A program made the translations under genes and the position numbers. Below are positions 1-64,000 of a DNA stretch of 64,000 nucleotides, piece after piece. Origin of the DNA: Oncomelania hupensis (lineage: Eukaryota; Mollusca; Gastropoda; Littorinimorpha; Pomatiopsidae); contig CM072511.1 of assembly GCA_036898135.1 (NCBI GenBank), positions 157,476,494-157,540,493 on the forward strand. The letters run 5' to 3'. Under the pieces are notes generated by a model that did no database searches, was not told the origin of the DNA, and saw only the letters and a list, made by a program, of their open reading frames with translations. Every line of letters begins with the position of its first letter. Positions within the stretch are counted from its first letter, which is position 1.

Positions 1-817
1 ACATTTTAGATCTTCTTCTTCTTTCTTTTTTTTTAAATCAAAACAGTCGTTTGGTTAAACATACATGTGGTCATCATTGTATAATTCTTCATCTTTTTGC
101 TGAAAGGATAAATAATTTTTAAAAAATTTAAATTAAAAGACCTTGGGCATGCACGGTTTTATTTCAAAAGTCAAGATTTCTGTCAGCCATAAATATGTCA
201 CGAGCCTACAAATTTCCATACCTACTACATACATTTTGTAAAATGACAAATATGTTCGTTTATTACACTTAGCAGTGAGCTGTATATGGGTAATTGCTGT
301 CCCTGAAAGTGCAAACAATAAGTATTAGTAAACCGAAGGGTGACTGTCTATGGGTTGTAAAACTTCTACTGTAAATGTTTGTTTCAATAACATTGATCAC
401 GGCTCATGTTTAAAAAATACAGTACTTTCTGTTTGTAACATCATCAGTTTTGATGTCAATTAACACACTAATAGAAAAGTGTTAGATCATATGGAAGTTA
501 ATAGGTCTTGCCATGATGGATTATCAGAGGAAACAATGGGTCATCTAATTATCACTCACACACAAAAATTAATAATTTCAGATGTTTATTGGCCCCTGAC
601 CTATAATCAAGGGCAAACCAAAATCCTACATCATTATATTATTATTCATGAAGAGTTCACAAGAGACATCACAATATGCTATCACTATAATTCAGTAGAA
701 AATTTTTCATCATTATCTTCCTTTAAACTTTCATTCTATTCTCTTCTTTATCGCCCATTATTTACAGGATATTTGTCTCACTAATTAAAAAAATATCTCA
801 TGCAAAAGGTTTCTTAC

Positions 818-3800
818 TTGACTGTGAATGCGCATCACAGTTTCTCCCATCATCACTCTCATGATGTAATCCATAGACTGTGGACAAATTTGTTAGTTTA
901 GTAATTGGTTGTAATTTTCCGATGGTCACTTTTTGAAATGCACACATCTGATCATCATTAATTATGTACTATTCCTTAATTCTGCTTTGAAAAGCTTAAA
1001 ACCAAAATTAATGAATTAAAATGTATAAAGTGCATGAAACTGTACACATAAGCATGATCACAGCGCTGGGGGAGAAGGGAAAAGTAATCACCACAATAAC
1101 AAATGGGTAAATCAAATAAACAGTTACACATTATTGAAATATTAAATACTTACAACACAGTAGTATAACATTACTTTCTCTCTTTCACACTCTCCCCCTC
1201 TTATCTCCGACACATGCACTCTTTTTCATTCCCAGTTATACAACGCAAGCCACGGACTTCAGGATTGTTCAGCAGGAAATTATTTTGGAGTACGGTTGAC
1301 TTTTACCCACGTAAGCACAACAATTATGGGGATTGCATGAAAACAATATAGCCCTCACAGAGCAAGGTGCTGTATATTTACAACAACAAAAAGACCAAAG
1401 GCAGCTGAGTGTCTATGAATCACATTTACAATTGTAGCAGAACACCAATAAGCTTATCAATTCTCTACTAGTGCGCTGCTAAAAGTTTCATTTCGTGCAG
1501 CGGATGATTAAAGGTTTCATTTCCTTTGAAACAGGGAGATTTTGATAAATCTTTGCATTTTAAAAATAAAACAAAGTTGTAACTTAACTAACCTGCATGG
1601 TCTGATCGTATGGTAATATGTTTGTCAAAGCTTGTATTAGCAAGTCCTCTTGGCCATCTTCCAACAATGCAATGCAGCTGTCGTCGTCAAGTGACCCTAG
1701 AAACAATTAGAGATGATCAGCGCAAATAAACGTAAAATATAAACGTAAGAGAATGATTGTCTTGGTGACAATATAGAATTTAACTATGATCCCGAAGAGA
1801 ATGACCATAGCGAGACTTTTTGCGAGATTGTTTATAGTTACTTCCCTTGCACTTGGTTTGTCGGAATACTATGCTAACACGCACAGAAAGCAACTAAAAA
1901 GTATTTCAGCTTTCTCTCAGATCTTCTGTTTACACCCAACATCAACTGGGTCATACGTTATCATTTTTAGTGTCCTAAGTTCATTATTCTATTTGCAGTT
2001 CATCTATTTATACTTTTAACAGTCCAAATGCTGGTGTCGTTTTTTTGTTTTTGTTTTTTTTTTTCCCAGAAATAATTAAAATTTTGTAAACAATTTTTAT
2101 TTTTTGACCAAAATTTATTGACCTTGACCTTAAAGTAAAGTCATTCATTCATTCATTAATAATTATCAATGTCTCATGGATATACACCATCGTACCAAGT
2201 TTGGTTATGACATATTAAAGTAGGTTCCGAGTAATTAGCCACTTTAAAGTTTTGCACCATGGACCCGTTCGCTTGTCATCACTCTTCCCAAAAAAGGTAA
2301 CCTTCAGGAGTGTGAAAATTACCGCACCATCAGCCTCATCAGCCATCCCAGCAAGGTCCTCCTGAAAATAATACTCAACAGGTTGAAACCCCAAGCTGAA
2401 CAAATCATAGCTGAAGAACAAGCAGGATTCCGAACTGGGCGAAGTACCACTGAACAGATTTTCAACATCAGAATAACCTGCGAGAAATATCTACAGCACC
2501 AACATTGGCAACAACATCTATATCATGTGTTTGTAGACTCCAAGAAAGCGTTTGATAGTCTGTGGGCAACCATGAGAGTTTACAACATCAGCCCTAAAAT
2601 CATATCTACCGGTGAAATACAGCTTGTGGCCTTTGTCAGGTGTTTCTAGCGAAGTTCGGTGATACCTAAAACGTTCCATCGATAATGGTCCAGCTCGTGG
2701 GCCAGTTCTTCCAATTTTTCTTCCGCAGTTAGGGTCTTGAAATTCCCAGGTTCCTATGACGATGTTTCTAGTGCGGATCTTGCGAAGTTGTCCATCAATA
2801 GCACGCTTATCACCTCAGTCCTGGTGGCCAAAGGAAGGCAAGGTCCTTGGTGACCCGGGCGACGACCGATCGGTATGGAGTGAATGGTTCTGGGCAAGAA
2901 AGACCTGACAGGGCCCAATCCTCTCCAGGCTGTTGTCCACAGCCGATATCCACGAATACAGTGTGGCTCGCTTTGGTCCCGAGCACGTGGTCGTTGAACC
3001 TGCAGTAACATGAAGTTCCTCCGTCCTGGCAGGTGACTTCTGTGTAGAAGACTTCCGACCAGTGATGACGTGCCGACATCAACCCTGTTAGTCACCTCTT
3101 ATAACACGCCGGGAAATGTTGGGTCTATTCTATTCAGTGCCCGAACCCACAGTGCAGTCCTCCACAACAGCGCCATCGCAACTGGTTCAGAACAATCGGT
3201 GTGCGTCAAGGATGCCTACTCTCTCCAACACTCTTTAACATCTTCATAGAGCACATCATGTCAGATGCCCTTGCAGATCACAAAGGCACAGTCAGCATAG
3301 GAGTAGAGCAATCTCCAACTTCCGTTTTGCGGATCACATTGATGGATTGGCTGGAGAGGAACAAGAACTTGAACAGCTGGTACAGAGGCTTGACACCACC
3401 TCCAGAGCCTATGGAATGGAAATAAGTGCAGAGAAGACCAAAATGATTACCAACAACACCAACGGCATCAACATGGACAAAGTCCAAGACCAGTCCCTCA
3501 ACAAAGTGCACAGCTTCAAATATTTAGGAGCCATTGTATCAGACAATGCGTCCCGACAGGAAGTCCTCTCCAGGATCGCACAAACAACTGCTGCCCTGAC
3601 AAGGTTAAAGGCCATTTGGAAAGACAGAACCATCAGTCTACATTCCAAGCTACAGTTGCAGCGCTCTCTTGTCATCTCCATCTTCCTATACGCTTGCAAA
3701 ACATGGACCCTCACAGCAGATCTACAACGAGGAATACAAAGCATAGAGATTGGGTGCTACAGAAGACCTCTCCAACAGACTATCACACAAGCAATTGGAC

Positions 3801-6800
3801 AACACGAAGACATGCTCACAGTGGTGAAGAAACGGAAACTTTGATGGTATGGTCACATCACCAGAGCATCAGGGCTTGCAAAGACCATCCTGCAAGGCAC
3901 GGTGCAAAGAGGCAGAAAAAGAGGGAGACAGAAATTTGAGAACAAGAGGAGTGAGGACAACATTCGAGAATGGACTGGCTTGACACTAAGCATAGCCATG
4001 AGGGTTGCTAAAGACAGAGAAGATGGGGTACACTGGTTAAACGATCATCTGTGATGCCCCTACGACCTTCGAGTTACGGGACAGGATAGAATAAGAATAA
4101 AGTTTTGCACAGATTGCAGGCGGACAAACACTTTTTAAACATTTATTTTCATTTTGGACTATGTAGGACTCATATTGCACAGATTTTTAAAAATCGGGAA
4201 ACACTTTTTGTGTGTGTGGGGGAGAGATGCGGAAGGGATGGGGGTGTGGGGGATGGGGAGTTATAGTAGATAGCATTACATTGCTATGCATGTGAGTCAA
4301 TAAAAGGTCATAATTATTTCCCTGGGCATTACACTCTTGCTAATAAACTCTGCCAACCCCTCTTTGTTCAAGATATAATTTCCCCGTATACAAATTCAAG
4401 AAATAGGACAACTCACTTCGTGACACGGGCCCTTGCATATACTTATGATGTCTGTCACTGTCTTTCCCATTCCAAACAGCAACAAGTTCTTCTTTCAGTC
4501 CGTGTATTCTGCTAATCAACTCTTCATTTGAAAGATTGAGCTTTGGAATCCTGCAAATGTTCACATTAATAACATGTTTATAGAAGGGAAGGAGGAAGAG
4601 ACTGCAACATGTATTAATACTGGATGCTATAAAAGTGAGCGTTGTGAACCCGTGGACTAAGGTGTGACTAACTTGCACGTAGGATCGATCCCGCCTCTTG
4701 GCATTATGTTTCTCCAAATATTATTTCTTTTTGACTCGGGCAACGTCTCAGGGGTTTATCCAGGCAATCCAGTTCCCCCCTCCCCTCCCAACAAAATTTG
4801 AACAAACACAACTAATATTAGGTATAGGTTGTGTTTGGGCCAGTCTATGACTATGCCTCCCAATGGAAGGGGGCCCAGAATTTTCCGATATAAAATGTAC
4901 AATGTGTCAATAAAGTGCAAAAAAACCCCAAAAAACGTCAGGTTACATGGTTTTAAAATAATATATGGTCCACCTCGCTGTTAAATAGATTATCTGAAAA
5001 GAAGTTAGTGAATATCTGACATTTAATAGGTATTCACTTCTTTTACAGTTTATGAGTCTGCTAGATGGTCCACAAAGCAGGGTATTTTTTAAAGTTCTAT
5101 AGTAAACATTTGCACAACTAATATGGCCAAGTTCATAAAATTCTTATGAAATTATATTAATTTAATTACAACTCAAATTCTAATCAATTTTCCATAAAGA
5201 AAAACAAATTCAAATTTAGTATGTGAAACCATTTACTTGTAATGCTGACATATATTAATAACAGGAGTTATGCACATATAGACTCCTGAAGGTCTTTCCT
5301 GGCCAACGGGGTTGCGTTCAAGATTACACTATATTCATACGCGAGCGTTCACTGCACATTTTTAGTAAGTCAGCCATTGTGCAAGGGGTCCAGCGGACTG
5401 CAAAGACCCGAATCAGGACCACCCACTGTACATGTATAGTACATGCAGCACTACATGTGTAATACATGCAGCACTACATTCCTCTACACTTCAGAAGCGC
5501 GAGTTGGCATGTATGAAATCCACCACAAGCAGGTGAACAGTGCTAGCATGGAGAGGCACCGTTTTCCAATACAGTACATAGATGCATATGCTACACCCTT
5601 TGAGCTACACACCGTTTACAAGCCGGAGTTGAAATCTTTGTACAAAAATATTTTTATGCATATAACGGATTTACACTGATCTCAGAAATGATGACTGGCA
5701 TGTTTGAAAAACTGGATTTCATGTTTTAACCGGAGAAATCTCATGCCTGTTATGTGAACACAACCCTGGCAAAACTACTCTGTTCTGTAGTAAAGAGAAA
5801 AACAAATTAGGAATGCCCTCATAGCAAAGTGATGGGGGTTCTATTTTAGTTTACAATGCAATCCTCTTTGTGTTAGGTTAATTTTATTATTATATTATCC
5901 TTTCCACCAATTCTTTTTACAGTTTATAAATTAATTTTTATAAATGGTATGGTTTGGTGTGGTATGGGTGTTTTAACAAGGATTCATAATTTTCTAACAG
6001 TTTCATTAATTCAACACATCAAAGTTATCAAATTATTACACTATTACAATACACAAAACAAATAACATACGTATTTATGTTGTTTTCTGGAGGCTTTTTC
6101 CTCTTGCATGCTCCACTCTTTTTCATACTTGGAAAGTCTAAATTAGAAAGAGGAAAATTTATTTTTTTTAACCCAGTTAACATAGTTATCTCCTTTGACA
6201 TAAAACAATACTGACTAAGAATGCGGTTAAACAAACACAATTACATCAGCCTTCCAAAGATGCGTTTGTGCCATAATGGCAGCTATAAGCCAAATTTCCT
6301 TAGTAAAATAAAGACAATAATTCATTTTGTATCTTGTAGTACACAAATGTTACTTGAATGTTGAGTGAAGGTAGATGTGCCACAGCAGCACCTACAATGC
6401 CTGTTCTCACCCATGCCCAAATCTAAGTACCTACAAACAGTTAAAAGGACTGTATGAACCTTGCTTCCTGTGCGGTGTTATGTCTGTTACATTCTCTTTT
6501 GGTTCCCATGAATTATACCTGCACAGAACATAAAAATCATTATGAATATTCTACACAAACACATTTTTATACTAATTACAAAGTATTTAAACGGCAAAAC
6601 CTTATGCAAAACAATTGTGGCTTAGGTTACTTACAGGACCTCAAGATCAGATTTCAGTTTCACAGACCCTTTCAAATTCATAGTGGAGTGTTCGTTCCCC
6701 TTGCCAGACTAAAGTTAGGTAAATCCCCCCAAAAAGATTTTCCTAAAGTATGATATTTATATAAATCAATACATTCTTTTGGTTATGTGACTATTAATCG

Positions 6801-7949
6801 CATCACCTCTATACACAAATATCACTGCTGCGACAGTGTGCATAGTACTAATAGGCACAGATTACACAACTGGCAAGACATTCCCAAAAATTCAAATTTG
6901 TGAGTTTGGTTTGAGTTACAATTACCAATTATATGCTTTTAGTTTTACTATGCTATACTATACTATACTATACTATATATAATGCAATATTATTGCAATT
7001 TCCAAAAGTGAACTTAATAATAATAATTATAATAATAATAAACCATTTGTACAGCGCCCTTCCTCAAAACAGCTCAAAGCGCTCTACAGAAGAGATGTTT
7101 CTTTAAATAGCAAATAAATAAATGAAGTTATTGTCAAGAAATAAAGAAACATGTATGATACCCTCCATTTAAGTTAATATTGCAAACAAAAAGTATGGCC
7201 ATGCTTAAATATGCTCATTCTCTCCCTCCTTTTTTGGGTGTGTGGGTGGGGGGGTTATTTTTTGTTGTTGAAAGGTCAAGTTAATAATACTTAAAAAATT
7301 TTACCTGAACAATTCTTTTATTCCCTCTTTCAGCCTAATAATTTTCTATCAGAACAATCAACAAAACTCACAAAAATAAATTAAACATAAAGCACTCACT
7401 TTGAAGACCATCCTTTCCACTTTACTAAAACTTCAGTTCTTCCCTGCAAAAATGTACATAAAAAAGCCACAATTACTATATTAGGCCAAACTAAATAATA
7501 TAAACACAAGTTTCTTTTGTTGTTTTTTCATGTAACATTTTTGTAAAATCTACAAGCACACTAGAAACTACTATTGTCCATTAATGCAAAGGATTCTAAA
7601 AATAACTCCAATCACCTGATTTGGCACCTGGCTATTCATCTCGAGGTCACACATTTGAATACTTGTGGAAGCTACTTTATGTTTCTACTCCTCAATCTTA
7701 TGGGTGAAAACAGCCTATTTTGGCAAGGTCATCCATGTAGAGCTATGAAATTTGGCAAAGTCACAGCAGAGATGTGGTACCTTACTGTGAAAACCATAAT
7801 TTAAACCTGATTATGGAATAAGATGCCAAAAAAAAACTTAAAAAAAAAATATATATATATATGTTGCCAATTGTGCGTAACAAATAACTTACAGTTTTAG
7901 ACTTGCGAGAGCGTATGATTTTTTCAATTTCATACACCTTCTCTGCCAT
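818..7949 (-). CDS. Chromodomain protein gene, seven exons, 3' end outside window
   Basis: Seven exons read right to left: 7947-7893 with ATG at 7949, 7443-7400, 6518-6460, 6137-6071, 4550-4417, 1696-1593 and 877-818. All have AG acceptors and GT donors (GTAAGT, GTGAGT, GTATGT, GTGAGT, GTTAGT, GTAAGA; the exon 3 donor GTTCAT is weak). Phases fit at every junction, giving 525 nt or 175 codons without a stop. Residues about 4-50 form a chromodomain: VYEIEKIIRSRKSKT, then EVLVKWKGWSS, then YNSWEPKENV, with the aromatic cage positions Y, W and W present. A basic stretch KKSGACKRKKPP follows and may be a nuclear localisation signal. The acidic/leucine-rich C-terminal part (LLEDGQEDLLIQALTNILP, SMDYIMRVMMGETVM) I do not recognise. 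Chromodomains usually bind methylated histone tails, so a nuclear chromatin role is likely. The gene continues past the left edge. Exon 3's end is the least certain point. Confidence 0.72.
2255..4090 (+). mobile_element. RTE-like LINE copy 1, rearranged, with 3' tail
   Basis: Homology to the fuller copy at 18849-21069 starts at the 'caccatggac' segment (RT fingers) and runs to the family tail GGGACAGGATAGAATAAG. The palm region is damaged: FADDID is out of frame (near 3330), and the frame after 3347 carries the C-terminal segment SFKYLGAIVSDN. Between about 2606 and 3152 some 36 bp of the LINE is replaced by a reverse-oriented segment of the same family's 5' end. Frameshifts make it dead. Confidence 0.85.
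2606..3152 (-). mobile_element. Inverted 5' end of an RTE-like LINE (endonuclease part)
   Basis: On the minus strand this begins at 3152 with CTGTGGGTTCGGGCACTGAA, the same 5' end seen at 38946 and 63690. It runs into an AP-endonuclease N-terminus, readable as GTWNFKTL, then EEKLEELAHEL, then WNVLGITELRW, then GHKLYFTG. This is the hallmark of RTE-type endonucleases. It stops at about 2606 inside the endonuclease. Confidence 0.75.
6945..7095. repeat. TACTA repeat, ATA repeat and 'GCGC' short interspersed fragment
   Basis: A run of TATAC/TACTA units (6950-6978) is followed by an AAT array (7018-7040). Next comes a segment with AGCGCCCTTCCTC and CTCAAAGCGCTCTACA. The same layout (AAT array next to AGCGCC..AAAGCGC) recurs at 54145-54210, so I read it as a dispersed short repeat. 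Confidence 0.5.
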
Positions 7950-7993
7950 TTCAACCAGAGTCACACTGTCTCAGTGTCTGATTTGAAGGAGAT
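7893..7993 (-). other. First coding exon of the chromodomain gene with splice acceptor in 5' UTR
   Basis: A pyrimidine-rich acceptor (TTTTTCCTCCACAG) precedes position 7993. The exon has 44 nt of leader, then ATG at 7949 and 19 codons to the GTAAGT donor at 7892. Because an acceptor lies upstream of the ATG, at least one upstream non-coding exon must exist; the best candidate ends at 9057. Confidence 0.6.
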
Positions 7994-8261
7994 CTGTGGA
8001 GGAAAAACAATACTTAACAATTGATAACATTTTTTTTTTTATAGTACGACCAGGAATTCCGAAACCAAACATAACACTATATTATATATGTTAGGAAGTA
8101 TGATAGGTTACGTTATCCTATAATATTAATAACCTACTCTCAATGCAAAGGTTTGCAATCAAATCCAGTCAATAACTGTTTGTGCTGATTCTTTAAGAAT
8201 TGCTCATCATAAGATCATCATGGAAAATATGTATGTCCCAATGTGTGTACTTTACTTATGT

Positions 8262-8298
<37 letters not shown>
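8262..8298. repeat. (CA)n microsatellite
   Basis: About 18 uninterrupted CA units. Confidence 0.95.
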
Positions 8299-8300
<2 letters not shown>

Positions 8301-9056
8301 GGAGTAAAAAGTAAAAATACATGTACACTAACAGCAACTTTGACATTATAATTTATAGTAGCAGGATCACACTACCGGAATTAATGTATTTAATTAAGAC
8401 AGCAAACTATACTTAGTGCATGCTGGTGGTGTGTCTGGCATTTACCTGTTTAAGACATGGGCATAAGGATCTTATGAGTCTGTGACTGTGAGAAGGAATG
8501 TGCACGTACAAAGACTAGACCTCTCATCCAAAACAGTAGGTAACCTCATAAGCCTCGTACATACCAAAGCAGTGCGCTTGTGTAACCACAGGCTCTGAAG
8601 TCTTTTCTTTCGTCTTTTTAAACTCGTGGGGCTCCTACATATATACGTAGTATAATATGTAATTGAGGCCTATGAATGACGAGACTTCCTAGCCTGTGGT
8701 GTAACACGCGGAAACCTGTGAAAGATAGATCTATCTATTCCCAAGTTCTATTCAAGATACCAGCTACATAAGCCCAAAGGAATTATTATTGTTAATAATT
8801 GACACAGACACACCGATAGCCTTTAGAAACAGGCACCCAAATAATGTGTAAAGCATTGTGATCGAACCCACGGACTTAGGGGGGCAGTTCGGCATTGTGG
8901 GCCAGTGACGGAAGGCTACTGGCAAATTTGCTACGTGACGCTATCTCATCTGATCCCACATGTCACAGTTCCTTACTTTGTGCAAATCCCAAACAAACAA
9001 AAGCATCTGACCATCAATACATAAATATGCGTACATGTATGTAACAAATCACTCAC

Positions 9057-9135
9057 CGTTTAGGATTTACGAAGACCGTAATCTGCACGCTTCTTCTCAT
9101 TAAAATTTTACTTCTTCCGCGTCTAATGGCGCCAA
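9057..9135 (-). promoter_or_regulatory. Probable 5' non-coding exon and promoter-proximal region of the chromodomain gene
   Basis: On the minus strand a strong donor (AAACG then GTGAGT) ends an exon at 9057. Just upstream is GCGCCATTAGACGCGGAAG, with a CGGAAG ETS-type motif. Spliced to 7993 it would carry an ATG at about 9100 opening a 28-codon upstream ORF that stops before the main ATG. The assignment rests on position and splice signal only. Confidence 0.35.
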
Positions 9136-9514
9136 AATTGGACAGATGGCGTTGCTCATTACTCTCACATCAAAATCAAATTTCAAACGTTGTGAGCAAA
9201 ATCCGAGGAGAACGTTAGCAGTAGGCCTCTTGCTAAAAACCATTTTAAAACATTACCAACAAAACAAAAAATCAATTTGATCTGTAAGCATGCCATAAGT
9301 GTGCCTACCCCCACTTTTCCACCCCTCATCAGTGCTATGAGATTAATTCCTTAGGCAAAACACCTTCCATCATAAGACGGAATGATTGTAAGCTTGCTTA
9401 TGATTTTCCGATAACTATTTTCTTCCAACCCAAAAATGTTTTAACTTTTCCCAAATTAATTTATTGTTTATTTTATAAAAACATGTTTTTATGCAACAGT
9501 ATTTTATTGTGGAT

Positions 9515-10065
9515 ACTCCCCCTCCTCCCCTTCCTCTAACCCCACACCTTACCCCCACTCACGCCCTCCGGCAAAATCAGTATTGTTTCATGCCATTGGC
9601 ACATTTAGGCTACATAAAACCGAAGAACAGGTCATGGTGTGAGGAAAACAACACCAAACACACAAACACACTGGCGAACAAATATATGCACCCGTTAGGG
9701 TCCAGTACGTTTTCATATCGTAATGTGCTGACCATCTTTGTTGTCCGGACTTACGATTTACACACAGTTCTATCCTCTGAATCTACGATGGAGTCGTTTG
9801 AGATTTTATCGTAAGCTTGTTGTACAACTTAGTGCAGCGTGTGACCGGGTAAATCTTATGAAAATCGGTAGGTCTGACCTGGGCTTACATTATTGCAGAT
9901 ACACCCTCCAACCCCACTTCTTACTCCAACCCCCGCCCTCCGGCAAAATCAGTATTGTTGCATGCCATTGTCACATTTACATGAAAACGAAGAGAAGGTG
10001 GTGTGGGTGACTGAGGAAAACAACAAATACACAAACACATGGGCGAACAAATATATGTACATAAC
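9515..10065. repeat. Direct duplication of a ~165-bp segment
   Basis: Two diverged copies at about 9515-9695 and 9900-10060 share GCCCTCCGGCAAAATCAGTA, CATGCCATTG, ACAAACACA and GGCGAACAAATATATG. They are head to tail with a 205-bp unrelated spacer. Neither encodes a conserved protein. Confidence 0.6.
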
Positions 10066-10212
10066 AAAGTTATATAAGTTGTAAACGTTTACAAATCTGT
10101 TGCTTTAACTTTCTGTTAACTAGCCTTTACCCCAAAGCAAAAAGTAGAAAAGTATCACTTTATGACAAGTACATTTATTGAATTAATGAAATTTAAATTA
10201 TTTAAAATAAAA

Positions 10213-11590
10213 TGCTGGAAGTCATCAAAAGCCTGTATTACAAGGCTACCAATGCAGTCCTCCACAACTGCGCTATCGGAAACTGGTTCAGAACAACAAT
10301 CGAGTGTGCGTCAAGGATGCCTACTCTCTCCAACACTCTTTAACATCTTCCTAAAGCGCATATGTCAGAGGCCCTTGCAGATCACGAAGGTACAGTCAGC
10401 TTAGGGGGTAGAGCAATCAATCTCCAACCTCCGTTTTGCGGATGACATTGATGGATTGGCTGGAGAGGAACAAGAACTTGAACAGCCAGTACAGAGGCTT
10501 GACACCACCTTCAGAGCCTATGGAATTGAAACAAGTGCAGAGAATACCAAAATGATGACCAACACCATCAATGGCATCAACATGGACATCAAAGTCCAAG
10601 GCCAATCCCTCAACACAGTGCACAGCTTCAAATATTTAGGAGCCATAATATTGTATCAGACCATGGGTCCCGACAGGAAGTCCTCTCCAGGACCGCACAA
10701 ACAACTGACAAGGTTGAAACCCATTTGAAAAAGACAGGACCATCAGTCCACATTCCAAGGTAAGGCTGCTGCGCTCCCTTGTCATTTCCATCTTCTTATA
10801 TGCTTGCGAAACATGGACCCTCACAGCAGATCTATAACGAAGAATACAAAGCATGGAGATGAGATGCTACAGAAGACTTCTGGGCATTTACTATATCCAG
10901 CGAATCACCAACGACGAAGTCCGACAAACCATAACACAAGGTGTGGGAGGGACATCAAAGTCCAAGGCCAATCCCTCAACTCAGTGCATAGCTTCAAATA
11001 TTTAGGAGCTATTGTATCAGACAGGAGGTCCTCTCCAGGATCTCACAAACAACTGCTACTCTGACAAGTTTGAAGCTCATTTGGAAAGACAGGACTATCA
11101 GTCTACATTCCAAGATAAGGCTGCTGCGCTCCCTTGTAATCTCCAACTTCCTATACGCTTGCAAAACATGGACCTTCACAGGAGATCTACAACGAAAAAT
11201 ACAAAGTATGGAGATGTGGTTCTACAGAAGACTTCTGGGCATTTACTATACCCAGCACATCAACAACGACGAGGTCTGACAAACTATCACACAAGCCATT
11301 GGACAACACGATGACATGCTCACAGGGGTGAAGAAATGGAAACTCCGATGGTATGGCCACGTCACCAGAGCATCAGGCCTTGCAAAGACCATCCTGCAAG
11401 ACACGGTGCACGGAGGCAGAAGAAGAGGGAGACAGAAAAAGAGGTGGGAGGACAACATTGGAGAATGGACTGGCTTGCCACTGAGCGAAGCCATGAGGGT
11501 TGCTGAGAACAAAGAAAGATGGAGTATGCTGGTTAAACGATCACCTGTGGTGCCCCTACGACCTTCCATTTAGGGGATATAGGATAGGAT
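10213..11590 (+). mobile_element. RTE-like LINE copy 2, 5'-truncated, with internal duplication
   Basis: Starts in the RT palm (GTCATCAAAAGCCTGTA). It covers FADDID (near 10436), SFKYLGAI and the C-terminal QRRIQSMEM block. At about 10945 it jumps back and repeats from ACATCAAAGTCCAAGGCCAA to the true 3' end, through RRRGRQKKRWEDNI (11410-11455) and the tail GGGGATATAGGATAGGATAGG. Several frameshifts; inactive. Confidence 0.85.
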
Positions 11591-11780
11591 AGGACATTTA
11601 TTGACACTCCAAAGTAAAGGCTGGTAGTGTTGAGGTCGTCCACGCTTATGCTGATCACAACGCAGTGCCTGGAAAAAGAAGAGGCCGTTATAGGCTGAAC
11701 TAGCGCCTGCCAACCGTCACAGTGTATGATAACAAACTAAAATAAAAAGAGAAAAGAACCACATCTCTGCAATAACCACC

Positions 11781-11801
11781 AACCCTAACCCTAACCCTAA
11801 C
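11781..11801. repeat. Interstitial telomere-like (CCCTAA)3
   Basis: Three perfect CCCTAA units, the metazoan telomere repeat, inside ordinary sequence. Too short to call a telomere fusion. Confidence 0.7.
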
Positions 11802-13545
11802 ATTTGTGTGGTGTTGGAAAGTTTACTTAAGGACACTTTAGTTTGATTATGTTCAAAAATACGAATGCCATGCGGAATTGTAACCTTGGAAACATAAATG
11901 TAACTGGTTTTTGCACATTTCTAAAGCTACATGGCAACCATTGTTGATTCCGTTTTCCAGACATCAGCTAAGGTGATGGCGTGGTGTTCGGTTCACACTT
12001 TTGACACGTTACCTAACAACATAGAAATTGAAAAAAGTTCTAATAATTTGGCACCACCAGCGCTAACATTGACGCAGATTTGTCAACCAAGATAGAAGAC
12101 AACTTGAGATATAGATATGGTATCTGAAATCCGTTCAGATTTTGGTAGGCCAAGTCTTTGCTTACATAGCTTTAGGTACCTATTTTCGTGAACACCACCA
12201 ACATTTTCAAGTTTTTCAGTGCCCTATAGAAAATTGCTATAAAATCCAAACTATCGTGTTGTGCTTAAAGCTTTTTTGTGCGTAGCTCACGTAGATGTTA
12301 GGGATTGTTTTGCCGCAACCTCTGGTAAAATTCATCTGTAACTTTTTTTTATATTAATTTTTTTATTACAAACCGCGTGCATGTCAAATTTCGGGTTTGT
12401 CTAAAAATATAGTCAGCATAAAAGTTACCACCGACACCCCATTTTCTCATTTACCACAAAATTTGGTGGCAGGCACTTAAAAAATCTATAAACATGATTA
12501 TTTTCCTTATTTATTCCAAGTTTGCCTAGCCATCTGTGCCCCTATTTATATATTTAAAATGGCAAGACCCAAACACTAAGTTTAAAGTTTTAAGTCGCCA
12601 ACGGTGGAAACAATATTGTACCTACAATTGTTAATTGAAATATTATTATTAGCAAATTTGCGAACCATCTGGGCAATAGAATGCGTACGCCTTTTGATTT
12701 CCTTCTAGTGTCTATTTTCCTATATGCGTGGTACTACGATTTTTTTTAAGTAGCCGGTGACATGCCAGGAGGTAGAAGTGATGATACAGATCTATCTAAA
12801 GTAACATTTCGCGAAATTCAATTAACAAATATATAATTGTACTTTTTCCTGTGCCGCTTTTGTGTGTGTTTTGTTTCCGTTTTGTCATTTTTGCATTGCG
12901 TAAGGTGTCTGGTAACCATAGGAACAGTTAGGTGAGCGACCAATTATTGCGGCGCTGCATGTGGAGTTAGATGATACATCACGCCTTTCAATATATTAGT
13001 CCACAACGGGATTTTCTCTTCACAACTGGACTTTCGCTGACAGCCGCATTTTTATCTTTTGAGTGCAGGTGGCTCGTGTTTGTTTATTTATTTATTTATT
13101 TAGTACTGTCCATTCTTATAATAGTTTTTGAACAACCATCGCGTCGTAGTAGCAACAGTTGTGCAGAGCGGAAAAACGAACTTCAAATAGCGTAAAACTG
13201 TTATTTCTTTAGACAACTTGTTTTCGTTTCTGTTGGCTGGCGGCCATTTTCTAGTGGTTTCGTTCCTTGCAGTCTCTCAACTGTGTTTTGACGGAGACAC
13301 GAATTTCAGAAATCCACATCTGCATTTTCTCTACACAACTATATCTTTGCTGTAGACTGGCAATCATTTTCTGTGGTGGCCTCCCTCATAGTTGATCTTA
13401 AACGTTGTTAGACTTGACGTGACGAGACAGAAAAGTAAGCCAAAACTGCTAGTGAGCATTGTGTAGAAAGAACTATTGTTCCATAAGCTGAAATTGTTAC
13501 TACGATGCTGTGTTAATAAAAACATACAAATTAAGTCAAATAAAT
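11802..13545. other. No recognised gene or element
   Basis: A/T-rich sequence with short TTTA and T runs. The longest open stretch (12971-13195) has no recognisable domain and contains a TTTA microsatellite at 13079-13102. Confidence 0.5.
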
Positions 13546-13550
13546 GAAAT

Positions 13551-13600
13551 GAGAAGAAGAAGGAGAAGAAGAAGAAGAAGGAGGAGGAGAGAAGAAGAAG

Positions 13601-13638
<38 letters not shown>
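13551..13638. repeat. GAA/GGA then CAA microsatellite
   Basis: Imperfect GAA and GGA units pass into about 13 CAA units. Confidence 0.9.
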
Positions 13639-13675
13639 ACCACCCACACTAAATGTTTGTTGTATATTTAAGAGT

Positions 13676-13750
13676 TTGGAGTACGCTGGTTAAACGATCA
13701 TCTGTGATGCCCCAACGACCTTCGAGTTACGGGATAGGATAGATAGGATT
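13676..13750 (+). mobile_element. RTE-like LINE, isolated 3' tail
   Basis: About 75 bp identical in layout to the 3' ends of the longer copies: GGAGTACGCTGGTTAAACG, ATCATCTGTGATGCCCC, CGACCTTCGAGTTACGGGAT, ending AGGATAGATAGGAT. This is an extreme 5' truncation. Confidence 0.8.
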
Positions 13751-14823
13751 TATTATTTTGATTGTGGATCTTATGTACAATAGCATACTGGAAAGGGTGG
13801 AGAAGTGGTTGGGAGAGGGGTATAGAGGTATGGATAAGTGTGGGGGAGGGAGGGGTATAGGGAGGGGGGGAAGGAGTTGAGTAGTGGACACGACGTCGGA
13901 TCCCAGACACTATTAATCCAAGAGTCAGACAGTTTCCTGCCAGGACAAATGTCTAGGTTTCCATTTCTAGACTGGAACTAAGTTGCCATAGTGCCGGCAG
14001 GTCGTTTGCTCGGGCTTCACATTATGTTTCTTGGTTTCCAATGACAAACCTGAAATAGGCGAGAACGCTGAAGTGCTTAAGAGTTACAATGAATATTGCC
14101 CGTATGCACTATAGAAATTGTTTAGGGAATGTGTTTGTAGATGCCACAGTTTTTAAAACGTGATGCACTGCATTTAGTGTTCAAGTGTTATTGTTATAGT
14201 ATTTTTGCGAGTATTATTTATTTTGTTTAGTTTTTTTTTTTTTTTTGTGTGGATTGGAAATTGTCATACCACATTCTAAATGTCCTTGTAATGTATGGGG
14301 ACCGAACAATTAAGGATATTCAGGATCTTCAATCTACTTATTTTATTTTAAACTTCTAAATTGCACCAGGGACCCAGTGTTAGTTTCTGCAAACGGATTA
14401 TTTCTATTTTTGGATGTGCTTTAGTCGCAGAAATGCGGAGACGAGAAGTATTGTCCATCTAAACTTAATATGGCATGAAGTGTATAATAAGCTTCTGGAA
14501 TACAATGTCAGTTCCTGCAGGCGGTTAATGTCTTTCTGTCTGGAATGAAAACCGAGCCATAGACAAAAATTTCACTTTAAATCAATAAAGTGGTTTTGGA
14601 ATGCTCGTGTTGAGAATTTGTGGAGGTAATTTTTTTTTAACATATAAAGTCGTCGTGTATTGTGGATTGGTGTGTTGACCACACCTCACAAATGTTACAT
14701 TGGGGTCCATCTTTCACATATCTAGCATTCAATTATTTCAATCTCACAGGCTTATTGTATTTGGCGTCGGCGCTCGCGTGTCCAGACACAAGCCTCTGTG
14801 ATCTTTCTGTCTATTGGGAACGA
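13751..14823. other. Non-coding stretch, nothing recognised
   Basis: Contains a G/A-rich segment (13795-13880) and a short T run. I see no gene. Confidence 0.4.
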
Positions 14824-15545
14824 AAATAGAAACAAAAAACAGGGAAAATCTGAGGTTTGGCATGAAGAAGAACAAGAACAAGAACAAGAAGATACTCAAG
14901 TGTCAATCTGGTATTAGTTTAAGAAGTAACATCTGATGCCATATATGAACATATTTGGCATTCCCTGATTCTGCATCTTTATGTTTATTGCTGACGAAAG
15001 TAAAATCACCAAACAAGGAAAATCCGAGTTTTTAAATAAATAAAAAAAATTAAGAAGAATAAACTGGTATTCAAATGTGTCAATCTGATATGGGAAGTTG
15101 TCAAATTTATTAAGTGGAATTTGTTATATTTTTGAAAGTGATTCAGCATCTGATCACTGATTCGGCATTTTTCTGTTTGTTTTTTACGAAAGTAAAATCA
15201 ACTAACAAGGAGAATCTAAGATTAGACAGAGTAAGAAGAATGAACTGATTTTCAAGTGTGTCAACCCGCTTTTAATTTAAGAGGTTCAATGTGATGCCAT
15301 AGTTATAAGATTCGCTGATTCACCATCCTTATGTTTATTGCTGACGAGAGTGAAAACAAAAAAAAAGAACACAACTAACTTTTAACAGGAATACTTGTAA
15401 GAAGAAACTAATATTCAAGTGTGTTAATCCGGTATCAATTTAAGAAGTACAGTGTGATGCTATATTGGAGATATTTTGCATTCGCTGATTCAGCATCATT
15501 ATGTTTGTTGCTGACAAAAAAAAAAAAGCAAACAACAAGGAGAAT
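14824..15545 (+). repeat. Diverged tandem repeat, ~150-190-bp units, about four units
   Basis: Each unit carries the same order of blocks: AAGAAGAA..ACTGGTATTCAA(A/G)TGTGTCAA, then TTTAAGAAGT, then GTGATGCCATA, then CGCTGATTCAGCATC, then TTATGTTTATTGCTGACGA, then AACAAGGA(G/A)AATC. Units start near 14860, 15045, 15225 and 15395; a weaker fifth may lie near 14440. It lies immediately upstream of the 5'-nucleotidase leader. Confidence 0.65.
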
Positions 15546-15885
15546 CAGTTTTGACGGTACCAATCCTAGATCCAGTGTTTATGTCAATTATAAGGACCCA
15601 GATCTCCGGGTTTGTAATTGATGTAGTCTGACGCCAAGGACCAAAGTGTCTGATATTATCATTCAGAAAGTTGTTTCTATTTGAATAAAGAAGTCAACGA
15701 ACCAGACTTTGAGCTTAATCGGACGTCTGTTAATCAGACAGTTGTGTTGTAGATGTTACAGAAAAAAGCGGAAGCCGCAACGTTTGAGCTTAAGTCTGAC
15801 ATTAAGCCCCACATTGTATGTTTGAGAAAGATGTGTTGGATATTTGATTGAAGAAGATACAAGAGGCAACTTGTGAACTGTGATC

Positions 15886-16730
<845 letters not shown>

Positions 16731-16886
16731 GTAAAAACAACAACAACAACAGCAAGAATAACAAACAAACAAACTAACAAACAGTATTTGCTGGATTGAT
16801 TAAAAATTATAAGCCTCTTCCTTGAACTTTGTTCTCTGCTTATCTTCATCATTTCCTCTATTTCTCCACTTTATGTCGGTCTGTCA

Positions 16887-17030
16887 TACTACCACTACTA
16901 CTGCTACTACTACTACTGCTGCTGCTACTGCTACTACTACTACATGATGTTATCACGCGCACTTTTTCTTCAATGGAGCTTAAAGCGCGGTGATCACAAG
17001 AGATCGCCAGTACAGAAGGTGGAAGAGAAA
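16887..17030. repeat. ACT/GCT microsatellite plus 'GCGC' short repeat
   Basis: TACTACTACTGCTGC array, then TTATCACGCGCACTTTTTC and AAAGCGCGGTGATC. A related segment occurs at 54448-54520 (TTACGCGCTTTTTGTTCAAT, GAAGCGCGGCGATC). Confidence 0.6.
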
Positions 17031-17202
17031 TCTGATTTATTTTTTCATTTCGATTATCAGCATCCAATACCATGGCCATTATCATCAAACTGTCTCTGTC
17101 GCTGTCTCTGTATGACTGTCAGTCTCTGAACTATCAATCTCTCTACAGTATCTCTCTCTTCCTCTCTTTCTGTGTGTGTGTCGGGGGCTGCCGGGGGTTT
17201 CA

Positions 17203-18278
17203 GTATAAATAGTATCCCCACTTTCTGGAAATTTAGTGCTTTAAATTCCCACTGTCACTGTCTTTCTCCTTTGAAATTGTTCTTTCTCATTCTGTTACGT
17301 TGAAACGCGAAGGATAGCATGTCTGAAACGCGCACGATAGATCTAATCGTTTCGCTTTGCAAAGTTTATCATTTCGCTTTGCAAAGTTTTCAGTAATAGA
17401 GTGTATTTACCTTTGATTTGAGTTTGCATTGTTAATAGGAGAAGCTTTGTATAACGTTGATAATTTTCGTTAGTCGATATTATTGGAGAATTCTCTAGAT
17501 TTGCTTGTTTACTGTTGATCGAAGTTTCTTGATGGGTGTAGATATTTGAGAACATTCTTGGACCGAAAACAATGTTGTATGACGTAAGTCAGTGATGACG
17601 AAGTTTCATTTGATTGGTTGTGGTGCGTCACTCTGGCGTGTTCTAAATTGTTCTGGAGTATGAAGTGACTATATAAGTGCCGCACTGTTTCAAAAGAGTG
17701 TTCGGCCCCTATACGCTTATGTGTCCGGGGACGTTAATCTATAAAACTAACTAAAAGAGGTATGTTGATAGTTGTTGAAAGTAAAAAAGTTGAAAGAGTG
17801 AAAAGGCGATTGTATGCAGTTGTTGATGAACGCTGAATAAAGTTTAAAAACTTCATACGACGACTCTGTGCCTTGTGGCTGATTGAACGGATTGCGTGGA
17901 TAAACGAATCCGAGTACACTCATCAGGACATTCAGCATTGGGGCTGAATCAACTACTGATAGAAAAACACCAACATCAATCGAGTGTAACACATTCCTAC
18001 TCTGTTCTATCAATCGACTATACTATCTTCTTCGCTAGACCAGTCACCTACCTTTTTTCTTGAAAACGCTTCCGTGACATAACTCCTCAATTGTGTATGA
18101 GGTCTGTTGGATCAGCTTGGGAATATTGGATGTTTTCTGCCAAATAATTACTTGGGCTTCCTATGATGTTATTATTTAGCAATGTAGGCATTTTATATGT
18201 ATGTGTTTTGTTGATATTGTATAATGATGTTTGTATTCTATTTTATTTTTGTAAACGGGGGTTCAATAAATTAGAGTA
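17203..18278 (+). repeat. Dispersed repeat D, copy 1, left part (interrupted by solo LTR A)
   Basis: 17203-17292 (TATAAATAGTATCCCCAC.. TTAGTGCTTTAAATTCCC) and 17992-18278 (TCTTCTTCGCTAGACCAG .. GTATGAGGTCTGTTGGATCA .. GTAAACGGGGGTTC) match the repeats at 21820, 23840 and 30140 in order. The solo LTR at 17293-17991 splits the first two blocks. The TIR-bounded insert beginning at about 18284 separates the rest, which resumes at 21392. The element type is unknown. Confidence 0.7.
17293..17991 (+). mobile_element. Solo LTR of family A with 5-bp target duplication
   Basis: Begins TGTTACGTTGAAACGCG and ends CGAGTGTAACA, the same termini as the LTRs of element A. It is flanked on both sides by CATTC. 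It contains a TATA-like TATATAAG (near 17670) and AATAAA (near 17835). At 699 bp it is longer and more diverged than element A's 638-bp LTR. A perfect duplication around a single LTR indicates loss of the interior by LTR-LTR recombination. Confidence 0.85.
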
Positions 18279-18430
18279 TATCCCAAGGGCGGATCAGCAG
18301 GTTCACGCGGGAGGGTGCACTTTTTTTTTTGGGGGGGGGGGGGAGGGGGGGGGATAGAGAGAAGTTTTTGTATCTTACCTCAGATTCATAGCAAAGAACA
18401 GTTATTCTTTCAAAACAACAGTTTATGGGC

Positions 18431-18431
18431 A

Positions 18432-18473
<42 letters not shown>

Positions 18474-18551
18474 GTATCACTTTGGTGGAAAGACTTTAAA
18501 TTAATTATTATTGTATCACTTTGGTGGAAAGACTTTAAATACATTAAACAA

Positions 18552-18605
<54 letters not shown>

Positions 18606-18660
18606 GTCCTTTATTATTATTATTATTTTGTCCTCTATTCTTCTTCTTAATAATAATAAT
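18431..18660. repeat. ATT arrays with a duplicated 30-bp unit
   Basis: ATT runs at 18431-18472 and 18551-18605. Between them GTATCACTTTGGTGGAAAGA plus CTTTAAAT occurs twice. AAT continues to 18663. Confidence 0.9.
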
Positions 18661-18848
18661 AATACAGTACATTTGTATCGCGCGGTACCTCGCAAACGGT
18701 AAGGAAAGCGAGCTCGCCGCGCTTGACAACACACGTGCAATCACACACACACACACACCCACACACGTACACAGAACACGTATACACTTATCAAATGGTT
18801 AAATAGTTAAATCTTCTTCTTCTTTTTATTATTTTTATTATTATTATA

Positions 18849-21185
<2,337 letters not shown>

Positions 21186-21391
21186 ATGATGATGTGTTTG
21201 ATGATTAGCATGATGATTATTAGCATGATGATTATTATGAATATTATGGATATTCTGAATATTCTTCTTCCTCTTCTTTTTCTCCTTCCTCTTCTTTCAT
21301 CTTCTTCTTTTTTTTTTTTTTTTGGTCGTCCGTGGGGGGGGGGTGCACGTGCACCCGGTGCACCCCCCCAAGATCCGCCCCTGTATAATAA

Positions 21392-21563
21392 TCCTCAGCG
21401 TCCCCTGCGTGGGATGTCTTTATTGTAAAGTGACTGGCTGGTAGATTGCCTTCAGTGTTACCACTAGGGTTGTTTCGGCAGATCTTTTATGCGGGTCAGG
21501 GGTGAGTCCTCTCTGGTCCTGATTTGGCTCGGAAGAGTCCGCTGGACCTAAAGCAATAACCAT
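21392..21563 (+). repeat. Dispersed repeat D, copy 1, right part
   Basis: CCTCAGCGTCCCCTGCGTGG, then TTATTGTAAAGTGACTGGC, then AGCAGATCTTTTATGCGG, then GGTCCTGATTTGGCTCGGAA, then GTCCGCTGGACCTAAAGC. This completes the copy begun at 17203. Confidence 0.7.
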
Positions 21564-21571
21564 GTAATATA

Positions 21572-21686
21572 ATGTATGAGCATGGGGTCTGTTGTGTTTC
21601 GAAGTGAGCATGGGGTCTGTTGTGTTTAAAAGTGAGTATGGGGTCTGTTGTGTTTGAAAGTGAGCATGGGGTCTGTTGTGTTTCAA
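21572..21686 (+). repeat. 28-bp tandem repeat, four units
   Basis: GAGCATGGGGTCTGTTGTGT plus TTNNAAGT repeats four times with small changes. Confidence 0.85.
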
Positions 21687-21819
21687 AGTATTCGATAACC
21701 TGTTGCGCAATGCAGAGAAGCGCATTAAAGAAGATATTTTTTTCTGAAAAAGCCCCCTCGCTCTATCAGTTGCGCCTTTCTTTTTCTCACCCCTTTACTC
21801 TGTGTGCCGTTTTTTTTTT

Positions 21820-22375
21820 ATATAAATAGTATCACCAATTTCTGGTAAGTTAGTGCTTTAAATTTCCGCTGTCGCTGTCTTTCTTCTATGTTCTTTCTCG
21901 TTCCTATTCTGTTCTATCATTCTACTACAGGTATCTTCTTCGCTAGACCAGTCATCTACCTTTTTTCTTGACAACTCTCCCACAACTCCTCATTTGTGTA
22001 TGAGGTCTGTTGTGTCACCTTGGGGATATTGGACGCTTTCTGCCAAATGGTCAATAGGGCGTGCTATGGTTTTATTATTTAGTAATGCATGCGTTTTATA
22101 TGTATGTGTTTGTTAATATTTTATTATGATGTTTATATTCTATTTTGTTTTTGTAAACGGGGAGTTCGATAAAATAGGGTATAGCCTCAGCGTCCCCTGC
22201 GTGGGATGCCTTTATTGTTAAGTGGCCAGATGGTGGAATGCCTTCAGTGTTACCGTTAGGGTTGTTTTAGCAGATCTTTTATACGGATCAGGGGCGAGTC
22301 CTCTTTCAACCAAGTTCTCATTTTGTGGTCCTGATTCGGCTCTTTGCAGTCCGTTGGACCCTATAAACAATGAAT
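21820..22375 (+). repeat. Dispersed repeat D, copy 2
   Basis: Full-length layout: TATAAATAGTATCACCA, CTTCTTCGCTAGACCAG, GTGTATGAGGTCTGTTG, CCTCAGCGTCCCCTGCGTGG, GTCCGTTGGACC. Confidence 0.7.
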
Positions 22376-22422
22376 ACCTAACTAACCCCTGTTTTTTCTG
22401 TCCATGACGATGTATCAGTTCT

Positions 22423-22496
<74 letters not shown>
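22423..22496. repeat. (CT)n microsatellite
   Basis: About 36 CT units. Confidence 0.97.
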
Positions 22497-22499
<3 letters not shown>

Positions 22500-23837
22500 C
22501 ATATTATTTCTCTTTCAGCTGCGGCTTCTTCTCTCCTTCTACAGCCTTTTATGTCACCCGTTGTTGGGCGGTTGGTTTATCACTTTCCGTTTGCTTGTTC
22601 CTTGTAGTGGCTGTCATTCAAGTTGTCTCCAGTTGAACCCGGGGTCAAGTTGTCTGCAAGGTGTCTTTAAGACTCCCAAAACACGCAACCTCGTGTGCAA
22701 TTTTTTAATAAAGACGCAAGCTTTGGAGGTACACAGACAGGCGAACATCCACATATTAAAAAACAAAAAGTTATAAAACAGGCTAGTTGGTATAGCACCC
22801 CGAGATTTCATTCCTGTTGAAGACCAGTCACCAGCTGAAGAGAAAGGTTCCTGTGTGTGTGTATGTGTGCTGCGGGCCTAAGGTGTACCCAAGGTGTGTG
22901 TAAATGGGGAGTAAATGTGTTGGTATCCATAGGATCAGGAACGTCCTGTTCTCATGGTAGCGACACATTGCACTAAAACATCAGCCCACAAAATCTTCAG
23001 GCATGGGCAAATTTTCTCTCCAGGAATAGTGTGTATGTATGTATTAGTATACAGACGTGAGAGAATATCGCAACCACAATCACAGTTGGAAAGACTTTCT
23101 TAAGAACTATGTATATATATATATACACACACAGAGGCGAGAGAATATCTCAGCCACAATCACAGTTGGAAAGACTTTCTTAAGAACTATGAAGTGATTG
23201 TCTTTCATAATGGCAATATAATTGTCTTCTTTCAGGTTTTTTAAATCCTTGCGATCCCATTACATTAGAATGCTATTTGTTGGAAGCATATAGGTGAGTA
23301 ATATGTGAATGCAGCAAAAAACGTGTGTGTGTGCGTGAGTGCGGTTTGTTATCGGGGTACATGTGTGCATGTGAGGAAGGGAGGCCGGGAAGCCTTTTGA
23401 AAGACAGGTTGACATTTTACTGGGTGAATAAATATGGAATATGGCGTCTCATGTCTTAAGTCAATGCCATAGCGGAATACTGCCGTTTGACGACTGCAAT
23501 GTGACTTGTGAGATGTGCTCACCACAGGAGGACAGTCAATAGCATTGCAATGTTAATGCTTGAGCGGGGGGAAACGAGATTTAAATCTCTTCGGTGGTTG
23601 ATAAAGGCCCCACCATTGTCCCCCGACTGTGATAACCTTTTGACAAGCATTGTGATATTAGGGCTTACGGGTGCAACTGATATCAACGCTTTTTAATGGA
23701 AATTATTAAAAATACTTCTTTTTTTTGGTCGTTGACTGCATTATTGAAATCTTCCTCCACACTCCCCCCCCCTTTTCCAGCTTCCCTCCCCCTCCTCCCG
23801 CCCCACCGCTTTCGTTCATTGGGACTCTTTTTTTTCG
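22500..23837. other. Non-coding stretch with one 64-bp duplication
   Basis: 23049-23112 and 23131-23193 share GAGAGAATATC, CACAATCACAGTTGGAAAGA and CTTTCTTAAGAACTATG. No gene recognised; a possible exon at 23236-23293 was not accepted. Confidence 0.5.
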
Positions 23838-24262
23838 GGTTGTGCAGCGATTAATTCTATTCACACTATTGCCAGTCTTCAAAACTCTTCCGGGACAAGA
23901 CTCCTTATTTGTGTATGAGGTCTGTTGGATCAGCTTGGGAATATTGGACGCTTTCTGCCAAGTGGTCACTAGGGCTTCCTATGATGTTATTATTTAGCAA
24001 TGTAGGCATTTTATATGTATGTGTTTTGTTGATAATTTATAATGATGTTTGTATTCTAGTTTCTTTTTGTAAACGGGGGTTCGATAAATTAGAGTACAGC
24101 CTCAGCGTCTCCTGCGTGGGATGTCTTTATTGTAAAGTGACTGGCTGGTGGAGAGCTTTCAGCTTTACCACTAGGGTTGTTTCAGCAGATCTTTTATGCG
24201 GATCGGGGGTTGTCCGGTCCTGATTTGGCTCGGAAGAGTCCGCTGGACCTAAAACAATAATC
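23838..24262 (+). repeat. Dispersed repeat D, copy 3
   Basis: Same block order as copy 2, ending GTCCGCTGGACCTAAAACAA. Confidence 0.7.
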
Positions 24263-24298
24263 ATGTAATGTCACCCCCTCCCCCTCCCCCATCTCCTT

Positions 24299-24381
24299 CG
24301 CAAACACACGCCCTCACGCACGCACTAACACGCACACACGCACGCACACACACGCACGCATACACACGCACTCTCTCTTCT

Positions 24382-24445
<64 letters not shown>
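24299..24445. repeat. CA/CG-rich run and (ATC)n microsatellite
   Basis: ACGC and ACAC units 24300-24372, then about 20 ATC units 24384-24445. Confidence 0.9.
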
Positions 24446-24539
24446 GTGTTCTTTGTACTTCTCAGCATGTTTCTTTTTCTTGTTTCTTCTTCTCAACCTG
24501 GTTGTTATTCCTTTCTTATCCTATCCTAATCTATCTATC

Positions 24540-25177
24540 TGTTACACTCTGTTCGATGTTGGTGTTTTCTATCAGTATCTGATTCAGCCCCGATGCTTGA
24601 ATTCCTGATAGTTGTGTAACTCAGATTCGTTTATTCGCGCAACCCGTCCAAACAGCGTACAAGTCACAAAGTCGACGTATGAAGTTTTCCACTTTTATTC
24701 AGCACACACCAACAACTGCATACAATTCTCAACTCAAATCAATAACTTTCACAGCAACTCTCCAAATCACTATCAACAACTTTACTCTCTCTCAACAGCA
24801 ATTCGGCACACGATTAAATAACCTCTCTCTTTTCCGGAAGAATTTCGAACAATGTAGAAATGACGTACTGCCACCAATCGAACTAAAGATCGTCATCACT
24901 GACTTACGTCAATACACATTTTCTCTACTTCCGGGAACATTCACGACCTTCGATATCCATCGGGAAAATTCTATCAAGAGTAAACACGCATATCCAGAAG
25001 ATTCTCAAATAATATCGACTAACGCAAATTATCAACGTTATACAAAGCCTCTCCTAACAACAGTGCAAACTCAAATCAAAGGTAAATAAACTCCATTATT
25101 GAATACTTTACAAAACGAAACGATTAGATCTATCTTGCGCGTTTCTGACGTACTACCATTCGCGTTTCAACGTAACA
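24540..25177 (-). repeat. 3' LTR of element A
   Basis: Starts (minus strand) TGTTACGTTGAAACGCG and ends TGTAACA. On the minus strand GTGTGCTGAATAAAAGTGG gives the AATAAA signal. Contains no real gene; the 136-codon open frame on the plus strand is identical in both LTRs and looks incidental. Confidence 0.9.
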
Positions 25178-25192
25178 TAACCCCCCACTCAA
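25178..25192 (-). other. Polypurine tract of element A
   Basis: On the minus strand GAGTGGGGGGTTA lies directly before the 3' LTR TGTTACG, the expected place for plus-strand priming. Confidence 0.65.
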
Positions 25193-25333
25193 GAAGAAAT
25201 TTACCCAATTTCTTTCAACAACGTTGAAACGTAATGCACAAACAATGTACAGAATTAAAACTTACTTCAGACTGTCTCATTTACTGTCAATGTTTACAGT
25301 TCATTCACACAGGGTCAATGTTTCTCCACACAG

Positions 25334-28300
25334 TCAATGTTCTTTCAACCGCAAGGAAACGATGCCCTCGTCAGTTGCGGTCGTCATCGGCCCAGGGTCA
25401 AAGACAGTGATCTTGTGGGCTTTCCTGGAGTCAGTGCATCCTCCGTTGTCTTCCTCTCCCGTGGGATGTCCGACGCAGTCGACGTTGTCAGCTCCCAGAA
25501 TGCATTCGCTGGGTCTCACGGTCAGGTTGGCTTCTGCGGGACGGTGGAACAGCTCCCTCAAGGTCTGCAGATGCTCCTTCCAGGTCTGGGTGTGGACTTC
25601 ATTTTCGACCAAAGTCGTAGAGCCTGGGACATCGCTGAAGCTATGGGGAAATTCGCCCATAAGGTCCTTGAGCTCCAACTTTTGACCTTCCGTCAAGCCT
25701 AGTCCTAGCTTAACGTCATTGATGCCTTCTTTGCTGTGGAAGTCTCCCAGTTCCAACAGTTCTTCGCTGTCAAAGCTGTCGTCGGTCACAGCTGCTGTGG
25801 CTGCGTGCACGGTCTCTGTTGGCCTTTCCACGTACAGCTTAAGGAGGTTGGCGTGGTATATCTTGGAATGCTGGCCGACCTTCACCTTATAGTCGTTGAT
25901 CCCCACCACGGTCTCCACTTCGTACGGGCCTTTCCACTGCATCAGCAACTTATTATGATCAGTAGGTAGCAGCACCAGCACTTTGTTGCCAGGTTTAAAC
26001 TTCCTGTTCACAGCCCTACGATCATAGTAGTGCTTTCCACAGTCCTGGGACTTCTTCAGGTTTTCTCTGGCTATCTCGAGAGTCTGCTCCAGCTTCTCCC
26101 GTAGCTCAAACACGTACTGGTAGCTGTTCTTCACCTCTGGGGTGTCTACTTCTTTCGTCCACAGTTCTTTCAGGATGTGCATCGGCCCTCGGATGGTTCT
26201 TCCGTACAGCAGCTCGAACGGAGAAAAGCCGGTGGACTCCTGCGGTACTTCTCTGTAGGCGAAAAGTAGGGCGTTGATGTAGCGATGCCATTGTCTGGGC
26301 TGCTCGCTGCACAGTTTCTTCAGGGTGGACTTCAGCGTAGCATTGAACTTTTCGACGAGCCCGTTGCACATTGGATGGTAGGGTGTCGTAGTCAAATGCC
26401 GGATGCTCAGCAGTCTGTTGACCTCCTTCATGCAGTCAGAGACGAACTGCGTCCCGAGGTCTGTCAGAATTTCTTCAGGCACTCCAAGCCTACTGAACAT
26501 GTCCACCAGTGCCTCTGCTACAGTTTCAGTGTCAATCTTCTTCAGTGGCACTGCTTCTGGGTACCGAGTCGCATAGTCTACTAAAGTCAGTACCCATCGA
26601 TGACCTTCTTCACTCGGAGGTCTTATTTCGCCGATTAAGTCTAAGGCCACCCTCTTGAAAGGTCGGTCGATCAGAGGCATCCTCTGCATAGGCACTTTCG
26701 GGACCCTTCCTCGAGGTATGGTCTTCTGGCAAATGTCACATGATCGGCAGAAACGGCTGACGTCCGCATGAAGTCCTGGCCAGTAGAACACCGCCTGGAT
26801 TCTGTCCGACGTCTTCTTGATGCCCAGGTGACCTCCCATGATTGAGTCATGCGCTACTTCCATCACCTGGCGCCTTAGGGGTAACGGTACCAATACCTGA
26901 CGTAGTGGTTTCCCTCCGTTGACCCTCGGGTGCTGGAAGATTCGGTACAGGATCTTGGCCTTCACCTCAAAATAGACCGTGCCACTGCCCTTGGTCACGT
27001 GGTCTTGGCGGTTCCTGTACTTGTTTAAAGTGCTATCAGCTTCCTGGAGCTGGATCAGCTTATCTCTGTCCACGATGGCAGCTTTGGAGTTGTCGGCGAC
27101 CTTCAGTGGCGTAGACATCTTGTCTCTCTTGGCCTGGGCCCTGGTAGTAACAGCACTGACGATCTCTGGTCGGCAGGGCTGAGCCGGAGTAACCACATTG
27201 TCCCGTAGCAGCTCTGTAAGGTCTCCATCGGGAAACGGCAATGGATCCTCCTCCACAACTTCGACGCGTTGGGTTGAGGCAGGACTCCACTCTGGATCGG
27301 GGTCGTCGGGTCGTCTCGCGCCGTCGATATTCCCGATCATCAAATCATACAGCGGCTTCTTCAGGCAAACCGCTTCGACTTCGCCTATGTAGAAAGGGGT
27401 GTTGACATGAATCTTCGCAACTGGCGCTCTCACACATTTGCTGTCGGCCATAAGTGTCCATTTTGAATCGCCAGTGAACTGTTCTTTAGCGATTAGGTCT
27501 TCTCTGACGATGACCCCACTGCAGCCAGAGTCTCTTAGAACAGTCACTTCATGATTTCCGACGCGTCCCTTGGAAACAGGCATGTTCTGGACGGTCATAG
27601 CTGCGCTGGCGACGACGGGGATGGATTTTCCGTTGGCAAGGAGAAGTTGGCCATCCTTCATGCACTCTTGCACGTCCGCAGGGGTAGCTGTGCGCTCGGT
27701 TTCACTCGGAAGAATGACGCTCCCGCCGCACACCTGATGGTCAGATCTACTGGTTTGCCGTTGATTGGAGAACCGCCTCTGCCGGTTGCCCGCCGCTGCG
27801 TTGTCCGTACTGCTCCGCTGTCCGCTATTTCTGCTTTGAGGGCAGCTGGCAGCTCTGTGGTCTGTAGCGTTGCAGATAAAACAGCCTCTTGAGTGCCCTT
27901 CCCTGGGAGGAGGCGTGGAGTCCGTCTGCCTCTGGCTCGTCTGGCTCCCTTGGATCTGGTTCCCATGGTTTGCAGTCTTCTGAAAATGTTTCGTCGCGCT
28001 GGGTGGCCCCAGGGTTTTCCCATGAGCGATGAGATATCTTTCAGCAGCTTCAGCAACGTCTTTTAGCGTCTGCAACTTTTGTATTTCCAAGTGGATCGCA
28101 AGGTCCTTAGGGCAGGCGTTGAGTAATTGTTCCCTCACGATCAGCTCATGGAGACTCTCGTAAGTCTTCCCTTTGCCTGATAATTCCACCCACTTGTGTA
28201 GATATGATGACAGGCGCTCCACAAACTGCTTTGGCGTCTCGTCTGAAAAAGGCCGGCATTCACGAAAGCGTTGACGGTAGCCCTTTTCTGTAAAGTTGTA

Positions 28301-28852
28301 GCACTGTAATAGGGCCGCTTTCAAAACGTCGTAGTCTTTGGCGTCATTATTCGACAGTCTACTGTAGACATCGAGCGCCTTCCCCGTCAGTAGTGCGCTG
28401 AGTATGATCGCCCAGTCTTGACGTTGCCAATTGGAGCTTTCAGCGAACCTTTCGAATCTCGCCAGATAACTGTCAATCTGGTCCTTCCCGTCGACGAAAG
28501 CTGGCAATTTTGGAGCCGTATGGTCGTTGGTGACTTGTGGCGCATGCTGATTGTTCTGGATACGCGCCAACTCTAGCTGGTATTGATGCTCAGCTTCTAA
28601 TCGTCTCTCTTCCATCTCTCTTTCTTGACGCCGCTCTTCTCTTTCTTCTCGGCGACGCTGCTCTTCTAATTCTCTTTCTTCACGGCGACGCTGCTCCTCT
28701 ATTTCTCTTTCTTCACGCCGTCGCTCATCTTCTCTTTCTTCACGCTGACGTTGTTCTTCTCTTTCTTGTATTCTCTCCTGAGACTTGACGTACTCCGTCA
28801 GCTGTTTGCCTTTTAGATTCAGTTGCATCCCTTTCTGCCAGAAGTCAGCCAT
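25334..28852 (-). CDS. Gag-protease-integrase polyprotein of element A, RT fragment at C-terminus
   Basis: 1172 residues from ATG 28852. Residues 20-90 are an E/R-rich coiled coil. About 187-280 form a capsid segment resembling the SCAN domain (YRQRF, FVERLSSYLHKWVEL, LIVREQLLNACP). 324-337 is a CX2CX4HX4C zinc knuckle. The protease is at 439-447 with DSG instead of the usual DTG. The integrase has H668, H675, C705, C708 of the HHCC finger and D738, D798, E834 (D-x35-E), then a GPY/F module at 971-1010 (WKGPYEVE). Only then come RT-flanking pieces: 1053-1088 matches the segment just before RT (LKDLMGEFPHSFSDVPG). It jumps straight to the RT thumb (HLQTLRELF, NLTVRPSECILG). The YVDD palm is deleted and RNase H is absent. 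It should package and integrate but cannot copy RNA alone. Confidence 0.88.
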   Translation of the reverse strand: MADFWQKGMQLNLKGKQLTEYVKSQERIQEREEQRQREEREDERRREEREIEEQRRREERELEEQRRREEREERRQEREMEERRLEAEHQYQLELARIQNNQHAPQVTNDHTAPKLPAFVDGKDQIDSYLARFERFAESSNWQRQDWAIILSALLTGKALDVYSRLSNNDAKDYDVLKAALLQCYNFTEKGYRQRFRECRPFSDETPKQFVERLSSYLHKWVELSGKGKTYESLHELIVREQLLNACPKDLAIHLEIQKLQTLKDVAEAAERYLIAHGKTLGPPSATKHFQKTANHGNQIQGSQTSQRQTDSTPPPREGHSRGCFICNATDHRAASCPQSRNSGQRSSTDNAAAGNRQRRFSNQRQTSRSDHQVCGGSVILPSETERTATPADVQECMKDGQLLLANGKSIPVVASAAMTVQNMPVSKGRVGNHEVTVLRDSGCSGVIVREDLIAKEQFTGDSKWTLMADSKCVRAPVAKIHVNTPFYIGEVEAVCLKKPLYDLMIGNIDGARRPDDPDPEWSPASTQRVEVVEEDPLPFPDGDLTELLRDNVVTPAQPCRPEIVSAVTTRAQAKRDKMSTPLKVADNSKAAIVDRDKLIQLQEADSTLNKYRNRQDHVTKGSGTVYFEVKAKILYRIFQHPRVNGGKPLRQVLVPLPLRRQVMEVAHDSIMGGHLGIKKTSDRIQAVFYWPGLHADVSRFCRSCDICQKTIPRGRVPKVPMQRMPLIDRPFKRVALDLIGEIRPPSEEGHRWVLTLVDYATRYPEAVPLKKIDTETVAEALVDMFSRLGVPEEILTDLGTQFVSDCMKEVNRLLSIRHLTTTPYHPMCNGLVEKFNATLKSTLKKLCSEQPRQWHRYINALLFAYREVPQESTGFSPFELLYGRTIRGPMHILKELWTKEVDTPEVKNSYQYVFELREKLEQTLEIARENLKKSQDCGKHYYDRRAVNRKFKPGNKVLVLLPTDHNKLLMQWKGPYEVETVVGINDYKVKVGQHSKIYHANLLKLYVERPTETVHAATAAVTDDSFDSEELLELGDFHSKEGINDVKLGLGLTEGQKLELKDLMGEFPHSFSDVPGSTTLVENEVHTQTWKEHLQTLRELFHRPAEANLTVRPSECILGADNVDCVGHPTGEEDNGGCTDSRKAHKITVFDPGPMTTATDEGIVSLRLKEH

Positions 28853-28860
28853 CTTGATGC

Positions 28861-28985
28861 TTCTGGAAAGTTCTTTTCTGGAAAGTTCTTTTTCTAGAAA
28901 GTTCTTGACTGTAGAGTTCTTTTTTTTCTGGAAAGTTCTTGACTGTGCTGTACCTTTCTAGACTGTTCTAGAACAGCACGCTTTC
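28861..28985. promoter_or_regulatory. Cluster of heat-shock-element-like sites in element A leader
   Basis: TTCTGGAAAGTTC fits the HSE pattern nTTCnnGAAnnTTCn exactly. It recurs at about 28861, 28876, 28891 (with TA in place of TG) and 28926; TTCTAGAAC follows at 28976. The cluster lies directly upstream of the gag ATG, between the 5' LTR and the coding region. Function is inferred from sequence only. Confidence 0.5.
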
Positions 28986-29382
28986 TGCAGTAGCGCTGAT
29001 GCTTGTCACTAGTCGCCTTCGTTGACGCAGGCCCCGCTGTCCTCGTCGTATGCGACGCTGCACCACGCTGGTGTTGATGTATACGCTCCTGTGCTGAAGT
29101 AGACTCGACGTCCGTACGTCGCTCTCTCTAATACTGGCGATGTAGCTCCGAGACTGTCCCTCGACGTAGTCCTGCGGCAGCCACGTAGTCCCGACTGGTT
29201 GTTCGCTCACGAAGCAACTCTTCAGTGACTACACGCCCTTGCAGTCAACCCGAACCTATCGGTGATGTAGTCCCAGTATGTTGGCCCCTCTCGACGCAAC
29301 TCGTTGGCGGCTACCCTCGATGACTGCCTCTCGTAACGTTGACTCGCTTGTTGTAGCAGTTGAACCCTTGGCTATGGCGTGA

Positions 29383-29400
29383 ATCGCGGCTTGACCCCCA
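29383..29400 (-). other. Primer-binding site of element A
   Basis: Three bases after the 5' LTR the minus strand reads TGGGGGTCAAGCCGCGATTC. TGG pairs with a tRNA CCA end, and the complement GAATC..CCCCCA has the layout of a tRNA T-arm plus acceptor with discriminator C. I cannot name the tRNA. Confidence 0.55.
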
Positions 29401-29403
29401 AAA

Positions 29404-30041
29404 TGTTACACTCTGTTCGATGTTGGTGTTTTCTATCAGTATCTGATTCAGCCCCGATGCTTGAATTCCTGATAGTTGTGTAACTCAGATTCGTTTATTC
29501 GCGCAACCCGTCCAAACAGCGTACAAGTCACAAAGTCGACGTATGAAGTTTTCCACTTTTATTCAGCACACACCAACAACTGCATACAATTCTCAACTCA
29601 AATCAATAACTTTCACAGCAACTCTCCAAATCACTATCAACAACTTTACTCTCTCTCAACAGCAATTCGGCACACGATTAAATAACCTCTCTCTTTTCCG
29701 GAAGAATTTCGAACAATGTAGAAATGACGTACTGCCACCAATCGAACTAAAGATCGTCATCACTGACTTACGTCAATACACATTTTCTCTACTTCCGGGA
29801 ACATTCACGACCTTCGATATCCATCGGGAAAATTCTATCAAGAGTAAACACGCATATCCAGAAGATTCTCAAATAATATCGACTAACGCAAATTATCAAC
29901 GTTATACAAAGCCTCTCCTAACAACAGTGCAAACTCAAATCAAAGGTAAATAAACTCCATTATTGAATACTTTACAAAACGAAACGATTAGATCTATCTT
30001 GCGCGTTTCTGACGTACTACCATTCGCGTTTCAACGTAACA
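29404..30041 (-). repeat. 5' LTR of element A
   Basis: Identical by eye to 24540-25177. It provides promoter and start for the minus-strand transcript. Confidence 0.9.

Positions 30042-30135
<94 letters not shown>
30042..30135. repeat. (TATC)n microsatellite, right half of the array split by element A
   Basis: Continuous with the short TATC run left of 24540 once element A is removed. Confidence 0.95.
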
Positions 30136-30139
30136 CCCA

Positions 30140-30635
30140 CTGTCGCTGTCTTCCTCATTTACTCTTTCCTATTCCTGCTCTGTCCTATCACTCTGCTATA
30201 CTATCTTCTTCTTCGCTAGATCAATGACCTACCTTTTTTCTTGAAAACTCTTCCTGGACAAGACTCCTTGTTTGTGTATGAGGTCTGTTGGATCAGCTTG
30301 GGAGTGTTGGACGCTTTCTTCCGGGTGGTCACTAGGGCTTCCTATGATTGTATTATTTAGCAGTATAGGCATTTTATATGTATATGTTTTGTTAATAATT
30401 TATAATGATGTTTGTATTCTATTTTGTTTTTGTAACCGGGGGTTCGAGTAGTTGGGGTAAAGCCTCAGCCGTCCCCTGCGTGGGATGTCTTTATTGTAAA
30501 GTGACTGGCCGGTGGAGGGCGTTCAATTTTCCCACTAGGGTTGTTTCAGCAGATCTTTTATGCGGATCTGGGGTTGTCCGGTCCTGATTTGGCTCGGAAG
30601 AGTCCGCTGGATCTAAAGCAACAATCAATCAATCA
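30140..30635 (+). repeat. Dispersed repeat D, copy 4
   Basis: Same block order as copies 2 and 3, ending GTCCGCTGGATCTAAAGCAA and an AATC tandem tail. Confidence 0.7.
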
Positions 30636-30640
30636 ATCAA

Positions 30641-30706
30641 TCTATAACTCTCTCTCTCTCTCTCTCTCTCTCCCTCTCTCCCTCTCTCTCTTTCTCTCTC
30701 TCTCTC
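30641..30706. repeat. (CT)n microsatellite
   Basis: CT units with CCCT interruptions. Confidence 0.95.
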
Positions 30707-31319
30707 TAATTATATATTAAACTGCTATTATATCCCTGTCAAAACGGCAAACCATGACATGTTGCTTGGCTTGTGTGCTCTTTTCATTCGGTTGGTGGTA
30801 TTGGTTTGCAAACCTATTCAAGGCAGCTTCTCATATATTTGTCTTTTTTATTCACTGTTAACATGCTGGTTGCTTTCAGTACACAGTCTTAGGAAGAAAA
30901 AACCAACAACCATGCATGCACACGTAATAAAACCCCAGCACTCACACACACTGAAAGACGGGCCCTTTTGGTTTTTTTTAAACTGACATGCATAGCAATG
31001 TGAGTCTATTTATTCACCCCAACATTTTTTTCCAAGATTTTTGCAAATCTGTGCGAGATAAACCCAAAACTGTCCAAAAATGACATTTAAAAAAAAAAAA
31101 GTCCCTCTCTCTGTGCAAACTCTTGCAAGTGGATTAATATCTTAGAACCAATTTCAACTATCGCAATCAAACTTGGTAAGAGGGAGTATACCCAGGAGAC
31201 CTCGTAAATGATCAGTGAATGAATGACCTCACTTCAAGGCCAAGGTCTCATTCACAGGGTCAACAAATGTTTGTCAAGAAATGACAATGTTTCACGATTA
31301 CGTTATTACGATGCGCTCA
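30707..31319. other. Non-coding stretch, nothing recognised
   Basis: No conserved coding signal or known repeat seen. Confidence 0.4.
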
Positions 31320-31321
31320 AA

Positions 31322-31430
31322 GGCAGCAAGTTGGCACCTCGGGCGGCTTGAGTTAGATCCTGTATCGGCAAGCGCCTTGAGTCGCCAAGTACGGCGAAAT
31401 ATGTGCGCTATACAAATCCTCAATAATAAT

Positions 31431-31484
<54 letters not shown>
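31322..31484 (+). mobile_element. SINE-like family S copy with (AAT)n tail
   Basis: GCACCTCGGGCGGCTTGAGT, TAGATCCTGTATCGGCAAGC, GCCTTGAGTCGCC and GTGCGCTATACAAATCC, then an AAT array. Related copies at 35822, 38030 (minus), 48927 and 51540. Confidence 0.6.
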
Positions 31485-31487
<3 letters not shown>

Positions 31488-31884
31488 TTTTTAGGTCGGT
31501 TCCCGTCTTACTCTTTCTTTGGCGCTATGCTTTACGATGACTAACTTCGTAGTTTGAAACCTTTTTGTCTCCCTCCCGTGTTCAACTCGTCAGCAGCCAC
31601 TTTCTAAACAAAACTTTGTTCAAAACCACCTAGCCTGCCACCCTAGATTGTAAAACTTTCTATTTTCTATGAATTCTCTTTAATTAAAAAAAAGAAGGTT
31701 TCTTCCCTCTTCTATTGCTAGGCAGCCAACGTTGTAGATATTTGTTTCGCATGGAGATTTGATGTATGTTTTATTTTTCTCTGCTGATTTTTTTTTAGAA
31801 AGCCCGGTGTAACATCGTCAATGTTCCTAGTATTTTATTTGGGCTGGGAGTGACTGGGAGCATTCTGATTGGTCGACGCATTAC

Positions 31885-32025
31885 AAAATTCGACGCATGC
31901 GCACAGTGCTATCGTAGTCTTAGTAAAGATTAGGGTTAGAGTCAGGGTTAGGGGTTAGGGTTACGACGCCTAAGAACATTGTGAAAAAGCCGGCCCGACT
32001 TGACCTGGCGCATGCGCAAAGGCGC
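31885..32025. promoter_or_regulatory. CpG-containing patch with two GCATGCGC motifs and TTAGGG units
   Basis: GACGCATGCGCACAG (31889) and GGCGCATGCGCAAAG (32007) resemble NRF1 sites. Between them AGGGTTAGGGGTTAGGGTTA is telomere-like. It could be an old promoter, but no gene follows that I can confirm. Confidence 0.3.
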
Positions 32026-32581
32026 TCGGCTGAAGTAAGACGCCCGGAACTTGGACGACGTGACACAGGCTGACACACTGACGAATTGAAAACACAGCGA
32101 AATGGACGTCTGTGCTGCACAAATTCGCACAAGCAACCCTCGGCAACCTACTATTTGTTTTCTACACACAATTTGTTGTCTCCCTAATTTGGAACTCCTT
32201 TCCGTGAATTAAATTTTGTGGATTTTCGTTACCCAAGCCGCTATTCTACACCCTGAGCACACGAAGCTGCACGCTTTGATATTTTTATCTTGTTGAATAG
32301 CATTAACTTTTGTGGCCTATATTTTATGTGTCATAAGGTTGTGACGCTTTTGATTTCGGATTTTTTTAAAAAAATAGGATTGTGTCGCAACAGGAAGTCA
32401 CTTTCTCTTTCGCCTTCCGGATCAAATAAAATGTTTTGTGAAACACACACACAAAAAAGCCAATTGTATAAGTTTCAGCAGACCCAAGTCTCTAAATTAA
32501 ATACAAATGTGGTGGTTTGGTTACTTAGCATTTTAATTAAACAAACAATCTAGTTTGACAGGGATGGGCTGGACTTGCATC

Positions 32582-32655
32582 CCACCGCGGTAGTGGTAGA
32601 GCGTGGTAGAGCGTTCGCCTGACCAGGTTCAAAACCCATGGTTGGCAAAAAGAAA
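32582..32655 (+). mobile_element. Degenerate tRNA-like SINE fragment
   Basis: GTGGTAGAGCGTTCGCCTGA and AGGTTCAAAACCC resemble A and B boxes. A 10-bp internal repeat (GGTAGAGCGT) disrupts it. Confidence 0.4.
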
Positions 32656-33048
32656 AGTGGATTTTGTCAGCATTTCATTCTATAATAACTTCATTTTGTT
32701 TTAATTTTACACCTTTACTATATTATAATATAATTCGACAAAATAATATATAATTTACAAATTAAAATTTTTTAACATAATATTTAATTTTTAACATAAT
32801 ATTATAATTTTATTATAATCTGCATGAAGAAGCCGGGGAACTTCAGTTTGTATTTGTATTTTTATTTTCGAAACTGGTGTGTTGTGTTTAGTGGCTTTTA
32901 ACACTTGATCGGTTTTCGGTATTTGGTATTAATGTGGTGCTCACTTCTGTGCATGCTTTCCACGTCTTTGAGAAGAACACCCGAGGTTTGAAAATGTTGA
33001 AATAAAGCAGAAATTATAATGCTAACTCTTTCCATCTATCACTTGAAG

Positions 33049-33176
33049 GCAACCCCGATGCACAGTGGAAAACGCTGCAAGCAGAAGATTGTGAGTAATA
33101 TCTGGGATTGACATAATGGGAGAGAAAAGTGTTGAATGTATTTCCTGTCTTTTCAGCTACATTTCGCGGCGGTCGC
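33049..33176 (+). other. Two possible small exons
   Basis: 33049-33090 (AG before, GTGAGT after) and 33157-33176 (TCTTTTCAG before, GTGAGT after) join in phase to 20 open codons ending AEDSTFRGGR. The intervening intron would be 66 bp. No domain and no flanking exons recognised. Confidence 0.22.
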
Positions 33177-34342
33177 GTGAGTATCTACTAAGCAGGTGGA
33201 AGGAAAAAATGAAAGTGTGAAAAGAACAAACTTTAATTTATGTTTGTGCGTGTGTCTGTCAAGTGGTTAGGTGTGTGTGTGTGCATGCATGCGTGCGTGC
33301 GTGCTTCTCTCCACCTCCTCTATCGGTCTGTCTGTTGTATGTTTTATCTATTGAAGTTATTAACATGTTGGTCGTACAAGTGATAGTTGACGGGCTCGCT
33401 CAAGGGCTACGGGTTTTTGCAGGTGCCGGATGTTTAACTTGTGTTCTGTTTTATAGTCGGTGTTTATTTCCTCGCCTATTCACCATTTATTATTTTTTTT
33501 ACAATTCCAGTATGTATTCCTTCTTTTATTTAAAAAAAAGGAATAAACAAACAAAAACTAAGGTTTTAGAAGCTTGGTCGTGAACAATTGATTCAGATTT
33601 CAAACAGTGCGTATTTCCTGTTAAATGTTTATTCCCGTTTTATTCAGTGTATACAATGAGGTGATTAAGGGGTGCCTCAATCCTTTGTAATCAATGTTAT
33701 ATTTCCTTTCCTATTCAGTATTTATTTCCTGTTGAAATTCAACTGTGATGAACGTTTGTTTGTTTTTTTTCTTCAGCGCCATCTTAACTACTGTATTTAT
33801 TCAAGACTTGTAATAATGATTGTATGTTGATCCAATGTTGGAGTGGAATCAGCTGCCCTTTTTCCAGGCGTTTTTAAATTTTGTGTTTGTGTCTTTTTAG
33901 AAACTTGTTTCCGATTTGTGTCCAAACTATTTCCTTCCAAAAAAGACACTCCCGCCACTAAAGAAAGTTTCATTGACCAAAATTAATGAATTAACCGAAA
34001 GAGAAAAAAAAAGGGGGGGGGGGGGGGGGGGGGGGGGGGCAGAGGAAGGCTTGGAATGAACACTGAGGAAAGGTAAGATTTTGGAGGGAGGGAGGAGGGG
34101 GGAAGGAAGAAGAGAGAGATTCATTCAGATAGCTCAATTGACAGATGAAGAGCGTGAGAAGAGTGGAGGAGTGAGAGGGGGGAGGGAGAGAGTGTGACCG
34201 ACAGCTACAAAAAAGCTTTCCGTGAAGTTGAAAATAAGTGGCCTTTAAATAAGAGAGAGAGGGTTTTAATACCAGTTTGTCTCCTTACATACTTTTCTTT
34301 TCTTTACTAAGTTACAAAAGCTGTTATGGTCATATCATATCC
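33177..34342. other. Non-coding stretch with a 27-bp G run
   Basis: G27 at 34013-34039, and GT and GCGT repeats at 33274-33303. No gene recognised. Confidence 0.5.
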
Positions 34343-34390
34343 TATACCGTAACTCGAAGGTCGTTGGGGCACCACAGATGATTTACTAAC
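34343..34390 (-). mobile_element. RTE-like LINE, isolated 3' tail
   Basis: ATCCTATACCGTAACTCGAA then GGTCGTTGGGGCACCACAGA is the reverse of the family 3' end. Confidence 0.7.
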
Positions 34391-34856
34391 ATTCACAATT
34401 ATAAAACATGGCAAAACTTCACAAGCATAATCCAATAATAATATCAATAATCGCGGTGAAACAAAAGATCGATCATTTACCTTTCTGACAATGTCAGGCT
34501 ATGGCTATACTGCGATGAATGAATTTCACCCGTCACCTGCGTAGTCTTCTGAGAGAGAGCTTTCAGTGAGTGCGTCCTCTCGGGTGAAGTTTTAACAAAG
34601 ACTTACGTACCTTAACACTGTGGGCAGCTAAAGCGCGCGATATCCCAAGAATCTTTGCGCTCTCGCAGGGGGTTAAAGGATATAGGTCAGCTGGATTAGG
34701 CCACGGCATACCTAGTGAAGATTTACCCTACATATACTTAGAACAATCCTAACTTTTGTCGCCTGCTAGGCATCGACTTTAAGTTACAAAGGCCAAAGAA
34801 GGATGAATGTTTAAGGCGAGAAGCCTTACTGCAGGGTCTAAACTAGTCTATTGTGA
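34391..34856 (-). mobile_element. Diverged LTR fragment related to family B
   Basis: Segments AATAATATCAATAATCGCGG, GAAACAAAAGATCG, CATTTACC and ACAATGTCAGGC line up in order with the minus-strand solo LTR at 50900-50970. The far end TAAACTAGTCTATTGTGA resembles the LTR start. No duplication seen. Confidence 0.4.
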
Positions 34857-35194
34857 TATATAATATGATAGACACTGTCAGATGCTGTTCTTGAAATCAA
34901 CAAATGCAACATACAATTTCTTACCTTTCCTACTTAAACAGTTCTGAACTTGAAACTTTTTTTGAAACTTTTTAATTTAGGGATAAAGATTTTAGACTAA
35001 TTAATAAGTCTAATCTTCCAATCTGTCCCTTAATAAATTAACATAGTAAAGAACCTTTAACATTAACTTGGAAATCACACAAAGCACACACATATGCACT
35101 CACACACATGCACACACAATCGCACCAACATCATTATCTGTAAACAATTTTAAGCAACCACCCCCTTCCCTTTTTTAACCCTCATAATAATAAT

Positions 35195-35198
35195 AATA

Positions 35199-35245
<47 letters not shown>
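35195..35245. repeat. (GA)n and G run
   Basis: GA microsatellite passing into G9. Confidence 0.9.
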
Positions 35246-35247
<2 letters not shown>

Positions 35248-35496
35248 AGGAAGAGGAGTCAGGGGCGGAGCGGACGCGGAAGACTAGTTTGGATGATCAG
35301 GTTGAAACCAGACGATGGAAATGGAAGTACACTGTAGTAAAATTATTATCGCTTGTCTCATTCTGGGTATATCAGACTATGCTGTTTCAGTTGGAATTTG
35401 TTCAAAAAGTGCGAAACCCGGTCACCAATACACGGCACGTACTCAATGGGTCTCTCGAGCACCGTTAGATACTTTTTTTTTTTTTTTTGCTCAACC

Positions 35497-35700
35497 ATCT
35501 TCTTCTTCTTCTTCTTCTTCTTCTTCTTCTTCTTCTTCTTCTTCTTCTTCTTCTTCTTCTTCTTCTTCTTCTTCTTCTCCTCCTCCTTCAGCTTCTCCTC
35601 TCTCTCTCTCGCTCTTTTCCTCTCTTTCTCTCTCTCTTGCTCCTCCTCTCTCTCCCTCTCCCTCTCGCTCCTTCTCCCCTCTTTTCTATCTCTTACCTGG
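35497..35700. repeat. (TTC)n microsatellite and CT-rich tract
   Basis: About 27 TTC units, then imperfect CT. The open frames across it (poly-S, F or L) are artefacts. Confidence 0.95.
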
Positions 35701-35821
35701 AACTCGTTATATCTTCACCCTTCTTTCCCCCACTCTCCTTCCCTCTCCCCCCATCGCCACGTCAGCAAACCGCCAAGGTTATGTCATGATACATCTTGTT
35801 GGCCCCATGTCTATTTTCCTC

Positions 35822-35910
35822 GTTGGGCCGCTGGTTAGATCCTGTGTCGACCAGTGCCTTGAGCTGATCTTGGCAAGGAAAAAACGCTATGTAGCAAATA
35901 TACAATAGTA
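35822..35910 (+). mobile_element. SINE-like family S copy
   Basis: GGTTAGATCCTGTGTCGACC, AGTGCCTTGAGCTGATCTTG and AAACGCTATGTAGCAAATA match the copy at 31322. Confidence 0.5.
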
Positions 35911-35918
35911 TTGATACG

Positions 35919-36070
35919 AGTGATACTGATTGGTATGATGTCCTCTGATCTTCGCTGAGTGATAACTGATTGGTATGATGTCATCTTATCTTCGCTCAGT
36001 GATACTGATTGGTATGATGTCATCTGATCTTTTAGTGATACTGATTGGAATGATTGCGTCTGATCTTCCC
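35919..36070 (+). repeat. ~37-bp tandem repeat, four units
   Basis: GTGATACTGATTGGTATGAT plus GTCATCTGATCTTCGCT repeats four times with small changes. Confidence 0.85.
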
Positions 36071-36199
36071 TCGACCTGCGCCAAAATAAGACATTTAGGT
36101 CGATGGGGCGGCGTGACTCCATTGTCCGCGGCGTTTGACCGTGCACTTGATTTGGCAAGTTGAAGTCTTGAGCTGCTAGAGTTTGCTCCTGATTTCTTT

Positions 36200-37328
36200 C
36201 AGCACCAACAACACCTGTATCATGTGTTCGTAGACTTCAAGAAGGCTTTTGATCGAGGCTGGCAAGCAGCTCTGGGGGCAACCATGAGAGTGTACAACAT
36301 CAGTCCAAAAATTATTCAAATCATCAAAATCCTTTATGACAAGGCTACCAGTGCGGTCCTCCATAACAGAGCCATCGGAAACTGGTTCAGAACAACAATC
36401 GGTGTGCATCCAGAAGGCCTACTCTCTCCAACCCTCTTCAACATCTTCCTAGAGCGCATCATGTCAGATGCCCTTGCAAATCACGAAGGTACAGTCAGCA
36501 TAGGGGGTAGAGCAATCTCCAACCTTCGTTTTGCAGATGACATTGATGGATTGGCTGGAGAGGAACAAGAACTTGAACAGCTGGTACAGAGGCTTTACAC
36601 CACCTCCAGAGCCTATGGAATGGAAATAAGTGCAGAGAAGACCAAAATGATGACCATCAACACCAATGGCATCAACACGGACATCAAAGTTCAAGGCCAA
36701 TCCCTTAACACAGTGCATAGCTTCAAATATTTAGGAGCCATTGTATCAGACAATGGATCCCGACAGGAAGTCCTCTCCAGGATCGCACAAACAACTGCTG
36801 CCCTGGCAAGGTTGAAGCCCATTTGGAAAGACAAGACCATCAGTCTACATTCCAGGGTAAGGCTGCTGCGCTCCCTTGTCATCTCCATCTTTATATACGC
36901 TTGCAAAACATGGACCCTCACAGCAGATCTCCAACGAAGAATACAAAGCATGGAGATGAGGTGCTACAGCAGACTTCTGGGCATTTCCTATACCCAGCAC
37001 ATCACCAACGACGAAGTCCGACAGATCATCACACAAGCCATTGGACAACACGATGACCTGCTCGCAGTGGTAAAGAAACGGAAACTCAGATGATAAGGCC
37101 ACGTCACCAGATCATCAGGCCTTGCAAAGACAAGGCACAGTGCAAGGAGTTAGAAGAAGAGGGAGACCGAAAAAGAGGTGGGAGGACAACATTTGAGAAT
37201 GGACTGGCTTGACACTGAGCGAAGCCATCAGGGTTGCTGAGGACAAATAAAAATGGAGTACGCTGGTTAAACGATTATCTGTGGTGCTCCAACGACACCA
37301 GAGTTATGGGATAGGATATGATAGGATT
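36200..37328 (+). mobile_element. RTE-like LINE copy 5, 5'-truncated
   Basis: Begins in the RT palm at AGCACCAACAACACC and ends GGGATAGGATATGATAGGAT. The frame is open from 36224 (a GTG codon, not a true start) to 37093: VDFKKAFDR, LLSPTLFNIFLERIM, LRFADDIDG, SFKYLGAIVSDN and the C-terminal domain to KRKLR. A stop (TGA) follows where the other copies have the GHVTR motif. It carries GVHPEG where related copies have GVRQGC. Confidence 0.88.
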
Positions 37329-38030
37329 GTTTCCGCCTTGAGCAGCTTGTGTACCTGATAAAGTGCGTTGTATTTTCGACCCTTTAGTTTACTGGAATGC
37401 TGGTCATTACTCAGGCGCCGAGATGAGTTCTCAAAATGTCAGCTGTACCATGTTGCTTCCATGATCCACTGCTCTTGTACGGAAAAGGACTCTCTGTAAG
37501 ACCGGTCCGAAAGACCTAAAGCTATTATCCTAATTAAGGTCCAAAGGACCTAAAGCTGTTATCCTATTGAAAGGTTTCCACTTCGGCCCATAATATGGAC
37601 TTGCCTTTCGTTGTGTACCATGGTATGTTGTGCATTTGATTACCTCAGGCTGTGCGCCATTATATGTGGTGAAAGTGGTGCACGCCCCCTTCCACCTCAA
37701 TCCCACCCCATGTGCATCGACACAAGGGTCCCTTTCAAATAGGTGTTTCTCTTCGAGGTCTTGTGTGAATGAGTCACCGGCATGAGGCTTGCTGTTGATT
37801 TGACACCCTGTTTTGTAGCTCAAGTTCAGAGTTCATTTCCAGTTGTTCAGCGGTTGACTCCAAAGACAGCGCAACCTGAAAGGAACCAGAGACGTGTCGC
37901 TTCGTTTGCATTACGATAGAGTCACATGCGACGCACCTTTCTCAGTGTAGCTGAGACTCAAGAGTTGAGAAAGGGAGAGGGCTTCGACATGTTTGCCGCA
38001 TTTACATTTTTTTTAGTGGGTTAGTTAATT
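37329..38030. other. Non-coding stretch with GGTCC..GGACCTAAAG tails
   Basis: At 37510-37557 CGAAAGACCTAAAGCTATTA and CAAAGGACCTAAAGCTGTTA are repeated, resembling the end of repeat D. No gene recognised. Confidence 0.4.
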
Positions 38031-38170
38031 GTACAGCTCTTTTTCCAGCTCTAGGCGCTGGCCAGTACCGATACACGATCTCACTCAAGCCGCCCGAGGT
38101 GCCCACTTGTAGCCTTTGGGCGCATCGTCCGACGCCTAGACAACCGAGCACGATCCTGGGCGACCGGGAA
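38030..38170 (-). mobile_element. SINE-like family S copy
   Basis: On the minus strand CGGTCGCCCAGGATCGTGCT, GGCACCTCGGGCGGCTTGAG and CAGCGCCTAGAGCTGGAAAA, collinear with the copy at 48927. Confidence 0.6.
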
Positions 38171-38945
38171 TGGAGGGTGTGTGTGTGTGTGTGTCGGAGA
38201 ATGAACCTAGTGCTTTATATCCTTTGTAGTTTTCTTCGATGGTATCAATCAATGAAGGCTGTTTGCATGGCGGTTCCGACTAGTTATGAGAGACTGTGAC
38301 GTATTAAACTGTAGCAACATCCATCGAGAAGTGCATAGAAACTGTGACCCGTTTACCTTGAAGTGAGCGCGAAAATGCAAATATAATATAGCCTTCAATA
38401 TTGCTTTGGCAGCAGTTTGTGACCGTCTATCACGAAAGGATTTATGATAACAATAACTAGAGCACTTTATTACAACGGTTTGGACTTTATTGCCGTATTT
38501 AGTTTTATTATGGCAGTAACTATAGGAATTTACTACTTTGTATTTGGTATTATGACATGATTTAACTTTATTATAACTGTAAATATAAATATAGCAGTTT
38601 TATTTCAGAGGCTTGGGGCAGTAGTAAGGTCGTAGGTTAAGGGCAACTGCAAGTTTTGGCGCTATAGGGCTAGGCGTGTCTTATCCATGAAGACGCCAAT
38701 ATTTAATGCAATAGATATTGCATCGTTGCTGGATACAGGAGGAAGAGGGTCTTTATAAGCAGACTGATTGACGGCCTGGTTTGCCGACAAAATAACATGA
38801 CCCGGAAACACATGCAAGCGCCCCTTCCTCCTTCCAAATGGGGATATAAACCAGGGCACGGATTTCTAACGATCTTGACGCTCCTGTCCTAGACTTTTTC
38901 AGGAGGGCCAGCTGCAAACATACACCAAACAGGCGCTAGTTTCCC
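38171..38945. other. Non-coding stretch, nothing recognised
   Basis: A short GT run at 38177-38194 and A/T-rich sequence. No gene seen. Confidence 0.4.
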
Positions 38946-40731
38946 CTGTGGGTTCGGGCACTGAATAGAATAGACCCAACGTTTCCCGGAGTGTCGTAAG
39001 AGGCGACTAACAGGGGTGATGTCTGCACGGTATCACTGGGCAAAAGTCTTCTACACAGAAGGTCGGCTCCACTTGTAGAGAGTAAACAGCACAGTGCACC
39101 AGACTGAAGTTCGACGTGGACAAACTTAAAGACCCGGATGTGGCAGAAATATTCCAAGCAACATTTGAAGTAAAATTTGCACCACTGCTCATTTTGGGAG
39201 CTGGTGAAGTAGGTGTCAACACCATGTCCCCGCCACCTTGGACTCAGCTGTGACAGATGGCAAGTACCGCCCAAAAAAGAAACCGTGGATCACACCTAAA
39301 CTTTTGGACCTGTGTGACAAACGAAGAGTTATGAACAAGAAAAAGAACACCTCACAGGGAACTGTTACCTAACAACAAATCAACAATGACATCCGAAAAG
39401 GCATACGCATTGCAAAGGAGAACTGGGTAGAAAATCAGTGCCAGGAAATAGAAGACAATCTGAACAAGAACATCAGTAACATCATTGAACTAGACTGTGA
39501 AGCGGCTGACAAGTGTTAAACATCCCAAGGTCTCTCCGATCCAAAGCAAATCTGGCATATGCCTTATAGAAGAACAATAAGTCTTGGATAGATGACAGAG
39601 TACTTCTCTGACCTTTACAACCACACACCAAACACAGACCAATCAGTTCTAACATGTCCCCAGAACGGAAAAGAAGAAGAAATCCTCCGAATTCTCCGAG
39701 AAGAAGTTGAGGCAGCGGTGCAATCGCTGAAAAAGGGAAGTCAGCGGGAGTGGACAACATACCCGCGGAACTGCTTTAAGCTGGAGGAGAAGCCATGATT
39801 AACGCCCTCACCATTATCTGTAACAAGAGCTGGCAGAGTGGGGAGTGGACCACACCATGGACCCAGTCGATTGTCATCACTCTTCCCAAAAAGGGTAACC
39901 TTCAGGAGTGTGAAACCTACCGCACCACCAGCCTCATTACCCAACCCAGCCAAGTCCTCCTGAAAATAATAATCAACAGGTTGAAATCCCAAGCTGAACA
40001 AATCATAGCTGAGGAACAATTAGGATTCAGGGCAGGGCGAAATACCACTGAGCATATTTTCAACCTCAGAATAATCTGCGAGAAATACCTACAGCAACAA
40101 CATCTATATCATGTGCTTGTAGACTTCAAGAAAGTACTTGACCGAGTCTGGCATGCAGCTCTGTGGGCAGCCATGAGAGTGTACAACAACAGCCCTAACA
40201 TTATTGAAGTCATCAAAAGCCTTCCAGTGCAGTCCTCCACAACAGCGCCATCGGGAACTGGTTCAGTACAACTATCGGCGTGCGTCAAGGATGACTACTC
40301 TCTCCAACACTCTTCAACATCATCCTGGAGCGCATCATGTCAGAAGCCCTTGCAGATCATGAAGGCACAGTCAGCATAGGGGGAAGAGCAATCTCCAACC
40401 TTCGTTTTGCGGATGACATTGATAAAATGCCTGGAGAGGAACAAGAACTTGAACAGCTCGTACAGAGGCATCACCTCCAGAGCATTAGGAATAGAAAAAA
40501 AGTGCAGAGAAGACCAAAATGATGACCAACAACAACAATGGCATTAACACGGACATCAAAGTCCAATGCCAATCCCTCCACACAGTGCATAGCTTCAAAT
40601 ATTAGGAGTCCTTGTATCAGACAATGGGTCCAGACAGGAAGTCCTCTCCAGGGTCGCACGATCAAGTGCTGCCCATACAGTGTTGAAGTCCTTTTGGAAC
40701 GACAGGACCATCAGTCTAAATTCCAAGGTAA
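38946..40731 (+). mobile_element. RTE-like LINE copy 6, has 5' end, endonuclease deleted, split by Harbinger
   Basis: Starts with the family 5' end CTGTGGGTTCGGGCACTGAA and GTCGTAAGAGGCGACTAACA. At about 39062 it jumps from the 5' region to the end of the endonuclease (CGGCTCCACTTG), losing most of that domain. It then covers linker, RT (FADDID near 40410) and SFKYLGVL. It stops at 40731 where the Harbinger element begins. Many frameshifts. Confidence 0.85.
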
Positions 40732-40978
40732 AGGTCCGTTTATACAGAGCGGGAACGCGAACGCGGTTTTTCGTCCTGGAATATTTTAGTCATTTGTAGA
40801 GGAACCGTTCAAATAGAGTGCGAACGCGAACAATGTTTTGTTCGCGCGAACGACTGCCTTGATTGCCCCCAGAGCGAATTTTCGTAGAAGTTCGCGCGGC
40901 TGTTTTGCTATCAGCCAATCAGCAAGTATTTCCCTTGCATCATTTCCACAAATAGAAACTTGTACGCCTGACCGGACA

Positions 40979-42510
40979 ATGGACAAGACAGAAGCCATGA
41001 TTCTTGAAATTGAGAAGAATCATGTACTGTATGACAAAGCAGACAAAGATTACAGAGACATCATGAAAAAAGAGACATATGGAAAGCAATTGGACAGAGA
41101 GTCGGACTGACAGGTATGTGATTGAAATTAATTTTATTTTACCTGTGTCAACAATGTTATGGAACTGTAAAAAAAATGTCTCCACGACTTTATTAATTAA
41201 ACATGTTTTAACTTTCATTTCAGCAGTCTTCATAATGACACCCTTTTAGCTCTGACAGAAATATATATTGAAATTATGATATTATAAAGTCTGCGTCTCA
41301 CACTGAAAGATCTGATACACAGGGAGTACAATAAACACTGCATTAATGAATACAGACAATCTGTCTGTCTGTCTGTTTGTCTATCTGTTCCTGTCATTAA
41401 AGTCTAGGCAGAGAGCAGTAAATGATATTATCTTCTTTGGGGACATTGACTGTTGTCACATTTTGTTTAAAACGTCCTCTGCCGGCGTGGGTGCATGTCT
41501 ATGTCCTAATTAGCATGTCCACAGCATGCATCCATTTGCCATGTGACTGCTCCTGCTGGGGAGACAAAGTAGTTTTTGAATTGTTCTCGCACCTCAAGGG
41601 CTGTATCCCCGGGTCGATGTCCTTCTCGCCTCGGAGGCCTCAATACACCATCGTGGATGTCTTCTTCCTTGTTATCAACGTCATCCCTGTGTGCACCGAC
41701 CTCGTTTTCACCACACAGCATGTTATGTAAAACTATGGTAGCTTTCACAACACAGTCCACATTTCCAGGTGACGGAGGGAGTTTTCTGTGATATAACCTC
41801 CAACGATTTGCCAGTATGCCAAACGCGTTTTCGGAGATGCTCCTTGCTCGCGATAATCTGTAATTATAAATCCGCTTTGCATCATTCAGATCAGAACCTG
41901 GGCACGGACGCATCAAATTGCTCATGAGCGGGAAAACTTCATCTCCTACTATTACATGAGGACAGGGTTGATCATCCACGATCAATGATTTATCATCCGG
42001 TATAGCAAGCGTTTTGTTTTGCATCTTTCGACACAATGCACTGTTTCTGAAAATGCCAGAATCACAATTTGACCCGCATGAACCAATATCCACAAATGTA
42101 AAGCGATACCAATAATCAACGAGGGCCAGAAGTACGATAGAGAAAGATTTTTTGTAATTGAAGTATGCACTTCCTGAACAGGGAGGCGCCTGAATCAACA
42201 CGTGCACCTAAAGCACCAATACAGTTTGGGAACTGCCATCGTTCACCAAATCCATTTTCATTTTTCCGCCACAGTTCTTGAGTTGATCAGGTAGATGAAT
42301 TGGCTATAGTTGATTCCAAATCGCCTCGCATACTTCACGTACGATCATCGCGACGGTGGCAACCCCCACGCGGTAACTGAATGCTATAGTCTTGTAGGAA
42401 TCCCACGTTGTCAAGAACCTGAAAGCAAAACAAATTATTAATACAGATCTACATTTTTGTTTCAGGTAAAGAAATAGAAACTCGTTGGAAGAATGTGTGT
42501 GAAAAAATGG
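40979..42510 (+). pseudogene. MADF-domain protein of the Harbinger element, two exons, truncated
   Basis: Exon 1 is 40979-41113: ATG, then IEKNHVLYDKADKDYRD. One base is out of frame in the A-run at 41066-41071; beyond it the other frame reads IWKAIGQRVGLTG. Donor CAG then GTATGT at 41114. Exon 2 starts at 42466 after TTTTGTTTCAG and reads KEIETRWKNVCEKM. Across the splice this gives the classical MADF core (LYD..DYRD..W..IG..V......RWKN). MADF/Myb-like proteins of Harbinger elements help the transposase bind DNA and enter the nucleus. The 1352-nt intron contains the antisense transposase gene. Exon 2 is cut at about 42505 by a LINE tail. Confidence 0.75.
41506..42418 (-). pseudogene. HARBI1-like PIF/Harbinger transposase, frameshifted
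   Basis: An acceptor (GCTTTCAG) at 42419 opens an exon reading RFLTTWDSYKTIAFSYRVGV, then VREVCEAIWNQL and a stop. After a frame change it reads ERWQFPNCIGAL. From 42207 one frame is open: CSGSAYFNYKKSFSIVLLAL, FVDIGSCGSNCDSGIF, VIVGDEVFPL, SISENAFGILANRWRL and IVLHNML, the order of DDE_Tnp_4 transposases. The second D (in GDEVFPL) and E (in SENAFG) are present. The first D, normally in GAIDGKH, is lost at the frameshift. The enzyme would cut and paste the element. At least one stop and two frame breaks; dead. Its upstream exon lies beyond the truncation. Confidence 0.82.
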
Positions 42511-42581
42511 AGTACGCTGGTTAAACGATCATCTGTGGAGCCCCAGCGACTTCGGAGCTACGGGATAGGATATGATAGGAT
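42503..42581 (+). mobile_element. RTE-like LINE, isolated 3' tail truncating the Harbinger element
   Basis: AAAAATGGAGTACGCTGGTT, ATCATCTGTGGAGCCCC, ACGGGATAGGATATGATAGG. The joint overlaps Harbinger exon 2 by a shared AAAAATGG. Confidence 0.8.
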
Positions 42582-42603
42582 TCCCCTTTTCCTCCCTCCA
42601 CGG

Positions 42604-43680
42604 TGTCACAAACTGGCTAGTTTTAACTCTGCTTGTTGACTATTTAGCCATGTGTAGTAATTGTAACAGTGAGAAGTTAGACTATTACACAGCAGCAATT
42701 AAATTACACAGCAGACCACACACCGCGAGCCCGACCCACGCTAGCGCAGTGAGTCAGCACTTGAGCTTTGAATCGGACCGTTTTATCCAATCAGAAGCAG
42801 GCTCAGTGGGTAGAGCAGTTTTGAATGTGTCAAAACCTAAGACAGTTTGAATGAGTCGTGTGTGAGACGAGGTAGAGTCTACATCTCCACAGCTAGAGAA
42901 ATCTCTACACTCTTAGACCAGGAAGCAGGACTTTGAAATCTTAGAATTCTCTCAAGTCATCACGGGCCTGAACTTGTCAAACAGACGAGCTATCCCGAGC
43001 TATCCCGAGCTATCCTGTGCGTCCCACTCCACAGAAACGACTATAGTTGGTCGAGGAGACTCTACCGCACAAGACGGAAGGAGCTACCCGAAGAAACACC
43101 CTGTCAGACCCCACAGCGTGGCAAGGGAACCCAACTACACAACGACAAAGGTGTACCAGAAGCTACCTCACAGAAGGACTTCGAACACCCCACACATGAG
43201 TTAAGTGCATAAGGCGAAGGTGCACTTAAACTGATCATAACAGGACCACAGTAGTCCAACTCGTCAGAAACTGTAAAACGGACCACAGTAGTCCAAATCT
43301 ACATGAAATATTATAGCAAGTGCCCGAGGAAGATATAACAGCTGCCTAGACTATCAGCGATCGAACTATTAGCAGTGACTGAGACTTTTTAAGTTAGATT
43401 AGTACTTAGAGAATCTTGTATAGAGTAGAAGAAATAAATGTGTGATTTTAACTGTTATCAAGTGGCTGGACTACATATGATTCATAGCCGTGTGAAAGCT
43501 AGTGTGACAGTATTCTTTTACCATTTTTCTATCTATTTCTGTACCCCAACCTTAACACAGAACGAGCTAAACAAATAAATTTATTAAAGTAATTCATAGG
43601 GTGACTTACTAGCAGTTCCCACCGAATAAACGTGATGGTCCATAATTCCATTGTGCAGAGCCCATAAACCCCACGTGACA
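42604..43680 (+). repeat. 5' LTR of element B
   Basis: Contains three GAGCTATCC units near 42987-43016 and an AATAAA at about 43433 (GAAGAAATAAATGTGTG). It starts 16 bp after the LINE tail that cut the Harbinger element. Confidence 0.92.
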
Positions 43681-43687
43681 CTTTAAT

Positions 43688-43705
43688 TGGCGAGCCTGCC
43701 AGGAT
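43688..43705 (+). other. Primer-binding site of element B
   Basis: TGGCGAGCCTGCCAGGAT begins seven bases after the 5' LTR. TGG pairs with a tRNA CCA end. The tRNA is not identified. Confidence 0.5.
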
Positions 43706-44049
43706 CTGTGTATAATAGGAATTGGGTATAACCGGATCTAAGTACAATAAAATTAGATAACAGTAGAAGTAGAATAACTTAGAATAGTGTAAGGGTATAA
43801 CACTGATCAGTTGTGGTGCACTATTCTTTACTTAAAAACTTTTTTGCTTCAATTATTTTTGTGCCTGTATGTTGCATTGTTCTTTTGCAGGTTTTGCTTA
43901 AGTAACTGTTGTATGCCATTTGACTTTTTGTTTTATTCTATTATTGATTACGAATTTGATTGTCTTTGCATTGTTTTTATTGAATTGCAATATTGCTAGT
44001 GTTTTGGTATTCCACGTGATTCAGAGGTTGTTCATAGACACTTTTGGCA

Positions 44050-47000
44050 ATGTCGGACCCAGTGGCCTTGAGATTGCGTTTCAAGGAATTGGGAGAAGCT
44101 TTACACTTAGCAGGGGGAGACCTAATTGCGTATATAAATGCAGAGGTAGAGAAACAGGAGGCTAAGGCAGAGAGAGCAGCAGAGAGAGAACAGAAGAAAC
44201 TCGAAGCAGAACAGAGAAAAGCAGAATTAGAAGCAGAGCAAAAGAAATTAGAACTAGAAGCAGAGCAGAAGAAACTAGCATTAGAAGCAGAGCAGAAGAA
44301 ATTAGAAGCAGAGCAGAAGAAATTAGAGGCAGAGAGAGAAACGAGGAAATTAGAGCTAGAAGCAGAACAGAAGAAGGTAGCAGCCGAGAGAGATGCAGAA
44401 GTTAGGAGATGGGAGTATGAGCGGGCAGAAAAAGAAAAAGAGAGGGAAGAAAAGGAAAAAGAAAGACAGCATGAGTTAGAGCTAAGAAGATTGGGATCAG
44501 GAGCTTCAAGTTCTTCCTCAACCCCTCCCCACTCAGATCAGCTAGAAGTAGCATCCAACCCCGTACAAGGAATGTCATTTCCACTGGGAACATTCAATGA
44601 GAGAGAGGAAGGCCTAGATCTCTATCTGACTAGGTTTGAGCGTCTAGCAACAGAGTACAAACTAGATCCCACTCATTGGTCTTTTAAGCTTAGTCAAGGG
44701 CTTAGAGGAAAGGCTTATGACATCTACAGTAAGCTACCGACTGACAGAGTGACTGACTATCACAAAGTAAAAGAGGCACTCCTAACGGGATTCGAACTGA
44801 CAGGAGAATGCTATCGGCAAAAATTCCGCACCAATCGGAGAGTGAAAGGAGAGAGCTATGCGCAGTTCGCGGATCGGTTGTCCACAACGCTGGATAAGTG
44901 GATTAGCCAGTCAGCCACGGCTAAGACGTATGATGGACTGACAGAACTGTTAGTATGGGAACAGCTACGGGAAACCATGACCCCCGAGCTGAGGACATTC
45001 TCAGTAGAACAGGGCGCGGAAAGACTGGAAGATCTGGTCAAGGTCGCAGATAGGTACGTGGCCGCACACGGAGAAGCCAAGAGCTTCAGGCGAGACCTAA
45101 AGCCTAACGGGAAAGAGGCACAGAAACGAAGCCCTACCCGGGAAGAGCGCACCGCGAATAAGCCGAATAACCCCAGACCTGGGCAGAATAAAGGACCCAA
45201 CACGGAATTCGGGAAAAGAGGTCCCGCAGAACAGAGACGGTATTGTTCGTTCTGCAACAGAAACAATCACTCCACCGCAGAATGTTTCAAGTTGGCCGCA
45301 CAACGTAGGGAAGAGCGCGAAAGCCGGCCAGCGCACAGAGTTCTAACTCAAAGTAGCGGTAACAAGCCACACACTATCGGAGATCACCCATCGGTGACAG
45401 ACACGGTCAAGGTCAACGGAAAAGAAGCGAACTGTCTGTATGACACAGGTCTATCATACGACGCGATAGTTAGCGAATCTCTTGTATCGCGCGCGGACTT
45501 GACAGACAAGACAGTCGATTTACAAGGAGCAGACTTGACGAAACCGACGACTACTTGCCCAATAGCATGGATCGAAGTAGAGAGTAGGTACGTCACAGGA
45601 CGAATCCAAGCAGCTGTTTTACAGAAACCCCTGTATGATCTAGTGCTAGGTTGTAGGTATGTGTTCTTAGGCACGCCCCCTAAAACTGTAGAGATAGCTG
45701 CAGTGCAAACCAGGGCCCAAGCTAAAACCCAACCACCCCAGCCCGAGTTCGCTCCGAACCCAGGACTCGAAGAGATCAAAACAGCACAGAAAGAAGACAC
45801 CTCGATAGCGAAGTGCTTCCAGAAGCTACCCAAGGCGCACACACCCCCGCACAAGGGAGACTTCTACATGGAAGAGGGAGTTCTACATCGACAAGGAGAT
45901 GGAGATCACACCCAACTAGTACTACCAGCCACCCTTCGAGCCCAAGTACTAGAATTAGGCCACAGCATGCCACTCAGCGGACACATGGGAATTGGAGCCA
46001 CAGTGCAGAGAATCAGCGCACACTACTATTGGCCAGGAATCACGGAGGATGTCAAGCGCTACGTGAAATCTTGCCACCAAGGTCAACGATATTCCCCGCG
46101 ACATCACACCGTACCAGTTACCTTAGGACCATCAGTAGTAGTCGGCGTACCATTCCAGCAAGTCTCAGTAGACATAGTAGGACCACTGCCCATGACCAAG
46201 AAGAGGAACAGATTTCTACTCACACTCGTCGACGCATGTACGATGTGGTGCGAAGCAGTCCCGTTGCCAGCGATCGACACCAAGAAGATTGCAGATGCAC
46301 TCATCGCCATCTTTACCAGAGTCGGATTCCCGGACAGCATTAGAACGGACAACGGATCTCAGTTCACCGGCCGCCCGATGCAAGACGTGTTCGAGTTGAT
46401 ACAAGTTCATCACATTCGCACACCACCATACCACCCCGCCAGCAACGGACAAGTAGAAAGACTGAATGGAACCCTTCTCACCATACTCAGGAAAGTCGCC
46501 GACGACAATCCAGAAGCGTGGGACACCTACGTGAATGCGGCACTGTTCGCATACAGAGAAACGCCCCATGCAGCCACAGGCTACACCCCGTCAACCTTGC
46601 TATTCGGCAGACCTCTAGCAGGACCGCTAGAAGCCCTACGCAGAAGTTGGACGGAGGCCAAGATAGACGACACACCAAGAGGTGCCACCACGTACGTCGC
46701 AGACCTGCAGGAAACACTCAAAGCAACGTGGAAGAAAGCTGGTGAAGCACTGAAGAAGGCAAGAGCCCGTCAGGCGAAGTACTACAACCGCCACGCGAAG
46801 GACAGAGAACTGCAAGTCGGCGATCAAGTGCTACTCTTACTTCCAAGTGGAACCAACAAGCTGGACATCGCTTGGAGAGGACCGTACCGGGTGACTGCCA
46901 AGAAATCCAAGACAGTCTACCAAGTAGAGGTGAACGGGAGAGCCCGATACCACCACATTAATCGCCTCAAGAAGTACACGGACCGACCAGCGACCCCCAG

Positions 47001-47694
47001 CACACACACGTGGATGGCCATCGCCATCGCGGAAGAAGTTCATCCCCAACTACAACAGCATCGCCGTACCACTGACAAATGGAACCCGGAAAATCGCCCC
47101 GGACAAAGTAGTATGGACAGCCGAATGCGAGACAGCATTCCAAACACTCAAAGACAGAATGACATCGGCGCCAGTACTCCACCTACCCGATTACTCGGCG
47201 CCAGTACTCCACCTACCCGATTTGACTCAGCCATTCGTTCTACGCACCGACGCAAGCGACTTAGGCCTCGGAGCAGTACTGCTACAGCGCGACCCCAAGA
47301 ATGCAGAGAAGTTATTCCCTGTCGCCTACGCCAGCAGAACACTGAGACCCGCCGACACACACTACGCCACGTCGGAGAAAGAATGTCTTGGACTAGTCTG
47401 GGCCATACAGAAGTTTCAACTCTACCTGTATGGGACCCACTTCACAGTTCAGGTGGACCACCAACCACTATCGTTCCTGGCAGCCTCCAAGTCTTTGAAC
47501 TCTCGCCTGATGCGATGGGCACTCACCCTTCAGGCATACTCATTCCAAATCGAGTACATCCCCGGCAAAGAGAACCACGGAGCCGACTACCTCAGTCGCC
47601 ATCTCGTGGAGGACACAGCAGCTGTCGCCCACCCAACACAACTAAGGGCCACAGCACCAGAATTCGTCCCCGCCCAGTAATACCCTGTCACTAG
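44050..47694 (+). CDS. Gag-protease-integrase polyprotein of element B
   Basis: ATG 44050. The N-terminal part (44150-44490) is a long coiled coil built of EAEQKKLE-type heptads. Capsid with SCAN-like core (YRQKF, FADRLSTTLDKWI, LLVWEQLRE) lies at about 44797-45075. Zinc knuckle CX2CX4HX4C is at 45245-45286. Protease LYDTGLSYDAIV is near 45435. The integrase HHCC finger lies at 45960-46085, with its last cysteine changed (CHQG). Catalytic D 46171, D 46348 and E 46456 are spaced D-x35-E. The GPY/F module (WRGPYRVT) is near 46875. Conserved coding stops at about 47020. From there to 47694 the frame is only an out-of-phase reading of the RNase H region. It can in principle make particles and integrase but no RT. 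Confidence 0.88.
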   Translation: MSDPVALRLRFKELGEALHLAGGDLIAYINAEVEKQEAKAERAAEREQKKLEAEQRKAELEAEQKKLELEAEQKKLALEAEQKKLEAEQKKLEAERETRKLELEAEQKKVAAERDAEVRRWEYERAEKEKEREEKEKERQHELELRRLGSGASSSSSTPPHSDQLEVASNPVQGMSFPLGTFNEREEGLDLYLTRFERLATEYKLDPTHWSFKLSQGLRGKAYDIYSKLPTDRVTDYHKVKEALLTGFELTGECYRQKFRTNRRVKGESYAQFADRLSTTLDKWISQSATAKTYDGLTELLVWEQLRETMTPELRTFSVEQGAERLEDLVKVADRYVAAHGEAKSFRRDLKPNGKEAQKRSPTREERTANKPNNPRPGQNKGPNTEFGKRGPAEQRRYCSFCNRNNHSTAECFKLAAQRREERESRPAHRVLTQSSGNKPHTIGDHPSVTDTVKVNGKEANCLYDTGLSYDAIVSESLVSRADLTDKTVDLQGADLTKPTTTCPIAWIEVESRYVTGRIQAAVLQKPLYDLVLGCRYVFLGTPPKTVEIAAVQTRAQAKTQPPQPEFAPNPGLEEIKTAQKEDTSIAKCFQKLPKAHTPPHKGDFYMEEGVLHRQGDGDHTQLVLPATLRAQVLELGHSMPLSGHMGIGATVQRISAHYYWPGITEDVKRYVKSCHQGQRYSPRHHTVPVTLGPSVVVGVPFQQVSVDIVGPLPMTKKRNRFLLTLVDACTMWCEAVPLPAIDTKKIADALIAIFTRVGFPDSIRTDNGSQFTGRPMQDVFELIQVHHIRTPPYHPASNGQVERLNGTLLTILRKVADDNPEAWDTYVNAALFAYRETPHAATGYTPSTLLFGRPLAGPLEALRRSWTEAKIDDTPRGATTYVADLQETLKATWKKAGEALKKARARQAKYYNRHAKDRELQVGDQVLLLLPSGTNKLDIAWRGPYRVTAKKSKTVYQVEVNGRARYHHINRLKKYTDRPATPSTHTWMAIAIAEEVHPQLQQHRRTTDKWNPENRPGQSSMDSRMRDSIPNTQRQNDIGASTPPTRLLGASTPPTRFDSAIRSTHRRKRLRPRSSTATARPQECREVIPCRLRQQNTETRRHTLRHVGERMSWTSLGHTEVSTLPVWDPLHSSGGPPTTIVPGSLQVFELSPDAMGTHPSGILIPNRVHPRQREPRSRLPQSPSRGGHSSCRPPNTTKGHSTRIRPRPVIPCH
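47036..47680 (+). pseudogene. RT connection and RNase H remnant of element B
   Basis: In the frame ending at TAA 47680, KFIPNYNSIAVPLTN is the RT/RNase H connection. Then TSAPVLHLPD is doubled by a 30-bp tandem duplication (47165-47222). It continues with FVLRTDASDLGLGAVLLQ, SEKECLGLVWAIQKFQLYLY, VQVDHQPLSFL and IPGKENHGADYLSR, which carry the RNase H D, E and D residues. It lies downstream of integrase and out of frame with it; the RT fingers and palm that should precede it are deleted at about 47020-47036. Confidence 0.88.
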
Positions 47695-47847
47695 TGTCCA
47701 TAGCTACCTGGCACAGCATTGCAGCTCAGGTAGAGCAACTTACTTAGTTTGTAAATAGGACCCTAGGATAGTGCAGTGTTAAACTAGGCTCTGTAGTAGA
47801 AAAAGGTCGAATCCAGTAGTCATCGCCTTTTTTCAGTTGAGGGAGCC

Positions 47848-48924
47848 TGTCACAAACTGGCTAGTTTTAACTCTGCTTGTTGACTATTTAGCCATGTGTA
47901 GTAATTGTAACAGTGAGAAGTTAGACTATTACACAGCAGCAATTAAATTACACAGCAGACCACACACCGCGAGCCCGACCCACGCTAGCGCAGTGAGTCA
48001 GCACTTGAGCTTTGAATCGGACCGTTTTATCCAATCAGAAGCAGGCTCAGTGGGTAGAGCAGTTTTGAATGTGTCAAAACCTAAGACAGTTTGAATGAGT
48101 CGTGTGTGAGACGAGGTAGAGTCTACATCTCCACAGCTAGAGAAATCTCTACACTCTTAGACCAGGAAGCAGGACTTTGAAATCTTAGAATTCTCTCAAG
48201 TCATCACGGGCCTGAACTTGTCAAACAGACGAGCTATCCCGAGCTATCCCGAGCTATCCTGTGCGTCCCACTCCACAGAAACGACTATAGTTGGTCGAGG
48301 AGACTCTACCGCACAAGACGGAAGGAGCTACCCGAAGAAACACCCTGTCAGACCCCACAGCGTGGCAAGGGAACCCAACTACACAACGACAAAGGTGTAC
48401 CAGAAGCTACCTCACAGAAGGACTTCGAACACCCCACACATGAGTTAAGTGCATAAGGCGAAGGTGCACTTAAACTGATCATAACAGGACCACAGTAATC
48501 CAACTCGTCAGAAACTGTAAAACGGACCACAGTAGTCCAAATCTACATGAAATATTATAGCAAGTGCCCGAGGAAGATATAACAGCTGCCTAGACTATCA
48601 GCGATCGAACTATTAGCAGTGACTGAGACTTTTTAAGTTAGATTAGTACTTAGAGAATCTTGTATAGAGTAGAAGAAATAAATGTGTGATTTTAACTGTT
48701 ATCAAGTGGCTGGACTACATATGATTCATAGCCGTGTGAAAGCTAGTGTGACAGTATTCTTTTACCATTTTTCTATCTATTTCTGTACCCCAACCTTAAC
48801 ACAGAACGAGCTAAACAAATAAATTTATTAAAGTAATTCATAGGGTGACTTACTAGCAGTTCCCACCGAATAAACGTGAGGGTCCATAATTCCATTGTGC
48901 AGAGCCCATAAACCCCACGTGACA
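47848..48924 (+). repeat. 3' LTR of element B
   Basis: Matches 42604-43680 except about two substitutions. Confidence 0.92.
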
Positions 48925-48926
48925 CA

Positions 48927-49085
48927 CGGTCGCCCAGAATCGTGCTGAATGGTGTGGGGCGTCAGGCAATACGCTTAAGGCGGCAAGTGGACGTCTGGGA
49001 CAGCTCGAGTGAGGCCCTTCAACGGCTAGCGCCTTCAGGCACTCTTGGGCTGGAAAAGCGCTGTACGAGGTCGATTAAATGTATC
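48927..49085 (+). mobile_element. SINE-like family S copy hit by element B
   Basis: CGGTCGCCCAGAATCGTGCT, TGGGACAGCTCGAGTGAGGC, GGCTAGCGCCTTCAGGC and GGAAAAGCGCTGTACGAGG. Element B inserted at its first bases, CACGG. Confidence 0.6.
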
Positions 49086-49319
49086 ATGATATGCGAGGTA
49101 GTGTAAGGATGGTTTTATGCACTGCGAGTATTGATCTTTGGATCTCTTGCTACAGCGATTGTACAAAGCTGTCGTAGCGGGCAGGCTCTCTCCAGACACC
49201 AGTACCATTTATCAAACGCAAACATGGCAGTCCCAGCATCCATCTGCCTCCGGTTAGGGCTGTTTATTAGCCAAACATACATACAGTGCCCACCAGCTGT
49301 CTTCTAGCCTTGGGAGACC

Positions 49320-49395
49320 ATCGCCGTAGCTTGGTGGTAGAGTGGTCGCCTGGCACACCGTTGACCCAGGTTTGAATCCTTTTGTGGGCAAGATT
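49320..49395 (+). mobile_element. tRNA-derived SINE head
   Basis: GCCGTAGCTTGGTGGTAGAG (A box) and CCAGGTTTGAATCC (B box). Stem pairing is poor, so not a working tRNA. Confidence 0.5.
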
Positions 49396-49607
49396 AAAAA
49401 TTGTATTTTTGTTTGGACTGTCCAGTTTAGCAGTATGATTGCCCAGTGTTGATTTATGACCCTAACCACGCTTCCATAAGGGTGGTTTCCCAAGTCTGCG
49501 CTATTGCCAATGGTGGATGTAATAGGCGTCAATTTTAATGTGCTTTCAACAATAAGAGGACGCGCCCAACCAGGCATGCGAATTCATCAGATGCATCTGG
49601 TTGCTGT

Positions 49608-49642
49608 CTCTATCCTATCTTTCCTCCTTGATAGGATAGGAT
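49608..49642. repeat. CCTATC / GATAGG inverted repeat
   Basis: TATCCTATCTTTCC is followed by TTGATAGGATAGGATA, a hairpin made of the LINE-tail motif. Confidence 0.5.
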
Positions 49643-49744
49643 ATCACTCGGTCGCAGCCAGCTATCTTTTAATATTAAGCATTCTAATGTCGGGAGAGGA
49701 GAAGGATAAGAAAAAGAAGAGTGGGAGCAGAAGAAGAAGTAGAT

Positions 49745-49856
49745 GGGGGCGCAGTTAGCTCAGTGGTGTACGCAGTGTACTCGAATGTCAGGCAATAACA
49801 TTGCAGGTTATACAGGCCAAGGGTTCAAAGCCCGCTTGACTGCCTGCAGTTTAAAA
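49745..49856 (+). mobile_element. tRNA-derived SINE cut by a solo LTR
   Basis: GCAGTTAGCTCAGTGGTGTA (A box) and GGGTTCAAAGCCC (B box); the solo LTR begins at 49861 in its tail. Confidence 0.5.
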
Positions 49857-49860
49857 AGAG

Positions 49861-51334
49861 TGTCACGTGGGGTTTATGGGCTCTGCACAATGGAATTATG
49901 GACCCTCACGTTTATTCGGTGGGAACTGCTAGTTAGTCACCCTATGAATTACTTTAATAAATTTATTTGTTTAGCTCGTTCTGTGTTAAGGTTGGGGTAC
50001 AGAGATAGATAGAAAAATGGTAAAAGATTACTGTCACACTAGCTTTCACACGGCTATGAATCATATGTAGTCCAGCCACTTGATAACAGTTAAAATCACA
50101 CATTTATTTCTTCTACTCTATACAAGATTTTCTATGTACTAATCTAACTTAAAAAGTCTCAGTCAATGCAAATAGTTCGATCGCTGATATTCTAGGCAGC
50201 TGTTATATCTTCATCGGGCACTTGCTATTAGCTTTCATGTAGATTGGACTACTGTGGTCCGTTTTACAGTTTCTGAAGAGTGGACTACTGTGGTCCTTTT
50301 TCTATCAGTTTAAGTGCACTGATTCCTGGGCACTTAACTTGTGGTTTGAAGCCCTTTGATGAGGTAGCTTCTGGTACACGTTGTGTCGTCGTGTAGTTGG
50401 GTCCCTTGCCACGCTGTGGGGTCTTGCAGGGTGTGTTTCAGGGTAGCTCTCTCCGACTTGTGCGGTAGAGGCTTCGCAGACAACTCGTCGTTTCTGTGGA
50501 GTTGGGCGCACGGGATAGCTCGCCTGCTCGTCTGTAATATAAGAGACGAAATTCTGCACAACCCCGAATAATCGGTTTGTGCAGAGCGTCTCACTGAAAG
50601 CCAAAGTAGCCCTCAGTGATAGCTCCACATCTCTATACATAAGCGACGAACATTCTGCTACTTCCGGGGTCCACATCAAACGTGGCTAACTACACACATA
50701 CAGAATTAATGATATTATAAACATTCAGTGGTACAGCCACTGGTCTGCAAACATACACATAAGTTAAACAACAGTGGTTCCGTCCGGTATACAACATGGC
50801 GCGCAACCGGTCGTGATTCGCCTCGTGGTCGGCTCTTCCACGTGGTACGGCAAATTCGGATTAATAATTCACATTTATGCATAGCAAATTCTACAAACAT
50901 AATTTCAACAATAATATAAATATATCACGATGAAACAGAAGTATGTTCATTTACCTGTTGACAAGTCAGGCCTCGTGGCGACTTAATAGAATTCTAAGAT
51001 TCTTAAGTCCTGCTTCCTGGTCTATGAGTGAAGATATTTCTCTGCCAGCTATGAAGCTGTTAACTCTTCCTCGTCTCACACACAACTGACTCAAGCTATG
51101 CTAGGGTTTGACCCATTCAGAACCGGCTCTAACCACTCTGCCTGAGCTCTGATTGGTTAACATATTCAGATTCAAGGCCCACAGTGCTGACGTCACTAAC
51201 TGCCGGCGTCAAGCACGCAGTGTGTATACCTCTACCGTAATCAGCTGCTGTGTACTACTCTAACTTCTAAAGTTACAATGACTAAACAAGGCTAAATAGT
51301 AAATAGGCAGAGTAAAACTAGTCATCTCGTCACA
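49861..51334 (-). mobile_element. Solo LTR of family B, long subtype, with target duplication
   Basis: 1474 bp. On the minus strand it starts TGTGACGAGATGACTAG and ends CCACGTGACA. Flanked on both sides by AAGAG. Its middle (about 50690-50990) has sequence absent from the 1077-bp LTRs of element B but shared with the solo LTR at 60137. Confidence 0.88.
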
Positions 51335-51534
51335 AAGAGACACTGCGTCCCTGCTCCTACAGATGAGAGTATACATCGAGGTCTAGTCAGTGCACGCACG
51401 CATTTCATCGCATGGACTTTGAAGATCCCGTACTTCATTTCTTGGACGGGTGAGTGCCGGCCACACAAATACATCCAGCACGCACTAGGTCCCTTCTCCC
51501 AATCCCCGGTTCCCTGGGCGTCAGATTATGCGCA

Positions 51535-51680
51535 TAAAGAATGCAAGTGGGCGCCTCGGGCGGCTGGAGTTAGATCCTGTATCGCCCAGCGCCTTGAACT
51601 AGAAAAGCGCGCAGTAAGAACGAAGAAAAAATATATCAACAAGAAGGTGAACAAGAAGGGCAAGAACGACAACAAACAAT
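51535..51680 (+). mobile_element. SINE-like family S copy
   Basis: GTGGGCGCCTCGGGCGGCTG, TAGATCCTGTATCGCCCAGC, GCCTTGAACTAGAAAAGCGC, then AAC/AAG repeats. Confidence 0.6.
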
Positions 51681-51774
51681 AGAACGTGGAACCACAGGAA
51701 GAAAGTCCTATCTTGACTGATTCCTGACACGTGTGGGCCATTTCAGACGCTATGCATATCTGCTGCTGCCACTA

Positions 51775-53871
51775 GCCTATCCTATCCTATTCTATCCGGT
51801 AACTCAAAGGTCGTTGGGGCAGCACAGATGATCGTTTAACTAGCGTACTTCATCTTTCTCTGTTCTCAGCAACCCTCATGTCTTCGTTCAGTGTCAAACC
51901 AGCCCACTCTCGAATGTTGTCCTGCCACCTCTTTTTTCTGTCTCCCTCTTCTTCTACTTCCTTGCAGGATGGTTTTTGCAAGGTCTGATGCTCTGGTGAC
52001 GTGGCCATAACATCGGAGTTTCCGTTTCTCCACCACTGTGAGCATGTCATCATGCTGTCCAATGGCTTGTGTGATGGTCTGTCGCACTTCGTTGTTGGTG
52101 ATGTGCTGGGTATAGCAAATGCCCAGAAGTCCTCTGTACCACCTCATCTCCATGCATTTTATTATTCCTTGTAGATCTGTTGTGAGGGTCCATGTTTCGC
52201 AAGCGTATAGGAAGATGGAGATGACAAGGGAGGGCAGCAGCCTTACCTTGGAATGTAGACTGATGGCCCTGTCTTTCCAAATTGGCTTCAACCTTGTCAG
52301 TGCAGCAGTTGTTTGTTTCGATCCTGGAGAGGACTTCGTGTCGGGACCCATTTTCTAATACAATGGCTTCTAAATATTTGAAGCTATGCACTGTGTTGAG
52401 GGATTGGCATTTGACTTTGATATCCATGTTGATGCCTTTGGTGTTATTGGTCTTCTCTGCACATTTTTCCTTCCATAGGCTCTGGAGGTGGTCTCAAGCC
52501 TCTGTAACAGCTGCTTACGTTCTTGTTCCTCTCCAGCCAATCCATCAATGTCATCCGCAAAACTGAGGTTGGAGATTGCTTTAGCCCCTATGCAGACCGT
52601 ACCTTCGTGATCTGCAAGGGCATCTGACATGATGCGCTCTAGGAAGATGTTAAAGAGTGTGGAAGAAAGTAGACATCCTTGACGCACATCAGATTGTTGT
52701 TTTGGACCATTTCCCGATGGCGCTGTTGTGGAGGACTGCACTAGTAGCTTTGTCATACTGGCTTTTGATGACTTCAGTAATGTTAGGGCTGATGTTGTAC
52801 ACTCTCATGGTTACCCTCAGAGCTGCATGCCAGACTCGGTCAAACGCTTTCTTGAAGTCTACAAACACATGATATAGATGTTGGTGCTGTAGGTATTTCT
52901 CGCAGATTATTCTGAGGTTGAAAATCTGTTCAATGGTATTTCGTCCTGCCCTAAATCCTGCTTGTTCTTCAGCTATGATTTGTTCAGCTTGGTGCTTCAA
53001 ACCTGTTGAGTTTATTTTCAGGAGGACCTTGCTGGGAAGGCTGATGAGGCTGATGGTGTGGTAATTTTCACACTCCTGAAGGTTACCCTTTTTGGAAAGA
53101 GTGATGACAAGCGACTGGGTCCATGGTGTTGGCCACTCCCCGCTCTGCCAGATCTTGTTACAGATAATGGTGAGGGCGTCAATCATAGCTTCCCCTCCGG
53201 CTTGCAGCAATTCTGCGGGTATGTTGTTCACTCCCGCTGACTTCCCCTTCATTAGTGATTGCACTGCTGCTTCAAATTCTTCTCGGAGAATTGGGAGGGT
53301 TTCTTCCTATTCTCTGTTCTGGTGACATGCTGGAACTGATGGGTCTCCGTTTGGTATGTGGTTGTAAAGGTGAGAGCAGTACTCTGTCCATCTATCCAAG
53401 ATTTCTTGTTCTTCTGTTATTTCTTTATTTTGTGATAATAGGGGAGGGGGCGGGGAAGGAATTATTTATTAATTTGTTTTAAGTTTTATTTTTTATTTAA
53501 TCATTTATTTTTATTTTTTTTCTTCAGGGAAGAGGGGGTGGGTGGAGGATGTTGGAGGCCCAACTTCAACTTTCTGTAAGACGCAAAATGACATTTATCA
53601 GTACTTCGTTCTTCAAAGGTCAATTAATTTCAAAAATATTTATGATGTGCGCATGATAGATTTTGTAAATAGTTTATGTTACATCAGTACAACTTATGTT
53701 AATCTGATGAAGAAAAATTGATACAACAACAGCTGTAAGCCTGGTAGGCTTTCTTGCTGTTGTTCTTGGTCCGACTGTTTGTTCTCTATTTCCTGGCATT
53801 GCTCTTCTATCCAGTTCTTTGCTGTGCGCATGCCTTTTCGGATGTCATTGTTGATTTTTCGGTGCGTTTGT
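51775..53871 (-). mobile_element. RTE-like LINE copy 8, minus strand, interrupted
   Basis: Tail CCTATCCTATCCTATTCTAT at 51775. Going right it covers the C-terminal domain (KRKLRCYGHVTRASD), SFKYLEAIV, SFADDIDGL (near 52545), LLSSTLFNIFLERIM, FKKAFDRVWHAAL, FRAGRNTIEQIFNLRII, SLVITLSKKGNLQECENY and SAGVNNIPAELLQAGGE. After a ~300-bp unrelated insert (53413-53725, T-rich) the linker (WIEEQCQEIEN, IRKGM) continues to 53871. The RT frame is open from 53264 to 52689 and again from 52756 to 52370. Confidence 0.87.
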
Positions 53872-54401
53872 GTGTGTGATGTTATCACCATTGCCCATGC
53901 TCAGCAGCGATGATGAGTGTGAAGACCGGCTACTGAGTACTCATAGACTGATTACTGAGTACTCGATTAGACCGATTACTCGAGTAATCAAGAACACTGA
54001 TAACCAGAGGACGGTGATGAGTGGACTTCTAGAGGAGACGTCGTCGTTCTGTCTTTAGAGGGCAGAGATAGGAAATATCAAACCGTCGTTTTATGACCTC
54101 CCCAATTTTTTTATATCTGGATAGCTAGATTTTTTTTCTCTTTATAATAATAATAATTAAGATTAATATAGCGCCCTTTTCTAATGAAAGCTCAGAGCGC
54201 TTTACATTCACATAAGGCACTTCTAAGAACTAAAATGGCTAAGCAATAACAATATAAAACTTGGTAAACAAAACATACCAAATTTCATTAGATAATATGA
54301 ACACGCACACACACACACACGCACACACACGCACATTCACCCACACACACTTATACAGAGTTTAACACAAATTCACATCGTGGTGTCATCAAAGTAACGT
54401 T

Positions 54402-54443
<42 letters not shown>

Positions 54444-54920
54444 TTACAGGAATGCTATTACGCGCTTTTTGTTCAATCGAACTCGAAGCGCGGCGATCTT
54501 AAAGAGATCGCTGTAACAGAAATCGAATATAAGTAAATAAATATTTTGAAATTGTAGATTTACTGCAACCAATACTAATAATAAAGGGATGGAGAAACTC
54601 GGGAGTACCCGGAGAAAAACGTCGGTGTCCTGAAAAGTCTTGTAATTAAGTCATGTACGTTCGTGGCCCACGCACGGTTGAAACCCACAACCTTTGGGAA
54701 ACCATCTCCCTATGAAGTGAGCTAGCAGGCCATCCCTACAGTGTGTCTGAGACTTGTCTTCTCTAGCCTCAGCCGCGCTGTGTGTGATGAAGGCGGCGAT
54801 AAGCAAGCTGAGGGTCTCAGATTGTCGTAAAAGTTCAACAGTAGCTCTCTAACTGCCATCGTTTGACACCCGAGTGCCGCAGTAGTTGCGGTAACGTTAC
54901 GTTTACTTAGTGTTTACCCT
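53872..54920. other. Non-coding stretch with AAT arrays and 'GCGC' short repeats
   Basis: AGCGCCCTTTTCTAATGAAA with CTCAGAGCGCTTTACATTCA at 54170-54212; AAT array 54405-54443 followed by TTACGCGCTTTTTGTTCAAT; CA run 54305-54335. TACTGAGTACTC occurs twice near 53930-53975. No gene recognised. Confidence 0.5.
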
Positions 54921-55452
54921 TACTTGTAGCAGATAACGGGGGAGAGAGGGGAGGGGGGAGACAAATTATTCAATTACGATACGACCGTTAATAAAGAAGA
55001 AGACGATCAAGAAGTAGAGAGATCGAGAGAGAGAGAGAGTGTGTGTGCTATGATGATGACATTGTCGTAAAAAGATGTGTATTAAAACAAAAACTACAAG
55101 TACATTGGTTTATAGATGGGGGGTGGATGTCGGTCAATGACGCAACGAACATTAATTTTGTGGGTTTTGTTTGTGTTTACCGGCTGCCATATTGCGTAAA
55201 CGGAAGTTGACGTGTTATTTTGCCAAACATCGGACAGGGAAAAACCACAAGCATGTTGCGGTTAATAGTGGAGAAGGGGGACAGGCGAGACGGAAGGGGG
55301 TGGGGGAAGGAGGTTATTTAGAGAAGCAGGAATGTACGAAGGTTTGTGTTGTGACTGTTAGATAGAAGGGAAAGAAGTAGGAGAAGGATAAAGAAGGAAA
55401 GGAAAGAACGGTACATGAAAGTTTGTGGTATGATAGAAAAAGAAGAACAAGA

Positions 55453-55509
<57 letters not shown>

Positions 55510-55695
55510 AGGGAGAGCGAGCATCGTAAGAAAATAGAATATAAATAATATGGTATTAAAAATAAAATATAAACAAATTAATAAACTTAATATGAAGAAT
55601 TCAGGAGAAAGGAAATAGGAAATTAGAAAGTGTTTATTTCAGTTTTTAACATTCAGTTTGATTAGTGAGGAACAATCATTTTCATTGTTCGAAGC
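54921..55695. other. Non-coding stretch with GA microsatellite
   Basis: GA array at 55450-55503, G/A-rich flanks. No gene recognised. Confidence 0.5.
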
Positions 55696-55895
55696 TTGTT
55701 GTTGTTGTTTGTAGATTATAGTCACACGACACTTTCGCATGTAGGTGACTACTGGACCGATTTATACTGACACCAGCGGGCCAGTTGTTGGTAAAGGGGA
55801 AAATAATATGATCACACGTTGACCAAACCGGGATTCGAACCAGCGACCTTTCGGTTACTAGCAAGACGCTCTTACCAACTGAGCTACCCGGCCCC
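55696..55895 (-). mobile_element. Complete tRNA-derived SINE with 10-bp target duplication
   Basis: Flanked by TGTTCGAAGC at 55686-55695 and 55896-55905. On the minus strand it starts GGGGCCGGGTAGCTCAGTTG (A box) with GGTTCGAATCC as B box. A ~120-bp body follows, and it ends (CAA)n. The cloverleaf stems do not pair well, so it is a SINE, not a tRNA gene. Confidence 0.82.
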
Positions 55896-56149
55896 TGTTC
55901 GAAGCAGCGTTTGAGTGGCAGTAAAAGGCTTACGTTTGGGGCAAGCGGAGATGGAACTCGAAAACTTCTGAAACGCGAGATCTACACCTGTACTGAAAAC
56001 CCTGTATAACAACGAAATCTAAACCGCTGAAAACCCTGTGGAACACGAGATCTAACCACTGAGCCTATTCCACTCACCCGGAGGTACCCTCCCCACCCCT
56101 ACCCCCACCCCAGTCCCCCGTTTACCCATAACCTTAGTTGTTAGTTGCC

Positions 56150-56440
56150 ATGGCTGTGTTCGGTTTTGTTAGTGGAGGCCCTCGAAGACAGGAAGCAGTG
56201 AGAGCTTTTGACTCTTTCTTATCTCCCCTACTAGTCCCCTACTTCTCCAACGGTGCCCCCTCGGGGTTTCGGACACACTGCGTAACTGAGAGACAGCAGA
56301 GAAGACTCGACAGTAGAACCAAGGTGGAGAGGCGAGGTAAACCTCACCCGTCTCAGCTACATCGTACATTACGTTTCAATTGCCCGATGATTGGACGCGT
56401 GTGCGGACGTCATAACCAACCTTGTGTGCCACTAAAGTGA
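56150..56440 (+). CDS. Hypothetical ORF, doubtful
   Basis: 96 codons from ATG 56150, basic, with no recognised domain or splice signals. GC content is higher than in the neighbouring sequence. It may be chance. Confidence 0.15.
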   Translation: MAVFGFVSGGPRRQEAVRAFDSFLSPLLVPYFSNGAPSGFRTHCVTERQQRRLDSRTKVERRGKPHPSQLHRTLRFNCPMIGRVCGRHNQPCVPLK

Positions 56441-56534
56441 TAAACTTTGGACATAAAAAAACCAGTTGTTTTTTTTAATTTAAATTTTTAGGGAAGGGGT
56501 TGATGGGTGGGTGGATGAGACATAAAAAAAAAAG

Positions 56535-56830
56535 GTAGGGTAAAGGTATTCCCATAGCCTTGTGGCCGTAGGGGAGCGTGATGTTGGAGATCACACTTAT
56601 CTTGGGCCAGCGTAATGAGGGTGATGCCCAACTCTCTCCCTCGCTGCTTTACCTTCCCCACCCTCAAGAGAGTAGGTACTCAATCACAGTTGAGTCAACT
56701 GGGGGCGTTGTTGTTTGTCGCTTCACACCTTAGCGGTCACCCATCCAAGTGCTAACCGCACCGGACGGTGCTTCACTTTCGACACAGTAGCGAGTGCTCC
56801 AACCACTGCACTATCCGACACCCCTAACGA
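56535..56830 (-). mobile_element. SINE with tRNA-like A box and 5S-rRNA-like segment
   Basis: On the minus strand GGATAGTGCAGTGGTTGGAG resembles a tRNA A box. The following GGTTAGCACTTGGATGGGTG then ACCGC closely matches the internal control region of animal 5S rRNA (GGTTAGTACTTGGATGGGAG). The tail segment CCACAAGGCTATGGGAATAC lies near 56555. Confidence 0.6.
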
Positions 56831-56988
56831 CATAAGGTTTCTTTTTACGATCTTGCGGTGTGTGTAGTATAGTATGTGTATGTGTGCGAACGCGCGCGCC
56901 TGAGTGCCAAGTTCACAAAGCTTTACAGTGAACATTTGGCGTGTCGCTTATATTTATAATGTATGATAATCACAGTCATGCTCGCGCG

Positions 56989-56990
<2 letters not shown>

Positions 56991-57027
<37 letters not shown>

Positions 57028-57049
57028 CACACACACACACACACACACA
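56991..57049. repeat. (CA)n microsatellite
   Basis: CA units with one AACA interruption. Confidence 0.95.
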
Positions 57050-57583
57050 ACGGGCAGCTATGCAGCGAATTCAGATATACGCGCATGAGCAGTGACAACT
57101 ACATGCGACATAGAACATATAATACACAGAATAAATTACACGTTACCATTTACAAAACCAAGATTTACATATGAAAACATACTAGCAATAACATCAAGTG
57201 ATAATGTGTGCACGAGAGTGTGCTTGCGCTGTTGTTGTTTTGTGTTGATGGAGAACTGCCTGTGAATGGTAAAGCACGGAAGTCATCCATCAAGTGCGCG
57301 AGAGTGCAATAGTACACCAACACAGTGACAGATTGCAAAACCTTTCTGCTAATTCTTCAACCAAGCTTTAGGGAGACACCCATCCCCACCCCACAGCCAT
57401 CAACCTGCACAGGAATGGTATCGAACTGGACTGATCGTACTAGCCAGTCTAAAGTTGTTGGAGGAAAGTCATACTGCATAATAGCAAAACCTCCCTATTT
57501 CTAATTTTAATCATTCTAATTCTAATTATTCTAATTGTTGTTGTTATTGTTTTTCTTCTTTGCTCTTCTTCCCCCAAACCTCT

Positions 57584-57598
57584 ATCTCTCTCTTCCTT

Positions 57599-57648
<50 letters not shown>

Positions 57649-58868
57649 CCCTCTTTCTCTCTCTCTCCTCCCCCTCTCTTTCTCTTTCTCCCCCCCCCTC
57701 TCTTTATCTCTCTCCTCCCCCTCTCTTTCTCTCTCTCTCCTCCCCCTCTCTTTATCTCTCTCCTCCCCTCTCTTTCTCTCTCTCCTCCCCCTCTCTTTCT
57801 CTCTCTCTCCTCCCCCTCTCTTTCTCTCTTTTTCCTCCCCCTCTCTTTATCTCTCTCCTCCCCCTCTCTTTCTCTCTCTCCTCCCCCTCTCTTTCTCACC
57901 TCTCTCTCCTCCCCCTCTCTTTCTCTCTCTTTCCTCCCCCTCTCCCCTCTCTTTCTCTCTCTCATCCCCCTCTCTTTCTCTCTCTCTCCTCCCCCTCTCT
58001 TTCTCTCTCTCCACCCCTCTCTTTCTCTCTCTCCTCCCCCTCTCTTTCTCTCTCTCTCTTCCCCCATCTCTTTCTCTCTCTCTCCTCCCCCTCTCTTTCT
58101 TTCTCTCTCTTCCCCTTCTCTTTCTCTCTCTCTCCTCCCCCTCTCTTTCTCTCTCTCTCCCCCTCTCTTTCTCTCTCTCTCCTCCCCCTCTCTTTCTCTC
58201 TCTCCTCCCCCTCTCTTTCTCTCTCTCCTCCCCCTCTTTCTCTCTCTCTCTCCTCCCCCTCTCTTTCTCTCTCTCCCCCCCCCTCTCTTTCTCTCTCTCT
58301 CCTCCCCCTCTCTTCTCTCTCTCTTCCTCCCCCTCTCTTTCTCTCTCTCATCCCCCTCTCTTTCTCTCTCTCCTCCCCCTCTCTTTCTCTCTCTCCCCCT
58401 CTCTTTCTCTCTCTCTCTCCTCCCCCTCTCTTTCTCTCTCTCTCCTCCACCTCTCTTTCTCTCTCTCTCCTCCACCTCTCTTTCTCTCTCTCTCCTCCCC
58501 CTCTCTTTCTCTCTCTCTCTCCCCCCTCTCTTTCTCTCTCTCTCCCCCCCTCTCTTTCTCTCTCTCTCTCCTACCCCTCTTTTTCTCTCTCTCCTCCCCC
58601 TCTTTTTTTCTCTCTCTCCTACCATCTCTTTCTTTCTCTCTCCTCCCGCTCTCTTTCTCTCTCTCCTCCCCTTCTCCCTCTCTTTCTCTCTCTCCTCCCC
58701 CTCTCTTTCTCTCTCTCCTCCCCCTCTCCCTCTCTTTCTCTTTCCCCGCTCTCTTTCTCTCTCTCCTCCCCCTCTCTTTCTCTTTCTCCTCTACCTCTCT
58801 TTCTCTCTCTCCTCCCCATCTCTTTCTCTCCTCCCCCTACCTTTCTCTCTCTCCTCCCTCTCTCTTAA
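57584..58868. repeat. 1.3-kb polypyrimidine minisatellite
   Basis: About fifty units of roughly 22-26 bp built from CTCTCTTTCTCTCTC and TCCTCCCC. The top strand is almost pure pyrimidine. Open frames of 487 and 490 codons on plus and 347 on minus are by-products of the repeat, not genes. Confidence 0.95.
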
Positions 58869-59154
58869 TTTCTCTCCCCCCCCCCAAAGAAAAAAAAAGA
58901 AAAAAAAAGGAACCATCTCCCCCCTCCCCCCCTTCTCTAACAAAACAACAACAAAGGAACAAACAAGAAAACTCAGCAGGAATTATCCTAGCGTGTGAAA
59001 AGTTGCATGCTCCGATTGGGCAAAACAGGTAAGAAAAGCTACAATGACGCGTAGAATCTCTAGCACGTGCATCCATTGAGTGATGGGGCCGACGTAGATA
59101 ATAGTACAGATTGGCCTCTCTGACAGACAGAAAGGCAGCTCCTTAACTAACCAC

Positions 59155-59436
59155 ATGCTGTGCTGCGCCCTATTGCATTGGATGGAGGCAGTAGCTTTTT
59201 TAGCGGTCCTGATACTCGGCATAGGACAGGTAAATGACACAGTGGAGTCATCGAGCAATGCACGCGCCTGGGAAAAAAATGTCTACCAGCTAGGCCAAGA
59301 ATACTCAAAGCTGCTAGAACAGCCTGGCATGCACGTGTTTCTGGGATCGCGAGTTCCTTCCCCGGTTACCACACAGCTAAGCTTAGAGCAGCAAGTACGT
59401 AAGGTTACGAAGTCTCACGCGAGAAGCCCATCCTAA
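59155..59436 (+). CDS. Possible small secreted protein, 93 residues
   Basis: ATG 59155. A hydrophobic start (ALLHWMEAVAFLAVLILGIG) looks like a signal peptide or signal anchor. The rest is hydrophilic, with one possible N-glycosylation site (NDT) and no cysteines after residue 4. An AATAAA at 59706 could serve its mRNA. A GTAAAT after ACAG at 59230 could be a donor, making this a first exon instead. No family recognised. Confidence 0.35.
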   Translation: MLCCALLHWMEAVAFLAVLILGIGQVNDTVESSSNARAWEKNVYQLGQEYSKLLEQPGMHVFLGSRVPSPVTTQLSLEQQVRKVTKSHARSPS

Positions 59437-59705
59437 TTTTACCCAGTGGTTTGTACTTAACTAACTTAAACCGCCCCCCACCCTCCAATCGCACCGGACT
59501 CAAGAGGTGCACTGTACTGAAACCATCGAGAACCTTCTGCAATAGTTGTTTGCATGAATGTGTTTATAACTGGAGTATCTTTTACGATTTTAGATTACTA
59601 CGGGTTGATTGCAATTTTTGTTGATGTAAAATATTTGTCTTTAATTGTGTTTTTTAAAATGTCTATTATAATGATCTACGCTTGTGTAAATTCCTTGTTT
59701 GAAAT

Positions 59706-59711
59706 AATAAA
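59706..59711 (+). terminator. Poly(A) signal AATAAA
   Basis: AATAAA followed by the GT-rich TGTTGTATTGTATTG run, a plausible cleavage context for a plus-strand transcript. Confidence 0.4.
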
Positions 59712-59720
59712 GACGTGCTG

Positions 59721-59780
59721 TGTTGTATTGTATTGTATTGAATTGTATTGTATTGTATTGTATTGTATTGTATTGTATTG
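59721..59780. repeat. (TTGTA)n microsatellite
   Basis: Twelve pentanucleotide units. Confidence 0.95.
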
Positions 59781-59846
59781 CTGTAAAAGTGTACAAGCAG
59801 GAAGAGTAGATCTAACGACTAAACGAATGAACATGGACTAGTCCTT

Positions 59847-62800
59847 CCTATCCTATCCTATCCCGAAACTCGCAAGTCGTTGGGGCACCACCTATAACCA
59901 GTGTACTCCATCTTTCTCTGTCCTCAGCAACCACCATGGCTTCGCCCATGCTCAAGCCAGTCCATTCTCGAATGTTGTCTTCCCACCTCTTTTTCTGTCT
60001 CCCTATTCCTCTGCCTCCTTGCACCGTGTCCTGAGTGATAGTCTTTGCAAGGCCTGATGCTCGAGCGCTCTGGTGACGTCGCCATACCATCGGAGTTTCC
60101 GTTTCTTCACCACTGTTAGCATGTCATCTTGTTGCCTGTCACGGACGGACCAGTTTTACTCTGCTTATTTTAATATTTAGCTTGGTTAGTCTATGTAATA
60201 TTAGAATTGCAAAGTTAAGCAGCAGACGACGGAAGTAATCGAGCATAGCAATAGCATGCTGCCGATTACACACACAGTGGTAGTGGACGGTAAGCGAAGG
60301 CAATGACATCATCGTAATTACGATAGGTGAGAAAGTTTAACCAATGAGACGCAGGCAGAGTGGTTAGAGCCAGTTCGGACTGTGTCAAAACCTAGCATAG
60401 CTTACTTCAGTCGTGTCAAAACCGAGGAAGAGATAACAACTACAGAGCTACACAGGAGCAGTAGTTCTCTTCAGAAAAGACTAGGACGCAGTACTTGTGT
60501 AAATCCGAATTTACTCACGTAGCCACTGGCCTGATATTGTCACGAAGGTAAATGAACATATTTCTGTTTCATCGTGATGTATTATATTATTGTTGAATTA
60601 TGTTTGTGAAATTTGCTATGCATAAAATTGAATTGCTAGCCCGACTTTGCCTGACACGTGGCGTAGCCGACCACGAGGCAAAAGACGACCGGCAGACGCC
60701 ATCTTGAATTATGTACGGAACCACTGTTGTTTAACTTATATGTATGCGTACAGACCAGTGACTGTACAAATGAATGTGTATAATATTATTAATTCTTGAT
60801 GTGTATAAGTAGCCATGTTTTATATTTATGAATGTAAAGGAAATTAGAGTGGAGATTCCAGTGGACCACGGACTTAGCAGAATGTTCGTCGCTTATATAT
60901 GTAGATGTGGAGCTAATCACTGAGGGCTATTACAACCTTCAGTGAGACGCTCTGCACACACCTATCATTCAAGGTTGTGCAGAATTTCGTCTCATATGTT
61001 ACAGACGAACAGGCGTTCTATAGTGCGCCCAACACTGCCTCAGACGAAACCACGTCGACGCATTAGTTGGCTGCAACGGTATCCCCAGCATTGCGCGAGG
61101 AAAGCCAACCAGTCTACCCACAGGGAAGAAACCAGGAGAAGACAACACAGTTGTCAGGAAACCGACCACAGCACAGCACGCCAGACTCACAGTTAAGTCC
61201 AAAGTCGTGTGTGCACAAAAAACTGAGAGCTACAGGACCACAGTAGTCCACTTCTCATGAACTATAACATCCAGTGCCCAAGGATGAACTATTAGCTGCA
61301 TAGACTATCAGCGATCGAATTATTCACAGTGACTATTTAACGTTTAAGGTAGATTAGTACTTAGAAAATCTTGTATAGAGTAGAAGAAATAAATGTGTGA
61401 TGTTTAACTGTTATCAAGTGGCTGGACTACATATGATTCATAGCCGTGTGAAAGCTAGTGTGACAGTAATCTTTTACCATTTTTCTATCTATCTCTGTAA
61501 CCCAGCCTTTAACACAGACCGAGCTAAATAAATAAATTTATTATAGTACTCCACAGGGTGACTAACTAGCAGTTCCCATCGGATAAAGCGTGAGGTTTAC
61601 ATCATTCCATTGTGCAGAGCCCTAAAACCCATAACCCCACGTGACATTGCCCAATGGCTTGTATGGTGGTCTGTCGGATTTTGTCGTTGGTGATGTGCTG
61701 GGTACAGGAAATGCCCAGAATAAGTAGCACATCATCTCCATGCTTTGTATTCTTTGTTGTAGGTCTGCTGTGAAGGTCCATGTTTCCCAAGTGTAAAAGA
61801 AGATCGAAATGACAAGGGAGCGCAGCAGTCTTACCTTGGAGTGTAGACTGATGGTCCGTCTTTCCGAATGGGCTTCAACCTTGTCAGGGAAGCAGTTGTT
61901 TGTGCGATCCTGGAGAGGACTTCCTGTCGGGACCCATTGTCTGATGCAATGGTTCCTAAATATATGAAGCTATGCACCGTGTTGAGGAATTGGTCTTGGA
62001 CTTTGATGTCCGTGTTGATGCCATTGGTGGTGTTGGTTATCATTTCGGTCTTCTCAGCACTTATTCATATTCCAAAGGCTCTGGAGGTAGTGTCAAGCCT
62101 CTGTACAAGCTGTTCAAGTTCTTATTCTTCTCCAGCCAGTCCATCAATGTCCGCAAAACGAAGGTTGGAGATTGCTCTACCCCTTTACTGACTGTACCTT
62201 CATGATCTGCATATTGCTGTACTCCCTATGCTGACTGTGCCTTCATGATCTGCAAGACTTCTGACATGATGCGCTCCAGGAAGATGTTGAAGAGTGTTGG
62301 AGAGAGTAGGCATCCTTGACGCACGCCGATTGTTGTTCTGAACCAGTTCCCGATGGCGGTGTTGTGAAGGACTGCACTGGTAGACTCGTCATACAGGCTT
62401 TTGATGACTTCAATAATGTTAGAGCTGATGTTGTACACTCTCGTGTGATTGCCCACAGAGCTGCATGAAAGACTCAGTCAAATGTTTTCTTGAAGTCTGC
62501 AAACACTTGATATAGATGTTGTTAGTGCTGTAGGTATTTCTCGCAGATTATTCTGAGTTTCAAAATTTGCTCCGTGGTACTTCGCTGTGACCTGAATCCT
62601 GCTTGTTCTTCAGCTATGATTTGTTCATCTTAATCTTGGGTTTCAACCTGTTGAGTATTATTTTCAGGAGGACTTGGCTGGGAATGCTGATGAGGCTGAT
62701 GGTGCGGTAATTTTCACACTCCTGAAGGTTACCCTTTTTGGGAGGAGTGATGACAAGCGACTAGGTCCCTGGTGTAGGCCACTCCCCACTATGCCAGATT

Positions 62801-63690
62801 TTGTTACAGATAATGGTGAGGGCGTCAATAATAGCTTCTTCTCCTGTAATTCTGCCGGTATGTTGTGTATTCCTGCTGAGTTCCCCCTCTTCAGCGATTG
62901 CACCGCTGCCCCAACTTCTTCTCGGATAATTGGGAGGATTTCTTCTTCTTCTCTGTTCTGGGGACATGGTAGAGCTGCTAGGTCTCCGTTTGGAGTGTGG
63001 TTGTAAAGGTAAGAGAAGTAGTACTCTGTCCATCTATTCAAGACTTCTTGTTTTTCTGTAAGGCACATGCCAGACTTGCTTTGGGTCGTGGAGACCTGAG
63101 GGGTGTTAACACTTGTCAGCCGCTTTACAGTCTGGTAGGCCTTTTTGCTGTTTTCTTGTTCAGGCTGTTCTCTATTTCCTGGCATTGATTCAGTTCTCCT
63201 TTGCTATGCGTATACCTTTCGGATGTCACTGTTGATTTTTCGGTAGCCATCAGCTCCTCGTGAGGTGTTTTTTCTTCTTCTTCATCTCTCTTCGTTTATC
63301 ACACAGGTCCAAACGTTCTGGTGTGATCCACGGTTTCTTGTTTGGGCGGTGCTTGCCAAGGATCTCAGTGGCGGCATCCGTCACAGCTGAGTTGAAGGTG
63401 GCGGTCATGGTGTTGACATCAAATTCACCTCTCCAGGCTGTTGGCCACGGCCAAAATCCACGAAGACAGTGTGGTTCGCCTTGGCCCCGAGCACGTGGTC
63501 GTAGAAGACTTTCGCCCAGTGATGCCGTGCTAACATCACCCCTGTTAGTCGCCTCTTATGTGTTTATCAGTTTATAGTCCCCTCTCTTCCCGTAAGGATT
63601 TTCAGAGAGGAGACTCTGATGTGCATACTGACGCCTCTTACGACACGCCGGAAAACGTTGGGTCTATTCTATTCAGGGCCCGAACCCACA
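59847..63690 (-). mobile_element. RTE-like LINE copy 9 with both ends and target duplication, split by a solo LTR
   Basis: GGACTAGTCCTT (59835-59846) and GGACCAGTCCTT (63691-63702) flank it, 11 of 12 matching. The 3' tail is CCTATCCTATCC and the 5' end CTGTGGGTTCGGGCCC. Inside, most of the endonuclease is missing at about 63420. A ~75-bp insert sits at 63560-63632 between two CGCCTCTTA copies. The solo LTR at 60137-61646 interrupts the C-terminal domain. RT is broken in many frames. Confidence 0.88.
60137..61646 (+). mobile_element. Solo LTR of family B, long subtype, inside LINE copy 9
   Basis: 1510 bp, TGTCACGGACGGACCAG to CCCCACGTGACA, flanked by TTGCC on both sides. LINE sequence joins cleanly when it is removed (ATCTTGTTGCC then CAATGGCTTG). 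Contains AATAAA (GAAGAAATAAATGTGTG) near 61385. Confidence 0.9.
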
Positions 63691-63702
63691 GGACCAGTCC
63701 TT

Positions 63703-64000
63703 ATATAAAAACAAAAGTCAAATTGGGAGAGGTCGGGTGAGGTAGGTGAAGGAGAAACGGAAAAGGGGAGAAAGAGAGGGGGGGGGGGGGGGGGGGCGAG
63801 ATATTGTACGGTAAACAGACGTTCAAGGCCAGGATTATGTGTACGCTAGAGCAATATTACGCGCACGCAACCTTGGGAAAATGATATCTGACGACGGTTG
63901 CCAACTGGAGGGGAAAGCATTCTCTATTCTGTTGCTAAAAAACCGACGTAGTAACATATTCCCATTGTGAAACACATTCACGGCTACAATATATGTATTA
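63703..64000. other. Right-end stretch, nothing recognised
   Basis: G/A-rich sequence with a G run at about 63778-63796, then unrecognised sequence. Confidence 0.4.

What the first reader, a model, noticed from the sequence alone, without database searches (positions are those of the whole stretch)
24540..48924. Two LTR elements with Gag-PR-integrase-RT/RNase H order, a Gmr1-like plan with SCAN-like capsid
In both elements A and B the integrase (HHCC, D-D-x35-E, GPY/F) comes directly after protease, and the RT or RNase H remnants come after integrase. Ty3/gypsy normally has RT before integrase; the Gmr1-like group has the reversed order. Their capsid segments resemble the SCAN domain, which established work derives from Gmr1-like Gag. 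If the host is a protostome, this extends a group best known from deuterostomes.
Basis: partly seen in the sequence, partly recalled or inferred. Interest (0 to 1): 0.8.

Follow-up and report, generated by a model that had tools for sequence, protein, structure and literature searches.

The report
Integrase-first snail retrotransposons lacking reverse transcriptase
Two young jumping elements in what is probably a sea-snail genome have the unusual integrase-before-reverse-transcriptase layout, have both lost the reverse transcriptase itself, and yet belong to dispersed families that kept spreading, most likely by borrowing the enzyme from complete relatives.

Summary
A (24540-30041, minus) and B (42604-48924, plus) are LTR elements with Gag (SCAN-like capsid), protease, integrase, then RT/RNase H remnants. 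The order is native: of 120 listed relatives of A, 92 have integrase before RT, none the reverse, 28 no long RT. Gmr1-like derivation is well supported, but no named Gmr1 reference was available. Protostome Gmr1-like elements are already in print (crustaceans, annelid). The stronger result: both lack RT yet are not lone wrecks. A's deletion junction occurs at 22 genome places. Of 20 fetched, 19 show both LTRs (18 at 0-0.5% divergence, one 1.4%), 15 of 15 with both flanks in view carry exact 5-bp duplications, and 17 have frames of at least 1150 aa. Gag-PR-integrase dN/dS is 0.125; RT/RH scraps are near neutral. Two RT-bearing copies lie inside the same diversity and linkage decays within hundreds of bases, so the forms recombine. 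B's junction is in 40 of 40 scored places; its frame-shifted RNase H is also constrained. Best reading: RT-less semi-autonomous subfamilies moved by RT supplied in trans. B's RT-bearing parent was not found.

The parts
24540..25177 (-). Element A, 3' LTR (638 bp), flanked by CTATC
   Evidence: identical to 29404-30041
25178..25196 (-). Element A polypurine tract region (GAGTGGGGGG)
   Evidence: sequence
25334..28957 (-). Element A open frame, 1207 aa: Gag with SCAN-like capsid and CCHC, protease (DSG), integrase, then RT/RH scraps
28019..28279 (-). A SCAN-like capsid segment (aa 227-313)
   Evidence: PF02023 E 9e-11, above cut-off; PDB matches to SCAN of ZNF24, ZNF42, ZNF174, PEG3 not significant, E 0.02-0.35
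26372..26890 (-). A integrase H2C2 and catalytic core (aa 690-862)
   Evidence: PF17921, PF00665; Ty3 integrase 7q5b E 1e-26
25334..25650 (-). A scrambled RT/RH scraps; first deletion junction at about 25597, between AGTCCAC repeats of RT-bearing copies
   Evidence: junction at 22 genome places
29374..29403 (-). A primer-binding-site region (TGGGGGTCAAGCC..); tRNA not identified
   Evidence: sequence
29404..30041 (-). Element A, 5' LTR (638 bp)
42604..43680 (+). Element B, 5' LTR (1077 bp), preceded by CACGG
   Evidence: 2 differences to 3' LTR
43681..43711 (+). B primer-binding-site region (TGGCGAGCCTGCC..); tRNA not identified
   Evidence: sequence
44038..47694 (+). Element B open frame, 1218 aa: Gag with SCAN-like capsid and CCHC, protease (DTG), integrase (last zinc Cys is Gly); beyond about aa 1000 it runs out of frame over RNase H
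44806..45075 (+). B SCAN-like capsid segment (aa 257-346)
   Evidence: PF02023 E 3e-9
46990..47040 (+). B deletion junction: integrase tail joined to the end of RT, shifting the frame
   Evidence: 40 of 40 scored places carry it
47033..47680 (+). B RNase H segment in the shifted frame, open and constrained
   Evidence: PF17917 E 1e-36; dN/dS 0.062 among 20 copies
47848..48924 (+). Element B, 3' LTR (1077 bp), followed by CACGG

Best explanation
A and B are young insertions of two RT-less subfamilies of Gmr1-like (integrase-first, SCAN-capsid) Ty3/gypsy elements. RT, and in A also RNase H, was lost by internal deletion, in A with template-jump-like scrambling. Because integrase precedes RT in this group, the loss cuts off the end of the polyprotein and leaves Gag, protease and integrase whole. 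The elements replicate with RT supplied in trans by RT-bearing relatives whose RNA and Gag-Pol enter the same particles; copy-choice recombination there keeps RT-less and RT-bearing copies in one gene pool. Shown: structure, shared junctions, LTR pairs and target duplications (A family), constraint, recombination. Inferred: trans supply, shared particles, that each RT-less element's own Gag-PR-integrase is used, and for B the identity of the RT donor.
For: Junction of A at 22 places including A, 94-100% identical over 161 bp; all 20 fetched copies (of the other 21) align through all three tail joins; 19 of 20 with both LTRs in the stretch, 18 of these at 0-0.47% LTR divergence and one at 1.42%; 15 of 15 with both flanks in view with exact 5-bp duplications; 17 of 20 with frames of at least 1150 aa. 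The tail differs by 4.6% on average between copies while LTR pairs differ by about 0.2%, so the form has gone through many rounds. dN/dS Gag-PR-INT 0.125 (bootstrap 0.098-0.157), integrase core 0.025, scraps 0.63 (0.33-1.27); private changes 80 nonsynonymous to 113 synonymous in Gag-PR-INT versus 21 to 8 in the scraps, Fisher p 0.002. RT-bearing relatives with RT and RNase H after integrase and 3' LTRs 84% and 91% identical to A's (L069, L072). Linkage r2 falls from 0.31 to 0.05 with distance among the 21 RT-less copies, and RT-bearing L073 and L074 fall inside RT-less diversity. B: junction in 40 of 40 scored of 1622 candidates; in 20 copies the integrase stretch (aa 481-985) lies in one frame in 14 and the RNase H stretch in 18; constraint 0.093 and 0.062.
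Against: Because RT-less and RT-bearing copies recombine, the constraint in Gag-PR-INT may have been earned in RT-bearing copies. The scrambled tail also occurs in RT-core-bearing L070 and L071, so part of the tail's divergence may be older than the RT loss or imported. No RNA, protein or mobilisation data. Only 4 of 10 half matches of the A junction were looked at; of the two with RT and RNase H, the pieces read have disturbed frames. B's own RT-bearing parent was not found: a guessed pattern had 0 matches and the RT search returned another family. 6 of 20 B copies have a broken integrase frame.
Confidence: 0.75

Rival explanations
1. Recurrent spliced retrocopies: RT is removed as an intron from an RT-bearing RNA and the spliced RNA is reverse-transcribed, giving the same junction again and again without an RT-less lineage.
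For: B's integrase and RNase H are both constrained although RT is absent. Four Littorina proteins on four contigs share one RT-less junction, though these may be gene-model introns.
Against: A's boundaries lie in an AGTCCAC repeat where no placement gives GT...AG (alignments, read by eye); A's tail has two further out-of-order joins shared by all 20 fetched copies and seen in RT-core-bearing L070/L071; the scraps evolve near neutrally.
Confidence: 0.12
2. Constraint borrowed by recombination: RT-less copies are pure parasites; their Gag-PR-integrase looks conserved only because it is continually copied from RT-bearing elements.
For: RT-bearing Gag-PR-INT lies inside RT-less diversity and linkage decays within hundreds of bases.
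Against: Private changes of RT-less copies are also constrained (N/S 0.71 against a neutral expectation of 2.89) with no stops beside 193 counted changes; 17 of 20 frames are open. Imported tracts could still explain part of this.
Confidence: 0.4
3. Assembly artefact or local rearrangement: RT was lost only in the assembly or only here.
For: Both window elements lack the same domain.
Against: 22 and at least 40 dispersed places share the junctions; for A they have their own flanks and target duplications.
Confidence: 0.02
4. Ordinary dead-on-arrival deletions with no further history.
For: Internal deletions are common in LTR elements (recalled).
Against: Shared junctions, young LTR pairs and open frames.
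Confidence: 0.03

Closest known systems
Gmr1-like Ty3/gypsy elements (Goodwin and Poulter 2002, recalled; PMC3587641, PMC8220671, passages)
   Same: integrase upstream of RT, SCAN-like Gag, Ty3-type integrase
   Different: A and B lack RT; A also lacks RNase H
IAP 1Delta1 proviruses of mouse (PMC6466679, passages)
   Different: IAP loses part of gag and pol; here Gag, protease and integrase stay whole
Semi-autonomous RLG_Sabrina_SA and partner-dependent RLG_Quinta of wheat (PMC9744471, PMC11302176, passages)
   Same: keep Gag (Sabrina_SA also protease) and rely on partners for RT
   Different: they lack integrase as well; here integrase is kept and its core is the most constrained part of A
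Competent and defective ERVK[2-1-LTR] of cattle (PMC10924933, passages)
   Same: four-gamete evidence of recombination between complete and defective forms, taken as co-packaging
   Different: defective cattle elements have no intact frames

Membership tests
Gmr1-like Ty3/gypsy | integrase before RT in intact relatives | tested here: met
   A-search 92 integrase-first, 0 RT-first, 28 without RT over 120 aa, of 120; B-search 9 integrase-first, 11 RT-first, 4 neither (one of these, P0141, has a short RT match before integrase), of 24; the RT-first ones are the more distant hits and lack SCAN; same-genome pieces L069, L072, L075, L076
Gmr1-like Ty3/gypsy | integrase and RT group apart from ordinary gypsy | tested here: inconclusive
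   one side of a branch, integrase 85/82 (31 vs 11 rows) and 89/85 (19 vs 10), RT 100/98 (15 vs 8); few references, long branches, no named Gmr1 row; two of the rows labelled integrase-first (P0091, P0121) have no RT in the model
Gmr1-like Ty3/gypsy | SCAN-like capsid | tested here: met
   PF02023 above cut-off in A and B; blast hit to P0001's SCAN in 103 of 144 proteins, in none of the 11 RT-first
Gmr1-like Ty3/gypsy | own RT and RNase H | tested here: not met
   A: neither domain; B: RNase H only. Hence filed as RT-less derivatives, not as full members
LTR retrotransposon | paired LTRs, TG..CA ends, 5-bp target duplication | tested here: met
Semi-autonomous LTR element | keeps some proteins, lacks others, still spreads | tested here: met
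   for A; for B (no LTR pairs or flanks of other B copies were read). That the kept proteins work is inferred from constraint
Semi-autonomous LTR element | mobilised by a named partner | not testable with these tools
   RT-bearing relatives found for A; use in trans not shown

The most novel reading that the evidence does not exclude
Integrase-first order makes RT dispensable as a detachable tail: independent RT-less lineages arose more than once (A, B, perhaps Littorina), live for long as element-encoded Gag-protease-integrase particles (B with its own RNase H from a shifted frame) under selection for their own products, and obtain RT from other elements, forming a shared, recombining multi-part replication system.
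Probability: 0.3. Interest if true: 0.8.

Novelty: new variant of a known kind. Interest (0 to 1): 0.58.

Why it matters
The non-autonomous LTR elements in the papers seen here lost most coding capacity or kept only Gag or Gag-protease (or, in IAP 1Delta1, a fused Gag-Pol). Families that drop RT but keep integrase conserved, in the gypsy group where integrase precedes RT, would let one test whether domain order decides which functions can be shared in trans, and whether integrase must act in cis. The strong linkage decay gives an invertebrate example of retroelements behaving as a recombining population.

Tried and rejected
Novelty by host phylum: rejected. RT loss as an intron in A: rejected by the boundaries; not testable in B. 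DNA search with A's integrase: 0 candidates; the tool says that very common words are skipped, so this is uninformative. Finding B's RT-bearing parent: the RT protein search scored 150 of 18769 candidates, all 72-73% identical to the query; two were sampled and belong to an integrase-first family of which B is only a relative; a pattern for a B-like RT end had 0 matches, but the pattern was a guess. Counting B copies with and without RT by patterns did not complete. In the A-copy alignment in-frame stops appeared before aa 65 in some of the 20 copies; that repeat-rich region was left out of the selection tests, which start at aa 180. A first count of B frames (19 of 20 integrase, 20 of 20 RNase H) looked only at stops in aligned codons; the stricter one-frame count is 14 and 18 of 20 and replaces it. 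The first integrase tree had very long RT-first branches; a second without three of them and with two same-genome rows agreed. For those trees I chose by hand 29 and 17 of the 133 listed proteins that are not RT-first, and 11 and 8 of the 11 that are.

That no RT-less Gmr1-like family is in print rests only on the listings, where none was seen. The SCAN-origin paper PMC3209298 is not held.

Full report
Anatomy. Element A lies on the minus strand between identical 638-bp LTRs (24540-25177, 29404-30041); element B on the plus strand between 1077-bp LTRs with two differences (42604-43680, 47848-48924), with target duplications CTATC, in a microsatellite, and CACGG. Each has one long frame of about 1210 aa with SCAN-like capsid, zinc knuckle, protease and integrase. 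A's integrase matches Ty3 integrase through 360 of the 401 residues given; the capsid's PDB matches to SCAN domains are not significant (E 0.02-0.35), so the SCAN claim rests on Pfam. B has lost one zinc ligand of its integrase, a change seen in B alone of 20 copies, and a 30-base gap against B in 18 of 19 other copies fits the 30-bp tandem duplication visible in B's RNase H.

Order. A search of 5.8 billion proteins with A's frame gave 1637 relatives, of which 120 were listed, led by Littorina saxatilis (76% over the whole query); other named ones are Pomacea, Babylonia, corals, an acorn worm and an isopod record flagged as contamination. Of the 120, 92 have integrase before RT, none the reverse, and 28 show no RT over 120 aa, some perhaps truncated models. 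With B, 24 relatives: 9 integrase-first, 11 RT-first, 4 neither; the RT-first ones are the more distant and lack SCAN. The eight loci cut for the best of 150 scored integrase-profile matches in the same genome are RT-first, seven of them near copies of one another, so both plans coexist there. Trees put integrase-first proteins, A and B on one side (85/82; 89/85; RT 100/98). This supports Gmr1-like derivation; no named Gmr1 sequence was available, so formal membership is not tested, and lack of RT fails a defining feature for the two elements themselves.

RT is gone. Against P0001, whose order is SCAN 211, H2C2 666, rve 741, RVT_1 1150-1307, RNase H 1398-1501, A runs to about 1103, jumps to 1263-1310, then back to about 1157-1182, then to about 1407-1422 (weak), and ends; B jumps from about 1022 to 1346 with a frame shift. 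A's first join lies in an AGTCCAC repeat of RT-bearing copies, as template jumping would give.

A is one of many. The 161-bp junction is found at 22 places at 94-100% identity; 10 further matches, two of them neighbours, cover only one part of it. Twenty of the other 21 were fetched. All 20 align across the three joins. Nineteen show both LTRs in the stretch taken, four of these with one LTR cut short by the stretch; 9 pairs are identical, 9 differ by 0.16-0.47%, one by 1.42%. All 15 with both flanks in view, plus A, show exact 5-bp duplications. Seventeen of 20 hold frames of at least 1150 aa; L036, L037 and L044 do not. Four of the ten partial matches were read downstream: two carry RT with YWDD and RNase H and a 3' LTR like A's (84% and 91%); two carry the RT core together with the same scrambled tail, which suggests that the tail arose first and the RT core was lost later.

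Selection and recombination. Among 21 copies dN/dS is 0.22 in capsid, 0.13 in protease, 0.025 in the integrase core, 0.125 overall (median pairwise dS 0.12), and 0.63 with an interval including 1 in the scraps, where shifted frames give 0.91 and 0.55; over Gag-PR-INT shifted frames give 1.7 and 2.1. Private changes show the same contrast. But Gag-PR-integrase of the two RT-bearing copies lies inside the RT-less diversity (mean distance about 0.036 in both comparisons), and among RT-less copies four-gamete pairs rise from 18% to 48% and r2 falls from 0.31 to 0.05 with distance. So the two forms exchange sequence, and the constraint cannot be credited to RT-less copies alone. The tail differs by 4.6% on average, and even the 161 bp around the junction by up to 6%, far more than the LTR pairs; some of this may be imported, since RT-core-bearing copies share the tail, but it still points to an RT-less form much older than its insertions.

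B. Its junction is in all 40 places scored, of 1622 first-look candidates. In 20 copies (B and 19 others, about 3.2 kb each) the integrase stretch lies in one frame in 14 and RNase H in 18; dN/dS is 0.093 and 0.062; linkage decays within about 50-150 bases, on 58 sites. Why RNase H without RT should stay constrained is open: use with borrowed RT, recombination with RT-bearing kin, or splicing. An RT query found an abundant integrase-first family in the same genome with many frames of 1440-1491 aa among the 150 scored; two sampled 1.6-kb pieces show integrase tail, RT, RNase H in one frame, but they are relatives of B, not its parent.

Host. Closeness to Littorina suggests a caenogastropod snail (inference).

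Literature. Gmr1-like elements in protostomes: PMC3587641, PMC8220671 (passages); PMC8556966 lists Gmr1 among clades present in several phyla (passages). The mollusc survey PMC6238403 mentions Gmr1 once, in its background, and reports 21 Gypsy clades (passages). SCAN derived from Gmr1-like Gag: PMC3424704 (passages). Precedents for partly coding or trans-mobilised elements: PMC9744471, PMC5738225, PMC11302176, PMC6466679, PMC10924933 (passages).

Noticed in passing
20019-20873 (+), 36164-37093 (+), 39780-40379 (+), 51866-52354 (-): Frames resembling a non-LTR retrotransposon reverse transcriptase (resemblance recalled; the first three share repeats at 81-95%).
   Followed up: no
23876-24263 and 30239-30627: A sits between two copies, about 90-93% identical, of a further dispersed repeat; more distant copies at 21399-22348.
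   Followed up: no
41506-42207 (-): Open frame of 233 aa that looks like a Harbinger-type nuclease (resemblance recalled).
   Followed up: no
P0002, P0003, P0004, P0049 (Littorina saxatilis): Four predicted proteins on four contigs share one RT-less junction, different from A's; P0005 has another. Could be real RT-less families or gene-model introns.
   Followed up: partly
L075, L076: An abundant integrase-first family with many long open frames (18769 first-look candidates for its RT, 150 scored).
   Followed up: partly
L070, L071: Copies with the RT core kept but the same scrambled tail as A: likely intermediates.
   Followed up: partly
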